Assembly (NCBI GenBank): GCA_964036295.1
Contig: OZ038473.1
Location: forward strand, 14,664,001-14,728,000
Direction: 5' to 3'
DNA: 64,000 nt
From: Plumapathes pennacea
Lineage: Eukaryota; Cnidaria; Anthozoa; Antipatharia; Myriopathidae
A model generated the notes under the pieces. That model worked only from the letters and a program-made list of their open reading frames with translations. It did no database searches and was not told the DNA's origin. A program made the translations under genes and the position numbers. Positions 1 through 64,000 of the stretch are shown here, piece by piece; the first letter of the stretch is position 1; the number at the start of each line of letters is the position of its first letter.

Positions 1-493
1 AAGTAAGGACAAAAAAAAAAAAAAAAAATGAAAGATGAAAATGAAAAATGAAATGGAAAGTAAGGACAAGAGTGGAACACCTAAGGGAGACTTATAGAGA
101 ACTTGGTTTTTGACACCTTGCTCAAATGAAACCTGATTAAACTCTAAATTAGCATTACAACACTTGATTCTTAAAGGTTGAGCAACTCTGCATTTTGAGC
201 TTAGGAGCAAAAGAGTCAGCCAGCAAGAAAAGCTGAGTAATGCGTGACATATCTTTTTATGCATAAACAATTTTGGCAGTTTGACTTCAAACTCTTAATT
301 CTAATCAGAGGCCACGATTAATCCAGCCTTCACTTCAGTATTTATCGGTTTCTTTTATTAACTGAATGCGTTTTTTCTATCAGGCTTTTGAGTATTCGTG
401 CTCTGTAACAACAGCTTATTTCTCATTACTGCATTACATACACGAGGGATTAGCCAGGTTTCTCTGAATTAAAGAGTGCCTTTCTTTTTACAG

Positions 494-634
494 GTTGCAA
501 GAAGACATAACAGAAGCAGCGTCTATAGAAGAGGAAACCTGGACAGACATCATCCCATGAAGTGCGACAGAAGGTGCAAGAAGAAGCAACTGGAGCTGTA
601 CCTGCCACCCAGAAACAGGAAAAGCGTGAAGAAG
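494..634 (+). pseudogene. CHD1/CHD2-type exon remnant, copy 1
   Basis: This is a second, degenerate copy of the exon at 2436-2595. It has a splice acceptor (tttttacag) before it and a GTAAAA donor after it. It encodes EDITEA, then WTDIIP, then a TGA stop. A different frame downstream gives LELYLPPRNRKSVKK. The order acidic stretch, NW-(x)-IIP, EEE-Q-K-LE-Y-LPPR matches the part of CHD1/CHD2 remodellers just after the helicase core (recalled family motif). The stop and frame change show it is broken. The flanking about 85 bp on the 5' side also match the flank of the second copy, so genomic DNA was duplicated rather than an mRNA retrocopied. Confidence 0.6.
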
Positions 635-1792
635 GTAAAACGAGGATTATGAACTTTATTGGTCAGGGAAGGGCTAGATTCGGAATTTGGAATAGATGGA
701 CAAAAAGCAAGGCAAACAGAAGCAGAGATGCAGACAAATGACAGTTAATAAGCAGAAAATGCAAACAGTAAAAAAGGAAGAGGGCAGTCATAAAGAAAGT
801 GTTTAGACAGATATCATATAGTACAGTTAGGAAACTTGGTAAGCTGATTAAACTATCAAATCTTACTTCATACTGTAATCGTTTATTTTTTGAACAGGGT
901 AGTGAATGAATTTTAAAGCAGGGAAGTGTGAGGAATACAGGCTTACAGCATGTCAAAACTCCTACGCCATTACTAGCATATTTTCTCCAAAATACTGGCT
1001 GCCCAAAAAGACATATGAACCTTAATTAATTTTGTAGAGCAACCATGGGAAAAGTGGCTGTTCAAACACAACCATACAACAGAGTATGGGGTTTTTGGTA
1101 TGGACCATGGAATTAAGAACAAGAAAAGACAGACTTTGGATGGTTTCATGTAGACATGAAAGCAGCAAATACTGAGCAAGTCTACAGTGAGGTTGGTGAT
1201 GTTTGATGTCCTAAAATAACTATGTTTAAAAAATTGTAGGGGTTGACTAGACTCATTTGTTGAGAATAATCTTGTTTTGTTTTTTTTCCAAAAAAAAAAA
1301 AAATACTAATAATAAGTTTTAGCTTGGGCTTGGTGATACTCTATAAACAACATTTTCTGAGGTACAGTATATTGATACGAAAAGTTGAATTTGCAGATAC
1401 TTCCTGTTTCTATAAAGATTGGCTCCCAACTGGTGCAAAAAGTTTACTTGGCTGGTGTGCTTCCGATCTTCAGCCCTGTGTATTTTGATCAAAAAAGCAA
1501 AATCCAGGATGGGGGGTCATTGGTGGCCATAGGGGCTTTCAAACGTTCAGGGGAGGAAGTCAATGCAATTGTGAATGTGCAATTCAGTGCATCAATTACT
1601 GTATCACTTGTGACAAATAAGCGATCTCTGTCCCAATTGCTATACATGGACTCCAAAGATACCATAAATTTTGTACAGTATAATATCATTATCTTCATCT
1701 TTGCTTCTCCTTTTCTTCATCAACCGTGTTTGTTTGTTTGTTTGTTTGTTTATTGGTCCAGCTAAACCTGTCTTTTCATTGTTGTTTCACAG

Positions 1793-1888
1793 GAAATGGA
1801 CACTGATGAGATTCTTTGTCGCGCGGAAACTTGAGTGTCAGATGATCAGCCCCAGACCATTGGCGAGGAAGTTCTGTGACAGTTTAAG
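1793..1888 (+). pseudogene. CHD1/CHD2-type exon remnant with two in-frame stops
   Basis: The reading frame runs EMDTDEILCRAET, stop, VSDDQPQTIGEEVL, stop, QFK. This matches the CHD1/CHD2 segment with the pattern DEIL-RAET followed by GEELLSQFK (family knowledge). A good acceptor (gtttcacag) precedes it and a GTCAGA donor follows. It ends in phase 0 and the next remnant at 2436 begins in phase 0 with FAS, as in the parent family, so exon order and phase survive. Two in-frame TGA codons show that it no longer encodes protein here. No helicase or chromodomain exon lies in the window. Confidence 0.65.
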
Positions 1889-2063
1889 GTCAGACAACAA
1901 AAACGAAACTAAGTGAAACCCCGATAACGTAAACATGCAAGAAGATCAGAAATTTGAACTGTAAAGCTGTGATGTTGTGCCCTTGTTTGTCAACACATGT
2001 GTTTGTTGGTTTTGGGTGTACAACATTTACTCCCAAGCTCAAAATACATATTCTCCCATGTTA

Positions 2064-2281
2064 AGGTGCGTTCGATTGATCGTATTCCAGAATAGGAATA
2101 GCTACTAAAATGATCTAAAGTTTTGCTTTTTTTATTGAAAACTTTTTTCGACATTGTTTTCAAAACCTTTAAGCTGACATTTCAAACAGCTTTGGACATA
2201 ATTCAACTCCAAAGCAAAGTATCGTATCAATCAGTGTCGGTTTAATTTCCTATTCCAGAATAGACCCAATCAAATGCGCCC
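2064..2281. mobile_element. PIF/Harbinger-like MITE, 218 bp
   Basis: The ends are inverted: the left reads AGGTGCGTTCGATTG with ATTCCAGAATAGGAAT slightly further in, and the reverse complement of the right reads GGGCGCATTTGATTG with ATTCTGGAATAGGAA. Direct TTA copies flank it at 2061-2063 and 2282-2284, the 3-bp TWA target site typical of PIF/Harbinger elements. It carries no coding capacity. It sits in the intron between two CHD exon remnants, so it inserted into the parent intron before or after that copy decayed. Confidence 0.6.
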
Positions 2282-2435
2282 TTAGAAGAGAAATTTACGA
2301 TTGATTCAATAAGAGATTATGGTTTAATCAGCTTTTGTCTGGGCAAGGTATCAGCAGCTATTTCTCATTACTGCATTACGCACACCAGGGATTGGCCGGG
2401 TTTCTCTGAATTAAAGAGTGCCTTTCTTTGTACAG

Positions 2436-2595
2436 TTTGCTAGCATTGCTATGGACGATGAAGAAGACATAACAGAAGCGAAAAACTGGACAGACATCAT
2501 CCCACAGACAGAAGGCGCGGGAAGAAGAGGAGCACAAGAAGCAACTGGAGCTGTACCTGCCACCCAGGAACAGGAAAAGGAAAAGCGTGAAGAAG
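2436..2595 (+). pseudogene. CHD1/CHD2-type exon remnant, copy 2, frameshifted
   Basis: After a clear acceptor (ctttgtacag) the frame reads FASIAMDDEEDITEAKNWTDIIP, the CHD1/CHD2 segment after QFK. Just past IIP the frame is lost, and the homologous continuation QKAREEEEHKKQLELYLPPR is found one base over. The ATG-initiated 67-aa reading frame starting at 2418 is therefore misleading, because its second half is out of frame. The GTAAAA donor after the exon is intact. With the remnant at 1793-1888 it forms a two-exon unprocessed pseudogene fragment. A sequencing error causing the frameshift cannot be excluded, but the stops in the neighbouring exon argue for real decay. Confidence 0.65.
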
Positions 2596-2718
2596 GTAAA
2601 AAAACATCTAGACAGATTTAAGGCCTGGTAAAACAAGGACGCAGTGTGGCGGCAACATTGCTTACACGCGCAAAACTTTTGTTTTGTGTCCGCACTGAAC
2701 GCAAAAATATTGCTGCTG

Positions 2719-4264
2719 CACGTTTAGCAATTCTGGAAACATTGGAAGACATAATGTATGCGCCAGATTGTCCTCGTTTCGCCAGGCTATTACAGAATAA
2801 AGGACAGCTTCTTTTCGGCTAAGTATTTACGTGTATATTTAATCATTGTTTGTAGTCGGCGCTGTTGTTGTTGTCACTGTTTCTTGTCCTTGTTCTAGTT
2901 TTATTTTTGTTTCTGTTTTTTTTTTTATCTTTGTTGAAGGCGTCGCTCGTTGTAGTTGTTTTTGTTGTTGATTCTGTTGCATATTAGTAGCTGTCGAAAT
3001 AGGGTCGAAAATTGCACATTTTGGTTTGAAATAGGGTCGAAAATCGCAAATTTGGGTCTGCAACTAGGGTAAGGGTTTTCAGTCCCCACCCAAAATTTTG
3101 AGGAGTACCCCCCCCCCTCCCCCCCGGGTTTGGACACTATGTCGGTTCTTTTGTGTTTGCATCTGAACAATAGGACCTCTGATTAAACCCGTGTTATTGC
3201 ATTTTTCACGCATTTCGTGCCACGATTTACATATTTTTTGCAGTCACCTTAGGCCATTTGTCGTGGACCTGCAAGATGGGAAGACGTGTGGAAAAGGCTC
3301 CGAAGTTTAGGTAGGTTTACCGCGCGAATACAGGACGAACAAACCAGTTTTTAAGAACAGATAAGCGCTAGGTTTGGTAACACTGCATATTAAGAAAGTT
3401 TCCTCTTTTGTAGTGAAATGAAAGACAATTGAAGCGAAGCTGGGAAGACTTCATGGCGAAGCAAGCGAAAATCACAGTTCTCAAAAGTGAGAATTCTTTG
3501 CCAGTAGAAGTTGCGACCAGAAAACAAACACGTGCGATTTGGTTTCATACTTGTTTGCCGCAGAGCTGGTCCGGAGTGTTCGTGACAAGAGAGCTTCGCA
3601 CAATATGGAACATTTCTTGTGGCTGATGGTGAAGCTGTGATGGCGACCTCGTTCACGGCGCACGAAGGATGAACATGGACTATGGTATGTATGAACGCCG
3701 TTCTACATGTTTATTTTGGTTTTGTAATTAAGGAATTACACCGGTCGAGTTTAAATTTTCTTCGGAAGTCTACTATTTGCGAACCAGTTTTTACGGACGC
3801 GATAACAACGGGATGGAACTTGTTAGACAACAGGAGCGACGCTTTCTTATATCTGCGGAAAGATGTGCTTCATAATTTCTTTCCGTTCAAATCCTTGTGT
3901 GTCGTGTTTATTGTGAATTTGTTTTGGAAGTGGAACCTGATAAACAGAATAAGAGCGTGAACCACGGATTGGTTACTGGTATGTCGATTTTTTTTTTATC
4001 AGCGATAATGTGTACTGCACTTCGATTTACTTGCGTAGTTCCTTTTAAATGCTAGTCGTTGATGTTAGAAAATCTTTTGGGGGGTTTAAGAGGGAAGCCT
4101 ATGTACTTTTTTTTAGTACAATTGTTATTTTACGATTTTTTTTTGTCGATTCCATTTAGTTTGTAAGTTTAAAAAAGTACTAAGTTTTCCTGGAGTTGCG
4201 ATATAGGTTTGATGAATAATTAGGATGTGAGTGTATGCAAAAATTATGGCGTTATCAAACAATA
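2719..4264. repeat. Tandem segmental duplication, unit A (1546 bp)
   Basis: Unit A matches the sequence immediately following it at 4265-5612 almost base for base, from the CACGTTTAGCAATTCTGG start to the GTTATCAAACAATA end. It contains a GGGGTACTC-type element fragment at about 2990-3128. It also has exon-like pieces: ttttttgcag before 3242, a short MGRRVEKAPKF frame ending at a GTAGGT donor, and an acceptor near 3414. These short frames end at stops soon after, and I do not recognise the product. Short reading frames, including a 92-aa frame at 3682-3960, are conserved between units only because the duplication is recent. Confidence 0.8.
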
Positions 4265-5612
4265 CACGTTTAGCAATTCTGGAAACATTGGAGGACATAA
4301 TGTATGCGCCAGATTGTCCTCGTTTCGCCAGGCTATTACAGAATAAAGGACAGCTTCTTTTCGGCTAAGTATTTGCGTGTATATTTAATCATTGTTTGTA
4401 GTCGGCGCTGTTGTTGTTGTCACTGTTTCTTGTCCTTGTTCTAGTTTTATTTTTGTTTCTGTTTTTTTTTTGTTTGTTGAAGGCGTCGCTCGTTGTAGTT
4501 GTTTTTGTTGTTGATTCTGTTGCATATTAGTAGCTGTCGAAACAGGGTCGAAAATCGCAAATTTGGGTTTGCAAATAGGGTAAGGGCTTTCAGTCCCCAC
4601 CCAAAATTTTGAGGAGTAACCCCCCCCCCCCCCCCCCCCCGGGTTTGGACACTATGTCGGTTCTTTTGTGTTTGCATCTGAACAATAGGACCTCTGATTA
4701 AACCCGTGTTATTGCATTTTTCACGCATTTCGTGCCACGATTTACATATTTTTTGCAGTCACCTTAGGCCATTTGTCGTGGACCTGCAAGATGGGAAGAC
4801 GTGTGGAAAAGGCTCCGAAGTTTAGGTAGGTTTACCGCGCGAATACAGGACGAACAAACCAGTTTTTAAGAACAGATAAGCGCTAGGTTTGGTAACACTG
4901 CATATTAAGAAAGTTTCCTCTTTTGTAGTGAAATGAAAGACAATTGAAGCGAAGCTGGGAAGACTTCATGGCGAAGCAAGCGAAAATCACAGTTCTCAAA
5001 AGTGAGTATTCTTTGCCAGTAGAAGTTGCGACCAGAAAACAAACACGTGCGATTTGGTTTCATACTTGTTTGCCGCAGAGCTGGTCCGGAGTGTTCGTGA
5101 CAAGAGAGCTTCGCACAATATGGAACATTTCTTGTGGCTGATGGTGAAGCTGTGATGGCGACCTCGTTCACGGCGCACGAAGGATGAACATGGACTATGG
5201 TATGTATGAACGCCGTTCTACATGTTTATTTTGGTTTTGTAATTAAGGAATTACACCGGTCGAGTTTAAATTTTCTTCGGAAGTCTACTATTTGCGAACC
5301 AGTTTTTACGGACGCGATAACAACGGGATGGAACTTGTTAGACAACAGGAGCGACGCTTTCTTATATCTGCAGAAAGATGTGCTTCATAATTTCTTTCCG
5401 TTCAAATCCTTGTGTGTCGTGTTTATTGTGAATTTGTTTTGGAAGTGGAACCTGATAAACAGAATAAGAGCGTGAACCACGGATTGGTTACTGTTTTTTT
5501 TTTTTTTTATCAGCGATAATGTGTACTGCACTTCGATTTACTTGCGTGGTTTCTTTTAAATGCTAGTCGTTAGGATGTGAGTGTATGCAAAAATTATGGC
5601 GTTATCAAACAA
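4265..5612. repeat. Tandem segmental duplication, unit B (about 1350 bp)
   Basis: Unit B abuts unit A directly. Relative to A it lacks about 40 bp in the GGGGTACTC-type fragment and about 170 bp before the end (equivalent to roughly 4060-4220 of A). It has longer homopolymer runs, a C-run at about 4620-4640 and a T-run at about 5495. Otherwise only scattered single-base differences are seen, for example one R/Q change in the 92-aa frame. Head-to-tail order and high identity indicate unequal exchange or replication slippage not long ago. Confidence 0.8.
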
Positions 5613-5654
5613 TAGGTCGAATGCTTTAGTGGTTCATGTGACCCCGGATTTACT

Positions 5655-5690
5655 GCCATTGGCCGTTCTCTGTAGTTGAGTGTATAAATT
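5655..5690 (+). promoter_or_regulatory. Promoter-like CCAAT and TATA elements
   Basis: An inverted CCAAT box (ATTGG at about 5658-5662) lies about 25 bp upstream of TGTATAAATT (TATAAA at 5683-5688). Transcription from this box would begin near 5713, about 100 bp upstream of the first micro-ORF. AATAAA signals occur within each repeat and at about 6561. Together these could define a short transcription unit, but a chance match in AT-rich DNA is quite possible. Confidence 0.3.
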
Positions 5691-5809
5691 CTTAATCGCA
5701 GGAAGACGAAACACTTTGAAGATACGGCGGAGCAAAGGAGAAGTTGAAGATATTTTTCTTGGTGCTGGCTGAAGAAGAAGAAGACTTTGAGCGCGAAGGC
5801 TTTCTAAAG

Positions 5810-5890
5810 ATGGTCGACACACCAAACAACCCACACACACGCGCCATGTCTTGTTATTTAGAAGACTGGCGCGACACTTACACAAAATAA
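5810..5890 (+). CDS. 26-codon micro-ORF, tandem copy 1
   Basis: The ATG at 5810 opens a 26-aa frame that begins MVDTPNNPHT and ends LEDWRDTYTK before a TAA stop. It differs from copies 2 and 3 at four bases: two amino-acid changes near the start and one silent change. A promoter-like TATA box lies upstream. I know no family for the peptide. It may simply be a tandem DNA repeat that happens to be open. Confidence 0.25.
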   Translation: MVDTPNNPHTRAMSCYLEDWRDTYTK

Positions 5891-5892
5891 AG

Positions 5893-5973
5893 ATGACCGA
5901 AACACCAAACAACCCACACACGCGCGCCATGTCTTGTTATTTAGAAGACTGGCGCGACACTTACACAAAATAA
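5893..5973 (+). CDS. 26-codon micro-ORF, tandem copy 2
   Basis: The ATG lies two bases after the stop of copy 1 (TAA-AG-ATG), and the frame is exactly 81 bp including the TAA stop. The peptide begins MTETPNNPHT and ends LEDWRDTYTK. It is identical in DNA sequence to copy 3. After its stop the same AG-ATG spacing leads to a second start that closes after four codons. Function unknown. Confidence 0.25.
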   Translation: MTETPNNPHTRAMSCYLEDWRDTYTK

Positions 5974-6043
5974 AGATGAGTGAAGCCTGAGAAAACACTT
6001 CACCCCACCCCTAAAAGACTTTATAAAGATAGTTAAAATAAAA

Positions 6044-6124
6044 ATGACCGAAACACCAAACAACCCACACACGCGCGCCATGTCTTGTTATTTAGAAGAC
6101 TGGCGCGACACTTACACAAAATAA
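6044..6124 (+). CDS. 26-codon micro-ORF, tandem copy 3
   Basis: This copy is identical in DNA to copy 2 and is separated from it by about 70 bp of C-rich spacer. Its TAA is followed two bases later by the ATG of a proline-rich frame (6127). The same TAA-AG-ATG junction therefore occurs after all three copies. Coding status is unproven. Confidence 0.25.
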   Translation: MTETPNNPHTRAMSCYLEDWRDTYTK

Positions 6125-6126
6125 AG

Positions 6127-6396
6127 ATGAGTGAAGTCCGAGAAAACACTTCACCCCAAAAGATTTACCTTACTCCCCTTTCCCCCACCCCCCTGAGACT
6201 TGACCACACACCAACCCCCAAGACCCCACTTAGACTACCCCCTAAGGCTTGGCCACAGACCACCCCCCTTAGACACACGCCAACCCTCTCAAGACTTCAC
6301 TTAGCCCCACCCCCCAAGACCCCACTTAGACTTGGCCTAGCCCCACTCCTACCCAATAAGGCTTGGCCACACACCACCCCCCAAGACCCCACTTAG
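6127..6396 (+). CDS. Proline-rich low-complexity ORF (89 aa)
   Basis: The frame opens MSEVRENTSPQK and then becomes a run of TPLRL, PTPKT and AWPQTT-type repeats rich in Pro, Thr and Leu. It follows the third micro-ORF by two bases. The DNA is a C-rich imperfect repeat of about 30 bp with recurring ACCCCACTTAGACT and GGCTTGGCCACA blocks. Lack of stops follows from the C-rich composition, so translation is doubtful. Confidence 0.2.
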   Translation: MSEVRENTSPQKIYLTPLSPTPLRLDHTPTPKTPLRLPPKAWPQTTPLRHTPTLSRLHLAPPPKTPLRLGLAPLLPNKAWPHTTPQDPT

Positions 6397-6545
6397 ACTA
6401 GCCCCACTTCTACCCCCTAAGGCTTGGCCACACACCACCCCCCCCACTTAGACTAGCCCCACTCCCAGCCCCAAAGTCTTGGCCACACACCACCCCCCTA
6501 GACACACGCCAACCCTCTCAAGAGTTCACCTAGCCCCACGCCCCC
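6170..6545. repeat. C-rich imperfect tandem repeat
   Basis: Strongly strand-biased sequence (C and A on +) is built from shuffled blocks such as GGCTTGGCCACACACCACCC and AAGACCCCACTTAGACT. It is followed by an AATAAA at about 6561 and an inverted one in TTTTATTAAGG at about 6591, i.e. polyadenylation-like signals on both strands. Confidence 0.7.
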
Positions 6546-6672
6546 ATGTGAAGAAAGTCAATAAAGAATTTTATACCAGTATTTTGTCATTTTATTAAGG
6601 TGTACAAGGTTTACAAAAACCGCCACACCCCGCGTTTCCGGACCGTTACATTGCACGTTTCGGAGCGCCCCC

Positions 6673-7432
6673 ATAAGTCTATAAAAGTCTATAAAAGTCT
6701 ATAAAAGTCTATAAAAGTCTATAAAAGTCTATATAAGTCTATATAAGTCTATAAAAGTCTATAAAAGTCTATAAAAGTCTATAAAAGTCTATAAAAGTCT
6801 ATATAAGTCTATAAAAGTCTATAAAAGTCTATAAAAGTCTATAAAAGTCTATAAAAGTCTATAAAAGTTTATATAAGTCTATATAAGTCTATATAAAAGT
6901 CTATAAAAGTCTATAAAAGTCTATAAAAGTCTATAAAAGTCTATAAAAGTCTATAAAAGTCTATAAAAGTCTATATAAGTCTATAAAAGTCTATAAAAGT
7001 CTATAAAAGTCTATAAAAGTCTATAAAAGTCTATAAAAGTCTATAAAAGTCTATATAAGTCTATATAAGTCTATAAAAGTCTATAAAAGTCTATAAAAGT
7101 CTATAAAAGTCTATAAAAGTCTATAAAAGTTTATATAAGTCTATATAAGTCTATATAAAAGTCTATAAAAGTCTATAAAAGTCTATAAAAGTCTATAAAA
7201 GTCTATAAAAGTCTATATAAGTCTATATAAGTCTATATAAGTCTATATAAGTCTATATAAGTCTATATAAGTCTATATAAGTCTATATAAGTCTATATAA
7301 GTCTATATAAGTCTATATAAGTCTATATAAGTCTATATAAGTCTATATAAGTCTATATAAGTCTATATAAGTCTATATAAGTCTATTTAAGTCTATTTAA
7401 GTCTATTTAAGTCTATTTAAGTCTATTTAAGT
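6673..7432. repeat. 10-bp TATA-containing satellite array
   Basis: About 75 head-to-tail copies of GTCTATAAAA. Going rightwards the monomer shifts to GTCTATATAA and then to GTCTATTTAA. An internal block of about 250 bp, including a 12-bp variant (GTCTATATAAAA), recurs near 6870-6900 and 7130-7160, showing higher-order duplication. Nearly every monomer contains a TATA-box-like core. No ORF or spacer is present. Confidence 0.95.
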
Positions 7433-7820
7433 CTTAAGTCTTAAGTCTTAAGTCTTAAGGGTTAGTGTTAGTGTTAGTGTTAAGGGTTAGTGTTAGTGTT
7501 AAGGGTTAAGGCTAAGGGTTAGTGTTAGTGTTAAGGGTTAAGGGTTAGTGTTAGTGTTAAGGGTTAAGGCTAAGTGTTAGTGTTAAGGGTTAAGGCTAAG
7601 TGTTAGTGTTAAGGGTTAAGGCTAAGTGTTAGTGTTAAGGGTTAAGGCTAAGTGTTAGTGTTAAGGGTTAAGGCTAAGTGTTAAGGCTAAGGGTTAAGGC
7701 TAAGTGTTAAGGCTAAGTGTTAAGGCTAAGTGCCAAGGCTAAGTGCCAAGGCTAAGTGCCAAGGCTAAGTGCCAAGGCTAAGTGCTAAGGCTAAGTGCTA
7801 AGGCTAAGTGCTAAGGCTAC
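7433..7820. repeat. Telomere-like TTAGTG/TTAAGG array
   Basis: The array continues directly from the 10-mer satellite through GTCTTAA repeats into TTAGTG, TTAAGGG and TTAAGGCTAAGTG units, ending with GCTAAGTGCCAAG units. The units resemble diverged TTAGGG, the usual cnidarian telomere repeat, but exact TTAGGG runs are absent. It could be a decayed interstitial telomere block or an unrelated satellite. Confidence 0.85.
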
Positions 7821-7984
7821 ATAAAAGTCCTTACCTTTTTCTTCTTCCTCTTCTTCGCCAAGTTTGGAGGTTGGGTTTAGGGGAGGGGGTAAAAAATACG
7901 CAAGACAACAGGTTCGTTTCTTTATTCTTGTGAAGATAAGGTGTAATGTGTGTAAAGGTTGCTGTGGAAGTGTGTTAAAACTTT

Positions 7985-9230
7985 ATTAATGGGAACAAAA
8001 AACGATGCCCAACTGGCAAACATCTTGCAAACATCTGAGAACAAAAAAAAAAAAAAAAAAATTAACAACTAAAGACCAACATTGAAAACAAACTACGCAA
8101 AAACATTCAAAGGATAAATCATCTAAGCGCAAAAAAAAAAAAAAAAAAAAAATGGACGACGAACTCAACGTTAACGACCAACATTGAAAAGAAACTACGC
8201 AAAATCATCCGAGGGAGAAATCATCTAAGCGCAAAAAAAAAAAAAAAAAATGGACGACTAACTTAACGTTAACGACCAACAATGAAAAGAAACTACGCAA
8301 AAACATTCGATGGAAAATATCTAAGCGCAAAAAGAAAACAAATGGCTAACTGAACGTTAAAAACAAACATTGAAAACGAACTACACAAAAACATCCAAAG
8401 GAAAAATCATCTAAGCGCAAAAAAAAAAAAAAAAAAAAAAAAATGGACGACGAACTGAAAGTTAACGACCAACATTGAAAAGAAACTACGCAAAATCATC
8501 CGAGGGAGAAATCATCTAAGCGCAAAAAAAAAAAAAAAAAAAAAAAATGGACGACGAACTTAACGTTAACGACCAACAATGAAAAGAAACTACGCAAAAA
8601 CATTCGATGGAAAATATCTAAGCGCAAAAAGAAAACAAATGGCTAACTGAAGGTTAAAAACTAACATTGAAAACGAACTACACAAAAACATCCAAAGGAA
8701 AAATCATCTAAGCGCAAAAAAAAAAAAAAAAAAAAAAAAAAATGGACGACGAACCGAACGTTAACAACCAACATTGAAAAGAAACTACGCAAAATCATCC
8801 GAGGGAGAAATCATCTAAGCGCGAAAAAAAAAAAAAAAAGAAAAAAAAAAAATGGACGACGAACCGAACGTTAACGACCAACAATGAAAAGAAACTACGC
8901 AAAATCATCCGAGGGAAAAATCATCTAAGCGCAAAAAAAAAAAAAAAAAAAAAAAAATGGACGACGAACTTAACGTTAACGACCAACAATGAAAAGAAAC
9001 TACGCAAAAACATTCGATGGAAAATATCTAAGCGCAAAAAGAAAACGAATGGCTAACTGAAGGTTAAAAACTAACATTGAAAACGAACTACACAAAAACA
9101 TCCAAAGGAAAAATCATCTAAGCGCAAAAAAAAAAAAAAAAAAAAAAAAATGGACGACGAACCGAACGTTAACAACCAACATTGAAAAGAAACTACGCAA
9201 AATCATCCGAGGGAGAAATCATCTAAGCGC

Positions 9231-9261
<31 letters not shown>

Positions 9262-9533
9262 TGGACGACGAACCGAACGTTAACGACCAACAATGAAAAG
9301 AAACTACGCAAAATCATCCGAGGGAAAAATCATCTAAGCGCAAAAAAAAAAAAAAAAAAAAAAAAATGGACGACGAACTTAACGTTAACGACCAACAATG
9401 AAAAGAAACTACGCAAAAACATTCGATGGAAAAATATCTAAGCGCAAAAAGAAAACGAATGGCCAACTGAAGGTTAAAAATTAACATTGAAAACGAACTA
9501 CACAAAAACATCCAAAGGAAAAATCATCTAAGC

Positions 9534-9567
<34 letters not shown>

Positions 9568-9731
9568 ACGACGAACCGAACGTTAACGACCAACAATGAA
9601 AAGAAACTACGCAAAAACATTCGATGGAAAAATATCTAAGCGCAAAAAGAAAACGAATGGCCAACTGAAGGTTAAAAACTAACATTGAAAACGAACTACA
9701 CAAAAACATCCAAAGGAAAAATCATCTAAGC

Positions 9732-9766
<35 letters not shown>

Positions 9767-10745
9767 ACGACGAACCGAACGTTAACGACCAACAATGAAA
9801 AGAAACTACGCAAAAACATTCGATGGAAAAATATCTAAGCGCAAAAAGAAAACGAATGGCCAACTGAAGGTTAAAAACTAACATTGAAAACGAACTACAC
9901 AAAAACATCCAAAGGAAAAATCATCTAAGCGCAAAAAAAAAAAAAAAAAAAAAAAATGGACGACGAACTTAACGTTAACGACCAACAATGAAAAGAAACT
10001 ACGCAAAAACATTCGATGGAAAAATATCTAAGCGCAAAAAGAAAACGAATGGCCAACTGAAGGTTAAAAACTAACATTGAAAACGAACTACACAAAAACA
10101 TCCAAAGGAAAAATCATCTAAGCGCAAAAAAAAAAAAAAAAAAAAAAAATGGACGACGAACCGAACGTTAACGACCAACAATGAAAAGAAACTACGCAAA
10201 ATCATCCGAGGGAAAAATCATCTAAGCGCAAAAAAAAAAAAAAAAAAAAAAATGGACGACGAACTCAACGTTAACGACCAACATTGAAAAGAAACTACGA
10301 TAAAACATCGAAGCGCGAAAAAAAAAATGAACAACTAACTGAACGTTAACGCCCAACATTGAAAAGAAACTACGATAAAACATCGAAGCGCGAAAAAAAT
10401 GAACAACTAACTGAACGTTAACGACCAACATTGAAAAGAAACTACGCAAAAACATTCGATGGAAAAACATCTAAGCGCAAAAAAAACGAATGGCTAACTG
10501 AACGTTAAAAACTAACATTGAAAACGAACTACGCAAAAACATCCGAGGGAAAAATCATCAAAGCGCAAAAAAAAATGAATGACTAACTGAACGTTGACGA
10601 CTAACATTGAAAACGAACTACGCAAAAACATCCAAAGGAAAAATCATCTAAGCGCAAAAAAAAAAAAAAAAAAAAAAAAATGGACGACGAACTGAAAGTT
10701 AACGACCAACATTGAAAAGAAACTACGCAAAATCATCCGAGGGAC
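7985..10745. repeat. A-rich satellite of about 100-bp units with poly-A cores
   Basis: More than 25 units share AATCATCTAAGCGC followed by a run of 8 to 29 A, then ATGGACGACGAAC and ACGTTAACGACCAACA, then GAAACTACGCAAAA. At least three unit types alternate; one has GCGCAAAAAGAAAAC instead of the long A-run. They form a higher-order repeat of about 205 bp, clearest at 9310-10140. Minus-strand reading frames here are periodic and rich in Phe (poly-T) and are artefacts. The A-runs vary in length between otherwise similar units. Confidence 0.95.
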
Positions 10746-11206
10746 AAGATTCGCATCCTTTTCGAATAAAACTTGAAACCAAAAAATAAAAAACCAAAAC
10801 CGAATTCAGTTTTAATCACAAGAAAGAAATAACACAAAATTCCTGGGTTGATATCACGTTAGCACATTCGAAACCATATTAACATTTTGCGCCACAATCA
10901 AACCAAGAAATATTCGCCTATTTACTTGATGTGAAATTGATCTATTTTGACCGTGGGTCTGAACTACATTCGGCCTTGTGGCCACTTCCCGAGGAACTAG
11001 TAACAAACAAGAAAGAAACACTCTCTCTTCGACAAGTAATTAAAGTACAGAAAGGGCCCGCTGCCCTGCTAACAAAAGACAAAACGTCCTTATTAACCGA
11101 AAATTTCGCAAGCGCAAAAAGTTCTGAAGCTTCGTTTCTCCTATTTACGCGCGATAAATATAAACCAGACAGCAAATACAAACAAGGTTTACCTTTACTT
11201 CGAGGT

Positions 11207-11750
11207 AGAACTCCGGCAAAGCCTTCGACTTTCGACTGCCCTGCAAAGAAGAGAGAAACGTCTTCAATAAACGAACATTTTACAAACGCGAGCTCTTTAG
11301 CCGCTTACAAAGCCGATACATCTGCAGCGTTTTGAAACTTCACTGACTGCTTCCTTTCCCTTCATTTCACGTAGAAATTTGACCAGACTTGCCTCAAGTT
11401 TAGAGTCCGAACGGGTCCGTACGTCTGTCCTGCTTGCAGTTCGGGAAGCAACTGACTGAAATGACGAGAAGCAGATGGAAGAACTCCGGCAAAGCCTTCG
11501 ACTTTCGACTGCCCTGCAAAGAAGAGAGAAACGTCTTCAATAAACGAACATTTTACAAACGCGAGCTCTTTAGCCGCTTACAAAGCCGATACATCTGCAG
11601 CGTTTTGAAACTTCACTGACTGCTTCCTTTCCCTTCATTTCACGTAGAAATTTGACCAGACTTGCCTCAAGTTTAGAGTCCGAACGGGTCCGTACGTCTG
11701 TCCTGCTTGCAGTTCGGGGAGCAACTGACTGAAATGACGAGAAGCAGATG
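11207..11750. repeat. 273-bp direct tandem duplication
   Basis: Copy 1 (11207-11479) and copy 2 (11480-11750) are almost identical, both starting AGAACTCCGGCAAAGCC and ending GACGAGAAGCAGATG. Upstream lies an open frame from 10931 that begins with GTG, not ATG, and crosses into copy 1. A minus-strand open frame of 94 codons covers copy 2. I recognise no domain in either strand. Confidence 0.9.
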
Positions 11751-11841
11751 CAATATATAGAGGACATGTGCACGGGGAATGTGCACGGGGAATGTGCACG
11801 GCAGCAAAAACACGTGCAATACGCAAGTAAAACACAATAGC

Positions 11842-12072
11842 CTTCATTAGTCAAAGGCTAATCATTGCAGATGCGAGGCCAATATTCCACGAGAATGCAC
11901 GCATTTGGCAAAATATGTGTAAATATGCAGTAAAACCGGTTTACAACAGCCTGTTCATTGGTCAAAGGCTAATCATTGCAGATGCAAGGCCAATACACCG
12001 CATTTGGCAAAATATGTGTGAAATATGTAAAACCGGTTTACAACAGCCTTTCATTGGTCAAAGGCTAATTAT
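11842..12072. repeat. About 97-bp imperfect tandem repeat
   Basis: Two to three copies carry the same blocks in order: GGTCAAAGGCTAATCATTGCA, AGGCCAATA, CATTTGGCAAAATATGTGT and AAAACCGGTTTACAACAGCC. Repeated CCAAT and ATTGGTCAA motifs occur, but no gene start follows. Confidence 0.75.
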
Positions 12073-12264
12073 TCAGCAGGGCCCACGAGACACGCACACA
12101 AAAAAATCGCGCACGGGTGTTTCACAATATCTTATTCTCCAGTAAACAAGTCTTCGTTTGGAGTTTGTGGATAATTCTTGATGTTTTACAACAAGCGTTG
12201 CACGAACAACAAAACCTGCACTTGTATATGCTGTCGTATCCACCGTTTTGTCTGCAGTCTTTTC

Positions 12265-12300
12265 TCCCGCCCCCGCCCCCGCCCCACCCCCCTCCCCCCG
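12265..12300. repeat. C-rich CCCGCC simple repeat
   Basis: A short CCGCCCCCGCCCC tract. The surrounding 12.1-12.85 kb contains overlapping short open frames on both strands without a recognisable domain, so I call no gene there. Confidence 0.7.
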
Positions 12301-12860
12301 CCTTGTAATTTTGTCACTCGCCCTCAGTCTCCCTTCTGCCACCAGTACAAAATGGCGCCCGTAAACACTCTTCAACCGCATGGAATGAGACCGCCACCTA
12401 CGCAGGCTACTTTGTCCAATGAGCGCTGACTCAAGCATAATGCAATCGTATGGTAGAAAAACCTACTTACCGCGGTGGAATAGAAAACTACCTGCGACTC
12501 CTACATACCTCTTAAATGACCGTATCCAAAACGAACTGTGAGTCTTGCAACGGCTTCCATTACGATCCTCACGCCGCTTATGCTGCCGCTTGTGCAATGA
12601 TGGCGACGGCTTCTAGTACCAATTCTTTTGCCGTTCCACGGCTTCCCGTCTCTAAACCTCTCGCAGTTAATTCTAGTGCTCATGCAGGGACGATTGCAAA
12701 GACCGGCGATGGCTTCCTGGGCTCAATCCTCTCGGGGAGGGGACGCTCATAACATGACAGGCAGCATACGTCATTTTCTGCGCTGCGTATTTCACAGTGA
12801 TTCTGAAACAAACAAAAAAAACAAACATTTCTCTCTCTCGGTGTGCCTACTCTGCTTTGA

Positions 12861-13094
12861 AACCCGGTAAGGGGAAAGGGGGTACTCCTCAACATTTTGG
12901 GTGGGAGTGAGACCAAAATGTGCAATTTTTGACCCTATTTCAGACCAAAATGTGCTATTTTCGACCCTATTTCAGACCAAAGGTTAAAATCGATACCCTA
13001 TTTAAGACTAAAATGCTAAAAATTAAACCCTTTGGGGCAGCACATACTGTATCTATATGGGCTCATATATGGGAGTACCCCATCCCCTGGGGTG
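12861..13094 (+). mobile_element. GGGGTACTC-family non-autonomous element
   Basis: The left end carries GGGGAAAGGGGGTACTCC and the right end, in reverse complement, CCCCAGGGGATGGGGTACTCCC. The interior is a short tandem of GACCAAAATGTGCAATTTT-like and GACCCTATTTCA-like units. The same interior occurs inverted at 2990-3128 and 4540-4643. No matching target-site duplication was seen for this copy, so the boundaries are approximate. Confidence 0.6.
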
Positions 13095-13523
13095 CATTGC
13101 AAAATCATCTCAACTGAAAGTGATATCAAACTACTGCACTATCCAAGTAAACATGGCTTTTTTCCCACAATTTGTCAAGAGACAGTATGGGTGACAAAGA
13201 ATTCATAGAATTTCCAGCTACCCACTGTGCAAGTAATCAGATGCTGAGTTGTCAACACAATACTGCGTAAATTATTACTGTTTTAATAGTAAGGAGAATT
13301 TGTATTTTGAGAGTTGCTAGGACTGAAAGAGTTAAAAGAAAATAAACCAAACATAGGAAAGAAACTACATATCTGACCTCTTCACTGAGCATATTCCATC
13401 CAAACCTACGGAACTTGGTACAAAATGTCCACGTTTGCACATCACCACTAGTTCAAGACGCATATTTCAGAGTGTCCCTGTAAAGAAAGAGACAAATGTT
13501 ACTTCTCTGTTAATTATGTGATA

Positions 13524-13958
13524 CAGTAGACATCCACTTATAAGAACCTACATTTTTACAAGTCAGCCTGAATAGGTTTTGTGAGTGTTTACTGGGAAAT
13601 CAGGCTGTTAAGGTTCTTAATTAGGCTCTTATTTATTCAGGGGTTTAAACTGTAGTTATAAACTGTTCAGAAACAGTACATATTATAATAAAACTACATG
13701 GGAACAGTATCTTTAGAAACTGTAAATAGATAGGCAACCCAATAGATCAAATAAGTATTGTACAGTTGTAGTAAAGTACATTTTACTCATACAATTAATG
13801 CCTGCTTTTTCAATTAACTTAAAATGACTGATCTTACAAATAAGAACCTATTTCAAATGTCAGGCTGAGTGGGTTCTTATATAATTGGGGTCTATAATTT
13901 CTAAATTTCAGCCTGCAGGTTCCTAATCCACTGGTTCTTATAAACCAGTGTTTTACTG
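13524..13958. mobile_element. pogo/Tigger-like MITE, 435 bp
   Basis: The left end reads CAGTAGACATCCACTTATAA and the reverse complement of the right end reads CAGTAAAACACTGGTTTATAA, both continuing to GAACC. TA dinucleotides flank the ends (13522-13523 and 13959-13960), the target site of Tc1/mariner-pogo elements. CAGTAGAACCT-like ends are typical of Tigger/pogo families (established knowledge). The internal sequence repeats TTCTTA and AGGCTG motifs and has no transposase frame. Confidence 0.65.
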
Positions 13959-14203
13959 TACTAGAAAACATACAGTTGAAGGAAACCCCAGTTGCTAGGA
14001 CAAATTGCCATTGTTGGCTATACTATAGTCTAAATTAAGAAATATTTTGAGTAGAAAACCATAAGATGGCAGTGCCCATGAAAATGCAAATCTCAAAATA
14101 AAGTCCAACCACTCTTTTTATAAAATAAAAGTTTTCTATTGTTTTTAAACTAATTTTCAAGCCAATGATTTAATGGCTTTTTATCTCAACACCTAGGTTT
14201 TCC

Positions 14204-14790
14204 TTTAAGGCCCTGTTTATGTATATGAGAAAAAGTTGGCCCGGGGACCTGATTCACCCTGGACATGCTAACTATTCATACATTTCTTTATAAATTGAAG
14301 AGCAAGTGTACACAATAAATCACAACTTACCTCAAGGGCCAGGGTGACCCTGGGGGCAGGGACACTGGGTTAAATGAGACAAGGTGACCCTAGGTGCCCG
14401 ACCAACTTTTCTTCATGTAAACACTTTGGCTTGGGAGAGAGGGCCAACTCACATTTACAGAACACTGTTAAAAAAAAACAACAACAACAAAAAACAAGAT
14501 TTCAGCATAATCTAAAACACAAGAGCACGGAACTCAAGGATAAGACAATATTTCTTCAGTTTGTCATCTGTGGGCTGTATGTATAAACTGAGTTTTATAA
14601 ATTCTTCCCAGTCTCTAAACCAAGTGGGCCAGTTTTGACCTGGTTGGGGACCGGTCATTATTTATGCTGGAGGGGCCCCCCCTCCGGCATAAATTGGTCC
14701 CTTACCTGGGACAACTTGATTCCATGTAAGCACTCGGTAAACTTGACTCAGAGAGGAGGGCGACCACATAAACAATATTTCACAGGGAAG
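14204..14790. mobile_element. Probable DNA-transposon remnant
   Basis: GGCCCTGTTTATGTATATGAG on the left is loosely matched by the inverted GGGCGACCACATAAAC on the right. Internal GTGACCC-type and CATGTAA-CACT blocks recur in both halves, e.g. around 14415 and 14723. This resembles degenerate TIR elements, but ends and target site cannot be fixed. Confidence 0.3.
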
Positions 14791-15472
14791 AAAGAGGTTA
14801 GTTCAATCAATGGATGGCAAGCAATTGCCATGAATGAGATGCACGAAAGACAATAATTGTTGCAATTATCGCAAATGATTCTGACCCTGAAAAGTTTTCT
14901 GCACAAAACCACGACTGTAAACACAAAAACCCTCACAGCAAAAAGCCATCCATCAAGGTAAAAAATCATAACTCACCACAAAAGCCATTCCTCGTGCCAA
15001 CAGGCCATTCCTCACAGCAAAGCTGGAAATCTCACTACCTAAACAATGCACAACTCATAAAGATATACAACCATACTACACACTTAAGTGTCTTAAATAC
15101 AATACAGTTAAGCTCCTGCAGGCAACCACCTCAGATATTCGAAAAAATGATGACTCGAATTAAGCTGAAACAATAGAGGCTGGCTGCTTTATAAAAGAGC
15201 TTTTAGCATAAAGGTGCTCAGATGCTGCAGCCAGAACTTCCTTTAACTTTTAGACCGAGTTCTTATCGAAGAAACCATTATTGTGTTATGTCATATTTTT
15301 ACTGTAAATGCAATCAATAAGTGTTCACTTACAGTAAAGTGTTGACTAATAGGAGCCGAACCTTTTGAGTAGTCACTTACGAGAGCTTAAAACAAAGGAA
15401 AATCAAAGTAACATATCAGCAAGTCTACATAAGTCTACTATATCTGCACAAGTCAACACAAGTCTAATAAAT

Positions 15473-15478
15473 TTTATT
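15473..15478 (-). terminator. Polyadenylation signal of the LRRC27-like gene
   Basis: AATAAA on the minus strand (TTTATT on +) lies 44 bp downstream of the TGA stop of the LRRC27-like gene, inside TAATAAATTTTATT. Distance and orientation fit the gene's 3' end. Confidence 0.6.
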
Positions 15479-15521
15479 CATAAAACATCAGTTAAACTTA
15501 ATGCATTGTTTCTTGTCAAAG

Positions 15522-18500
15522 TCATATCTTGGTGATTCGATTCTTTGTGGGAGAATGTCTATTTCTGGTTGCTGGTGGAACATCGTCTCCAGTAAAAGCG
15601 CGAAGCCTGTACTCTAACTCTCGTCTGTTTCCTACATCTCGCTGAAACTTGTGCGCCTGTTTGATAAATAAATGTTATCAGAATAAATATTATTAAAGTA
15701 AGTAAGCAAGGACTGTACGTTGATTGTGATGGTCTGCACTAGAGTATTCTCCAGGAAGTGTTGTTGTTGACTGACTTCCTGAGTGGAGGTCATCTTCAGA
15801 GTCAATTGAGGTTTTGTCAGATGGTCGTATTTATAACGCAAATGATGATTCAGGAAAAAACAACAAGAAAAAAAAACAGTTCCAACTCAAGCTGATGTCA
15901 AATTGACGTGTGTGCTATGTAGATTTGATGAGTGCATGAATTTGCTGGCCTTTACCAATCAGATGTACTTTATCTCACAATATAGCAAACTGTAGCTCAC
16001 CATTTCCAGATTTTTCCTGGCCGACTCTAACTCTTCCTGGATGTTACTGTGTGTTTTTCTTCTGTGTTCTTGCAACTTGCCCATGTGTATTTTGATTCGA
16101 GCTTCCAGCTCTCGATCCAGCAATGCTCTGAATAGAATTGAATTGTTTTAGTGTAAACCAAAACAAACTGACAAACATCAGGATGACCGCTTTACACTTT
16201 TCTCTGAGCTGATCGAACAACTTACCTTTGTGGGGCATCTTTGTCTTTACCGTCCAATAACTCCTTCAGAGCTTTTGCGTAGCCCGGTGGCTGCTACAAA
16301 AAAACAAATCACAAAGGGTTAACACATGGTAATGGCTGGAGTGACTGAAGACTGAAGGTGTCGGATCCGCGATTCAACTTTTATTTACTGGTTAAACTCA
16401 ACTTGAAGTAGCAGTAGTAGGTTTCTGTAACACAGCAGTCAGATAAAGCACAAATGGAAAAGAAATAACAGAGAAAATAATAATTATAATATTATTATAA
16501 CTGACAGTAAGCATTCCGAACAACCGCGCTCGTAGCTGGTAAAACATAACTGCAGCAATCTGACTGATTGCATGCCAAGAAAATGAATGTAACAATGGAA
16601 AATAAACCAATGAAAATAGAGTAGAGGACAATGAAGCCTGTAGAAAATTACCGAATCTGACAACACAAAGCGAACGAGGACAATACCGAAAAAGTAAGCT
16701 AACTGCAGCCTAGATAAACAAAGAGTAATGAAATGACAACACTGAAAAAATAAGCTAATTACGGCCTAGATAAACAAAGAAATGAAATGCTGTGCATGCT
16801 TGCACTTGCGAATCTAACAAAAGGAAAAGTCCATAAAAGTGCTGTACAAGGACAATCTCTTGATATTTTATTTGATATTTTCTTAGTGGGGTCAAAACTT
16901 TAGTTGACCATATTACTTGAGCTAACATGTGCCATTAGAATAAAGTCATGTCACTCATCCCCCCCCCCCCCCCCCCCCCTCACACACACCTATACTCCAA
17001 GACAGAGATAAGACACTGCACCTTTTCTTTCTCTTCTTCAGCAGACTGTTCGGTCCCATAAGGCGCTTTGACGTCAACTGCACGGAGAAAATGAATGAAA
17101 TGATTTAGTTTCATTAGTTAGAGAGCACGTAGTTGTCATGTGTTTTTACCTGCTGGGGGACCTTTGATTGCGGCAAGTCTCTGCTTTTGTTGACGAAGTC
17201 GCTTAGTGTGATCGCGCCAGCTGTCCAAAGCCTGTTTGTCCCTTCAAAACATAAAACAATGAAATAATGAGGAGAACATGCAAGATAAAGGTCATCTGTA
17301 GTGTGGTATCTGCAATACAGGCACTATGGCAGCGAAGCCGTTATATAGTGTTTCATGATCCTCCCCTTGTCAGGGCTCTAAAGTGTACTCTTCAACAACA
17401 AACTACGGAATTTCAACAAAAAACGTTTCCCTTGCACAAAATCCCAAAATGAATACTTTTATAACCACTTCTCATTTATTGCCATGCCATGATAATTAAG
17501 CGTCAATAGTGCCTTTAAAACATCTCACAAAGATGGAATCAGTTAAAACTTTACTTAGCCGTACTACCAACTAAATCAGTTGTGTCGCGCGACCGGAGAC
17601 AATTGTCCGTACATCCATCCATCAGCTACAGGAAAATGTCTGGTAAACTTCCTTTTTCCACCCACTCACCCGATGGCACACGAGACCATAAACAAGACGA
17701 TGGCACCCAATCATACCCAATCGTGCATTCGTATCTAATTCGACTTTCGTTCGACGCCTATGTGCATGTTTCGTGAATTTCATCTTAACAAGTTCCTGAA
17801 GCAAGCCATCGTGTCGATTTTGCCCATCCAAAAAGACACACTAGCTCTCCCTGGAATTCAGTGCACCCAAATCACCAGGACCTACTCAGTGGATGCATTA
17901 CTGAACTTTTAGAAGGTGTAGTTCAAGTTATTTGGAAAATGTAAGAACAACAAGCACACAGTTGCATCCTAGGCTAGCACCCCCAGGGTGGGTGGGTACT
18001 CAATAGCAATTTGGATAGGGGGGTTCCACTGACTCTATAAAACCCTGACGCTATTCAAGACACAAAAATGAACATTTTGCTACCCTGTCTAAGACAAAGT
18101 GCTCTAATTTGATACCCTGTTCAAGACTAAGTTTAGATAAGTTAGCCTGCGTTGCACGCGTTTCCACTGGAGCACACAAAGAAATCACGTGAAAATGGCA
18201 AGAGCAAAACATGTGGTTGAGGGGAAAGGAGACGAGGCAAAAATCTTCGGAAAACAGCCCTGTTTAAGACACAAAAATGTAAAATTTGATACCCTGTTTA
18301 AGACAGAGGACCCTGAAAATGATACCCTATCAGGCAGAACATCTATATATAGCAAATATATGGGAGTACCCCTGGGGCTGGCACGTAGCTGTATGAACAC
18401 TTCACTAACAACAAGAACAGTTGAGTATACTCACTTCCTTCGTTGAGAGATCAGAGCTTCTTTCTCATTTAAAGCTGCATTGATTGCCATCTTGTGTTGT

Positions 18501-21500
18501 TCCGCGATTCTTGATTCATAGTCTGGGAATGTTGGTGCAGCGGCGTCATACTGGAAGCGCAGTGCCGTACTACTGGGTGCACTACAATTAAGGGCAAAAA
18601 ACGGTATGAGGAATAAAAATCACCGACTTGAAAATATTGATGTTGATGACTTGACTCTAGACTCGCGAGATGTCCGGTTGCTGAGGATTTATTGGGTTCA
18701 CTTTACAGCTACACAAAATGGTTGATCGATTTATTGACTGACTGAAGAACTACTGTAGCCTAGAAAGGAGTGACAACAGACTAAGACTAAGCTGCTGACC
18801 ATCAAAAATAATCACAGGCACACTAAAACACTCTAGAGACAGGAAAAAACAGAGAGTTGCGGCTAGCTGGCAACAGTATTAACAATTAAAGCTTGAACGT
18901 ACAATAAGCTGCAAATACTTTTGCTGTGATCAATAAACAGTATCAGTGAATTGAAAATTTTTATTCTTACCTCGCAGATTTTGAGCTCGTTTTCTTCTTG
19001 GACCTTGACGTCACCACGGACGCAGACCACTCTCTAGAGCGAACGTCCGCTGACAAGCCCCTGCTGGACTGCAGTGCCATTCTTTGTTTGTCATACTCAA
19101 GTCGTATTTTGTCAGAACGCGAGGGAGGAGGGTGAAACGCAACTGGAGTATTGATTGGGCCATTCAGAGCTGCCTCTTTGGAGCTGGTGCGCCGACGAGC
19201 TTTGTGACCAGCGCATGTCCTCTCTGTAGAAACAATAGAGAAATGCAGTCAGACTTAAGCAATCAGCTATCAGTTTATGAGAATAAAGTCATTTATGGTT
19301 AACACAGCCACATATATCAGTATAACTACAGACACAATCAACATCTGGTTAGCTAAACTTACACTACCTTGATAGATATGAGCACAACTATATTTCCTGG
19401 ATTGAGGTGAAAAGTGTGGTGTGAACGAAACAAACCCGCTTGTCTTCAGAATGAGATGAAGTACAGTCATGGAGAGCCGTGCAGATCTGTATGAACTCAC
19501 AAGTTTCTACTGATACTCTATAAGACACTAAATGCTTTCCATCGTATAAAAAACACATCTTCTAATCTCCGTTGAAATAAAAATTATAAAATTTCATTAT
19601 TGCTTTCCTACATTTCCTTTGTAAAACTAAGTTATGATCAGAAAATATTCCTATTCCTACTTTGATAATTAAGACTTGTCCAATATTTCTACACTATGTA
19701 TTGTACAACGCATTTTCAGTTTCAGTTTGAGAATGTCTCAATGAACATAGCGAACTACTGACTATAAATTTAACTTCCAATGTTTCCTTTTTCCTTTTCG
19801 TACTTATAAACTAAATTAAACATTTTTTTATAGAAATCCTGCCAGATTTGATACAAATTAGAAGACACTATGAGCATTCACAAACCAACAATCCATTTGA
19901 CAAAAGAATGACACTAAGGAAGTGGGCTTGATGCAAAAGAAAGTATCACGTGTCCATTTCCGGCCGTGTATCAACGGTTTTTCTGACTTTTGCTGCCGTT
20001 ATGGGGCTCATTCGTCCGTCAGCTGTCAAATGAAACTTGCACACAACATTGATCAGAGGCACCTTCCTCAAATACGGGCTGGTCCGACTCATCATTGGGC
20101 GCCAACTGCCACTATATGATCCCGTGTAATAGTGTACAGTAATAAACCCTGTACGATCTGCAAGACACGTGACCTTGCCAAGACATGGCTGTCCTTTGAT
20201 GTAGAGTTTGTCTGGCACTTTCAGCGCGACCATGTCCCCGATTTCCACACTCCAACTACATGGTTTGTGTGGTGCAACCTGGTTCAACATCTGAGTGACG
20301 TGTTGCGCATGTTTAACACCTTCAGTCTTCACTTCACTAGCATGCTCATACCCCGGCACGCCTTCTAATTGTTCACAGTTCGCAATATCGTCTTGTTTTG
20401 TTAAAACTTCAGAGGCAGGGTTTGTAAAGACGTTGTTTTGCTTGGCGCTTTGGTCTGCAACACCCTCCTTTCGTGGGCAGTTCTTGTTTTTCCTTATCTT
20501 AGACTTCTTCGCATTACCATGACTTGCCTTCTTCTCCTCATTTTTAACTTCAATTGTTTTTTCTGTGTTTTCGTCTGCCTGCAGTTTCTGTCTGGTCATA
20601 TCAATGAGTCTGTTGTATTCTCTCACTTCAGACTTGTTTGAGACGTCCTTCTTAACCAGTTGGGCTCCAGTGGGCTTCTTCTGTCTTTGTATTGGTCTAT
20701 AATGCTGATCTTCTGTAGGTGGATTTTTTATGCGCTCTCGTTTCTCTTGCTCAAACTGCATTGCTTTGTGTCCTCTCAGCAAGTCCCGTGTTTCTTCAGT
20801 TGATCGATCCCTTGGTCTGGCAGCAGCTTGTATAATAGGAGGAAGCTTTACGCTCTCCATGAACGCTTTCTCTTTGCCCCACTGCTCATCGAAAGGCCCT
20901 CCCCTAGCGTGAAGCCCTAGCAAAGCAAATGGAAAGTGGATATCAGTATAGAAAATCTTGTCACTTTCACATCTTTTCCTCCAATTTACTTTGAATGTAT
21001 CACTTTTAAGGAAAGGTCTTTTTCTTTTCTTAAAAAAAAAGAAGGAAATTAAATGCTTTTGAAATTGGTACTGCGGGAGTTGAAGATGCTTCACCATGAC
21101 CAACTGATATCCACTATTCCATATTGCTTCTCTCAACAAAGCGACTTCATGAAACCAAAATATACACACCGTATGACTGTACCCGCTCATGTGAGTGACA
21201 CAACTCATCATGAGCACTAAACAATGTTTTATTCAAGTTCACGTTTATTCATTCATTTATTTATTTATTTATTTATTTATTTATCTACATATAAATATAC
21301 ACACACATACACACACACACATATATATAATATATTTATTTATTTATTTATTTATCTATTTATTTATTTATTTATTTATTTATAATTACTTTGGATTTTA
21401 ATCTGATTGGTTGAAAGTTACATTCCTTACAAATTATAAAGCCTCTGTGATTGGTGGTGTAGCATTTGCCTTGGTTTTATTACAACTTTATCATAAAGTT

Positions 21501-24500
21501 ACTCAAACCAACCAATCAGACAAACTGTGATTCTTCTACAAAGCAGCCCCTGTAGTAAAAAGCTTAATGCATAACTCTGGGTAATTTACAGCTAAAATGT
21601 CCTCAAAAATCTCCAGATTTAACAAGATATATTTCTTTTTTGAGTTCACAGAAAGATATCTACTTACTTTTGATGTTGCTTTGTGGTGGAGCCTCTTCAG
21701 ACAATTCTTCACTGGAAGATGAATCAGACCTCTCTACAAATGAGAATCACAAAATAATGGATATTATTGCAAGTTGTAATAGAGAGAAGTCAGTGCTCAA
21801 CATTAAAGGTTTTAGGTTGGTTGCCCTTCGGACTGTAGATTGACTTCAAGCAATAGAAAGTTTCATAATTTCTGGTTGCCCGGCCCAGAATTTACCTGCC
21901 CTACCAAAAGTTTTGGTTGCCCCAGGCAACCGTTAATGTTGAGCGCTGGAAGTATTATTTTAATACATGAATTAACTTGCAAAACCTCTTGCAGAAGCAA
22001 ACCTACTTTATCACGACATGAATCTTTTTTCAATGTTTGACTTTTCCTTCTAAATAATTTTTCTGCTACATACCTATTAAATGTGTTTCTGCTTTGTCCT
22101 TTATTTGTTCAAGGTAGTGTTCCCTTAGGAATTTGAGGACCTCCTGAATGAAGAAAAAAAGAACTGTATTATTGCTGTTAAAGGGGTACTTTGACCAAAA
22201 TCGGACCATCACTTAAATTCAATTAAAAACAGTCAAAAACAATCTTTAGCACACCACTAACAATCCTACCAAACCGTTTGTTGAAATTATTTTTGGAAGT
22301 GCCACTTTTTGACCTCTGTTTTTCTTGAACCGTGAATAAATCGATAATTCCGAGTGGGGATTGGAGAGACCGGCGTGACGTCATCTTACCAACGCAAAGT
22401 ATCACAACTATAAGGGAAGTGTGAAGTTTTGCAGAAGAGCGCAATATTGTATTTATTCAAAATAGTGGCACTGTGTACGATCTATGAATTTCACTTTACA
22501 TTAAAACCCATGCATTTACTAGATCCTTCAATAATTTGATAGAATCGAAAAAGTTCATGTTGATTTTGCAGTAGTTTGTGTGCTAAAAACGTTCCAAAAT
22601 TTACTTCTCGGCTGAATCTTTTCTTGAATTCGGCTTCTTCTTCGACCGTGACTTTCTCGACGTACGCCGCTAGTTCTTCGATGTTTTAATAGAATTGAAA
22701 TGTTTTGATAGAATCGAAAAGTTCATGTTGATTTTGCAGTAATTTGAGCGCTACCGTCTTCGTAAATTTCCGAGTTCTCAAGCGTGATACATTAATAATG
22801 GTCTTACCACGTTCCAAAATTTACTTCTCGGCTGAATCTTTTCTTGAATTCGGCTTCTTGTTCTTCTTCGACTGTGACTTGCTCGACGCACACCGCTAGT
22901 TCTTCTTCCGTGGCAACTGGTTCAAAGACTGTCGTCGTACGCAAACGTACTGCTTTCAACACTCGAATGTACATGTGAAACATCTAATAATGACTCGTGA
23001 GTCAATAAAAAAGAAGAATTCGAAGAAATTATCAATGAAAGTTCGCTCTCACTCGAAGACATTTGCAAAGAAATGTGTGTGAAGTCCGCGTCTCGTTGGT
23101 AAGATGACGTCAGAGTGGTAAACCGCTGGCCCGAAATATTTATTCACGGCCAACATGGCGGACAGGCGTTTTAGCCTTCTTTGAATTAATATATCTCGGG
23201 AGTATTTACATCTGAAAAAAAAGTTTTTGGGACATTTTGCTATTCATACCATACACTTTCATTTAAAGTAGTTAAAATAGTCTTTCAAAGTGGTCCGATT
23301 TTGGTCAAAGTACCCCTTTAACAAGCTACACACATGTATATAACATAATTGTAAGCCAAGGGAGATTCAGAGGTAAAATGTACTATAAAGTATCTAAGCA
23401 TTGATGTGTGAAAGTATAACTTAAATGCACTAATTTATCATTCAATCATTAGCCCTTCAACAGAGATCATTTGGCACCAACTGTACAATGTATCATTACA
23501 TTATTTCATTGCTTATGTATAATAATATTATGTTCTGAAATAATATAAATGAATCACAGCTGCATGCAAGCGTTATGCAGGCTAATGACTAATAACATAC
23601 TGTTGAAGGTAATCGTGTAATTGCTTTGGTTTTGCGTTTGCTACACTTCCCGATTGGTCCTGTGACAACTTTAGCAACATTCTTGGCCAATCAAGAACAA
23701 ACACAAAACCTGGTTGCAATATTCTCATGCAAGAAAGCAAGTCTCGATGGCATGTTCTTGCACTGCTAATTGGTTTTTAAAACCAATCACAATTACTTGG
23801 CTTTGGTTTTAGTTTTGCTTTGACTTCTAATATTGATCTAATGTATTTTTGCTCGCCTCATTGATTGGCTCTGTGATTGCTTTTGGTTTTAGTTTTGCTT
23901 TGACTTCTAATATTGATCTAATGTGTTTTTGCTCGCCTCATTGATTGGCTCTGTGATTGCTTTTGGTTTTAGTTTTGCTTTGACTTCTAATATTGATCTA
24001 ATGTGTTTTTGCTCGCCTCATTGATTGGCTCTGTGATTGCTTTTGGTTTTCAACAATCATCTAAAAAGCACTCTATCTTACTAAAATATTACTATTAACT
24101 AAAACAATGCTTAGTCATTATTTACATAAGAACCAGTTGTGTACGAATCTTATCACCTGTGTCCCTCTCTCGATGACCTGTGGAGGTGGGAATTCCAGTG
24201 GGTTTCCAGTTAAATTCAGACCAGAAAGCGATTTTGCAAACCCTGTCAAAATCAAAATATAGTGTTGCAGTATCAGTATGCAATCACAGATAGAATACCA
24301 TAGCTCCCTTGTATGATTGTACAAATAAATTTGAATTTTCTGCAGTCTTCTCCTTGTTTGGTACTGTTGTTTTGTTTGATTTGGAGAAGCATTCATAAAA
24401 ACGTGACTTATTGCATGTGCAGAGTAGTGTCTAACTGCATGTACAAAAATAACTTATTATTACATTCTAAAATGTACTCACCAAGCTCCAGTGGCAGCAT

Positions 24501-25166
24501 TTTTATGTTGTTACCCTCAAGTAAGAGGTTCCTCAGGTTCCTGTAAGATATAAAAACTGGCTGAGTGCAACTTACAAACATCAACATCGTTTTTACAGTA
24601 ACCTAGTATTCATCTTGAACTGAATAATTTTTAAAATGATAGAGCGTTTTATTAAATTCCTATTTTGGATTTGGTGGTTTTGCCGTTGTTTTCCATAATA
24701 ACACAAGCTTCGACCCGGTCACACTGTGGCCTTTAAAGCTACCTTTTCTACCGATTAATAAAAGCTAGTAAACACATTCCATGATACAGTATTCAGCTTG
24801 TCGAGTTGACTACAAACCTGTGTTCGCCAACAACGCTTGGAAGTTTTGACAAGCGGTTGTTCCTCAAGTCCAGCCATCTTAAACACGAAAGTCTCCCAAA
24901 TAAGTCCTCAGGAATGGAGCTGATGCAGTTTCCCTGTAGATAAAGGAACTGAGAAAGAAATGGTGTTAGTTTAGTTCGTTGACAGATATACATTTTAACG
25001 GTGTTTCTCGTACTTCAAGCTGTTTTAACTCAAGCACTTCTTTTGGTATTTCTGTTAATTTTTTTCCGCTCAAGTCAATTGTTGTACTTCCTAAAGCACA
25101 CGCCGTGTTTAGAAGTTGTTCGGTGTCCGCCATTTTTGTCAACCTCGATATGGTTGGCGTTGCCAT
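15522..25166 (-). CDS. lrrc27: LRRC27-like leucine-rich repeat protein, 14 exons, 575 aa
   Basis: Exons in order: 25014-25166, 24818-24948, 24482-24540, 24157-24242, 22074-22143, 21668-21733, 20627-20916, 18971-19221, 18435-18581, 17150-17241, 17022-17077, 16226-16290, 16001-16127, 15522-15656. All introns are GT-AG and all phases join to 1728 bp. The start is the ATG before ATPTISRLTK; an inner ATG (25133, MADTEQ) is also possible. Residues about 25-140 hold leucine-rich repeats: TTIDLSGKKLTEIPKEVLEL, LRWLDLRNNRLSKLP, LRNLLLEGNNIKMLPLELG and GLNLTGNPLEFPPPQVIERG, closely matching vertebrate LRRC27, including LEFPP. The charged C-terminal third (DKQALDSWRDHTKRLRQQKQ; LLDRELEARIKIHM) also aligns with LRRC27 to its end. 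Human LRRC27 is 530 aa (recalled). The LRRs suggest protein binding; the molecular role is poorly known. Exon 7's donor (GAA then GTGAGA) and exon 8's acceptor (a tandem AGAGAG choice) are least certain; exon 12 could start 3 bp earlier. Confidence 0.88.
16959..16979. repeat. Poly-C tract in an LRRC27 intron
   Basis: A run of about 21 C lies just 3' (in gene sense) of the small exon at 17022-17077. It is the simple G-run type seen at the ends of GGGGTACTC elements, but no matching partner end is present here. Confidence 0.8.
17981..18376. mobile_element. hAT-like GGGGTACTC element in an LRRC27 intron
   Basis: The ends are inverted: CCCCAGGGTGGGTGGGTACTC at the left; CCCAGGGGTACTCCC in reverse complement at the right. 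The flanks are GCTAGCAC (17973-17980) and GCTGGCAC (18377-18384), an 8-bp target-site duplication with one mismatch, the length made by hAT transposases. The interior has repeats of TTTGATACCCTGTTTAAGAC. Its right end stops about 50 bp from the exon at 18435-18581. Confidence 0.65.
19946..20916 (-). CDS. Read-through alternative last exon with transposon-like domain
   Basis: If the GTGAGA donor after 20627 is ignored, exon 7 of the LRRC27-like gene stays open for a further 680 bp and stops at 19946. This gives a 511-aa product from exons 1-7. The extra part is lysine/glutamate-rich, then ends in a compact domain: VEIGDMVALKVPDK, LGKVTCLADRTGFITVHYYT, GSYSGSWRPMM, and VCKFHLTADGRMSP followed by TAAKVRKTVD. 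The order GKV, [VI]-x-YY-x-GSY-x-G-x-W-x-P, then hydrophobic-F-x-LT matches small beta-barrel-like C-terminal domains common in cnidarian transposon-derived proteins (recalled pattern, not searched). The exon could be a real isoform, an exonised transposon piece, or an intron-retained open frame. The frame upstream of 20916 is intron. Confidence 0.5.
21241..21382. repeat. (TTTA)n and (CA)n microsatellites in LRRC27 intron 6
   Basis: TTTA repeats at about 21248-21282 and again at 21336-21382 bracket a short CA-repeat and TATATA tract near 21300-21330. The remaining intron sequence to 21667 shows no further feature. Confidence 0.9.
22181..23318. mobile_element. 1138-bp TIR element in LRRC27 intron 4, TA target site
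   Basis: The left end AAGGGGTACTTTGACCAAAA is repeated exactly in inverse at the right end, continuing through TCGGACCA. TA lies outside both ends (22179-22180, 23319-23320). A second inverted pair lies about 200 bp in: TGACGTCATCTTACCAACG at about 22377 and its inverse near 23097. Inside, a block ACGTTCCAAAATTTACTTCTC through CTAGTTCTTC occurs twice (about 22590 and 22808). No transposase frame is seen, so it is non-autonomous; TA sites suggest the Tc1/mariner group. Confidence 0.75.
23805..24050. repeat. 80-bp tandem repeat, three copies
   Basis: AGTTTTGCTTTGACTTCTAA recurs at exact 80-bp spacing (23811, 23891, 23971). Each copy also carries GCTCGCCTCATTGATTGGCT. The repeat lies in intron 4 of the LRRC27-like gene and contains inverted CCAAT motifs (ATTGG). 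Confidence 0.92.
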
Positions 25167-25268
25167 GGCAAAGTAGCGTCTCTCCCCAGGACTAATCATG
25201 TGTCGTCCCAGGTGGGGACTCGTGATTAGTCCATGAATGGATAAAAAGAGGTCATTACAAGGGAAGGA

Positions 25269-25370
25269 GTGCAATACGGCGAAGTATTTTTACGAGTCGG
25301 TTTTATTTTTTCGAGCCTGCTTCAGGCGAGAAAAAATAAAACTGACGAGTAAAATACAGCCGTATTGCAC
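25269..25370. mobile_element. 102-bp foldback element upstream of LRRC27
   Basis: A near-perfect hairpin: GTGCAATACGGC at 25269 pairs with GCCGTATTGCAC ending at 25370, and ACGAGTCGGTTTTATTTTTT pairs with its partner around 25330-25350. The loop is a few bases in GCCTGCTTCAGGC. It lies about 100 bp upstream of the LRRC27 start codon and so may be part of its promoter or 5' UTR. Confidence 0.75.
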
Positions 25371-25379
25371 GACTTTTCG

Positions 25380-25602
25380 TGTAATAAATTGTTTATTACA
25401 CGACAAACGAAGCAGGGCAAACATTTTCGCTGCGCGCAAAATGGAACAAAAAATGACGCGTTCGTAAACTTTGCTTGCGAAAACTGATCACGTAAGCTAA
25501 TAAACCAGTTGATCTGGTTCCTGACGAGTGCAATACGCTCCCATCTTTGCACTCGTTTTGGCCCGTATTTGCACTCGAAAATGTGAAGTCGTGTAATAAT
25601 TG
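25380..25602. mobile_element. Second foldback/TIR element next to the first
   Basis: GTGTAATAAATTGTTTATTACAC is a short palindrome at its start. TTATTACACGAC at about 25392 is inverted as GTCGTGTAATAA near 25590. A further inner pair is CGAGTGCAAATAC-like. It appears related to the adjoining hairpin by its GTGCAATACG motif. The element has no coding capacity. Confidence 0.55.
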
Positions 25603-25796
25603 ATCCTTATTGGACGTGTCGCCTTTTCTGTTTTCACTTGTTCATCACTCGTCTAAATTTCATTCTTTGGTTTCCCTAGCTCCGATAATCTTGCGTTTTC
25701 CCAACTACCCGCAGGTTTAAGTGAGGCTATTATACGAAAACGCGTTATATCTTTCCTAAATATTGTTGAACTTCCAACACTTACCAGCAAATTAAC

Positions 25797-26090
25797 ACCG
25801 TACGGGAACGAATCAACACAGCACGAGAACGAATCAACATCGCAAGAAAATCGAATCATCACTGCACGAGAACGAATCATCACTACACGAAACCGAATCA
25901 TCACTGCACGGAAACGAATCATCACTACACGGCAACGAATCGTCACTGCGCGGCAACGAATCGTCATTGCACGGCAACAAATCACCACTGCACGGCAACA
26001 AATCACTACAACACGGCAACGAATCATCACTGCACGAGAACGAATTATCACTGCACGGCAACGAATCATCACTACACGGGAACAAAACTC
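25797..26090. repeat. 21-bp tandem repeat
   Basis: About 14 copies of CACGGCAACGAATCATCACTG, with single-base variants. Because 21 is a multiple of three, the repeat stays open in several frames and produces seven-residue periodic frames on both strands. These are artefacts of the repeat rather than genes. Confidence 0.92.
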
Positions 26091-26383
26091 GGCTCCAGGA
26101 TTTGCTCCTATTTCTCGGGCCTGGGTCCACGAAATGTCAAAATTTTTAAATAAAAATAAATTTTATAGTACCACTAAGGTTTCCTAAAAGTAACATGCGA
26201 GCCTACAATTGAACTAAAAAAGGCGACCGAATTTGAAAAGTGCCAAGTCCAGACCCTTTGTTTTTGCAAAAATATGGCCGATTTAGAGTCGAGTACCCCT
26301 TTTTTTAACAATGATATCTCCGCATACATTCAAAGCTTTAACTTCTTACTCACTGTGTAATAAAAACATATACAGTACTATAC

Positions 26384-26595
26384 TTTATTATATACATACT
26401 GAGACATACTCACGAAAAAGCCATATCGTAAAATTTCGTACGCAAATGAGTTCTAGCCAATGAGAGGCCGCGAACGACGCTTTTCACACGTGAAAAAAAT
26501 CGTTCGTCCAATCACAAGCTGCGAACGACGATTTTTCACTACTTTTAAAGGGTTTCCCGGTCCCATCATAAATGTCTCAGTATGTATATAATAAA
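26384..26595. mobile_element. 212-bp MITE inside the first tandem unit
   Basis: TTTATTATATACATACTGAG at the left continues to ACAT and is repeated in inverse at the right end. Later copies of the host repeat lack this sequence, which identifies it as an insertion between CTATAC and ATGGAA of the ancestral unit. The target site is hard to define because the ends are AT-rich. Confidence 0.65.
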
Positions 26596-26605
26596 CAGAA
26601 AACAT

Positions 26606-26743
26606 CATGGAAAGTGCTTTGTACAGTTTTTATTCACTCGTTGTTTCGTATCATAAAACTCACTCGCTCGCAAAGCCTCGCTCGTTCGTTTTATGATACT
26701 TCACAACTCGTGAATTAAAAACCGTACGCGCGCACTTTCCATG
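26606..26743. mobile_element. 138-bp foldback element
   Basis: CATGGAAAGTGC at the left pairs with GCACTTTCCATG at the right, and TCGTATCATAAAAC pairs with GTTTTATGATA nearer the loop, where CTCACTCGCTCG faces CTCGCTCGTTCG. It is absent from the other tandem copies and lies 10 bp from the previous MITE. Confidence 0.65.
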
Positions 26744-28110
26744 AAGTAATCTCTATATCAACAAGGGATTTTAGTTTCAAACGCATATACGTGGAGATAT
26801 AGCAGGAAAACTACGCATATATTAACCTGCGGCTTTGTTTGAAAAGCCCTGATTTTCCGGTCCAGGATTTTCTCTTATTTCTCGGGCCCGGATCCGGGAA
26901 CTATCCAAATTTTTAAATAAAAAGTTTTTTATAGTACCAGGAAGGTTTCCTGGCAGTATCATGCGATCCTAAAGTTGGACTAAAAACACCGACCCAATTT
27001 GAAAAGTGCCAAGTCTAGACCCCTTGTTTTTAAAAAGATATGGCCAATTTGGGGTCAAGTACCCCTCTTTGTAACACTGATTTCTCTGCAAATAATCATC
27101 TTTTTAACCTCCTACTTACTGTGTAGCTGAAACATACATACTTCTATACTATGGAAGATGGATTTTAGTTTCAAACGTATATACGTGGAGATAGAGTAGG
27201 AAAACTACGCATATATTAACCTGCGGCTTTGTTTGAAAAGCCCTGAATTTCCGGTCCAGGATTTTTTCCTGTTTCTCGGGCCTGGGTCCAGAGACTATCC
27301 AAAGTTTTAAATCAAAAATTATTTTATAGTACCAGGAAGGTTTCCTGGCAGTATCATGCGATCCTAAAGTTGGACTAAGAACACCGACTCAATTTGAAAT
27401 GTGCCAAGTCTAGACCCTTCGTTTTTGCAAAGATATGGCCGATTTGGAGTCAAGTACCTTTCCTTGTAACACTAACTTCTCTGCAAATAATCATCGCTTT
27501 AACCTCCTACTCTAGTTCTATACCATGGATGATGGATTTTAGTTTCAAACGGATATGCGTGGAGATAAAGCAGGAAAACTACGCATATATTAATCTGCGG
27601 CTTTGTTTGAAATGCCTTGAAATTCTTGTCCAGGATTTGCTCTTATTTCTCGGGCCCGGCTTCATGAAATATCAAAGATTGCAGATTTAAAGCTTCTTTA
27701 TACTACTAGGAAGGTTTCCTAAAAGTATGATGCGATCTTAATTTTGGATTGGGAAAGCTGAGTGAATTTGAAAAATGGAAAGTTTATAGCCTGTGTTTTT
27801 GCAATTAGATGGCCGATTTTGAGTTTAGTACAATGAATTATGGGCCTTAGTTTGAAACTTTTATATTTGGAGATATAGCAGAAAAGCAACGCCTAAATTG
27901 AATCTTTGGCTTTGTTTGGAAAACCTTGAAATTCTGGTCTAGGATTTAGTCTTATTTCTCCGGCCCGGCTATGTGAAATATCAAAAATTGCAGATGCAAA
28001 GCTTCTTAATAGTACCTTGAAGATTCTCTAAAGGTTCATGCGATCCGAAAGCTGGAGTAAGGAAGCCGAGCGAGTTTGAAAAATGCAAAGTCCATAGCCT
28101 ATTATACTCA

Positions 28111-31000
28111 GTATTGCTTTTAACTCCCTCAAATGAAACCTAAGGTGTAAATACTCAAATAAAAGCTTGCAGTAAGTGCAATCTAGTAATAGTAAATCGT
28201 GATTGTTGAGTGGAGTTCGTTGCTGTTTCTGAGTGTACTTTGAACACTAAAAGAATGACAGTAAAACGGCGCTGTAAACATAAAAAAGCCGCGATGCTCT
28301 GTCGTGAAAAGCGAGTTCATTTCTTAGCTTTAAAGATGTATGTTTGAGCATATCAATTGCTCTTATGAATTTTAGCAGCAATTGCTAATCAACTTTGTAA
28401 AAATTAAGCTATTGTAATCTTTATTACATACGGACAAATATAATTCAGCAATTCAACAGCTAATACATGGAAATTTACAGTAGAAATCATAACTTCCACC
28501 TTGAGTGAATCATACATTAGTTATTTTTTATTGTAAGTTTTTAGTGAACAAGAAATCAATGCTCTGTTAGGTACATAAGGTAGCATATTAGAATATCTTA
28601 TAATGAGGATCATTTGACTGTTACTGATACAAATTCCAAGAATTAGGGCACCCACAGCAATTTAGAATCGATTTATGTTTTATTTTCCGTCACGCGGCTA
28701 TTTAGGGATGCAAATCGTCTCGGCTCTAGTCAGTGTTTTGTAAAAGGTTCGGCTGGTGTGATTTAGCACATGTCACTAAGTGGGTGACGAAGACTACGCG
28801 AAGCCCTCCTGGCGTCAGTAGAAATTTACATTCAAGACCCTGGGAAAAACTGTAAGTTAAAGTATTTGAATCTACAAACGGATATCTCTATCCCTTATGT
28901 AACTAAACAGTAAACTCAGTGGATATATAGGTTGCCATGGGACGCTTGCTGGGTGTTTTATAGAATTTCTATCGTAACATCTTCACCCCCTTCTGTCTCT
29001 TGTTTCTTGCCTCTTGTCCTACCGTTTGCACGATTTGAACGAAGCAGGTTACTTTATTTACACATCTCACCAAACCACTTCTAAATGGCTTACACACATT
29101 CAAGGTAATAAGGAAAGTTTAGCGTTTCCGTGGTCGGTGTCAGTATAGTCAATTACGGCGGCCGTTTATGAGTTCTTAAGGTATAATTTACAAAGCAACT
29201 TTACACTTTCCGTGAAATTAAGCCACTGACACGGCATAACTCGAGTTTTACACGGACATCCGAACATCTACTGTCAAACAACAATTGGCTAAGGCCACTT
29301 GCGCATTTCATTGTATTAGCCCAATTGCAACTTTTTCTGTAAAGCGGCAGAATTTCAGTTGCTCAGGCCGCCCGTGCATTCATGAATGTTTTATGGGGCA
29401 GAGATGAATGAGCTTGTTGTTTTAAGGCTGACGCCAAATTAGTCTGGATATACACTGGTCTTCTTTTGTCCGAAGAATCACACAACAGAAGAGCAGGGTA
29501 AATTCAGAGAGACCGAGTCTAATTTTCAATAACCTTGCCACGTTTTACCACTTATCACAACTAAATCTGGACGCGGATTGTACGGAAATTAGCAGATACT
29601 ATTCTATCCTTCCATTTACATGTAAACTACAATATTATAAACTCTAAAATTAAAGGCCGTTTTTCAACAAGTTCACAATAGGATTATTAGTACATTCTAA
29701 AAACTTGGCCAGTGTTTACTTTAAAAAATTAGTCTCAATTAATACTAAAAAGGAGTTTTACCTACATGTCGACCCTAAAGCTTTTGATATTTCAATTTTA
29801 CTCAAGAACAAACCTTACTTTAATATTCTCGTACTCTCGACGTTTTGTCAATGGCATTGCACAGACAATAAATAGTTTTGTTTTATTGAAGTCGAAACCA
29901 CATGAAACGTGGCTGACTTCTTCTGTTGTAATCGTGTTATTTCTCCCCTTTAACATGTTTGTGAACCTGTAACTCAACAAAACTCAAACATCTGCAAAAC
30001 AGAGCAGTATGAGTGTGCAGCAACCGAGACAACAGTTTTATTTTATATAGTTGTAAAACGTATTTGAAGTAAAAACATTTAGGATCACATTCAGGGCAAG
30101 AGAATGGTTCAAAATGTGCTAAACTAAACCAGGAAGCGATTCACCTGTATCTTAAAGTACTTAACTTTCAACTCATCGAAAACGTGGACTTTTTTAGAGT
30201 AAGTTGAATTATCGACTTCTTTGTTAGGTACAATAATTGTGTAAGCGCTCTTTTAGCAGATTTATTGTTGTGAGTACCTAGTTACTAAAGAATAGAAGGG
30301 ATAAAGGAAATTCTTCAGAAGGGTAAGCCGGTAACTTCTGAAAATAGGAAGACACGTATTCCTCACCCCACCCCACTCTAGCAGACTGAGTATAATTAAA
30401 ATGCTTTTGAGGTAAGTAATCTTCTCCATACCAACAACACACAATTAGTGTTGTGCAATTGCAGTATACTTTTGTTAACAACAGCGTGTTTTTGGATTGA
30501 TGCTACAGTGATTTACCGTGGAGAATAACACCCAGGACAATTGTGACATATTTTTTAGTTTCTCTGACACATTACGAAAAGCATGCAGCAAAAAAGATAA
30601 CCTGATCCAAATAAAAATCCTGTAAATACATATCCGCGACCTATTTCTAGATAAAACCTGAATGTTGTAATTTAAAAACAAATTATTCAAACTGATGACA
30701 CATCAACAAGAGATTTTGTATGCAAAACTATCAAATAATGAGATGATTTCCAAAATGTTGTGATTTTAAAAGACCTGTAGTAGAACTGCTTTGTCTTTCC
30801 GATAATTCAAGAGATCCACTCCCTTTATTTGCGTCATGAATGCTGGCTAATCACACAAGTAAATGGCGGTGTATGTGACCACCTGCCTTAATAATACGCC
30901 CCCCAATCCAATCTGGGGCTTTTACAGGTGGAGTATTCTTGGCGCTGCATAAATTGCGTCCTTGGAATGTTAGATTTAATTAAACCAATAGTACTTGCCC
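28111..31000. other. Non-coding region upstream of the VENT/BSX-like gene
   Basis: Every open frame is short and none has a recognisable domain. Short frames near 29766-29972 and 30262-30690 lie in AT-rich sequence without splice context. Possible promoter elements occur near the right end (30890-31020). Confidence 0.5.
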
Positions 31001-31013
31001 TTTTCATGCAAAT
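30973..31013 (+). promoter_or_regulatory. Homeodomain core and octamer motifs upstream of the VENT/BSX-like gene
   Basis: TTTAATTAAACCAATA holds a TAATTA homeodomain core and a CCAAT box. ATGCAAAT at 31006-31013 is an exact octamer motif, the classical POU-factor site. They lie about 95-135 bp upstream of the start codon, within or just before the likely 5' UTR. These are motif matches only. Confidence 0.35.
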
Positions 31014-31108
31014 TTTACAAGTGAAAAAGAGTTGATCTGCAGAATCAAAGCACATTTATCCGACTTCACATCAGAGGAGGATCAACAGCAGACCGACGGA
31101 ACCAAGGC

Positions 31109-32756
31109 ATGATGGAGCAGCACATTGAAAACTCCACTTCTACAATAACTAGTCCTTTACAAGGCAATGGAATGGACGTGAGGCGAAAATGCTCTTTTAA
31201 AGTGGAAGACCTCATTGCAGAAAACAACGAAACATTTCAACAGCGAGAGTGCTCAGTCATGGCCCATGAGTGTTATACAACTACTCTACAATCACGGCTC
31301 GATGACGTGGATGACCGCATTGAATCTGCGACGTCTCAAGGGAAAGGTGAGTTAAAGACTGCAGTGACGCAGTGTCTAAAAAAACCGGGTTCATTATTTG
31401 AAATACCACATCTCCGTCAGTCTACAGTTTACAGCGACAATACTTACAAGAATTTGTTGGGATGGATTTAAAGGAAGGCATAAACTAAACCAATAATAAA
31501 AATATGTATATGTGCATCAAGGCTTCACTTAGCTAAATATAATTGCTTTGTATCTACAGCAAAATAGACTTCTCGTCCATAAATTGCACTAATTTACAAC
31601 TCTTAAAGTGTTTAACACGGTCAAAAGTTACGTTGTATATTATACAAACATTTAATCAATGATACAGCGAAACTGAGCAATCTTTCCTGTGAAGCCTGGC
31701 TAACTTAGCCTCGTTTCTTGAACTCAATTTGTTTGGTAATTTCGTTGTGCAGCAGTTCTCAATTTCTAGAGCGCACAAATTCAGCAGCACGTGATCAAAA
31801 ATGAACTATTCGTCTTTTTTACACTGAACAAAGTACTTTTTCGATAAAGAAACTAGATATTATTTAGAAACGGAAAGATAGTCTTACTTGATTTATAATT
31901 TTATATATTTTTCTATTCTTTTTTTTCTATTTTTTGCGCCGTACTTCTTGAAGGTATTAGCTTACAGCTATTCTGTAATTCGAGGATAAACAAAGTATAT
32001 ACGACGGTAGTTCACAGACTTCTTAGTACCAGTGATAAATATTATATCGTCTTCAGAAGGATTTCGTAACAACGCATCACGTAGTCTATAGACCTCATTT
32101 AAGTGTAACATTAAAATGACTAGAGAAAAATTACAACTGTCGTCTCGTTGCTAATAGCTTTTCGATTTGCATATTAAGTGCTCTCTCTTTCTGTTTGTCC
32201 ATGAGGTCATTCTACCTTTAATTCTTAAAAACACTGTTAATTTTCAGATTCAAAGGGACACGAGGGAATAGAGATGAACCGAAGAAAAAAGTCCCGTTCT
32301 TCATTCTCAGTAGAACAACTTTGTCAACTGGAAAAACGTTTCGGCACTCAGAGATACTTGGGAACCAAAGAAAGAGCAGACTTCGCACAGAAAATCAAGT
32401 TAAGCGACACGCAAGTAAAGACTTGGTTTCAAAACAGACGAATGAAACTAAAGCGACAGAAAGTTGAGGCTGCTAACCGCCTGGCCAAGTTCGCCATGTT
32501 CAACGGCTTAAGTTATAGCACCGGTGCGCGCGTTCACCAGTCCTTCCCTGCGATTCAGTTTAATGCCGGACCGAGTCAGAATTTTGCGCCTCCAGTACCG
32601 CTTGCCCTTCCACGAGTGCTGGTCGATGACCTTTACTACAGAGATGGCGATCAAGCCAGGACTTCTTTGCCAGTGATGTTCTCACCTTATTCGCTCTCAG
32701 AACAGACGGACATGCTCCACGCGAGTACCGCACTGACCAGTTATCACCACATATAA
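31109..32756 (+). CDS. VENT/BSX-like NK-type homeobox protein, 2 exons, 248 aa
   Basis: Exon 1 is 31109-31346 (donor GTGAGT) and exon 2 is 32248-32756 (acceptor ttttcag). The junction completes an Asp codon in phase 1. The homeodomain spans residues 92-151: SRSSFSVEQLCQLEKRF, then RYLGTKERADFA, then LSDTQVKTWFQNRRMKLKRQ. The Thr in helix 3 (VKTWF, position 47) with MKLKRQ is characteristic of VENT proteins, while LEKRF-x-x-QRYL-T-ER is also BSX-like (recalled families). An N-terminal KCSFKVEDLIAEN resembles the FS-x-x-x-LL (eh1/TN-like) repressor motif, so it is likely a nuclear repressor in patterning. An AATAAA follows at 32836-32841. A downstream ATG (32274) just before the homeodomain is less likely because exon 1 splices cleanly. 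VENT versus BSX assignment is open. Confidence 0.82.
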
Positions 32757-32835
32757 ATTATTAATAATACTCAAAAATTATCAATTAATTATTATTGATG
32801 GATTAAATCCTGAAGCAAAACTAGAGCCATGGACA

Positions 32836-32841
32836 AATAAA
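32836..32841 (+). terminator. Polyadenylation signal, VENT/BSX-like gene
   Basis: AATAAA lies 80 bp downstream of the TAA stop of the homeobox gene, followed by A-rich sequence and a short CA repeat. Confidence 0.5.
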
Positions 32842-35800
32842 CAACAAACAAACAAACAAACACACACACAAACACAGTGTTTAGGGTGATAATAGTGACC
32901 CGGGATCAGATGATATCATGGAAAGTCATTTTCAAACTTTAATTGAATTTGTTCAGGTACAATCTTCGAGTTTCACAAGACTCGAGTAAAGGTTATTTCA
33001 GTGTTGTACAGAAGAAACATCGCGTAGGTCTTTCGCTAATAAAGTGCGTGTGCTATGGTACAAACTGCATTCTCTTGGTTCCTCTCGTGTGCGTAATCTT
33101 TTCACTTTGTCAATCAAAGAATACAGGCTAAATGTTTGCTTGTTTCTTCTGCAAATATATGCTATTTACCAGAATTTGGTTTAACATTTCATGGAATAAC
33201 TTTATCGTTAAAAGTCTGAGCGCACGTTCACAAACTGGCCATCCAAGTAAAAGTAAACCCTTTTTATATAAATCGTATCATTAAATATTGAATAGAGATG
33301 TTTTAAATCCATACTGCTCTTACAAAGGAAACATGGCGATTTGGCCGGCACACCTGACTAGTGAGTCACTTGTAGCGATAAAGATAATACCATATAAAAC
33401 AATACGTACTGCACTATACAACTCTGAAATATTCATGAAGCTAATCTATTAGATTTTCACTGTAAGGTTTGTAATAATGATGGTGATTTCTTGATGATCA
33501 TAACCATAACTATATAATATCATCATCAGCTTCACTGATAATATACATAACACGCTTATTATTGAACTTATCACCTTCACTTTCAAAAGATCTTTGGACA
33601 AATATGAAATATTTTCATATTTTGCTTTTTTTGCCCCCATAACATTTACTTCCTAGTTGAGGTAATTGCAGCTAATTTCAAAGTTTGTTAGAGGATGATT
33701 TAGGACGCATGACACCATATTCTTTAGTACTATTATTAATATTTTTAGTTTTCCTCGCCAACTAACATGCCGCACTTTTTCGTCGGAAAAAAAAGAAAAA
33801 AGAAAGAATATAACTGTGTGATTAAGTGGAGTTTCATGGCAAAGCCTCTGGGACATTTTCCGCTCATCAATGCCTCGGCGTGGGTGTTTTCATTTCTTTA
33901 TGAATAACTAAGGATGAAAACTCACTTGCGGACATAACAGTCGCCGATGGTCGCAATCATTTCCCGACATATTGTTAACCCAAACACTTAAAGGTATTAA
34001 TTTAAAATTTACAAGAAGGTAATACACATGGCACACAACACAAACTTCACCCAAGTGCTCAGTGTTTGAATTGTAAACATTGGGTTTTTATTAGACTACC
34101 TTATGCTTGCAGCGTGAAGTTATCACAGCACGAGCGAAATGCAAATTAATTATATAACGCAATAAAACCAGATTTTAATCAAGGTACTTTTAGTTATTTT
34201 GAGTTTATCCTTCTCTGATAAATCGGCAATATATATATATTTTCAACTTTTGTGTGTTTAAAGAAGGCTTCATAAATGTGAATTACATGCTTTTCATTTG
34301 TTTTCACTTACCAGGCGCGTTTCCGGGCACCAACGGAAAGCACGAAATAAGGAAGGAGACATGCAGTCATCGGAGGGCTTTTTAAACATAGTTAATAACA
34401 TTCCCCACTGTTAATTGATTTCTTTCAAACAGTGCATTTTAATTACCCCTTCAGGACAACTTGACGACGTGACATTTAACATGATTCTACTTATTAAGAA
34501 ACTTCTATTCATAACTGAATTAAATGAAACATATAATGGAAAGCTTTCTGTTAGCACGCGCTCACAAATTCGGAGTATTCGTTTTACGATCAAATGCAAC
34601 AACTTGAGTGAGCTGACGTCTAATATGTAGTCAAACACAGATTTCCATATCATCAAACAAAACAAAGTAAAAATTAAAACAATTTTCTTCGTGGCTCCAA
34701 ACCGAAAAAAAAACTTTTAGATTTTAGGAATCACAATCTTGTGAAATTGCATTAAATCTAATTTTAGCATTAATTTTATTTATTGAAAAAAAATTTTTTT
34801 TAAGAGTATAACGAGAAAAAAAGCTGTGGCTTTCCGGTGCAATAGCAAACGTTTTAGATGTATGTAATGCCAAGTTGGCTCTTAGAATTACTATCATATG
34901 TTTTATTTAAACGACTCAAATCACATAGCAACTCAAATCAAATACTAGGCCGATTTACATCCATTATTTTACAAATTGAAAAGACTTTCGATATAAATCC
35001 AGTGGCTTACCTCGGCTCTGAATAAGTTCTCTGTTTAGGTACGTTTTATCAAGAATATACAGAATAGAAAGCTGCCTTCTTACTTAAGCAAAGCAGGTTC
35101 TATGACAAGAAAGAGATTCCATTTGCTGCAAATCTGGACATTAACATCACATACATTTGCGTCGTAACTAAATGGCTGTAACTTAGAGCATCAGGCAAAA
35201 ATTATACTGCACTCATTATACAAACGAGAAAATTATGTTGCAGTCATTCACCCGAAATTTTAAATCAAATTTTCTAGCTGGAAAAAATTTACTATGACTT
35301 TATTAATTGAAGAAAAATGTTCAAATTTAAACATGGAACTAATATTTTCTGATATTGATGTCACTTTCTTTTGTTGTTGTAGTTAGGCAATGTCACAGTA
35401 TAGTATAAAATAGTAAGCGTGATTATTTAATGAATATATAGTGTACTATATGGGGTTGTGCCTTGACAACAGCTATATACAGAGCGCGTGAGATGCATTT
35501 TTGCAACACTCAAATGTTATTTTATTCTATTTTCCTTGGTATAATCATTAGCAAAAGTTAGAACCAAAACAATTTTAAGTTGAATATAGAACTTCCACGA
35601 TCCATCTCAATTCAATATAACAATACCAGTGTATTTTTCGTCTTCTCTCAAAAGATTATTAAGATTTAGTCGGATGCCTTTTTTGCCATCAGTGATTTGG
35701 TAGTCAACTATATGTTCAACTATCTTCCATAAGGGAGTATAGAAAGTCCATTACCGCACATAAAGTTAAAATGTCTCCATTTAACAAGAATCTTAACAAG

Positions 35801-36517
35801 TTCATCAGTGGAAGTCTCACCCACTCTTACACAAAACGTAAAGGAAATTTTAAAAGTGCAAATTAACGAAACTGAAAACAATTACAAAATGAGGAGGAAA
35901 TAACAAGCCTGTAAGAAAGCAGGTGGGGTGAAGTTATTAGGACTTTTTCACATTGCCATCCTGTTATTTGAACATTTGGAAAATTAATAAAAACATTCTG
36001 TACACTGCTGTATTTCGATTTGACGCGAAGTTTACTTAAAAATTTAAACGATAGACATAACTGCCTTTCTCCACAAACTATTTTTTAATTCACAATAGCT
36101 GTGACTCTACCGCATTTCAAGCCTGAAAAACCCACAACAGATTTATTTTCAATCTCCGTTCTTTAGAAATTCTTTTTCGCCTGATGCACAATTGTTTTTT
36201 ATGTATATGACTAAAACATATACAGCAAGCTCTTAATGGATTTATTAATGCCTTAACTGATGTACATTTCAAAACGGTAAAAATAAAAAGTTATCAAGAC
36301 CTGTTTTAACAAGTTAATCGATCGCTCCTAACTTCTACGAAAGCTTCACAAGTGGTAGGTAAGAGACTACATTCGTTTCAAATGCTCTTGACGTGCTTTT
36401 GGCCAGCATGCAACAAAGTTTTGATGAAGAATAACTAAAAAGTTTGTTCTAGCTTAAAGCGTAACGAGGGCGCTGTTATGTAAGCGAAAAGTTCTCACTT
36501 TCAGACTTAAAAATGAC

Positions 36518-36546
36518 AAAAAAAAAAAAAAAAAAAAAAAAAAAAA
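36518..36546. repeat. Poly-A tract
   Basis: A run of 29 A. No LINE or SINE body is visible next to it, so a retroposon tail cannot be claimed. Confidence 0.85.
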
Positions 36547-37619
36547 CGCCTACACTTAACCCAGGTTTTGCCTTATCGTGCTTTTTAACAACCAAAGCTC
36601 AGAAGTATATGACAAACAACGTATAATTTGTTGCTCGTCCTCGTTGTTTTAATCGTATAACACTTAACACAAACGACACTCTGGTGATCTTCATCCTGAA
36701 CTTCAGGCATACAGAAGCTACACTATCTCAAATAGAAATAAATCGTTAGCGCATTCTTTTAGTCAATGATTACTTTCTTTAAATCACCGAAATATTTGCC
36801 ATTATTATATTTAACGATGGATTTGAACCATTCTAACTTAGATTAACTTGAAGAATGAAATCTGACAAGTAATTTTTCCAAGCATGCAACAGATTGATAT
36901 TAAGTAAAATACTCAAACTTTAAAAGCTAAGGAATTTGTTAATTTGTATCCTGATACTGAGAAACGTACTGGCCTAGTGTCACAGTAATATGTGAAAGAC
37001 CTCGGTATATTTCAATAACAAATGTTGGAAATGGGATTTTCATCTGCAAGTGCGGGTGTACGGCTTAACGTCACCTCAAGCGCTATACCACTCCGTCTTA
37101 ATTTGTTCGAAAAATGTGAAAAAGAATTCATTTAGTAACATTAAATTTTCTTTTTAACTTGGCACTTGTTCAGCAGAGTTTACTATTGCTCCTTAGTGCA
37201 TGATGACTGCTTTGAATTTAAAGATTAAGCATCAAAGTTTCCGATTCATGTCGCCAGCTAGAGAGTACCGGTAGACTGTATTACAAGCGGTGCCGCCGAA
37301 CCCGCTGAGCAACCCAAGATGCAGATTAACAAAACGAAGAATTAAATTCACTCCTGGGTAATGTAAGCTGTACCAAGCCGGCAATCATTACTATGTAATT
37401 GGCACCTCGGTATGCAAAGTGCTGCGAGTATTACTTTTTATTACGCGCCATCTGCGCGCCAAACTGTGCACACATTTAATGGCGGGCTCCACTAAATTTA
37501 ATCAGATTCTTTTCCTACAGAGTCTTACCGCCATTTCAGGATATTGAAAACGTCTTTTTTGTCAAATATTCTACCAGCTTACGGCGCATGCGCTGGGTTA
37601 AAGAAGCCTATCACTGCAC

Positions 37620-37828
37620 ATCAACAACACGACATAATCCTTAAAAACATCTCCTAAACACTAAACCTTAACAAGGCGACATAATCCTTAAAAACTTCTC
37701 CTAAACACTAAACTTTAACAACACGACATAATCCTCAAAAACTTCTCCTAAACACTAAACCTTAACAACACGACATAATCCTCAAAAACTTCTCCTAAAC
37801 ACTAAACCTTAACAACACGACATAATCC
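37620..37828. repeat. 46-bp tandem repeat, about 4.5 copies
   Basis: Each unit carries ACGACATAATCC, TTAAAAAC or TCAAAAAC, then TCTCCTAAACACTAAAC and TTAACAA. The first unit is slightly longer and the last is cut off at ACGACATAATCCCAGC. Copies differ by a few bases only. Confidence 0.92.
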
Positions 37829-40599
37829 CAGCACTTTCCCAGTTTTTACCGCGATGGTGCTAGAGTATACATTTCTTCCAGTTCTCATTGCAACCCCAGA
37901 TAATAGTACAGAGGTTATTAAACTGAACCTCTACAAGATAAATATAGTAAAACGCTATTTTTGGCATGTTGTTCCTAAATTTATTGCGGATTTTTCTTCT
38001 CCACTGCTTCTTTCATCTTTCCGGCTCTCAATCTGTGTATCTGTGTCTTAAAGTGTTAGTCCATTTTTCAGAAAGGCTTATTAAATAACTTAAAATTTCT
38101 CAGAAAACATCTATAAATTCTTTGTGCATGATGCAGTCCAAAATCAATCGACCATTTTTACGCTAAATATTCAATGATTAACATCAAGCAAACATCAAAT
38201 GCCTTCGGAATACTTCGGACATAAGCTTCTCTTCTGTAGTATATTTCGCTTCTTCTATGTCCATATCGCGCCATAAAGCCGCTCAACTAGGGTAAATAAG
38301 TAATTAGAAGTTCTCAGACAAACGTTATTAAATGAACACTCATATCTGTATTGTGTACTTGACAAACAAATATCATCCATGTAAAGTGTTCTTTCAAGTA
38401 AGTGTGTTTGTTTACATTGGAGAGGGATTAATAGAGCAGCCGTATTGAATTTGCTGCCTTTATCTGGTCAATAAAAATCAGTTCATAAACAATAGCTGAT
38501 CTACAGTGTCATCTGCGAATTATGTTGATCTAGTGTCATTTTCTAGATTACATTTGGTTGAGATCTCGCCGTTGTTTAACAGAACATCTTTTTCACTTCT
38601 ATTTTGCACTATTGTGATTCTCTTTTGTGAGTCGCGCGACGGTGTTTACAGAACTGTAGCTTACAGCTGCTTTTGCTTTTGAAGTCATATGCATGTGAAC
38701 AAGCGATTCATCCATTGTCTTCACCAATGAATCTCTTACGAGTCTCTTCTAAAAGCTTCTTTCACTCTGCCCTGCCAACTTCCTAACTCGTTGTCAATGC
38801 AATTTCCTCTCTTCATAGTACAGCTCAGTAAATCCGTTTTCATAGATTATTAACAACAGGGTTTATTTTGCCTCAAGCACAGCGATACCGCACGGAGCGG
38901 AACTTTTCATGTTAATGATTTAATTTCCTGCCCTTGTCTTCGAATAATGACTTCTCTACAAAAGCATGCTTTGTTCGCAGCTAAACCAGAAAGCCTGCCG
39001 GTAGTTGTCTCGGGGGACATGGCAAACACACAAACCTTTGACAAAATCTTGAGGCAAACCCGAGTAATCATAATATGGGCACTGCACAAAACACACCTGT
39101 CGTTTATGTTAACTTCCTTACAAACCTTTATAAGCCCAGCCTCCAGTCGCAAGCGACTTCTTCAATAAACAGTACAATGGCTGCTTCAATAAAGGACATT
39201 AATAAAGCCGAATTGTGTAATAGACGTCATTGTTTGTGGCTGAACACGCCGCTTCTCAACATCAAGGAATGGCGGAACGAGTATAGCTCGCCTCATTAAC
39301 GCCCTATCTCTAAAACTAACAGCGCCTTGTGAATAGGCGGCAAGAAGCACAAAATGATCCCAGATATTATCTACACATGACGATCACATATTAATCTTAA
39401 TTGCCGTGGTTAGTAACAATGTTGTTAACTTAGTATTTAAGCGTTTACCGTCATATCGTACAAAAAGGCTGTGGTACTGCATCAACGAAAGCTAGATCTG
39501 GATCACGCCGAAAAGAACATCCTTGCTCCTTGGTCAGAGCAATTGATTGTAAATGGAAAAATTGAATTATGGCACTCTTTGGTGAGCTATTGAGGCCGAT
39601 AAGATTGATTTATTCTCGCCTATAAATGAGACTTTGATAAGCAAAATATAGAATGATCAAATGGTTGCGATTATTTTATATTGGATAAAAATAGATAAAC
39701 TTATGAACTCATAGATAAAGCTCGCATTATGTATTCATACGATATATTGGCAAATATTTGCAATTTAGGCCTCAAAATAATGCAGCAATGGAAATGTTTA
39801 TTGAGTTATAGTCCGATCTAGTTGTACATTGTTTGTGAGAGGTTCCGTTTCAAAATGAAAAGCATCGCGTTATCTTAAGCAAACAACATGACTCTATCAC
39901 CATATGTCGGGCTAAGTACTGTTCACCTTTTCCGGGCCAACTGTTTACTTTGATAAACATTCAAAATATTTGTCCCCTGAAATTTTCAACAGTTTACCTT
40001 GAGGCGAAAATCTAACCAGCTCTTAGGTCGCGAGTGAGAAAAGAGAAACTATAGTTGTGCTTCTGTAAATAATAAGTCTTGTGTTTGGACTCTATTTGCT
40101 TTCTTTACTTTGTTAATTTACTTGGAAGCATGCTGGTTTAGCATAGATCATAGATAAAGGTTGTACAATTATTTTGTCGGCAAGATCACAGCAGTGTCAT
40201 GCGTCAAACGCAGCCAAGCCAATGGGTGTTTTTGTTTGAGTCTTTTCATTGGGGTCCTGAAGTGGTTTCCTTTCCATCTTGCTGCGAGGCCGGGCGTTTG
40301 CTGCTAGTATTTTACCACGGGCTAGTGTCAGTTCTTATCCTGTCGAGGTTGTGGGAGAGTTAAGTGTGGACGAGGTGTTAATGGTCCTGCCGAGTCATCG
40401 CCACTTCAACTTGTCATATCATTCAATTAATTTAGGTGCCAATTATGCGTGCATGAGCTAATAAAAACAAGGCCCTTAAAACGTCGCTGCTTCTATTGTG
40501 CCGGCAGACGCTCTAAGAAGAGACAGCGACCAACAGTAAACCTTGATAAAGATCACTGGAGCGCGCGCGGAGTGAACGTACACAAGCTCGTCTGAAAGC

Positions 40600-41935
<1,336 letters not shown>

Positions 41936-42340
41936 AACTGATTTGAACATCTCGGCGACCCAGTGGGTAATTTATGTCTGTGAGAATCAAACTTCGCCGT
42001 CTGGTGTGACTAAACATAACTTAACTATAAATTCATAGAGGGAAAAGACGTACGGGTCCTTCAACATGTGCTCAAAGAGCCATGCTCTATGACTTCAAAT
42101 TTATCAAAAAGAGATACAAAAAATGAGGGCTACAGATTTTCCTATTTCCAATAGAGTAGCTGTACAGATTAATCGTGCACTTTGAGCTATGAGAGTTCGT
42201 GACGTAACTATGTACAAGAGTCGTATAAAATTAAGAATTTCGAGAGCTTTTAGGTTGTAAAGGAACCGTCTAAGGATATTTAACTGCATCTGAGCCCTAA
42301 CATTTATGTACATATGTAAGATTTCGGGATAAGAGTATGA

Positions 42341-42346
42341 AATAAA
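42341..42346 (+). terminator. Polyadenylation signal, NK1 gene
   Basis: AATAAA is the first good signal after the TAA stop of NK1, about 405 bp downstream, implying a 3' UTR of about 430 bp. Confidence 0.5.
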
Positions 42347-42409
42347 CCACATTGAGTGACTTGTACAGTAACCTTCAGTTAGAATAGAAGGAACGATTGC
42401 AATTCTCAA

Positions 42410-45400
42410 ACAGCGACAGACTGACCCTTCGTCAAGGTGATATATCCATGCTAGAGGTAGTTATTCGTTTCATGTTTAGCGGAAAGGCGGTATCTCTTAT
42501 GTTTGTTTAACGACGTCTTACTCATCAGTATGAAAGATAATACAATGGCAATGAACAAAACTCAAAAACTGAACGCAGCACGAAACTTGCCAACACAACA
42601 AAAGAAACGTTCATTTTAATCACAAACTAACTCAGGGACCACACAGACGAATCTGCTCACTAATTGCAGAAAATTTGAGCAGGAGTATTGGTGAACACTG
42701 CCTCTTTTGTTGACCTATTACCCGCTTTTTTTTTTCCTTCCGTCATTTCTAAACGCAGCCATTAGCCTTAAAGACCGCTTCCTTCACCTGAAGAATAGTC
42801 TTTTAAAATCGTTTCCTGCTTCGTTGTTGAAGAAGTTTTCTTGTTTTTGTGTAGCCAAATACTTAGATACGACAATGTGCCACTGAACAGAGTGTTGGTG
42901 TACTTCTATATATGAAACAACTTGGTTTCATTGAAGGTTAAATTTCTTTCGATTGTCTAATGAACCAACTAGTCACAAAACACTGAACAGATATAGTTAA
43001 CAGACTAACAGCGGCCTTTATGTCGGCACACGTTCACGCTTGAAGTTTTGAAGTACATGGTATTCTGCAGCCTTTCCACTATCTTTCCCAGCAGGATTGT
43101 TTAAAAATTGGGTCAACCATGCAGTTATACACTCAGTCAGACACTTTAATTTCGTCTTGCACTGCTCGCACAAAGCACACTGATCCAAAAGTCCTCTTGG
43201 AACAAAGAAACCAATCTTAAAAAATGCGTCATAAAAAAAATCAATATTTATCGCAAACAAAACAATAAAACAGCATTGAGCGAACAGCTTACAAGGTTGA
43301 AGAGAAGTTTGGCTTTCAGAGAAGCAGATCTATATAAATATAAGTCTCCCCATAATGGAATAACTAATGCTTTCTAATTCCTCCCTGCCCGAAACCTCTA
43401 AAAATGTTGTAAAAAAAAAAAAAAAAAGAAAGAAAGAAGGAACAAATCACAACAAAACTAACATGCAGGAAACTCTATTATCAAACATGACGGAAAATTG
43501 CGGTAATCAATGGATTGACCATCACAGTACGATAAAATCAAATCAAAATAAAAGCTGAACTCAGGGCTTGTGTGTTTTTTAAATTTGTCGGTAACTATTT
43601 TGCACTTTACGATCTAACTAGACATTTACTCACGAGTCGTTTATTGGGTATCCCTTATTGCAATTTTCTAATGACGCCGTAATGATCATGCTTTCTCCAC
43701 TAAGGGCAATTTTAATTAAGCAGTTGGCCTTAACACAATAGAGACCGCTTTCTAAAGAAGTTGTGGTCTAAACATCGTTATGCTTCTTCAGTTGGGAATG
43801 TTTACTAAAGGCCCTCGAGCAAACGTTGAACTTGCGGTCAAATGATGGAGACGCAAGGCGCCAGGACATACACAATGCGCTTCAAAAATCGATGTTATCT
43901 GAATCAGCCAAGGATGTGTAGGAGTCGTTTATAGCTATAGTACACAACAATACATCATTTTCGTTTAGTTCATTGCCTTTATAACATTAGCAGGATTATC
44001 CTGGCTGGCATTTGGCTGCTGACACTACCACCTACCAGTTATCGAAAGAACACACTGGTAAAATGGATTTGAAAAGAGCATAACAGAAGCAGAGCGTGTG
44101 TAAAAAGATTGTCGGCGATCACAGCACAAGTACTAAAGCTGAGGTAAAGCCTTCCCTTGCCAACGATATGGCGCCGCTTGAACTGATTGCCTAAGCAGGT
44201 TCGTGGTCGATCTTATCACAGCAAACTGTTGGGTTCTATAAACACTTTAATAACAGTGAGTGAATAACAGCAAGCCAGATGTTATTTACTTTTTAGTCAC
44301 GTACCTTTGAAAGTATCTTAGGGACCTTTTCATAAGTCAAGCGCTACTAGTCATGTCAGCTTTACTTCACGAGCGTCCGCTTAGTTCGGACACGTTCGCC
44401 GGCGGATACTGATAACACGACAGCTTGGCTAAGTGGTTAAGCAGATACACTGTGGACACTGTTGATCTGAACAAGTACTAGTTTTGTTGCTCATGGTAAC
44501 TTGTGAGAATCTGCTTGCTTAGAAAACGAGCGGCTCTCGCGATCGGGGTAAGCGAGACTATAACTAAGACAAGTTTTGTCCCTAACTGAATTCCTAGTGC
44601 TCTGAACGAGTCTGAGGCCGCATTTACAAACCACATGCTTCGGACAAACTAAATTTTTCCCGCTGTATCATGATCAAAGCATGTATCCGCGAATTGAAGT
44701 TGTAAAGTGTTCCTTGATTTGTGTTCGTAACTTTGGGATAGCTCGTTTGAAAGGTCAATAACTTCACGACAACAGATATAGTGACTTCGTTTATAGACAT
44801 GAGAGTAAAACAACGTCCCACTAACTTTTTGATTTTCTATTTGCACCTAACTCCCCTGCGGTCTTGGGAATGCGAGCCCTAGTTTAGAGATACATACATG
44901 CGAAGCCGACAAAACGGAATGTCATAACAGTACAGCTGAAATAATGACCGCTGTTATAAGATGTGATGTTGCTTACAGGTCTTATCTCAGCGGTAAGCGC
45001 ACTGCAGCTCTAACTCACGCTGTCAGTCAATAAATACGCTGAGATACACTCTTCCTGTCAGATATAAATTAATGTCGAGGTACGAATGTTGTATTAAGAT
45101 GATCAGAGTGGCTCAAATGCAGTTTATCCGATCGCTTGAGATAACTAGAAAGACACAGCTTACGGCCCAGAAAATTCTGTATTGCTTCAGTGCAAATAAA
45201 GGCCGGGTGCTTCAGAGTTTAATATAGGCTCAGACATTCTTAGCGTATAAAACATTTCCTCTAAATTGAACAGCTTGATGCGCAAAGCACTATAGCAAGG
45301 AAGCACAGAATTTCCAGCACTAGAATGCAGGAAGGCTGACACAGTGGGTGGCAAGAGGCAGCCGACAGAGGTGTACATTTCAGACTAATTGAGAATACAT

Positions 45401-47100
45401 GTGGGGCTAAACCTCGTTTGACGGAAGGCTAAATTCACGAGAAAAGTTGCCGATTTTCAGCTACTTTACGGAACTGTCGACAGGTAACGAAAACGCATGG
45501 AAAGTAAAGCTTAAATGTAAAATAAAAAACCCAAATATAGAAACTGGCTGAATTCTTATCAAGCCAAAGAGCATATCAAGAGATTAAACGATTCACTTGC
45601 AATTTTTACAAACTGTGTCGTTTTAAAAATCAATTTTAAATTCCAGAACATAGTTTAGGCTTTATCAAAACAACTCAAGGAACTCAGAAGTACAAATACC
45701 TACTATATTCGTGGGCTTTTTAAGCTGAGAAAAAAATCATAAAGATTTAGTAAACTACACAAAAAATCTATCATTTGGTGGAAAAAACGTCGGCAGACTA
45801 CAAAGCAAAGAGATGTGTCAATCAAGCTGTATTAGTCTCCAATTTGTTTACTTGACCAGTCGGTGTCTTTAGTCTTAGAAGATATTAACCGTGGCAAACA
45901 ATTTAATTAAATGAGTTCTTCAAAAGCTAAGTAAATAAACGTAATGAGAAAATACACAATACGGTGGGACAATTAGGTCGATTTGAGAAGATTCCATAAA
46001 AACATGCGCTGCGGTCGATGATTGTGTCCAAAAAGATACAAAGGGTTCCCGCTTTATTCCAATCAACCGCGATGCTCTTTGTCATTAAGAATCATTACCC
46101 CAAGTTCTAAACTGTGTTGCTTGCTAAAAATACCGCGAGTCATAAAGCAGTGCACAGCAGTTTTACAAAACTGATCCAATGCCTAAAGCTATTTCATGAA
46201 CACGTGGAGTGTATTGCCAACATACTATGAGTCAAAACAAGTTCTTTGCAAATGAATGGCTGATTAGTCAGTAATGAGAGTATCATTGACATCTCGTATT
46301 TGAACACGTGCGTTAGGCTATTGAGTAATGAAATAATTATCCTAAGATTGGCCTGTTTTTTTTTTTTCTTTTTCTTCTGCACTTTATGGCCAGTTAAGCA
46401 GCCCATTTTATAAGCTGTCATGAAAGATGCGAGTCGAAGCCTTCATGGCTAAGTACACAACGTTTGTGCATCTGTCAATGACATATATTAGTGAAATTCT
46501 TCTCTGAAAGAGAAAAGTAAATATTTCACACGGAGTGAAAAGCTTGTGTACCGATAAATTAAAGGCATTATACACTGTAAAAGCTTGTGTTTGTTTTAGC
46601 AAACTATTCAATTTAGTCGTTTGGCATTGTATTCAGCGCCGTTCATCCCGAGTTCTCTTTCCTGTACCGCCTTGCCCAAAGATCTTTACACCTGTATATT
46701 CCTGAGAGTACAACAACGTCTGGAACAGATAAATGGATTAACTCGTATAGCCGTAAAGTATTCAAAACTGTTCTCGCTGTTTTCTAGATCATCGAACTTA
46801 TTAACGAGGCGGCCCGGAGTCGGCTCACCTTGAAAGTTTAATCCCCCCGGGGACATATCCAGATAAAGAAGACTAATAAAGCTCCCGACGGGAAGTTTCA
46901 ATGAGCCTTAAATCAACGTCAATAGGAGCGGTAAGCAATAAAGAGATCCAAATTGCCCTCAATCAATTTAATCGATTAAATCGTGCCATCCAGGTCATAG
47001 CTATTGACCCTCGGAAACAATTAACGGCACATGAAGTCCTTGGTAACATAATTGACGAGTTTCTCGACCTGTTGCAGCTGAACACCTTTCTGTTCTTAAA
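42410..47100. other. Gap downstream of NK1
   Basis: No supported gene. A minus-strand 80-aa frame at 43018-43260 has four closely spaced cysteines (CALCEQCKTKLKCLTEC) and a possible acceptor near 43212, but no partner exon or poly-A signal was found. Other frames are short and without domains. Simple A-rich tracts occur at about 43410 and 46355. Confidence 0.45.
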
Positions 47101-47154
47101 AATGGCTTCTGTTTTTCACTCTCGATTCGCCTCGTGTTCACCACGTCTCTCCCT

Positions 47155-47195
47155 TTGGCTCGAAGAGCCCAGGAATGCCCGAAACGTTGTCACCT
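47155..47195 (+). ncRNA. Degenerate hammerhead-ribozyme-like motif
   Basis: GGCTCGAAGAGCCCAGG followed by AATGCCCGAAACGTTGTC resembles the hammerhead core CUGANGA-stem II-GAAAC-GUC found in Penelope-like retroelements of many animals. Here the CUGANGA box is altered and the two stem II arms (GCCC and GCCC) do not pair, so it should be inactive if it was ever a ribozyme. The nearby open frames (46686-47197) show no reverse transcriptase motif. Confidence 0.15.
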
Positions 47196-47882
47196 GACTA
47201 AAAGTCTAAGCCTTGTGAAAAAGAAGTCTAATCAGACGAAGCTGAGAAACTTGGGTGGACCTTTCCTTGCTTATAGAACACACGATGAGTGAATTTGGTG
47301 CGGGTCCAAAAGTCCAAAAGTCCAAAATTTATTTATTTATAAAATACTTGTACATCTTACAATTATTGCTCTGCCCAATCCCCTCCCACTCTCTCGAGCA
47401 AGTGCTAACCAATGAATTATCAAGAGAATTTACGATAAAGAATTGACTCCGTGCACGACAGACTCAGTTTCGCCGATAACAACGCCATGTTTCGTCCAGT
47501 GACTATTATGGGATGACCTGACCGTGTGGTGGTCTAGCACTAAAACATCACTAGCCGAATAGCAGGTAACGCCTTTTTTCTTTATCTCAGAAAACATTTG
47601 GGTTCAGTGCTAAGAATTCCATGAAGATAAATTCTCTGCATAAAGTCCGACCCCTGCTTCCTGGACATTCCATAGACTGGAGGTAATTACAACTGACTAA
47701 TCCTTAACGTCGGTTCCTGATAGATTTACTTAGCAATTCTTGGTCCAGTCCACATTCCCATGCTGTATCTAGTCCACTTCGTAAAAGTAGTTTAATAAAC
47801 TTATTTCAAACGGATGCAATGTACGTGTAGTCTGCGTTTTCTCAACAAACTACATAACAGTATACAATTAATAAATAGAGGA

Positions 47883-47983
47883 TATTACACGGCGGCGCGA
47901 AGATATGAATTTTATTTTCGAGTGGTAAAATATTGTTTTTACCACGAGAAAATAAAATCCATGTCTTCAAGCCGTCGTGTAAT
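47883..47983. mobile_element. 101-bp foldback element
   Basis: ATTACACGGCGGC at the left pairs with GCCGTCGTGTAAT at the right, and GAATTTTATTTTCGAGTGGT pairs with ACCACGAGAAAATAAAATCC across a short loop. It resembles the foldback near 25269 in size and in its TTTTATTTT arms, so both may belong to one family. Confidence 0.7.
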
Positions 47984-49406
47984 TTTCTTCTTATTATATT
48001 AGACACGAGTGCTATATAATTATTGTAACGTGCCCACTCGACTTGCCTCAGTCCGAGAAGTACGCATTTCTTAACGATATAAAATTTGTACTGCCTGAAA
48101 CTATGACAGAGGTTCGTGTATCACACATACAAAATCAAACAAAATCCGATAGAGCGATGTACCCCTTGGTGTACCCTAAAATTGCAAATCGGACGCGCGA
48201 ACCGCAAGGGAAACAAGTTTGAATGACTATTGTGTTTCGATTAGCGTACTCGGCCTCAGTCTCGTACTCGGCCAGCTCAACTGTTGCGCAAAAATGACAG
48301 AAATCGGCAGACGTTGACCACGTGGTTATGAACCTAATACAACAGTCGATTGATCTATTCGGAACGCGTTACAATCCTGCCAGGCGAGAAGTGCCGATAC
48401 TTCAATTATATTGCTCAAAAAACGGGACAACAGTATGTCCATAACTTTAGGCAAATTGTTTCCACTCACCTGTTTCATCTGTTCTTTATCTCATCTGTTC
48501 TTTACAAGAGCGGCTTCTCTGTTTCTGCACGTGTGTTTTTAAAGAAAACGCCAACAACTCCGGTGTTCTGAGTTTTCACTAGTCACTGGAAGTAACGTGA
48601 AGTGAACATTAGTGGAGGCCATTTAAACTTCATAACGCCTATACAGTTGTTTGCGCCTTCTTTGGCTGTTTCATCACAGCATCCAAATAACCCGTTATGA
48701 CATTCAGAAAGTCGCAGGAAATGAAACTCTTCAACACCTCACCTTGACAGAATAGGACTCCAAGTGAGAGAGCTATATCTCGTGACAGGACTCCAAGTGA
48801 GCCGGGAGCTTTATCACCTAGCGGTACATATATCTTCTGGGTCCCAGGTCAAGCTTGTTTGCTCGGTCAAGATTCAAAATGGCTGACAAACCTTCACGAC
48901 CTCATGAGCTCTGCTGACTTTAAACCTCCCATCCACGTAAAGTGTCCATTTTCGCCAGGTTTTCATCCAACTGAAACACAAAAGAACGGGTTATAGTGAA
49001 CGTTCACTTAAATTTTGTTCTTTGGGAGGGAAGAGTGAGCAGTAACAGATAGGTGATCCTTGTTGTCACGTGATGCATTTGAATAGTAAGCGACCGTTCC
49101 GCGTTCTGCCGGGACGGGTGTGGACTGGGCGCGACCGGTTATGAGAAGATTCTATCTGAAGTGACCCACAGAGCCAATAGTATTGATTGACATTTTGAAT
49201 TTGTATGTCTATGAAAAGTGATCCAGTGCTTCTGACCTATGGAACTGAAGGAAGCGAGGATTTATGATAATTCATGAGTAAGCAGCGTTAGCCAAACCCT
49301 TGTGTTCAGACGGTTTTACCCTAATTCATTGCGGCCAAGTCGCATACTTTGACTCAGCCTTAAAGAACTCCAACCACTCAACTTTACAACGAAACCTAAA
49401 GACATC

Positions 49407-49479
49407 CTCGTTCCAAGGCTCTTTTCCCTACCCCGCTCCCCAGGCGAGGGGGCGGGGAGGGGAAAGAGCCTGGAACGAG
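49407..49479. repeat. GC-rich hairpin
   Basis: CTCGTTCCAAGGCTCTTTTC pairs with GAAAGAGCCTGGAACGAG, and CCCTACCCCGCTCCCC pairs with GGGGCGGGGAGGGG across an AGGCGAG loop. GC content is far above the surroundings. Could be a small foldback transposon or a structured RNA; there is no evidence for transcription. Confidence 0.65.
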
Positions 49480-49740
49480 AATGACCTAAAGGTGTGACTC
49501 AAATGAAAGCTCTGAACGGCCAGGCACTTTCTATAGTGTTCACTTTCAACTCCTAAACTAGTCAAATGAACTCCTGGCCACTTAAATGAAAGCTCTTGAT
49601 GACCACATTCTAACAATGCTTTGCGCTTTGTTGAGTAGAGTTTATCCCCGAGCGAAGCGAGGGTAATATTTACGACGCTAATGCAGCATAGTCGCCTCAT
49701 TTGAAGACTCCAAGCGTGTCGCCATCTCGAAATTTAATGT

Positions 49741-49742
<2 letters not shown>

Positions 49743-49771
<29 letters not shown>
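49743..49771. repeat. (GT)n microsatellite
   Basis: About 14 GT dinucleotides, ending at GGTACGAC. Confidence 0.9.
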
Positions 49772-49867
49772 GTACGACTTTTTAGGCCAGGTTCCTAAGG
49801 CAATGACGTAATAATCATCGATTAGCGTCTCCGCCAGTGTTTTTAAAAGATTTGAACGAAGCAATAA

Positions 49868-50175
49868 TTGTACGTAACTGGTTTCACGAAAATGATTTTG
49901 AAAACTGGAAAACTTGAAACAGAACGTTCTCGCAAAGCTCGTCTTCAAAAGAGAAGGGAACAGGTACGGGCAAGGCGAAATCGTGAAACGATCGAACAGC
50001 GCCAAATACGTCTAGAGAAAAGACGACAAACATGTTATAACCGACAGCATCATGAACGGAAGCGTGCCGAAGAAATGGCTCCGCAAAGGGAACAGCGCTT
50101 GAAAGAAAATCGGGAGCTTCAGACGTCGTTTTGTGTTAAACTCAGATACTTACTCAGAAAGGACAAGCAACAAAG
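49868..50175 (+). pseudogene. Basic-repeat fragment of a transposon-type protein (Helitron-like N-terminus)
   Basis: The frame holds two to three copies of an Arg/Glu-rich repeat: ETERSRKARLQKRREQVRAR, then RETIEQRQIRLEKRRQ, then KRAEEMAPQREQRLKENREL. Repeats of the form ETxEQRxxRLxxRRE are common at the N-terminus of Helitron-type helicase proteins and other repetitive animal proteins (recalled). The homologous part ends at KDKQQ near a GTTAGT donor at about 50176; beyond it the frame is unrelated hydrophobic sequence to 50368. No helicase or Rep domain follows within the window, so this is a stranded exon or fragment. Confidence 0.4.
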
Positions 50176-51034
50176 GTTAGTCAGTGGAAATCGAACAATC
50201 ACCGTGACAAATATATTCTACCCGTATCTTGTAACTCGATCACTTCAAGAATGTATTAGAATCTGTATGCTGATCATTTTCCCTCGAAGTATTGTTTTAA
50301 TACGCTTCTGTCGCCAGTTTCGGCTACCGTATTCGCTCAGAGCAATCGGAACTTGGAGTCTTGAATGATTTAGTCAGAGGTCTTATTTTTTCTTTCAAGA
50401 CTAAAACTGTAACAAATGCTGTAATCTGACATGCGGTGATTGCAGCGAGAATCGTTCACAAGCCCTTAGAAGTATGACTAGGTCTGAAGCCCATGTATAA
50501 TTTGAAGTAAACCGTTCAAGTTTTGTTTTGATTCTGGGAGAATTTGAGCGGGTTCACATACAAAACAATTCGAACTCATTAAAAAATGCATGCCTGAGTC
50601 TGGAGCATGCAGTCCAGAGTAAAACAAATCGCACAGGAAGCCTATTTAATTGTACTGCCTATGAATTCAAAATTGGAAAATCAGTGTTTCTTTTTTTCCG
50701 TACTACGACGGCCGACCAGCTTCAAAATTTGAGTATTAATATTTGAGAACGTGCTTGGCAGACTGTATGAATTAATTTGACGTGCCGACCGTGGGAAATA
50801 CGTACTTCGTCACGCAATCGACTCTTATATAACACACACCATTCTTTTTCTCCTTCCTTTGCGTGAAGCACTTGACTTCGAAGAAAAGATTGAGTAAACA
50901 TTTCGGTAAAACAAAGGCTACTCTTGTTGGGAGCCGTACCAAAGTAAAAGTCCTATCAATGGCAGAGCGAGGGGGTATCTGCGATTATCGTATTTCTAGT
51001 GTTATTTTTAGTTAGTTCTATTTGGACACAAGCC

Positions 51035-51487
51035 CCCCGGGGGGGAGGGGGTACTCAAAGGACTTTTGTATGGGGAGGCTACGCCCGGACTGTCAACCCC
51101 TTACCCTTTAAAATACCATCCTGGGGGCAAAATTGGGACCCTTTTATATACCTCCAGTACAAATGCACCCCTTTTTTATACCTGCCGTGGGGTCTGGGGT
51201 CTGGCCCGAGCGTCCGGCAGACGATTCCACGGCGGGGTGCTTCCCACTTTTAACAAGGTGGAGTTTCCGGTCTTCCGCCGTTTTTTTTCCCCGGTTTTTC
51301 CTGGCGTTTTTCGTACCCCTTTAAAATACCAAAATTATTTCTTCACTCCATCCTTTTTATTGACCTTTAAAATACCTAAAAATCGTCACTTTCCTATACC
51401 CTTTTTATACCTCGATTGTAAAAATACACCCCTTTCGGGCGGAGCCTCCCCGTATAGCCGATCATAGGGAGTACCCCCCCCCCCGGG
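51035..51487. mobile_element. hAT-like GGGGTACTC element, 453 bp, intact ends
   Basis: The left end CCCCGGGGGGGAGGGGGTACTC and right end (inverse) CCCGGGGGGGGGGGGTACTCC are followed by a second inverted pair GGGGAGGCTACGCCC and GGGCGGAGCCTCCCC. The exact 8-bp flank CACAAGCC occurs at 51027-51034 and 51488-51495, a target-site duplication of hAT length. The interior repeats CCCTTTAAAATACC-like units and contains no transposase; the 133-aa frame across it is an artefact of low stop density. This is the best preserved copy of the family in the window. Confidence 0.8.
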
Positions 51488-51499
51488 CACAAGCCAGGG

Positions 51500-54400
51500 A
51501 AGTGATCAAACCGCATGTCGAAAAGACATGACGTCATACAGTAAAAAGGGCAACTGATTCGTACTTTTCCTGTGAAATGGTTTGTGAAGTTTAGTGAAAA
51601 GGGGAGATAAAAAGCAGATTAGGTTTTTCCTTTTGACACTCAAAAAATTATCACAGTAGTGCGGATGGAAAGCTCATGTCCATTATATCTCAAGAAAGAT
51701 TTAAAATGAACTTCATTTGGCAGGTATTTTCCTCGACCACTTACAGATGCTGCACGGAATTAAAAGTTGTTTGCCTGGGTCTATTATTTAAGCTGCCGGT
51801 ACCGGCTAAAGTCGCCAAAAAATTTCAGTTAAACTTGTAGTTTTTTATTCAGTAACTTCAATACCAACCGGTTTTTACTTGTTGTTTGAAGGTGCTTTAA
51901 TGATCAGAGTTGCATTGTGTCAACACGCTAACGACAGCTTTGTTTCACAGGTAGTTAGTAATAACATGTACTAGTCGCTTCGCCCAACATATCAGTTTCC
52001 TCTATTAAAGTAAGATTATTGTTTAGGAAATAGTTAAGCTTCGGACAAATTATCAACGCTATTTGTTTGTAGTTTATTCACCACTAAATGTCAGAAGCTA
52101 AGTGACATTGACCGTGTAGTAACGTCTCTGAATATTTCCTCTAGTAGTTATCATCTATTTTCTTGGTACCATTGAGGTTCCATTTATTTTATCAAAAGGA
52201 TCTTTTAATTCTAGTAAATGTTCGATTGTGAATTCATTTTCCGCGAGCACCCTAACCCCTTTATCACATTGCTACATCTCCGCCTTCGCGCGGGTCACTA
52301 ATGGCTTGTAACGCCCAATTACCGGCACTTTAGCCATTCTTAATTCAAGTCTACAAATTGAAAATAAGATATCTTCCATTACAGGACATGACTCTATGTT
52401 AATTTCCCTCGCAAAGATAAAGTAGAGCTCAGAAGAACTCAGTTTATCTGAACCGGGTTTGCTGAATGCAGTTTACGTGGTAATTTCATCTAATGAAAGG
52501 TCTTCCTTTCAGCCTAACACTTATAACCTCTTTGTTCACTTGCGACTGAAATTACAATTTATTGAAATTAGTTCATGGTGTTCTACACAAAACTCATAAA
52601 ACCACACCTGTTCTTTAGACGGAACAAGTGCCAGCCGACAACACTGTGAGACAACAGAAGATATTTCCATCCAGTCTATTACCTATTCTCTGCATTCCCT
52701 TGTACAAAATGCTAAAAAGTTATAATTATCGTGGTTAAGATTTGTGTTCAGACCAGGTTTCAGTTTTAAAGAAGGCCATGGCTGAAAAGGGCCGATCAAA
52801 GTGGAAGCTCCAATAAAACACTTTATCCCCCTATATGAACAGAAATACTTGCATTTATTTGGTGAAGAGATCGCGTTTGAAATTGGCGCACTGTGTTGAC
52901 TTTCATAAACTGGCTAAATTTTCAACTTGTTTATGTAGCACGGCCTAGTATTGAGAGAACAATTTCTGTAAAAAAAAAAAAGTCTTGGGTGTAAATAAGC
53001 CAAGCGGAAGATGTCTCAGCACATGTCTCTATCCTCTTTCCAACTAAGAAGTTGATAAAACGACTGATGTCAACAAACACAAAATTGAGTGATTTCTTTA
53101 TAAGAAGAAAATTGATGCGGTGAATTAATATCTCCAGCAAGTGGCCTAAATGTGGCTCCATATCTATATTATATATTTTTGCCTTTATAGCATAGAGTGT
53201 AATGATCGATTTATTCGTGCGGGCTGCACAGAATTTGGCCGTGAAAGGAAGCGGGTTTATGTTATAACTGAAGGTTCAGTACAGGTTTTCAGAGAGAAAC
53301 AGGTTGTTCTGTTGTAATTTATGTCAAACTATAGTACTTACTCTTGCACTAATATTACCATGAAAGGGAAAAATGGCTGGATCAGTCATATTAACTCCTA
53401 CCAAACAGACATTCAGATAAATTTGCGAGTCTACAAAGCATATTTGTGGCATACAATATTGACTCATAACTTCCGAGAGATGTCTGAGAGGGTATTGTCG
53501 AGTAAATTAGGAGCTGAGAGATGTAAGGAGAGCAGTCTAGACTGATATAGAAGCCATAGTGTCCATACGCCTGTACATAAGCCCCCTCCCTTGATACCCC
53601 ATATACAAACAAATAAAAGGACGGGCTGTCACTTCACCGGGTATTCAATCTGTGAAGAAATACAGCTCGTTTCACTCAGTTTATAAAGCAGGAACACTAT
53701 TATCTTCCCGACACTTAGGACAAAGCAACTAAAGCTAACGAGACAGCTTTCACTTCTGACTTAAAAGTTTCTTTAGTAATTTCACAGATTTAGAAATACG
53801 CCGAGGATACACGACGCATGTAGTTCAATTTAATAAAACGGGTGCTGACCGTGTGCGCTGCCAACTGGTTCTGTTAGAAATAATTCTACCACACCACATA
53901 CAAGTATCTATTGGATCTCGGGTTTAGACACTTCTTTTGGAACACGGAAAAGTTGTTTCTGGTTGTGTCAAAGAACATGGTGGCTCATTTTATTCAGATG
54001 CGAAGGAGCACGGGTTCACTGTTATAACAAACAATCGTGGCTTGTGCCCATTACAGTCGATAACAAAGTAAAGAGATAATTAATTTGTGCGCCAAATTCG
54101 CTTAGTTACCAAAAAGATGGTGCTAAATTTGCAGAATACTTTATCTCACACCAACGCTAACCCATCTAAAAAACAATCTAGGCAAAAAGCCACAAACTTC
54201 ACGAAGACGTGAGCATGGATGGGATATACACGGACGCCAACTCCCTTATCACAGATTTACATCAACACCAGCGAGCATCATGCTGTCTTTTGTGAATTTG
54301 TCCTGCATGCAACTGTTACTTGTTCATCAGGTCGACTGCTGCTCAAATTCAACCCTTTACTGTATGTCAGATTTACAGCTTATGTGCTTTGGCTGGCCGG

Positions 54401-57080
54401 GTTTTATCAACTTAATCTTTCGTCAAACCTCAGCACATGGAAAAAAATGTATTATTACTGTTTCCCCGATGACCAGCAACGAATCAATAATAGAGAAGGC
54501 GAGAATTATACAGTATGATACGATCTCGTAAAAACTGAATGCCTCAGTAAGATAAACAGCCCTCTTAATTTGACCGTTTTCAACCGCATATCGGCGATAC
54601 ACGGTCTTTCACGTCTGTATATTTACGTCAGTAGACTTGCCTTTGGGTATCTCCAATAGTTGCGACAGATAAAGGCACAGGCAGCTGAAAACTATCTAGC
54701 TTTTGATTCAGTAGTGAAATACCTCGAAACGACTTTCTTGTGAAATAAGACAAACCAGCATAAACCCGTTGCCAAATATAAACCAAAAGGAGTGACCATA
54801 GGTAATTGTTTTTGAAGCATGTGATAATTTGTCAGTTTTCAACACGCTTTGTTTTGCGCCATGTTTCTTCAAGTGTCGCGCTGTGGTTTTATTTTGTATT
54901 GCTTTTAAATTAATTACCACACGAGCTTCTCTTCTCTCTGAGAAGTTTCTCTTAAATGCGTTGATCTAAACATTTTGTTGTATCACGGGCGGTTTTGAGA
55001 CGAAGAGCCACCAGTTGCTTATAATGTGAACTGAATGAAGTGGCCAGTTTGAATATATCAATATTAAAACAAACAAAAATTCTTCTCTTCTTATGGAGGC
55101 TTTTGATTATCAGAAATAACACCATGAATAGCAATTTTGATGCGATACTGCATGAAAGTGGAACAAAAACGCAACACTGAATTATTTTAGTTTGAGTTTT
55201 CTTGCGTCCATAACTCTATCTTTATACACGTGCAAACATTTAGAAATGAAAATTGTATTGCTCGTCGTAAAGTCGATTGAAAATAAAACCCAAGGCAATA
55301 CTCTACTCGGCTAACTAGCAACGTGCTTGGTATGAAAAGCCCCTTGAAAATTGCTCACGGCAGTAACCTCCCTCCCCCCCCCCCCCCCCGGGCATGGGAC
55401 CAACCTTCTAACGCCCGCCGAACCCTCATAAGCTTCTAAAATCGTAATTGATTTAAGCTTATCTCTACATCAATGGAAATGCTACCATTAGAGGAAAATC
55501 TTTAAAGATAGTCAGATAGCGTCACGTCGGTCAATAATGACAGTTCTACACTTCCTTGGGTCCTGCAACTCTTCACCACGGGAACGAAAAATATATATTA
55601 CAACATCAATTTGAAATTCTGCCTCCCGAAAGTATCGCAGTAAACGGTCATTACTGTCAGTTATGATATCAATATTTGATGCTGTTTATTCGCAAAGCTA
55701 ATTTCCTAATGGATTAATATTTGGCTATTTTTTAAAAGTAAACATTTTAAACTGGTGGCATCTTCCCCAGTTCACAGAACTGAAACTTGTAATCAGGCGT
55801 TCCGTCAGTTGCAACTTTTAAAAGTACATCCATAAATGTCAGCGAGTGTTCATAACGACACTTTCCTCTCTGCACGCTCATTTCTTTTAAAAGGTTATAT
55901 CTACACATGTATATAGGCTTGTGTGGACCAGAAGCCACAGTATATCTACACATATATATAGGCTTGAATGTGGACCTGAAGCCACAGTACATCTACACAT
56001 GTATATAGGCTTATATGTGGACCTGAAGCCACAGTATATCTTTAGGTACGAACAAGACTGCTTATACAATTCAACGCAAATGTAGGATATTATCATTAAT
56101 ATGAGTGAAGTGTCGCAGCAGGGGGTAGAAACAAGAGTTTCTATAAACAAAATGTGCCACTGCGACGTTCTTCAATTTTATTTCATATTTATATGGTATA
56201 TTTACAACAACTTCTGTTTCGCAATAGATTTTCGAGCAAACGAAATGTTCATTTGTCCTTGTGGACAGTTTCCATTGATCCATAACATCAATTGATTCTC
56301 GTCCTGCCCATTTCGTACCTGTTAACATAAGCTCTCTTTCAAAGGATCCATTATAATGGTAAAATCAACTCGCTTTTGTGGACTCTTCAAAAGGTTTTTT
56401 CTCCTTTACAAGAAGCAATAAAGGCGGTAATTGAGTTTTACTTCTGCGAGGTAATTCATTAGCACCTGGGTGGCGTCGACCCTTTGGTCTCGGCAGGCAA
56501 GCACTTTCGCAATAGCAAAGAGTCTCAAATCTCAATAAAAGTCCAAATGATAGAGAATACACGAAAAAGGAAATCGACCAGAAGTTAAATTTCACGAAGA
56601 AAATATCCAAAATTAAAATGTAAACATAATTTATGACAAAGCTCAGCAATATCTTCAAGCTGTTTGTTTAATAGCTCTCTCGTAGAATAATTATTGGTAA
56701 GAACGTAAAAACTTCTAAGGACAACGTATGATCATAGGACTGCATTTGTGCCCACATACACGGCTGTATCCACTCGACATGTTGTTATAAAATTATTTAA
56801 ATAAATAAGACTAGCATAAACACAAGCCGACATTTTTCGACTTTGCGCAGCATACAAATTAATAGTTTCTGCCTTCCCAGCTTACGCCATAGTGAAAAAA
56901 GACCACTTTATAAACTGGTTATCTTGAAAGTAAAACAATTGCTTTTCGGCAAAGCCAGTCTCGGGACTAATCATTTCATCATTCAATAAATAGGTGTGAA
57001 TTTCAGGATAAACACACTTTGGGCTGTTCAGAACCCATGCAAATCTGCGCTAAACGTCGACTCACAGCTATAAACGTACG
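51500..57080. other. Gap between the hAT-like element and HMX
   Basis: No gene can be supported. A 15-C tract at about 55374-55388 ending in GGGC may be the edge of another G-run element. The 47-bp tandem repeat at 55899-56042 lies here. Remaining frames are short, in AT-rich sequence, without domains or splice logic. Being adjacent to a developmental gene, parts may be regulatory. Confidence 0.45.
55899..56042. repeat. About 47-bp tandem repeat, three copies
   Basis: Each copy contains ATCTACACATGTATATAGGC and GTGGACCTGAAGCCACAGTA. Copies begin near 55897, 55943 and 55990 with a few substitutions. Confidence 0.88.
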
Positions 57081-57149
57081 TGTGCAGAAATGTTTAAGGT
57101 GGACGACATTTTACATGGTTTATACACAAGTCTAATAAATATGACTAAT

Positions 57150-57155
57150 TTTAAT
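57150..57155 (-). terminator. Variant polyadenylation signal, HMX gene
   Basis: ATTAAA on the minus strand (TTTAAT on +) lies about 105 bp past the HMX stop. No AATAAA occurs in the first 500 bp, so this common variant is the best candidate. Confidence 0.3.
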
Positions 57156-57258
57156 ACTAACCGTACCTTGTTCATCCTAAGCTATAATAAAATTCGTATT
57201 CTAAGCGCGACCGCGTTGACTATCCAACAGACCGGAGAATGGCATCACTGTATAGGCT

Positions 57259-58051
57259 CTATACCAAAGATGGTAAGGAAGATCTTAATTGCGGCGGCAG
57301 GAATTGAGGGTAAGATTGTGGGCACGGGAGGCCAGTATACGACGGGTGGTGGTAGAAAGGAAACGGCAAACTATGTGTCGCGAGGTCCCCATGTCTCGCT
57401 TGTTCGCGGTACAGAATTGATGGTACGCGCGCCATACGTTGATGGTTCGCTTGCGCGAGGCTGGCGGCTTCCATTTCCGCAGCTAACTGTCTCTTCCACT
57501 TGTTTCTCCGATTCTGGAACCAAATCTTTACTTGAGTCTCTGTCAAGTGCAACTGCGCTGCAAGTCCAGCACGCTCTGCCGACGACAGGTAGCGCTTTAT
57601 TTCAAACGTGGATTCTAGTTGGTAAACTTGACTGCGCGAGAACACTGTCCTGGTCTTTTTCTTGCGTCGCTTCTTCAAGCCATCCTTCCGTTCATCTTCG
57701 TGATACACGTCTTCGTCCGATAAACCTGAACAAGACAATAATGTGAGTATTTTCTATCATTTCATGCAAATTAATATAACATCATCAATTCATGAAATGC
57801 ATAGTTCATCGCAGGCTAAAAGCACGGAAGCAAACTTTCTCACCTCGTGAAGAATTCTTAGCCCAAGAACTAAAGCGTAGCTCTGTAACATCGTCGCATT
57901 CAAGCTCTGGGGCAGTTCTGTGCATCTCCGCTAAGCCGCGCTCGCCGGCCATGGTCTTCACTGGCTCCCTTCTGTCTACGCTATCCTTCAAAATGGAATT
58001 ACTAAGAATACTCGAGATCGAGAACGGATTCGCTCTTGCTTTTTCCTCCAT
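57259..58051 (-). CDS. hmx: HMX (NK5) homeobox transcription factor, 2 exons, 224 aa
   Basis: Exon 1 is 57844-58051 (donor GTGAGA) and exon 2 is 57259-57725 (acceptor ttgttcag), joined in phase 1 at a Gly codon. The homeodomain (residues 91-150) reads [39 protein letters not shown] and [17 protein letters not shown], diagnostic of HMX/NK5. It is followed by the HMX-specific tail [20 protein letters not shown] and P-ILY. The N-terminus has [10 protein letters not shown], an eh1/TN-type repressor motif. The start is the first in-frame ATG ahead of that motif. In other animals HMX proteins act in sensory-organ and neural development (family knowledge); the role here is inference. The gene is on the strand opposite to NK1 and converges on it, 15.3 kb between stop codons. 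The 218-aa plus-strand frame over this locus is an antisense shadow. Confidence 0.95.
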
Positions 58052-58244
58052 GTTGCTGTTTGTAGTTTGAGATAATGAATACGAGGCCTCTCCGATTTTA
58101 GCGACAGAGTTGTAATTTCAGAGGAGTGAAAAGGCGAACAATAAGCTGTTGTGTTGATCTCATTGCGTCAGGAGAAAGGGCGACATTTTAAGTCGACGAT
58201 AATGATCGTGAATAAAAACGACAAGTTGTTAAACGTCTGTCATG

Positions 58245-58400
58245 TAAATGCGCCTAAGTGATTGGATGATGACGGAAGCTAATGGCTCCACGACAACGCA
58301 GAGATGATCTGCTCCGCCTCCTGTTTTACAAACAACCAGAGGTGATGATAAGAAGACGTCGCGATTGGTTCATTTTCCCCTCGTCAATTAAGTGAGGCAC
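58245..58400 (-). promoter_or_regulatory. HMX upstream region with CCAAT boxes and CACTTA motifs
   Basis: On the minus strand, CCAATCACTTAGGCG (about 58250-58265) joins a CCAAT box to CACTTA. CACTTAATTG occurs at about 58383-58392 and a second CCAAT at about 58360. CACTTA/CACTTG cores are typical targets of NK-type homeodomains (CAAGTG or TNAAGTG), so NK-factor or self-regulation is possible. No TATA box was seen. Motif evidence only. Confidence 0.3.
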
Positions 58401-58409
58401 GCTGTCATA

Positions 58410-61400
58410 CTAAATGTGTTCATGTTTTGTCTTCTACAATTGGTCCAGGAATAACAATTCAGCAATTGCGTGTCTCAATATAGACGTCATTGATCAAAAC
58501 TACTGCTGTTACACTTTTAATACAAGTGGTCTATTTGTTTGTATGTTCTACGAGAACCGAGATATCCTTGGCTGTCACCAAGTGGTTAAAATTAGGCAAA
58601 GGCCTCTTAACTCCTAAGCTGTCAATAAATGTGTCTACTCGTACGAAACAAAAAATAATGTGGTACAGACATTCGAGTTGAAACAGCAAGGCCGCGCACA
58701 GCAGTGGTTCTATTAAAATAAACGAATTTAAATGGCAAACTTGTGTTAGATAATGGAGATAAAACGGAGTGTGTTCGGGAGCTTTTAAGCGCCTTGTGGC
58801 GAAGCTTTGAAGATAAAGTGTAGACACTATAAATGGACGTAGATAACGTGCGTTAAGACTGCTAGGACTACAACGCGTACCATGAATCGTTTTCCTATTT
58901 CTGGGCATTTAATTATTCTCGTCGAGCTGATGAAAACAGAAGGTTGAGAGAAACCTTCCTCTTGAGAAACTAATGAATAATATACCATTTGCAAGCCGTA
59001 CTTGACGCTTGCTTACCTTCGCTGGGCGAAGTTATTATCAGCTGACAGTCGAGAAGGAATGATTGATGAATTGCTGATTATGAGCCCATAGAACAATTGT
59101 TCAACAGGTCACCGAATAGAAGTCCATAGAACAAAACACAGATTGGCATTTTACCTGCCAAAGATTATTTGCTAACGACCTGTTCACGCTATCCTCTAAA
59201 AGTTTAATATTTTCCTATTCACTCAAGCAATTTCGAACTCGTTAACTGTTTCCTCGAGTTCCAAAGTGACCAGCGCTGACTATAGAAAACTTCTGAAATA
59301 ATTTCTCTTGATAAATTAGTGTAGCAAAACTCGGCAATCTGTACAGAGAGAACCCAGAGAATATCAACTCTGATAACTGGTATGAAATCGAATGCAGTCA
59401 CTTCTCGCCATTTCACTGACACCAATTGCAGTAAGACAGTGAGCAATGAAGAGATCATACAGAGTCCTGCCTTAGTCAATCTAATGCAACTATTGTAGCT
59501 TTCTCCTCAGTGGACTTCAGCTTTTGTCCGCAGTATTGGGAGGAGGCGACACGATGCAACCTAACTTCCAGCATGAAAACGAAGCTTTGTACATTAATTT
59601 TATCGAGACAACAGCATTTCCGCATAAGAAACAACGACAGAGAGTTCTAGAGTGCTGTTATCGCTTTCAACGCTACGGTGGATTAGTGATGCTCAAGCGA
59701 TGTGCGATAGCACGATTTGCAAATACCCAAGTGGACCTCGGCCAATTTCCGGTGCTCAGGAAAGTGGTAATGCGAAGTGCTATCCTGTACAAGTGATCTT
59801 TCTCAAATGTTTACATTATTTATTTGGGGGGCGAGGTAGAAATAAACAAATCGAATTTTAATAGCTTTTTAGAACCTAAAACAAAAGGTCGGGGCTTGCC
59901 GTGGTTTTTGCGGATTGTTCACAAGTCTTTTGTGGTCGTCCATACCTAGTGGTCAAGTCTATTGTGCGACAAACTAAGCACTGTTTATTTTGGCATGCCA
60001 AGCGAGCGTCGAGACTAGCTGGAGACAGCCAACCTCTGCTCCTCAACTAATATGGAAATTTTCCTTGTTATCAATTTGTCTCCAGAGGAAAAAAAATCAA
60101 ATTTTTCCGATAGAGATCTTAGCAATTTTCGTGCTAAAAATATAATTTTGCACTGTTACATGAAAGAAAGGTCGTTATAGTTGAAGAGTTTTCTCTCGCT
60201 AAAATTCGCAAAGATTGCCTTTCCCTGTGCCTTTTAAACCCAAGAGGTCCAACCAAAATACACCCCGATTAATTTTCCGAATGATTCAAATCCGCAATGA
60301 ATGCAAATGACTTCCTTTTTTTTTTTGTGGTAATGGTTCCAAGACAGCTCTGTTATCATCAGGTTAAGAGGTTCGGCGCCAATACTTCTAGCGTACACAA
60401 AAGGTAATAAGAACGACACTTATCGACACTTAGCCCAGGCATTTAAAATTCTAACCACGATAGCCTAAACTGCATTGCTTCTTGCCCCCCTCACTTATTG
60501 TTATTATATACATAATAAATATTTGTCTTCTCTACAAAGTTTTTTAGATTAAGGTGTCTTGCGTTCACTGAGACAATCATCTCAGAACTGAAAGGACATG
60601 AAGAGTTGTTTAATATTTCTATAATGATACAAAAACATGGCTCACGTTTTAACTCTTAAAATCGAACAACATTTCTAAAGTTTAGATCACTTTATCCCCG
60701 CTTGGCGAAAGGTCAACAGACCTCCAATCTGTCTTTGGACAATAACTTTTGCTGAAGTGATACATTTGCAGTGGTCGCACTTCAAATAAAAACAACATGC
60801 AGGGCCATACCTTTGGGGCGATTTGAAAACTATTGTTGAAAACACTGACTATAAATATTTAAATTTACAGCCAAACTATAACACTAAATCTTTTTTTTTT
60901 GGCAAAAGCCACGCAAAAGGCTAAAATCACGCAGGGAAAAATGCTAAAAAAATCGACCCAACGTTACAAAACGGACAATACAGAGTTGTGTTCTAGCGTA
61001 AGTGAATTATGTCGACTCTGATAAACTGAGCTACACTTGGCAAGGACAGCAAATTAGGTGCACACTGCGAGCAAAGGAAGACGCTTTTGTGCTGCTCTTT
61101 GTCGGAGGAGTTTGTACGAAGGCTCAGTATTCCACTGATCGCAACAAAAGTCAATTACCCCCCTGGGGCGGTCTGAATACACACTGACTGAACACATGGT
61201 TAACTGTCAAATTTAGTGACTTGTACGAAGAGGAAAAAAACAGTCCTCTCAAAATTTCAAGGGACATCTGTGGCGGATAAGTGCTTTCATTTATGAATAG
61301 TCCGTGATGTTTATCCGAACAAATGTCATCTCCGCAGAAACAATTAAAATTCCATTAACAACGTTAAGCTAACAATGTAAAGGCAATCAACAAGCACCTC

Positions 61401-64000
61401 TTTGTTTTATTGTAAATTTTTACCGATCAATTTCTCGTCGGGTTGAAAACCTATGCTTTCAATCCCCCGAGGGAAGTAAAGTCATTAAGAAGTAATCCAA
61501 CGTTTTATTCAGATTTAAACCACATCAGAAATATGAGTTATAATCAACGATACAAGACGTGACACAAAGGCGTCAGGATTATTAGTAGGCTTCTTGTCCA
61601 GAATATTTAAAGTTGTGCGCCTATCAGGAATCAGCTTTCCGGCTCTTACGATTTGTTTTTATTTTTTTATAATACGTGTTAGTCCGCTGGAGCCAAACAG
61701 GAAAAGACCACTTAACAAGGTCCTCCTTGATAAATTAGACCCAAAAGCCAACATCAGAAGTGAAAAGACCCTAAATGGTTTCCGCAATAAATGATAATCG
61801 CAATGAAAGACACAGGAAACAGCTTAAGTGTGATCCCTTGACATGAAGTACCGTACACACATTTGTCGTTATCCTAATGGCAGCACTAAGCTTCCAAAAT
61901 CACTCGCTTGTATTGATTACAAATTAGAATTCAAAGTCGTGAAAGGAAATTGGGAAATCTAACTTATTGCAGACGACCTCGCAAGCGCGTGCCTTTGTCG
62001 AAATGTGCAATCAGTATTCATGACTCGACCACTTGATGACAAATCACTGTTAAGAGCCTTGTTTCTGGATCAACTTGTGCGATTTTCAATTGAAGTGGAT
62101 GCTGTGGTTTCACGCGCAATACACCCAACACTACTTTGTGTAAATTTAAGGTCTTCAAAAGCCATCAAGCAAAGCGAATGACCTGTTCATGGCGATATTG
62201 GTCAATAAGCAGTGAATGGCGCCACTTAATCTGAACAGTTTATGGCTCAGTACACAACTTGACCTTTATGCTCCAACGAGCGTTTCGCTTCGTTCTTTTT
62301 ACAGCTCCGGTAACAAAAGCTTATTTTGTTGGCGGTTTTTGCTGAGTGGCATCCACTTCAGTGGGTCTACCAGCTACACTAATAATAGATTAAACGACCA
62401 ACGACCAACAGACAGAGCTTCATGGAACAAAATGCGAACAAAACCAACACCTTGAGGGTATCAATGTCCTTCAGCAAGAAAATGTGCTCCTTTTCATAAC
62501 TTGGGTGATGTCACATGGCAAAAACACAACGGGCCATAGCCTCTTCACGCGGATACACTTCCAGTCGAAAACAGCAAACGTTCTTGATTTGTGTTCTCTT
62601 GCAATCTCTAAAGTGCTGGAAAATCTTACGACTGCGGCCATTTCATATTTTGCCGACGAAGAAACCGCAAAATAACTCTAACATAACGTCTGCGCCACAA
62701 AATAAGCCTAACATAACGTCTACGCCACAAAATAAACCTAACATAACGTCTATGCCACAAAAACCTAACATAAACGTCTACGCCACAAAATAAACCTAAC
62801 ATAACGTATACGCCAGCAGCCGTAGTGCCTTGTGCTGAACAGCCGCTGTTACAGTACATATGACTCTCCGATTATTTACACCAAACCAGTTTAGTGCAGT
62901 GTATACAAGATTTGGTTAGGGATCAGATTTGAGGATACATTTTGACATATCCTTTGAATTGAACAAAAAGTTGATAGCTCAATAAATTACGCGGGATTGT
63001 GGGTTGTACAGGAGGCTCCGCCCGAAATCGCTCCGTATCGTGTCTGAGGTATTTAAAGGGGGAGGGGTGGGGTGGTAGTCGCGATAGTGGAATACAAGTT
63101 TTTGAAGCTGTAGCACGACTACAAGACAATTCCTACAAATAGTAAATTTCTAATTCTAACTATATTTCTTTCAGGTATTCAAATCATCCAATGCTGAAGA
63201 TTGCTTCATAGTGTATAGCCGTAAAGTAACACACGCTCTGGTTGGCCTAGAAGTGATCAAGATCTGAGTCGATCTGAAGTGTCCCATAACCAAATTTTTC
63301 ACAAAATACGAAGATTGCTTATGGAGATTCTTGATTATTAGAAAGATTCGCAGCCTGATTGAGCAAGTCTTTAACATAATGCGGCGATTGATTATGGAGA
63401 TTTCTTGAACTCGACGAGTGTATAATGAGGACTTTCCTTCTTTTTTTTAGCAATGTGTTTTACTCACAAGATCTGTTCTGCTAAATTGAACGTCTCGATC
63501 GCGGGTTCTTTCATTCACACAAAAATGTCAGAGAGTAGCAAAGTAATTTAGTAGGGGAATAATGAAAGGAATTATAAAGGCTTAAACGTCTTGTTCCTTT
63601 GGATCAGAGACTATTTCTACTGGTTTAATGGCATAGGAAATTCTCGGAAAACGTCCGTTCCGTTTGTTTAATATCACAATCATGCATAAAATAAGAAAAG
63701 AAGTGAGCTACTTACCAGAGATAGATGCTCCGCCAAAGCAAGGTAAATTTATTCCATGGAACAGTGCTCTCCCTGGAGGACTTTCACTGCCTTGTTTCTC
63801 CATCTGCATAAAACAATTGAAGCAAAAAATACGAGCTCAACACCATAAACTGCTGATAGGGTGTTTTCGGCAATACATATGAGCCCCTCTCCCGCGAAAT
63901 CACATCACTCTCCCGAAGAGCTGGTTAGAATTCTTTCCTCTACGTAATAACATATGACATGAAATGACAAGTGTGTCATTTTGAATCGTTCATCAGCAAA
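58410..64000. other. Region upstream of HMX to the window end
   Basis: No gene supported. The frame at 62515-62793 runs through the 29-bp repeat and is not credible. GGAGGCTCCGCCCGAAAT at about 63013, followed by GTATTTAAAGGGGGAGGGG, resembles the inner end of the GGGGTACTC element at 51035 and may be a decayed copy. Remaining sequence is AT-rich with short frames. Confidence 0.45.
62667..62813. repeat. 29-bp tandem repeat, about 5 copies
   Basis: Units follow the pattern CTAACATAACGTCT, (A/G/T)CGCC or ATGCC, ACAAAATAA. One copy is shortened and one has an extra A (ATAAACGTC). Confidence 0.9.

Follow-up and report, generated by a model that had tools for sequence, protein, structure and literature searches.

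Are the NK-type homeobox genes that stand close together at this locus a surviving fragment of the NK cluster, and to which family does the first of them belong? The window, by which we mean the whole 64-kb stretch of DNA that was analysed, corresponds to C12:14664001-14728000 in an assembly of 290 Mb and 24 contigs, and lies ~0.2 Mb from the end of contig C12.

A block of four homeobox genes

A six-frame motif search with WF.NR-type and QV.VWF-type patterns revealed 3 homeodomains in the window, and the whole-genome homeodomain search recovered the identical 3, with no further one inside it. All of them matched PF00046 in Pfam (E-values of 1.6e-19 for the first, here called gene A, 1.5e-22 for NK1 and 5.9e-23 for HMX). 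Together with the start codons found at 31109 and 58051, these searches confirm the three homeodomain genes that the earlier note had placed within 31109..58051. The block extends further than that, however, with HHEX following HMX outside the window. The features are:

31109-32756, + strand: gene A (Vent-like), start codon at 31109, stop at 32756, 248-aa model
31109..31346, + strand: gene A exon 1, with the EH1-type motif CSFKVEDLIAEN; donor AAG/GTGAGT, phase 1
31347-32247, + strand: gene A modelled intron, GT-AG
32248..32756, + strand: gene A exon 2, with the whole homeodomain (about 32286-32456) plus the stop
40600-41935, + strand: NK1, 273-aa model
40600..40912, + strand: NK1 exon 1, with two EH1-type motifs; donor ATG/GTGAGT, phase 1
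41427..41935, + strand: NK1 exon 2, with the whole homeodomain (about 41567-41737)
58051-57259, - strand: HMX/NK5, start codon at 58051, 224-aa model
57844..58051, - strand: HMX/NK5 exon 1, with an EH1-type motif; donor GAG/GTGAGA, phase 1
57259..57725, - strand: HMX/NK5 exon 2, with the whole homeodomain (about 57490-57660)
C12:14736667-14736828, - strand: HHEX homeodomain, 8.7 kb beyond the window end, after HMX

The three genes of the window were all modelled as two exons separated by a GT-AG intron, with the homeodomain unbroken in exon 2. Their first exons (238, 313 and 208 bases for gene A, NK1 and HMX, respectively) each end in phase 1 and encode an EH1-type motif near the N-terminus. 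Note that the splice sites were set by consensus alone, and these are therefore predicted models; many alternative in-frame pairs exist for gene A and NK1, and the acceptor of NK1 exon 2 was picked from several in-frame candidates.

The homeodomain of NK1 agrees with the human NKX1-2 reference at 53/55 positions, that of HMX with the human HMX3 reference at 50/55, and that of HHEX (Pfam E-value 2.3e-23) with the HHEX reference at 46/55. Each is a reciprocal best match among 90 genome homeodomains, and a 74-sequence tree placed them in their families with supports of 99.6/100 (NK1), 99.9/99 (HMX, or NK5) and 99.1/100 (HHEX). The NK1 and HMX identities proposed earlier are thus upheld. An ORF containing FYIDDIL, located upstream of the HHEX homeodomain, is likely to be the HHEX first exon.

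From left to right, the locus reads LRRC27-like gene (-), Vent-like gene A (+), NK1 (+), HMX (-) and HHEX (-). The four homeodomains span 40,542 bases and the genes lie within 43,000 bases. We rejected the presence of a further gene in the intervals separating gene A, NK1 and HMX: among ORFs of at least 60 aa the top intergenic coding score was 11.2 (49868-50365), while the homeodomain ORFs scored 32.6, 34.2 and 40.0 (among the 75 of 262 ORFs listed), and Pfam returned no match for the intergenic ORFs 49868-50365, 46880-47194, 51012-51464 and 54127-54528. The earlier claim that NK1 and HMX have no other gene between them agrees with this result. Scans of the window for tRNAs and against Rfam gave 0 hits each, and a viral contig scan matched 35 stretches of it, with a relative confirmed for none.

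The block shares its contig with other NK genes

In the genome-wide homeodomain search, 150 of 224 candidates were scored and 90 of these 150 were pulled and read (30 loci and 60 regions); a further 59 of the 150 scored matches lay outside the pulled set, mostly as 46-residue partial matches and none of them on C12. The comparison of 90 homeodomains used throughout consists of gene A and 89 of the 90 pulled loci (the remaining locus, which has an insertion, was left out), and families were named by one reference each, in most cases a provisional sequence, plus the tree. Contig C12 carries 31 of the 150 scored matches on ~5% of the bases, including the following:

C12, 0.78 and 1.92 Mb: EMX
C12, 2.98 Mb: NK6
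C12, 8.73 Mb: NK7-like (provisional label; no NK7 in the reference set)
C12, 10.12 Mb: LBX
C12, 10.18 Mb: NK3 and NK4, 4 kb apart
C12, 10.30 Mb: MSX
C12, 13.57 Mb: Hox-type gene
C12, 14.696, 14.706, 14.721 and 14.737 Mb: the block (gene A, NK1, HMX and HHEX)

Since MSX, NK3, NK4, LBX, NK6, EMX and the NK7-like gene share C12 with it, the four-gene block is a real, ancient NK-cluster fragment, in line with what the earlier note had suggested. When 31 points were placed at random on the 14.9-Mb C12, any four of them fell within 42 kb in 53 of 20,000 simulations; note that this null is uniform, whereas homeobox tandem duplication is common on C12. The extension of the scaffold proposed in that note recovered an NK7-like gene as well as Msx, Lbx, NK3, NK4 and NK6, but no clear Tlx among the 90 homeodomains compared. 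Because 59 matches stood outside the pulled set and 74 of the 224 candidates were unscored, a Tlx or Bsx gene whose homeobox is interrupted by an intron may have escaped detection.

The genome also carries four consecutive genes that we take to be Mox-like, many Noto/Vax-like copies and large homeobox expansions. The Mox-like row, the Hox-type gene on the NK contig, the Noto/Vax-like copies and the lack of a clear TLX in the compared set are compatible with an anthozoan, in keeping with the cnidarian origin suggested in the earlier note, and the genome is probably that of a coral or sea anemone.

Gene A has two paralogues and a VENT/BSX-like homeodomain

The homeodomain of gene A was compared over 55 residues with references of which Vent, BSX, TLX1 and most others were provisional sequences. 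The highest plain identity was with BSX (35/55), and TLX1 and the PDB BARX1 gave 31/55 each, Xenopus Vent2 (Xvent2) 30/55 and VENTX 26/55. With the NK1 and HMX homeodomains identity was 27/55 to 29/55.

Two genes on contig C9 are the paralogues of gene A:

C9, 11544607: L059, gene A paralogue
C9, 10211185: L071, gene A paralogue

Both ranked first after gene A itself in a genome search with its exon 2, and one of the alignments spans residues 3 to 138, extending far outside the homeodomain. In support of this, the modelled gene A matched the C9 proteins with E-values of 3e-28 and 3e-29, and the modelled proteins have a common tail motif, LPRVLVDDLYYRD in gene A, with TPRVLYNDLYQAD and TPCLFYNNLPQQD as its C9 counterparts. 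Note that the L094 model was built on an unconvincing splice pair. Judged from these alignments, the relationship of gene A to the C9 pair is better founded than its membership of the Vent family.

As regards this membership, gene A clustered with VENTX and Xvent2 in a 27-sequence tree (78.9/66). In the 74-sequence tree, from which 40 of the pulled loci were dropped as near-duplicates or members of other classes, along with sequences containing X or of odd length, gene A, L059 and L071 joined the Vent clade with support of 89.1/80. The grouping of gene A lost support when Xvent2 was removed (0/12); when VENTX was removed, gene A paired with Xvent2 at 79.9/81. The unconstrained 41-sequence tree recovered the three paralogues and the Vent sequences as neighbours, not as one exclusive clade under every rooting. 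In the AU test with the 41-sequence set, 0/9 placements of gene A were rejected (VENT 0.673, NANOG 0.463, BSX 0.358, TLX 0.083), and with the 27-sequence set EMX alone was rejected (p 0.020).

We also set aside, although the AU test kept all three, the readings of gene A as a mere copy of NK1 (AU p 0.051 with 27 sequences, 0.241 with 41) or of HMX (0.101 with 27), to both of which its homeodomain has low similarity, or of MSX (0.052 with 27).

Among the 90 homeodomains compared, the closest to VENTX was L059, and the closest to Xvent2 was an EMX gene, tied with L059; gene A was outside the top four for both. The combination of T47 and M54 with no W56 occurs in 3 of the 90 (gene A, L059 and L071) and in the references for VENTX, Xvent2, BSX, bsh and NANOG. 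Since the last three carry the same residues, this signature is undiagnostic for Vent. Vertebrate Vent proteins have an N-terminal motif of the FSVEWLAQS type, to which FSVEDLAQS, located ahead of the homeodomain in L059, comes close; gene A has FKVEDLIAE.

Finally, gene A is linked to NK1 and HMX, as are the Vent-like gene in an oyster list and VENTX in the human bands, where VENTX and NKX6-2 lie at 10q26.3 and NKX1-2, HMX2 and HMX3 at 10q26.13 (PMC2211742). That 2007 human survey treated Ventx as one of the orphan families that lack an orthologue in invertebrates (PMC2211742). Elsewhere, ventx is counted as an NK-cluster gene (PMC9976460), and Ventx is given as absent in one onychophoran and two tardigrades and as standing outside the nine ancestral NK-cluster genes (PMC6050708).

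The residue signature, the trees and the BSX identity of 35/55 bear out the earlier description of gene A as VENT/BSX-like. Overall, we consider it fairly probable that gene A is a cnidarian Vent (Ventx)-family gene, in which case the genome would have three such genes.

The left flank of gene A: an LRRC27-like gene

The left neighbour of gene A is a gene for a leucine-rich repeat (LRR) protein, with the following parts:

21668..25133, - strand: LRRC27-like gene, 5' part, six exons, head to head with gene A
25133-25014, 24948-24818, 24540-24482, 24242-24157, 22143-22074, 21733-21668, - strand: its exons, giving an open 177-aa joined frame
17243-17157, 16126-15995, - strand: possible tail pieces, collinear in tblastn, E 0.048 and 0.14

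The joined frame matched Pfam LRR_8 (7.5e-16) and was 42% identical to a provisional human LRRC27 reference over 158 aa, with no match for reversed or shuffled controls. Its best PDB matches were other LRR proteins, LRRD1 and SHOC2, and a C8 locus likewise matched the LRRC27 reference. Human LRRC27 combines an LRR block with a coiled-coil tail; the tail-piece matches to the reference are weak and not significant alone, and two other weak matches occur elsewhere in the window. We take human LRRC27 to lie at 10q26.3, and a paper on ring chromosome 10 reportedly contains the words LRRC27, VENTX and NKX6-2. The putative LRRC27 flank of gene A would thus be a lead and not a proof.

Origin of the block

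The best explanation of these results, and one that we hold to be reasonably probable, is that the block is an NK-cluster fragment descended from before the cnidarian-bilaterian split, with the Vent-like gene A included. The linkage would most simply reflect tandem duplication in an early animal plus lack of breakage, and the position of gene A beside NK1 is probably ancestral.

An unlikely alternative is that gene A, together with the C9 pair, belongs to an NKL family that is Bsx/Barx-like or specific to the lineage and lacks a one-to-one counterpart in bilaterians, and that the adjacency to NK1 results from chance or an old local duplication. BSX gave the top plain identity, the AU test kept both BSX (0.285) and BARX (0.311) in the 27-sequence set and again in the 41-sequence set (0.358 and 0.221), and large homeobox expansions do exist in this genome. 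However, a true Bsx would be expected to be far closer to gene A, because the human BSX and fly bsh references agree at 52/55 positions; at 35/55, gene A is too diverged, and we rejected it as a true BSX. Clear Barx-like genes sit on C5 and C6, human BSX lies at 11q24.1, outside 10q26 (PMC2211742), and the oyster list has a Vent-like gene rather than Bsx after NK1 (PMC7566022).

Another possibility, to which we also give little weight, could be that gene A is a Tlx, in which case the NK-cluster fragment stands, with Tlx rather than Vent beside NK1. Besides an engineered engrailed pair, the top-scoring PDB entry for gene A was 3a01_A (65 bits), which we take to be fly C15/clawless, a Tlx. The AU test kept the TLX placement (0.227 in the 27-sequence set, 0.083 in the 41-sequence set), the 90 homeodomains include no other clear TLX, and a Tlx-like gene is described among the NK genes of anemones (PMC10719294, PMC9444052). 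The human TLX1 and C15 references are nearly alike, however, with 49/55 positions shared, while gene A and TLX1 share 31/55. Moreover, gene A has M54 and L56 in place of the Tlx residues T54 and W56, and both the 27- and the 74-sequence trees placed TLX apart from it. A table of cnidarian homeobox genes, in its available part, scores Tlx as 0 in both Nematostella and Acropora and lists the NKL families without a Vent row (PMC7642931).

That the tight block is secondary, arising by misassembly or by regrouping after breakup of the cluster, is very improbable: secondary NK reclustering has been discussed for drosophilids (PMC7566022), but the window has zero N bases, and NK1-NK5 and NK1/NK5/Hhex linkages are independently known in anemones and jellyfish.

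Returning to an NK-cluster fragment with a Vent-like gene, we propose, tentatively and with a confidence that falls somewhat short of even, that Vent pre-dated the cnidarian-bilaterian split beside NK1, and that the order LRRC27-Vent-NK1-HMX (plus HHEX) has persisted from anthozoans to oysters and, in a looser form, to human 10q26.

Predicted activity and implications

Each homeobox gene of the block is predicted to encode a homeodomain transcription factor with an N-terminal EH1-type motif. EH1 motifs have an established role in Groucho-dependent repression. Because a homeodomain and an EH1-type motif are present, the block proteins would, by analogy, probably bind DNA via the homeodomain and repress their targets via Groucho-type corepressors.

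If our reading is true, the Vent family, with its vertebrate roles in ventral fate and pluripotency, would predate the cnidarian-bilaterian split, and its birthplace would be the NK cluster, adjoining NK1. The gene that anemone papers call "Tlx-like", an uncertain assignment and possibly gene A, could then be renamed and tested. The compact four-gene block would also provide a test case for NK-cluster persistence, opposing shared regulation to mere inertia.

Comparison with published NK linkages

The NK1-HMX linkage highlighted in the earlier note is real but already published (PMC12053456, PMC10719294, PMC9444052, PMC7305137). NK1 and NK5 are paired in Edwardsia elegans (PMC12053456), and in sea anemones they lie on one chromosome or scaffold (PMC10719294; PMC9444052). 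The sea anemones (Edwardsia elegans, Nematostella and Exaiptasia) resemble C12 in that NK1-NK5 shares a single chromosome or scaffold with NK3, NK4, NK6, Msx, Lbx and Hhex, and in Nematostella NK7 is also on the NK chromosome. In Exaiptasia, scaffold 8 combines Lbx, Msx, TlxL, Hhex and a Hox gene with NK1/3/4/5/6 (PMC9444052) and closely resembles C12, where a Hox-type gene likewise shares the NK contig. A deep-sea anemone has a Hox and NK mega-array on one chromosome (PMC10598428); the authors of the Nematostella study describe the cnidarian Hox and NK clusters as largely disintegrated, with no clear topologically associated domains (PMC10719294). Unlike what is seen on C12, the anemone papers name, in their available text, a Tlx-like gene (on chromosome 5 in Nematostella) and no Vent-like gene.

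In jellyfish, Hox-type genes occur on scaffolds together with Emx, NK1, NK5 and Hhex (PMC7305137). Sanderia malayensis resembles C12 in the linkage of NK1, NK5 and Hhex and in having Hox-type genes and Emx on the same scaffolds, and differs from it in that the available text names no Vent-like gene. A word-start search likewise found no 'vent' in the main text of this paper (PMC7305137). Since these anemone and jellyfish linkages of NK1, NK5 and Hhex are already published, finding such a block in an anthozoan is to be expected.

In full-text literature searches, no title among the matches listed announced a cnidarian Vent gene beside NK1, and 'vent' and 'vent2', as whole words, are absent from the main text of a paper on Nematostella BMP targets (PMC10849676). 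Searching the literature for printed homeodomain strings matched one Bsh paper. The suggestion that gene A is an unreported member of the linkage is only partly right, because an oyster Vent-like gene is in print and the anemone Tlx-like gene may be gene A. An orthologue of gene A may already be drawn in published figures or supplements, perhaps as Tlx-like.

Outside the cnidarians, human 10q26 resembles the block in holding the HMX2, HMX3, NKX1-2, VENTX and NKX6-2 families in one band. These are presumably spread over megabases, and HHEX, we assume, lies outside that band.

In the oyster Magallana hongkongensis, NK5, NK1 and a Vent-like gene are listed in sequence on scaffold 11,030, in a cluster described as "atomized" (PMC7566022). 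This order was read from a text list, and if the list follows the chromosome, it is the same as in the window. As on C12, other NK genes share the scaffold; unlike in the block, the oyster genes are dispersed among non-homeobox genes, and Tlx, Vax and Noto are also listed. What may be new here is the reading of the first gene of the block as Vent-like, in the order of the oyster list.

Homeobox copies and arrays beyond the window

In the Plumapathes assembly (G000), C12, the contig bearing the window, holds five copies of a homeobox stretch that is Noto/Vax-like and roughly 950 bases long, all on the same strand and scattered across 2.35 Mb of that contig:

G000:C12 at 4160006, copy L048
G000:C12 at 4656522, copy L049
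G000:C12 at 5158738, copy L064
G000:C12 at 5800172, copy L061
G000:C12 at 6510424, copy L056

Their identity is 91.5-99%, and the genome search revealed only short, weaker pieces at other sites. This looks like a recent dispersed duplication, in which at least one of the five copies seems to be degenerating.

Homeodomain arrays were observed on other contigs:

G000:C3:20445502-20598204, near-identical NKL-type homeodomains
G000:C1:36224579-36439034, dense array of partial homeodomain matches
G000:C7:18984082-19043620, dense array of partial homeodomain matches

The C3 homeodomain (KQRPLFS..., 16 protein letters not shown) had no close match among the reference homeodomains compared, and the array appears lineage-specific. 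On C1 and C7, the individual matches in the whole-genome homeodomain search cover 46 residues, the pattern expected of intron-split homeoboxes.

Homeodomain ORFs in a bacterial record

One contig end in the genome of Sansalvadorimonas verongulae RKSG058, a sponge isolate, carries two tandem intron-less ORFs with animal-type homeodomains (NZ_SMME01000804.1, here L001), followed by ordinary-looking bacterial genes:

L001:1-489, + strand, ORF 1 (Pfam 2e-20)
L001:880-1929, + strand, ORF 2 (Pfam 1.4e-20)

These ORFs may reflect horizontal transfer of homeobox genes into the bacterium, or a chimeric contig.

Tandem arrays in the window and an LRR frame on C8

Large tandem arrays are present in the window:

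6675-7434, about 75 copies of a 10-base unit
8070-10744, A-rich arrays with periods of roughly 105, 193 and 410 bases
25802-26083, about 13 copies of a 21-base unit

Finally, an uninterrupted LRR reading frame of 292 aa (L096, G000:C8:12317770-12318228) shares 46% identity with the window's multi-exon LRRC27-like gene, of which it is possibly a paralogue or retrocopy.
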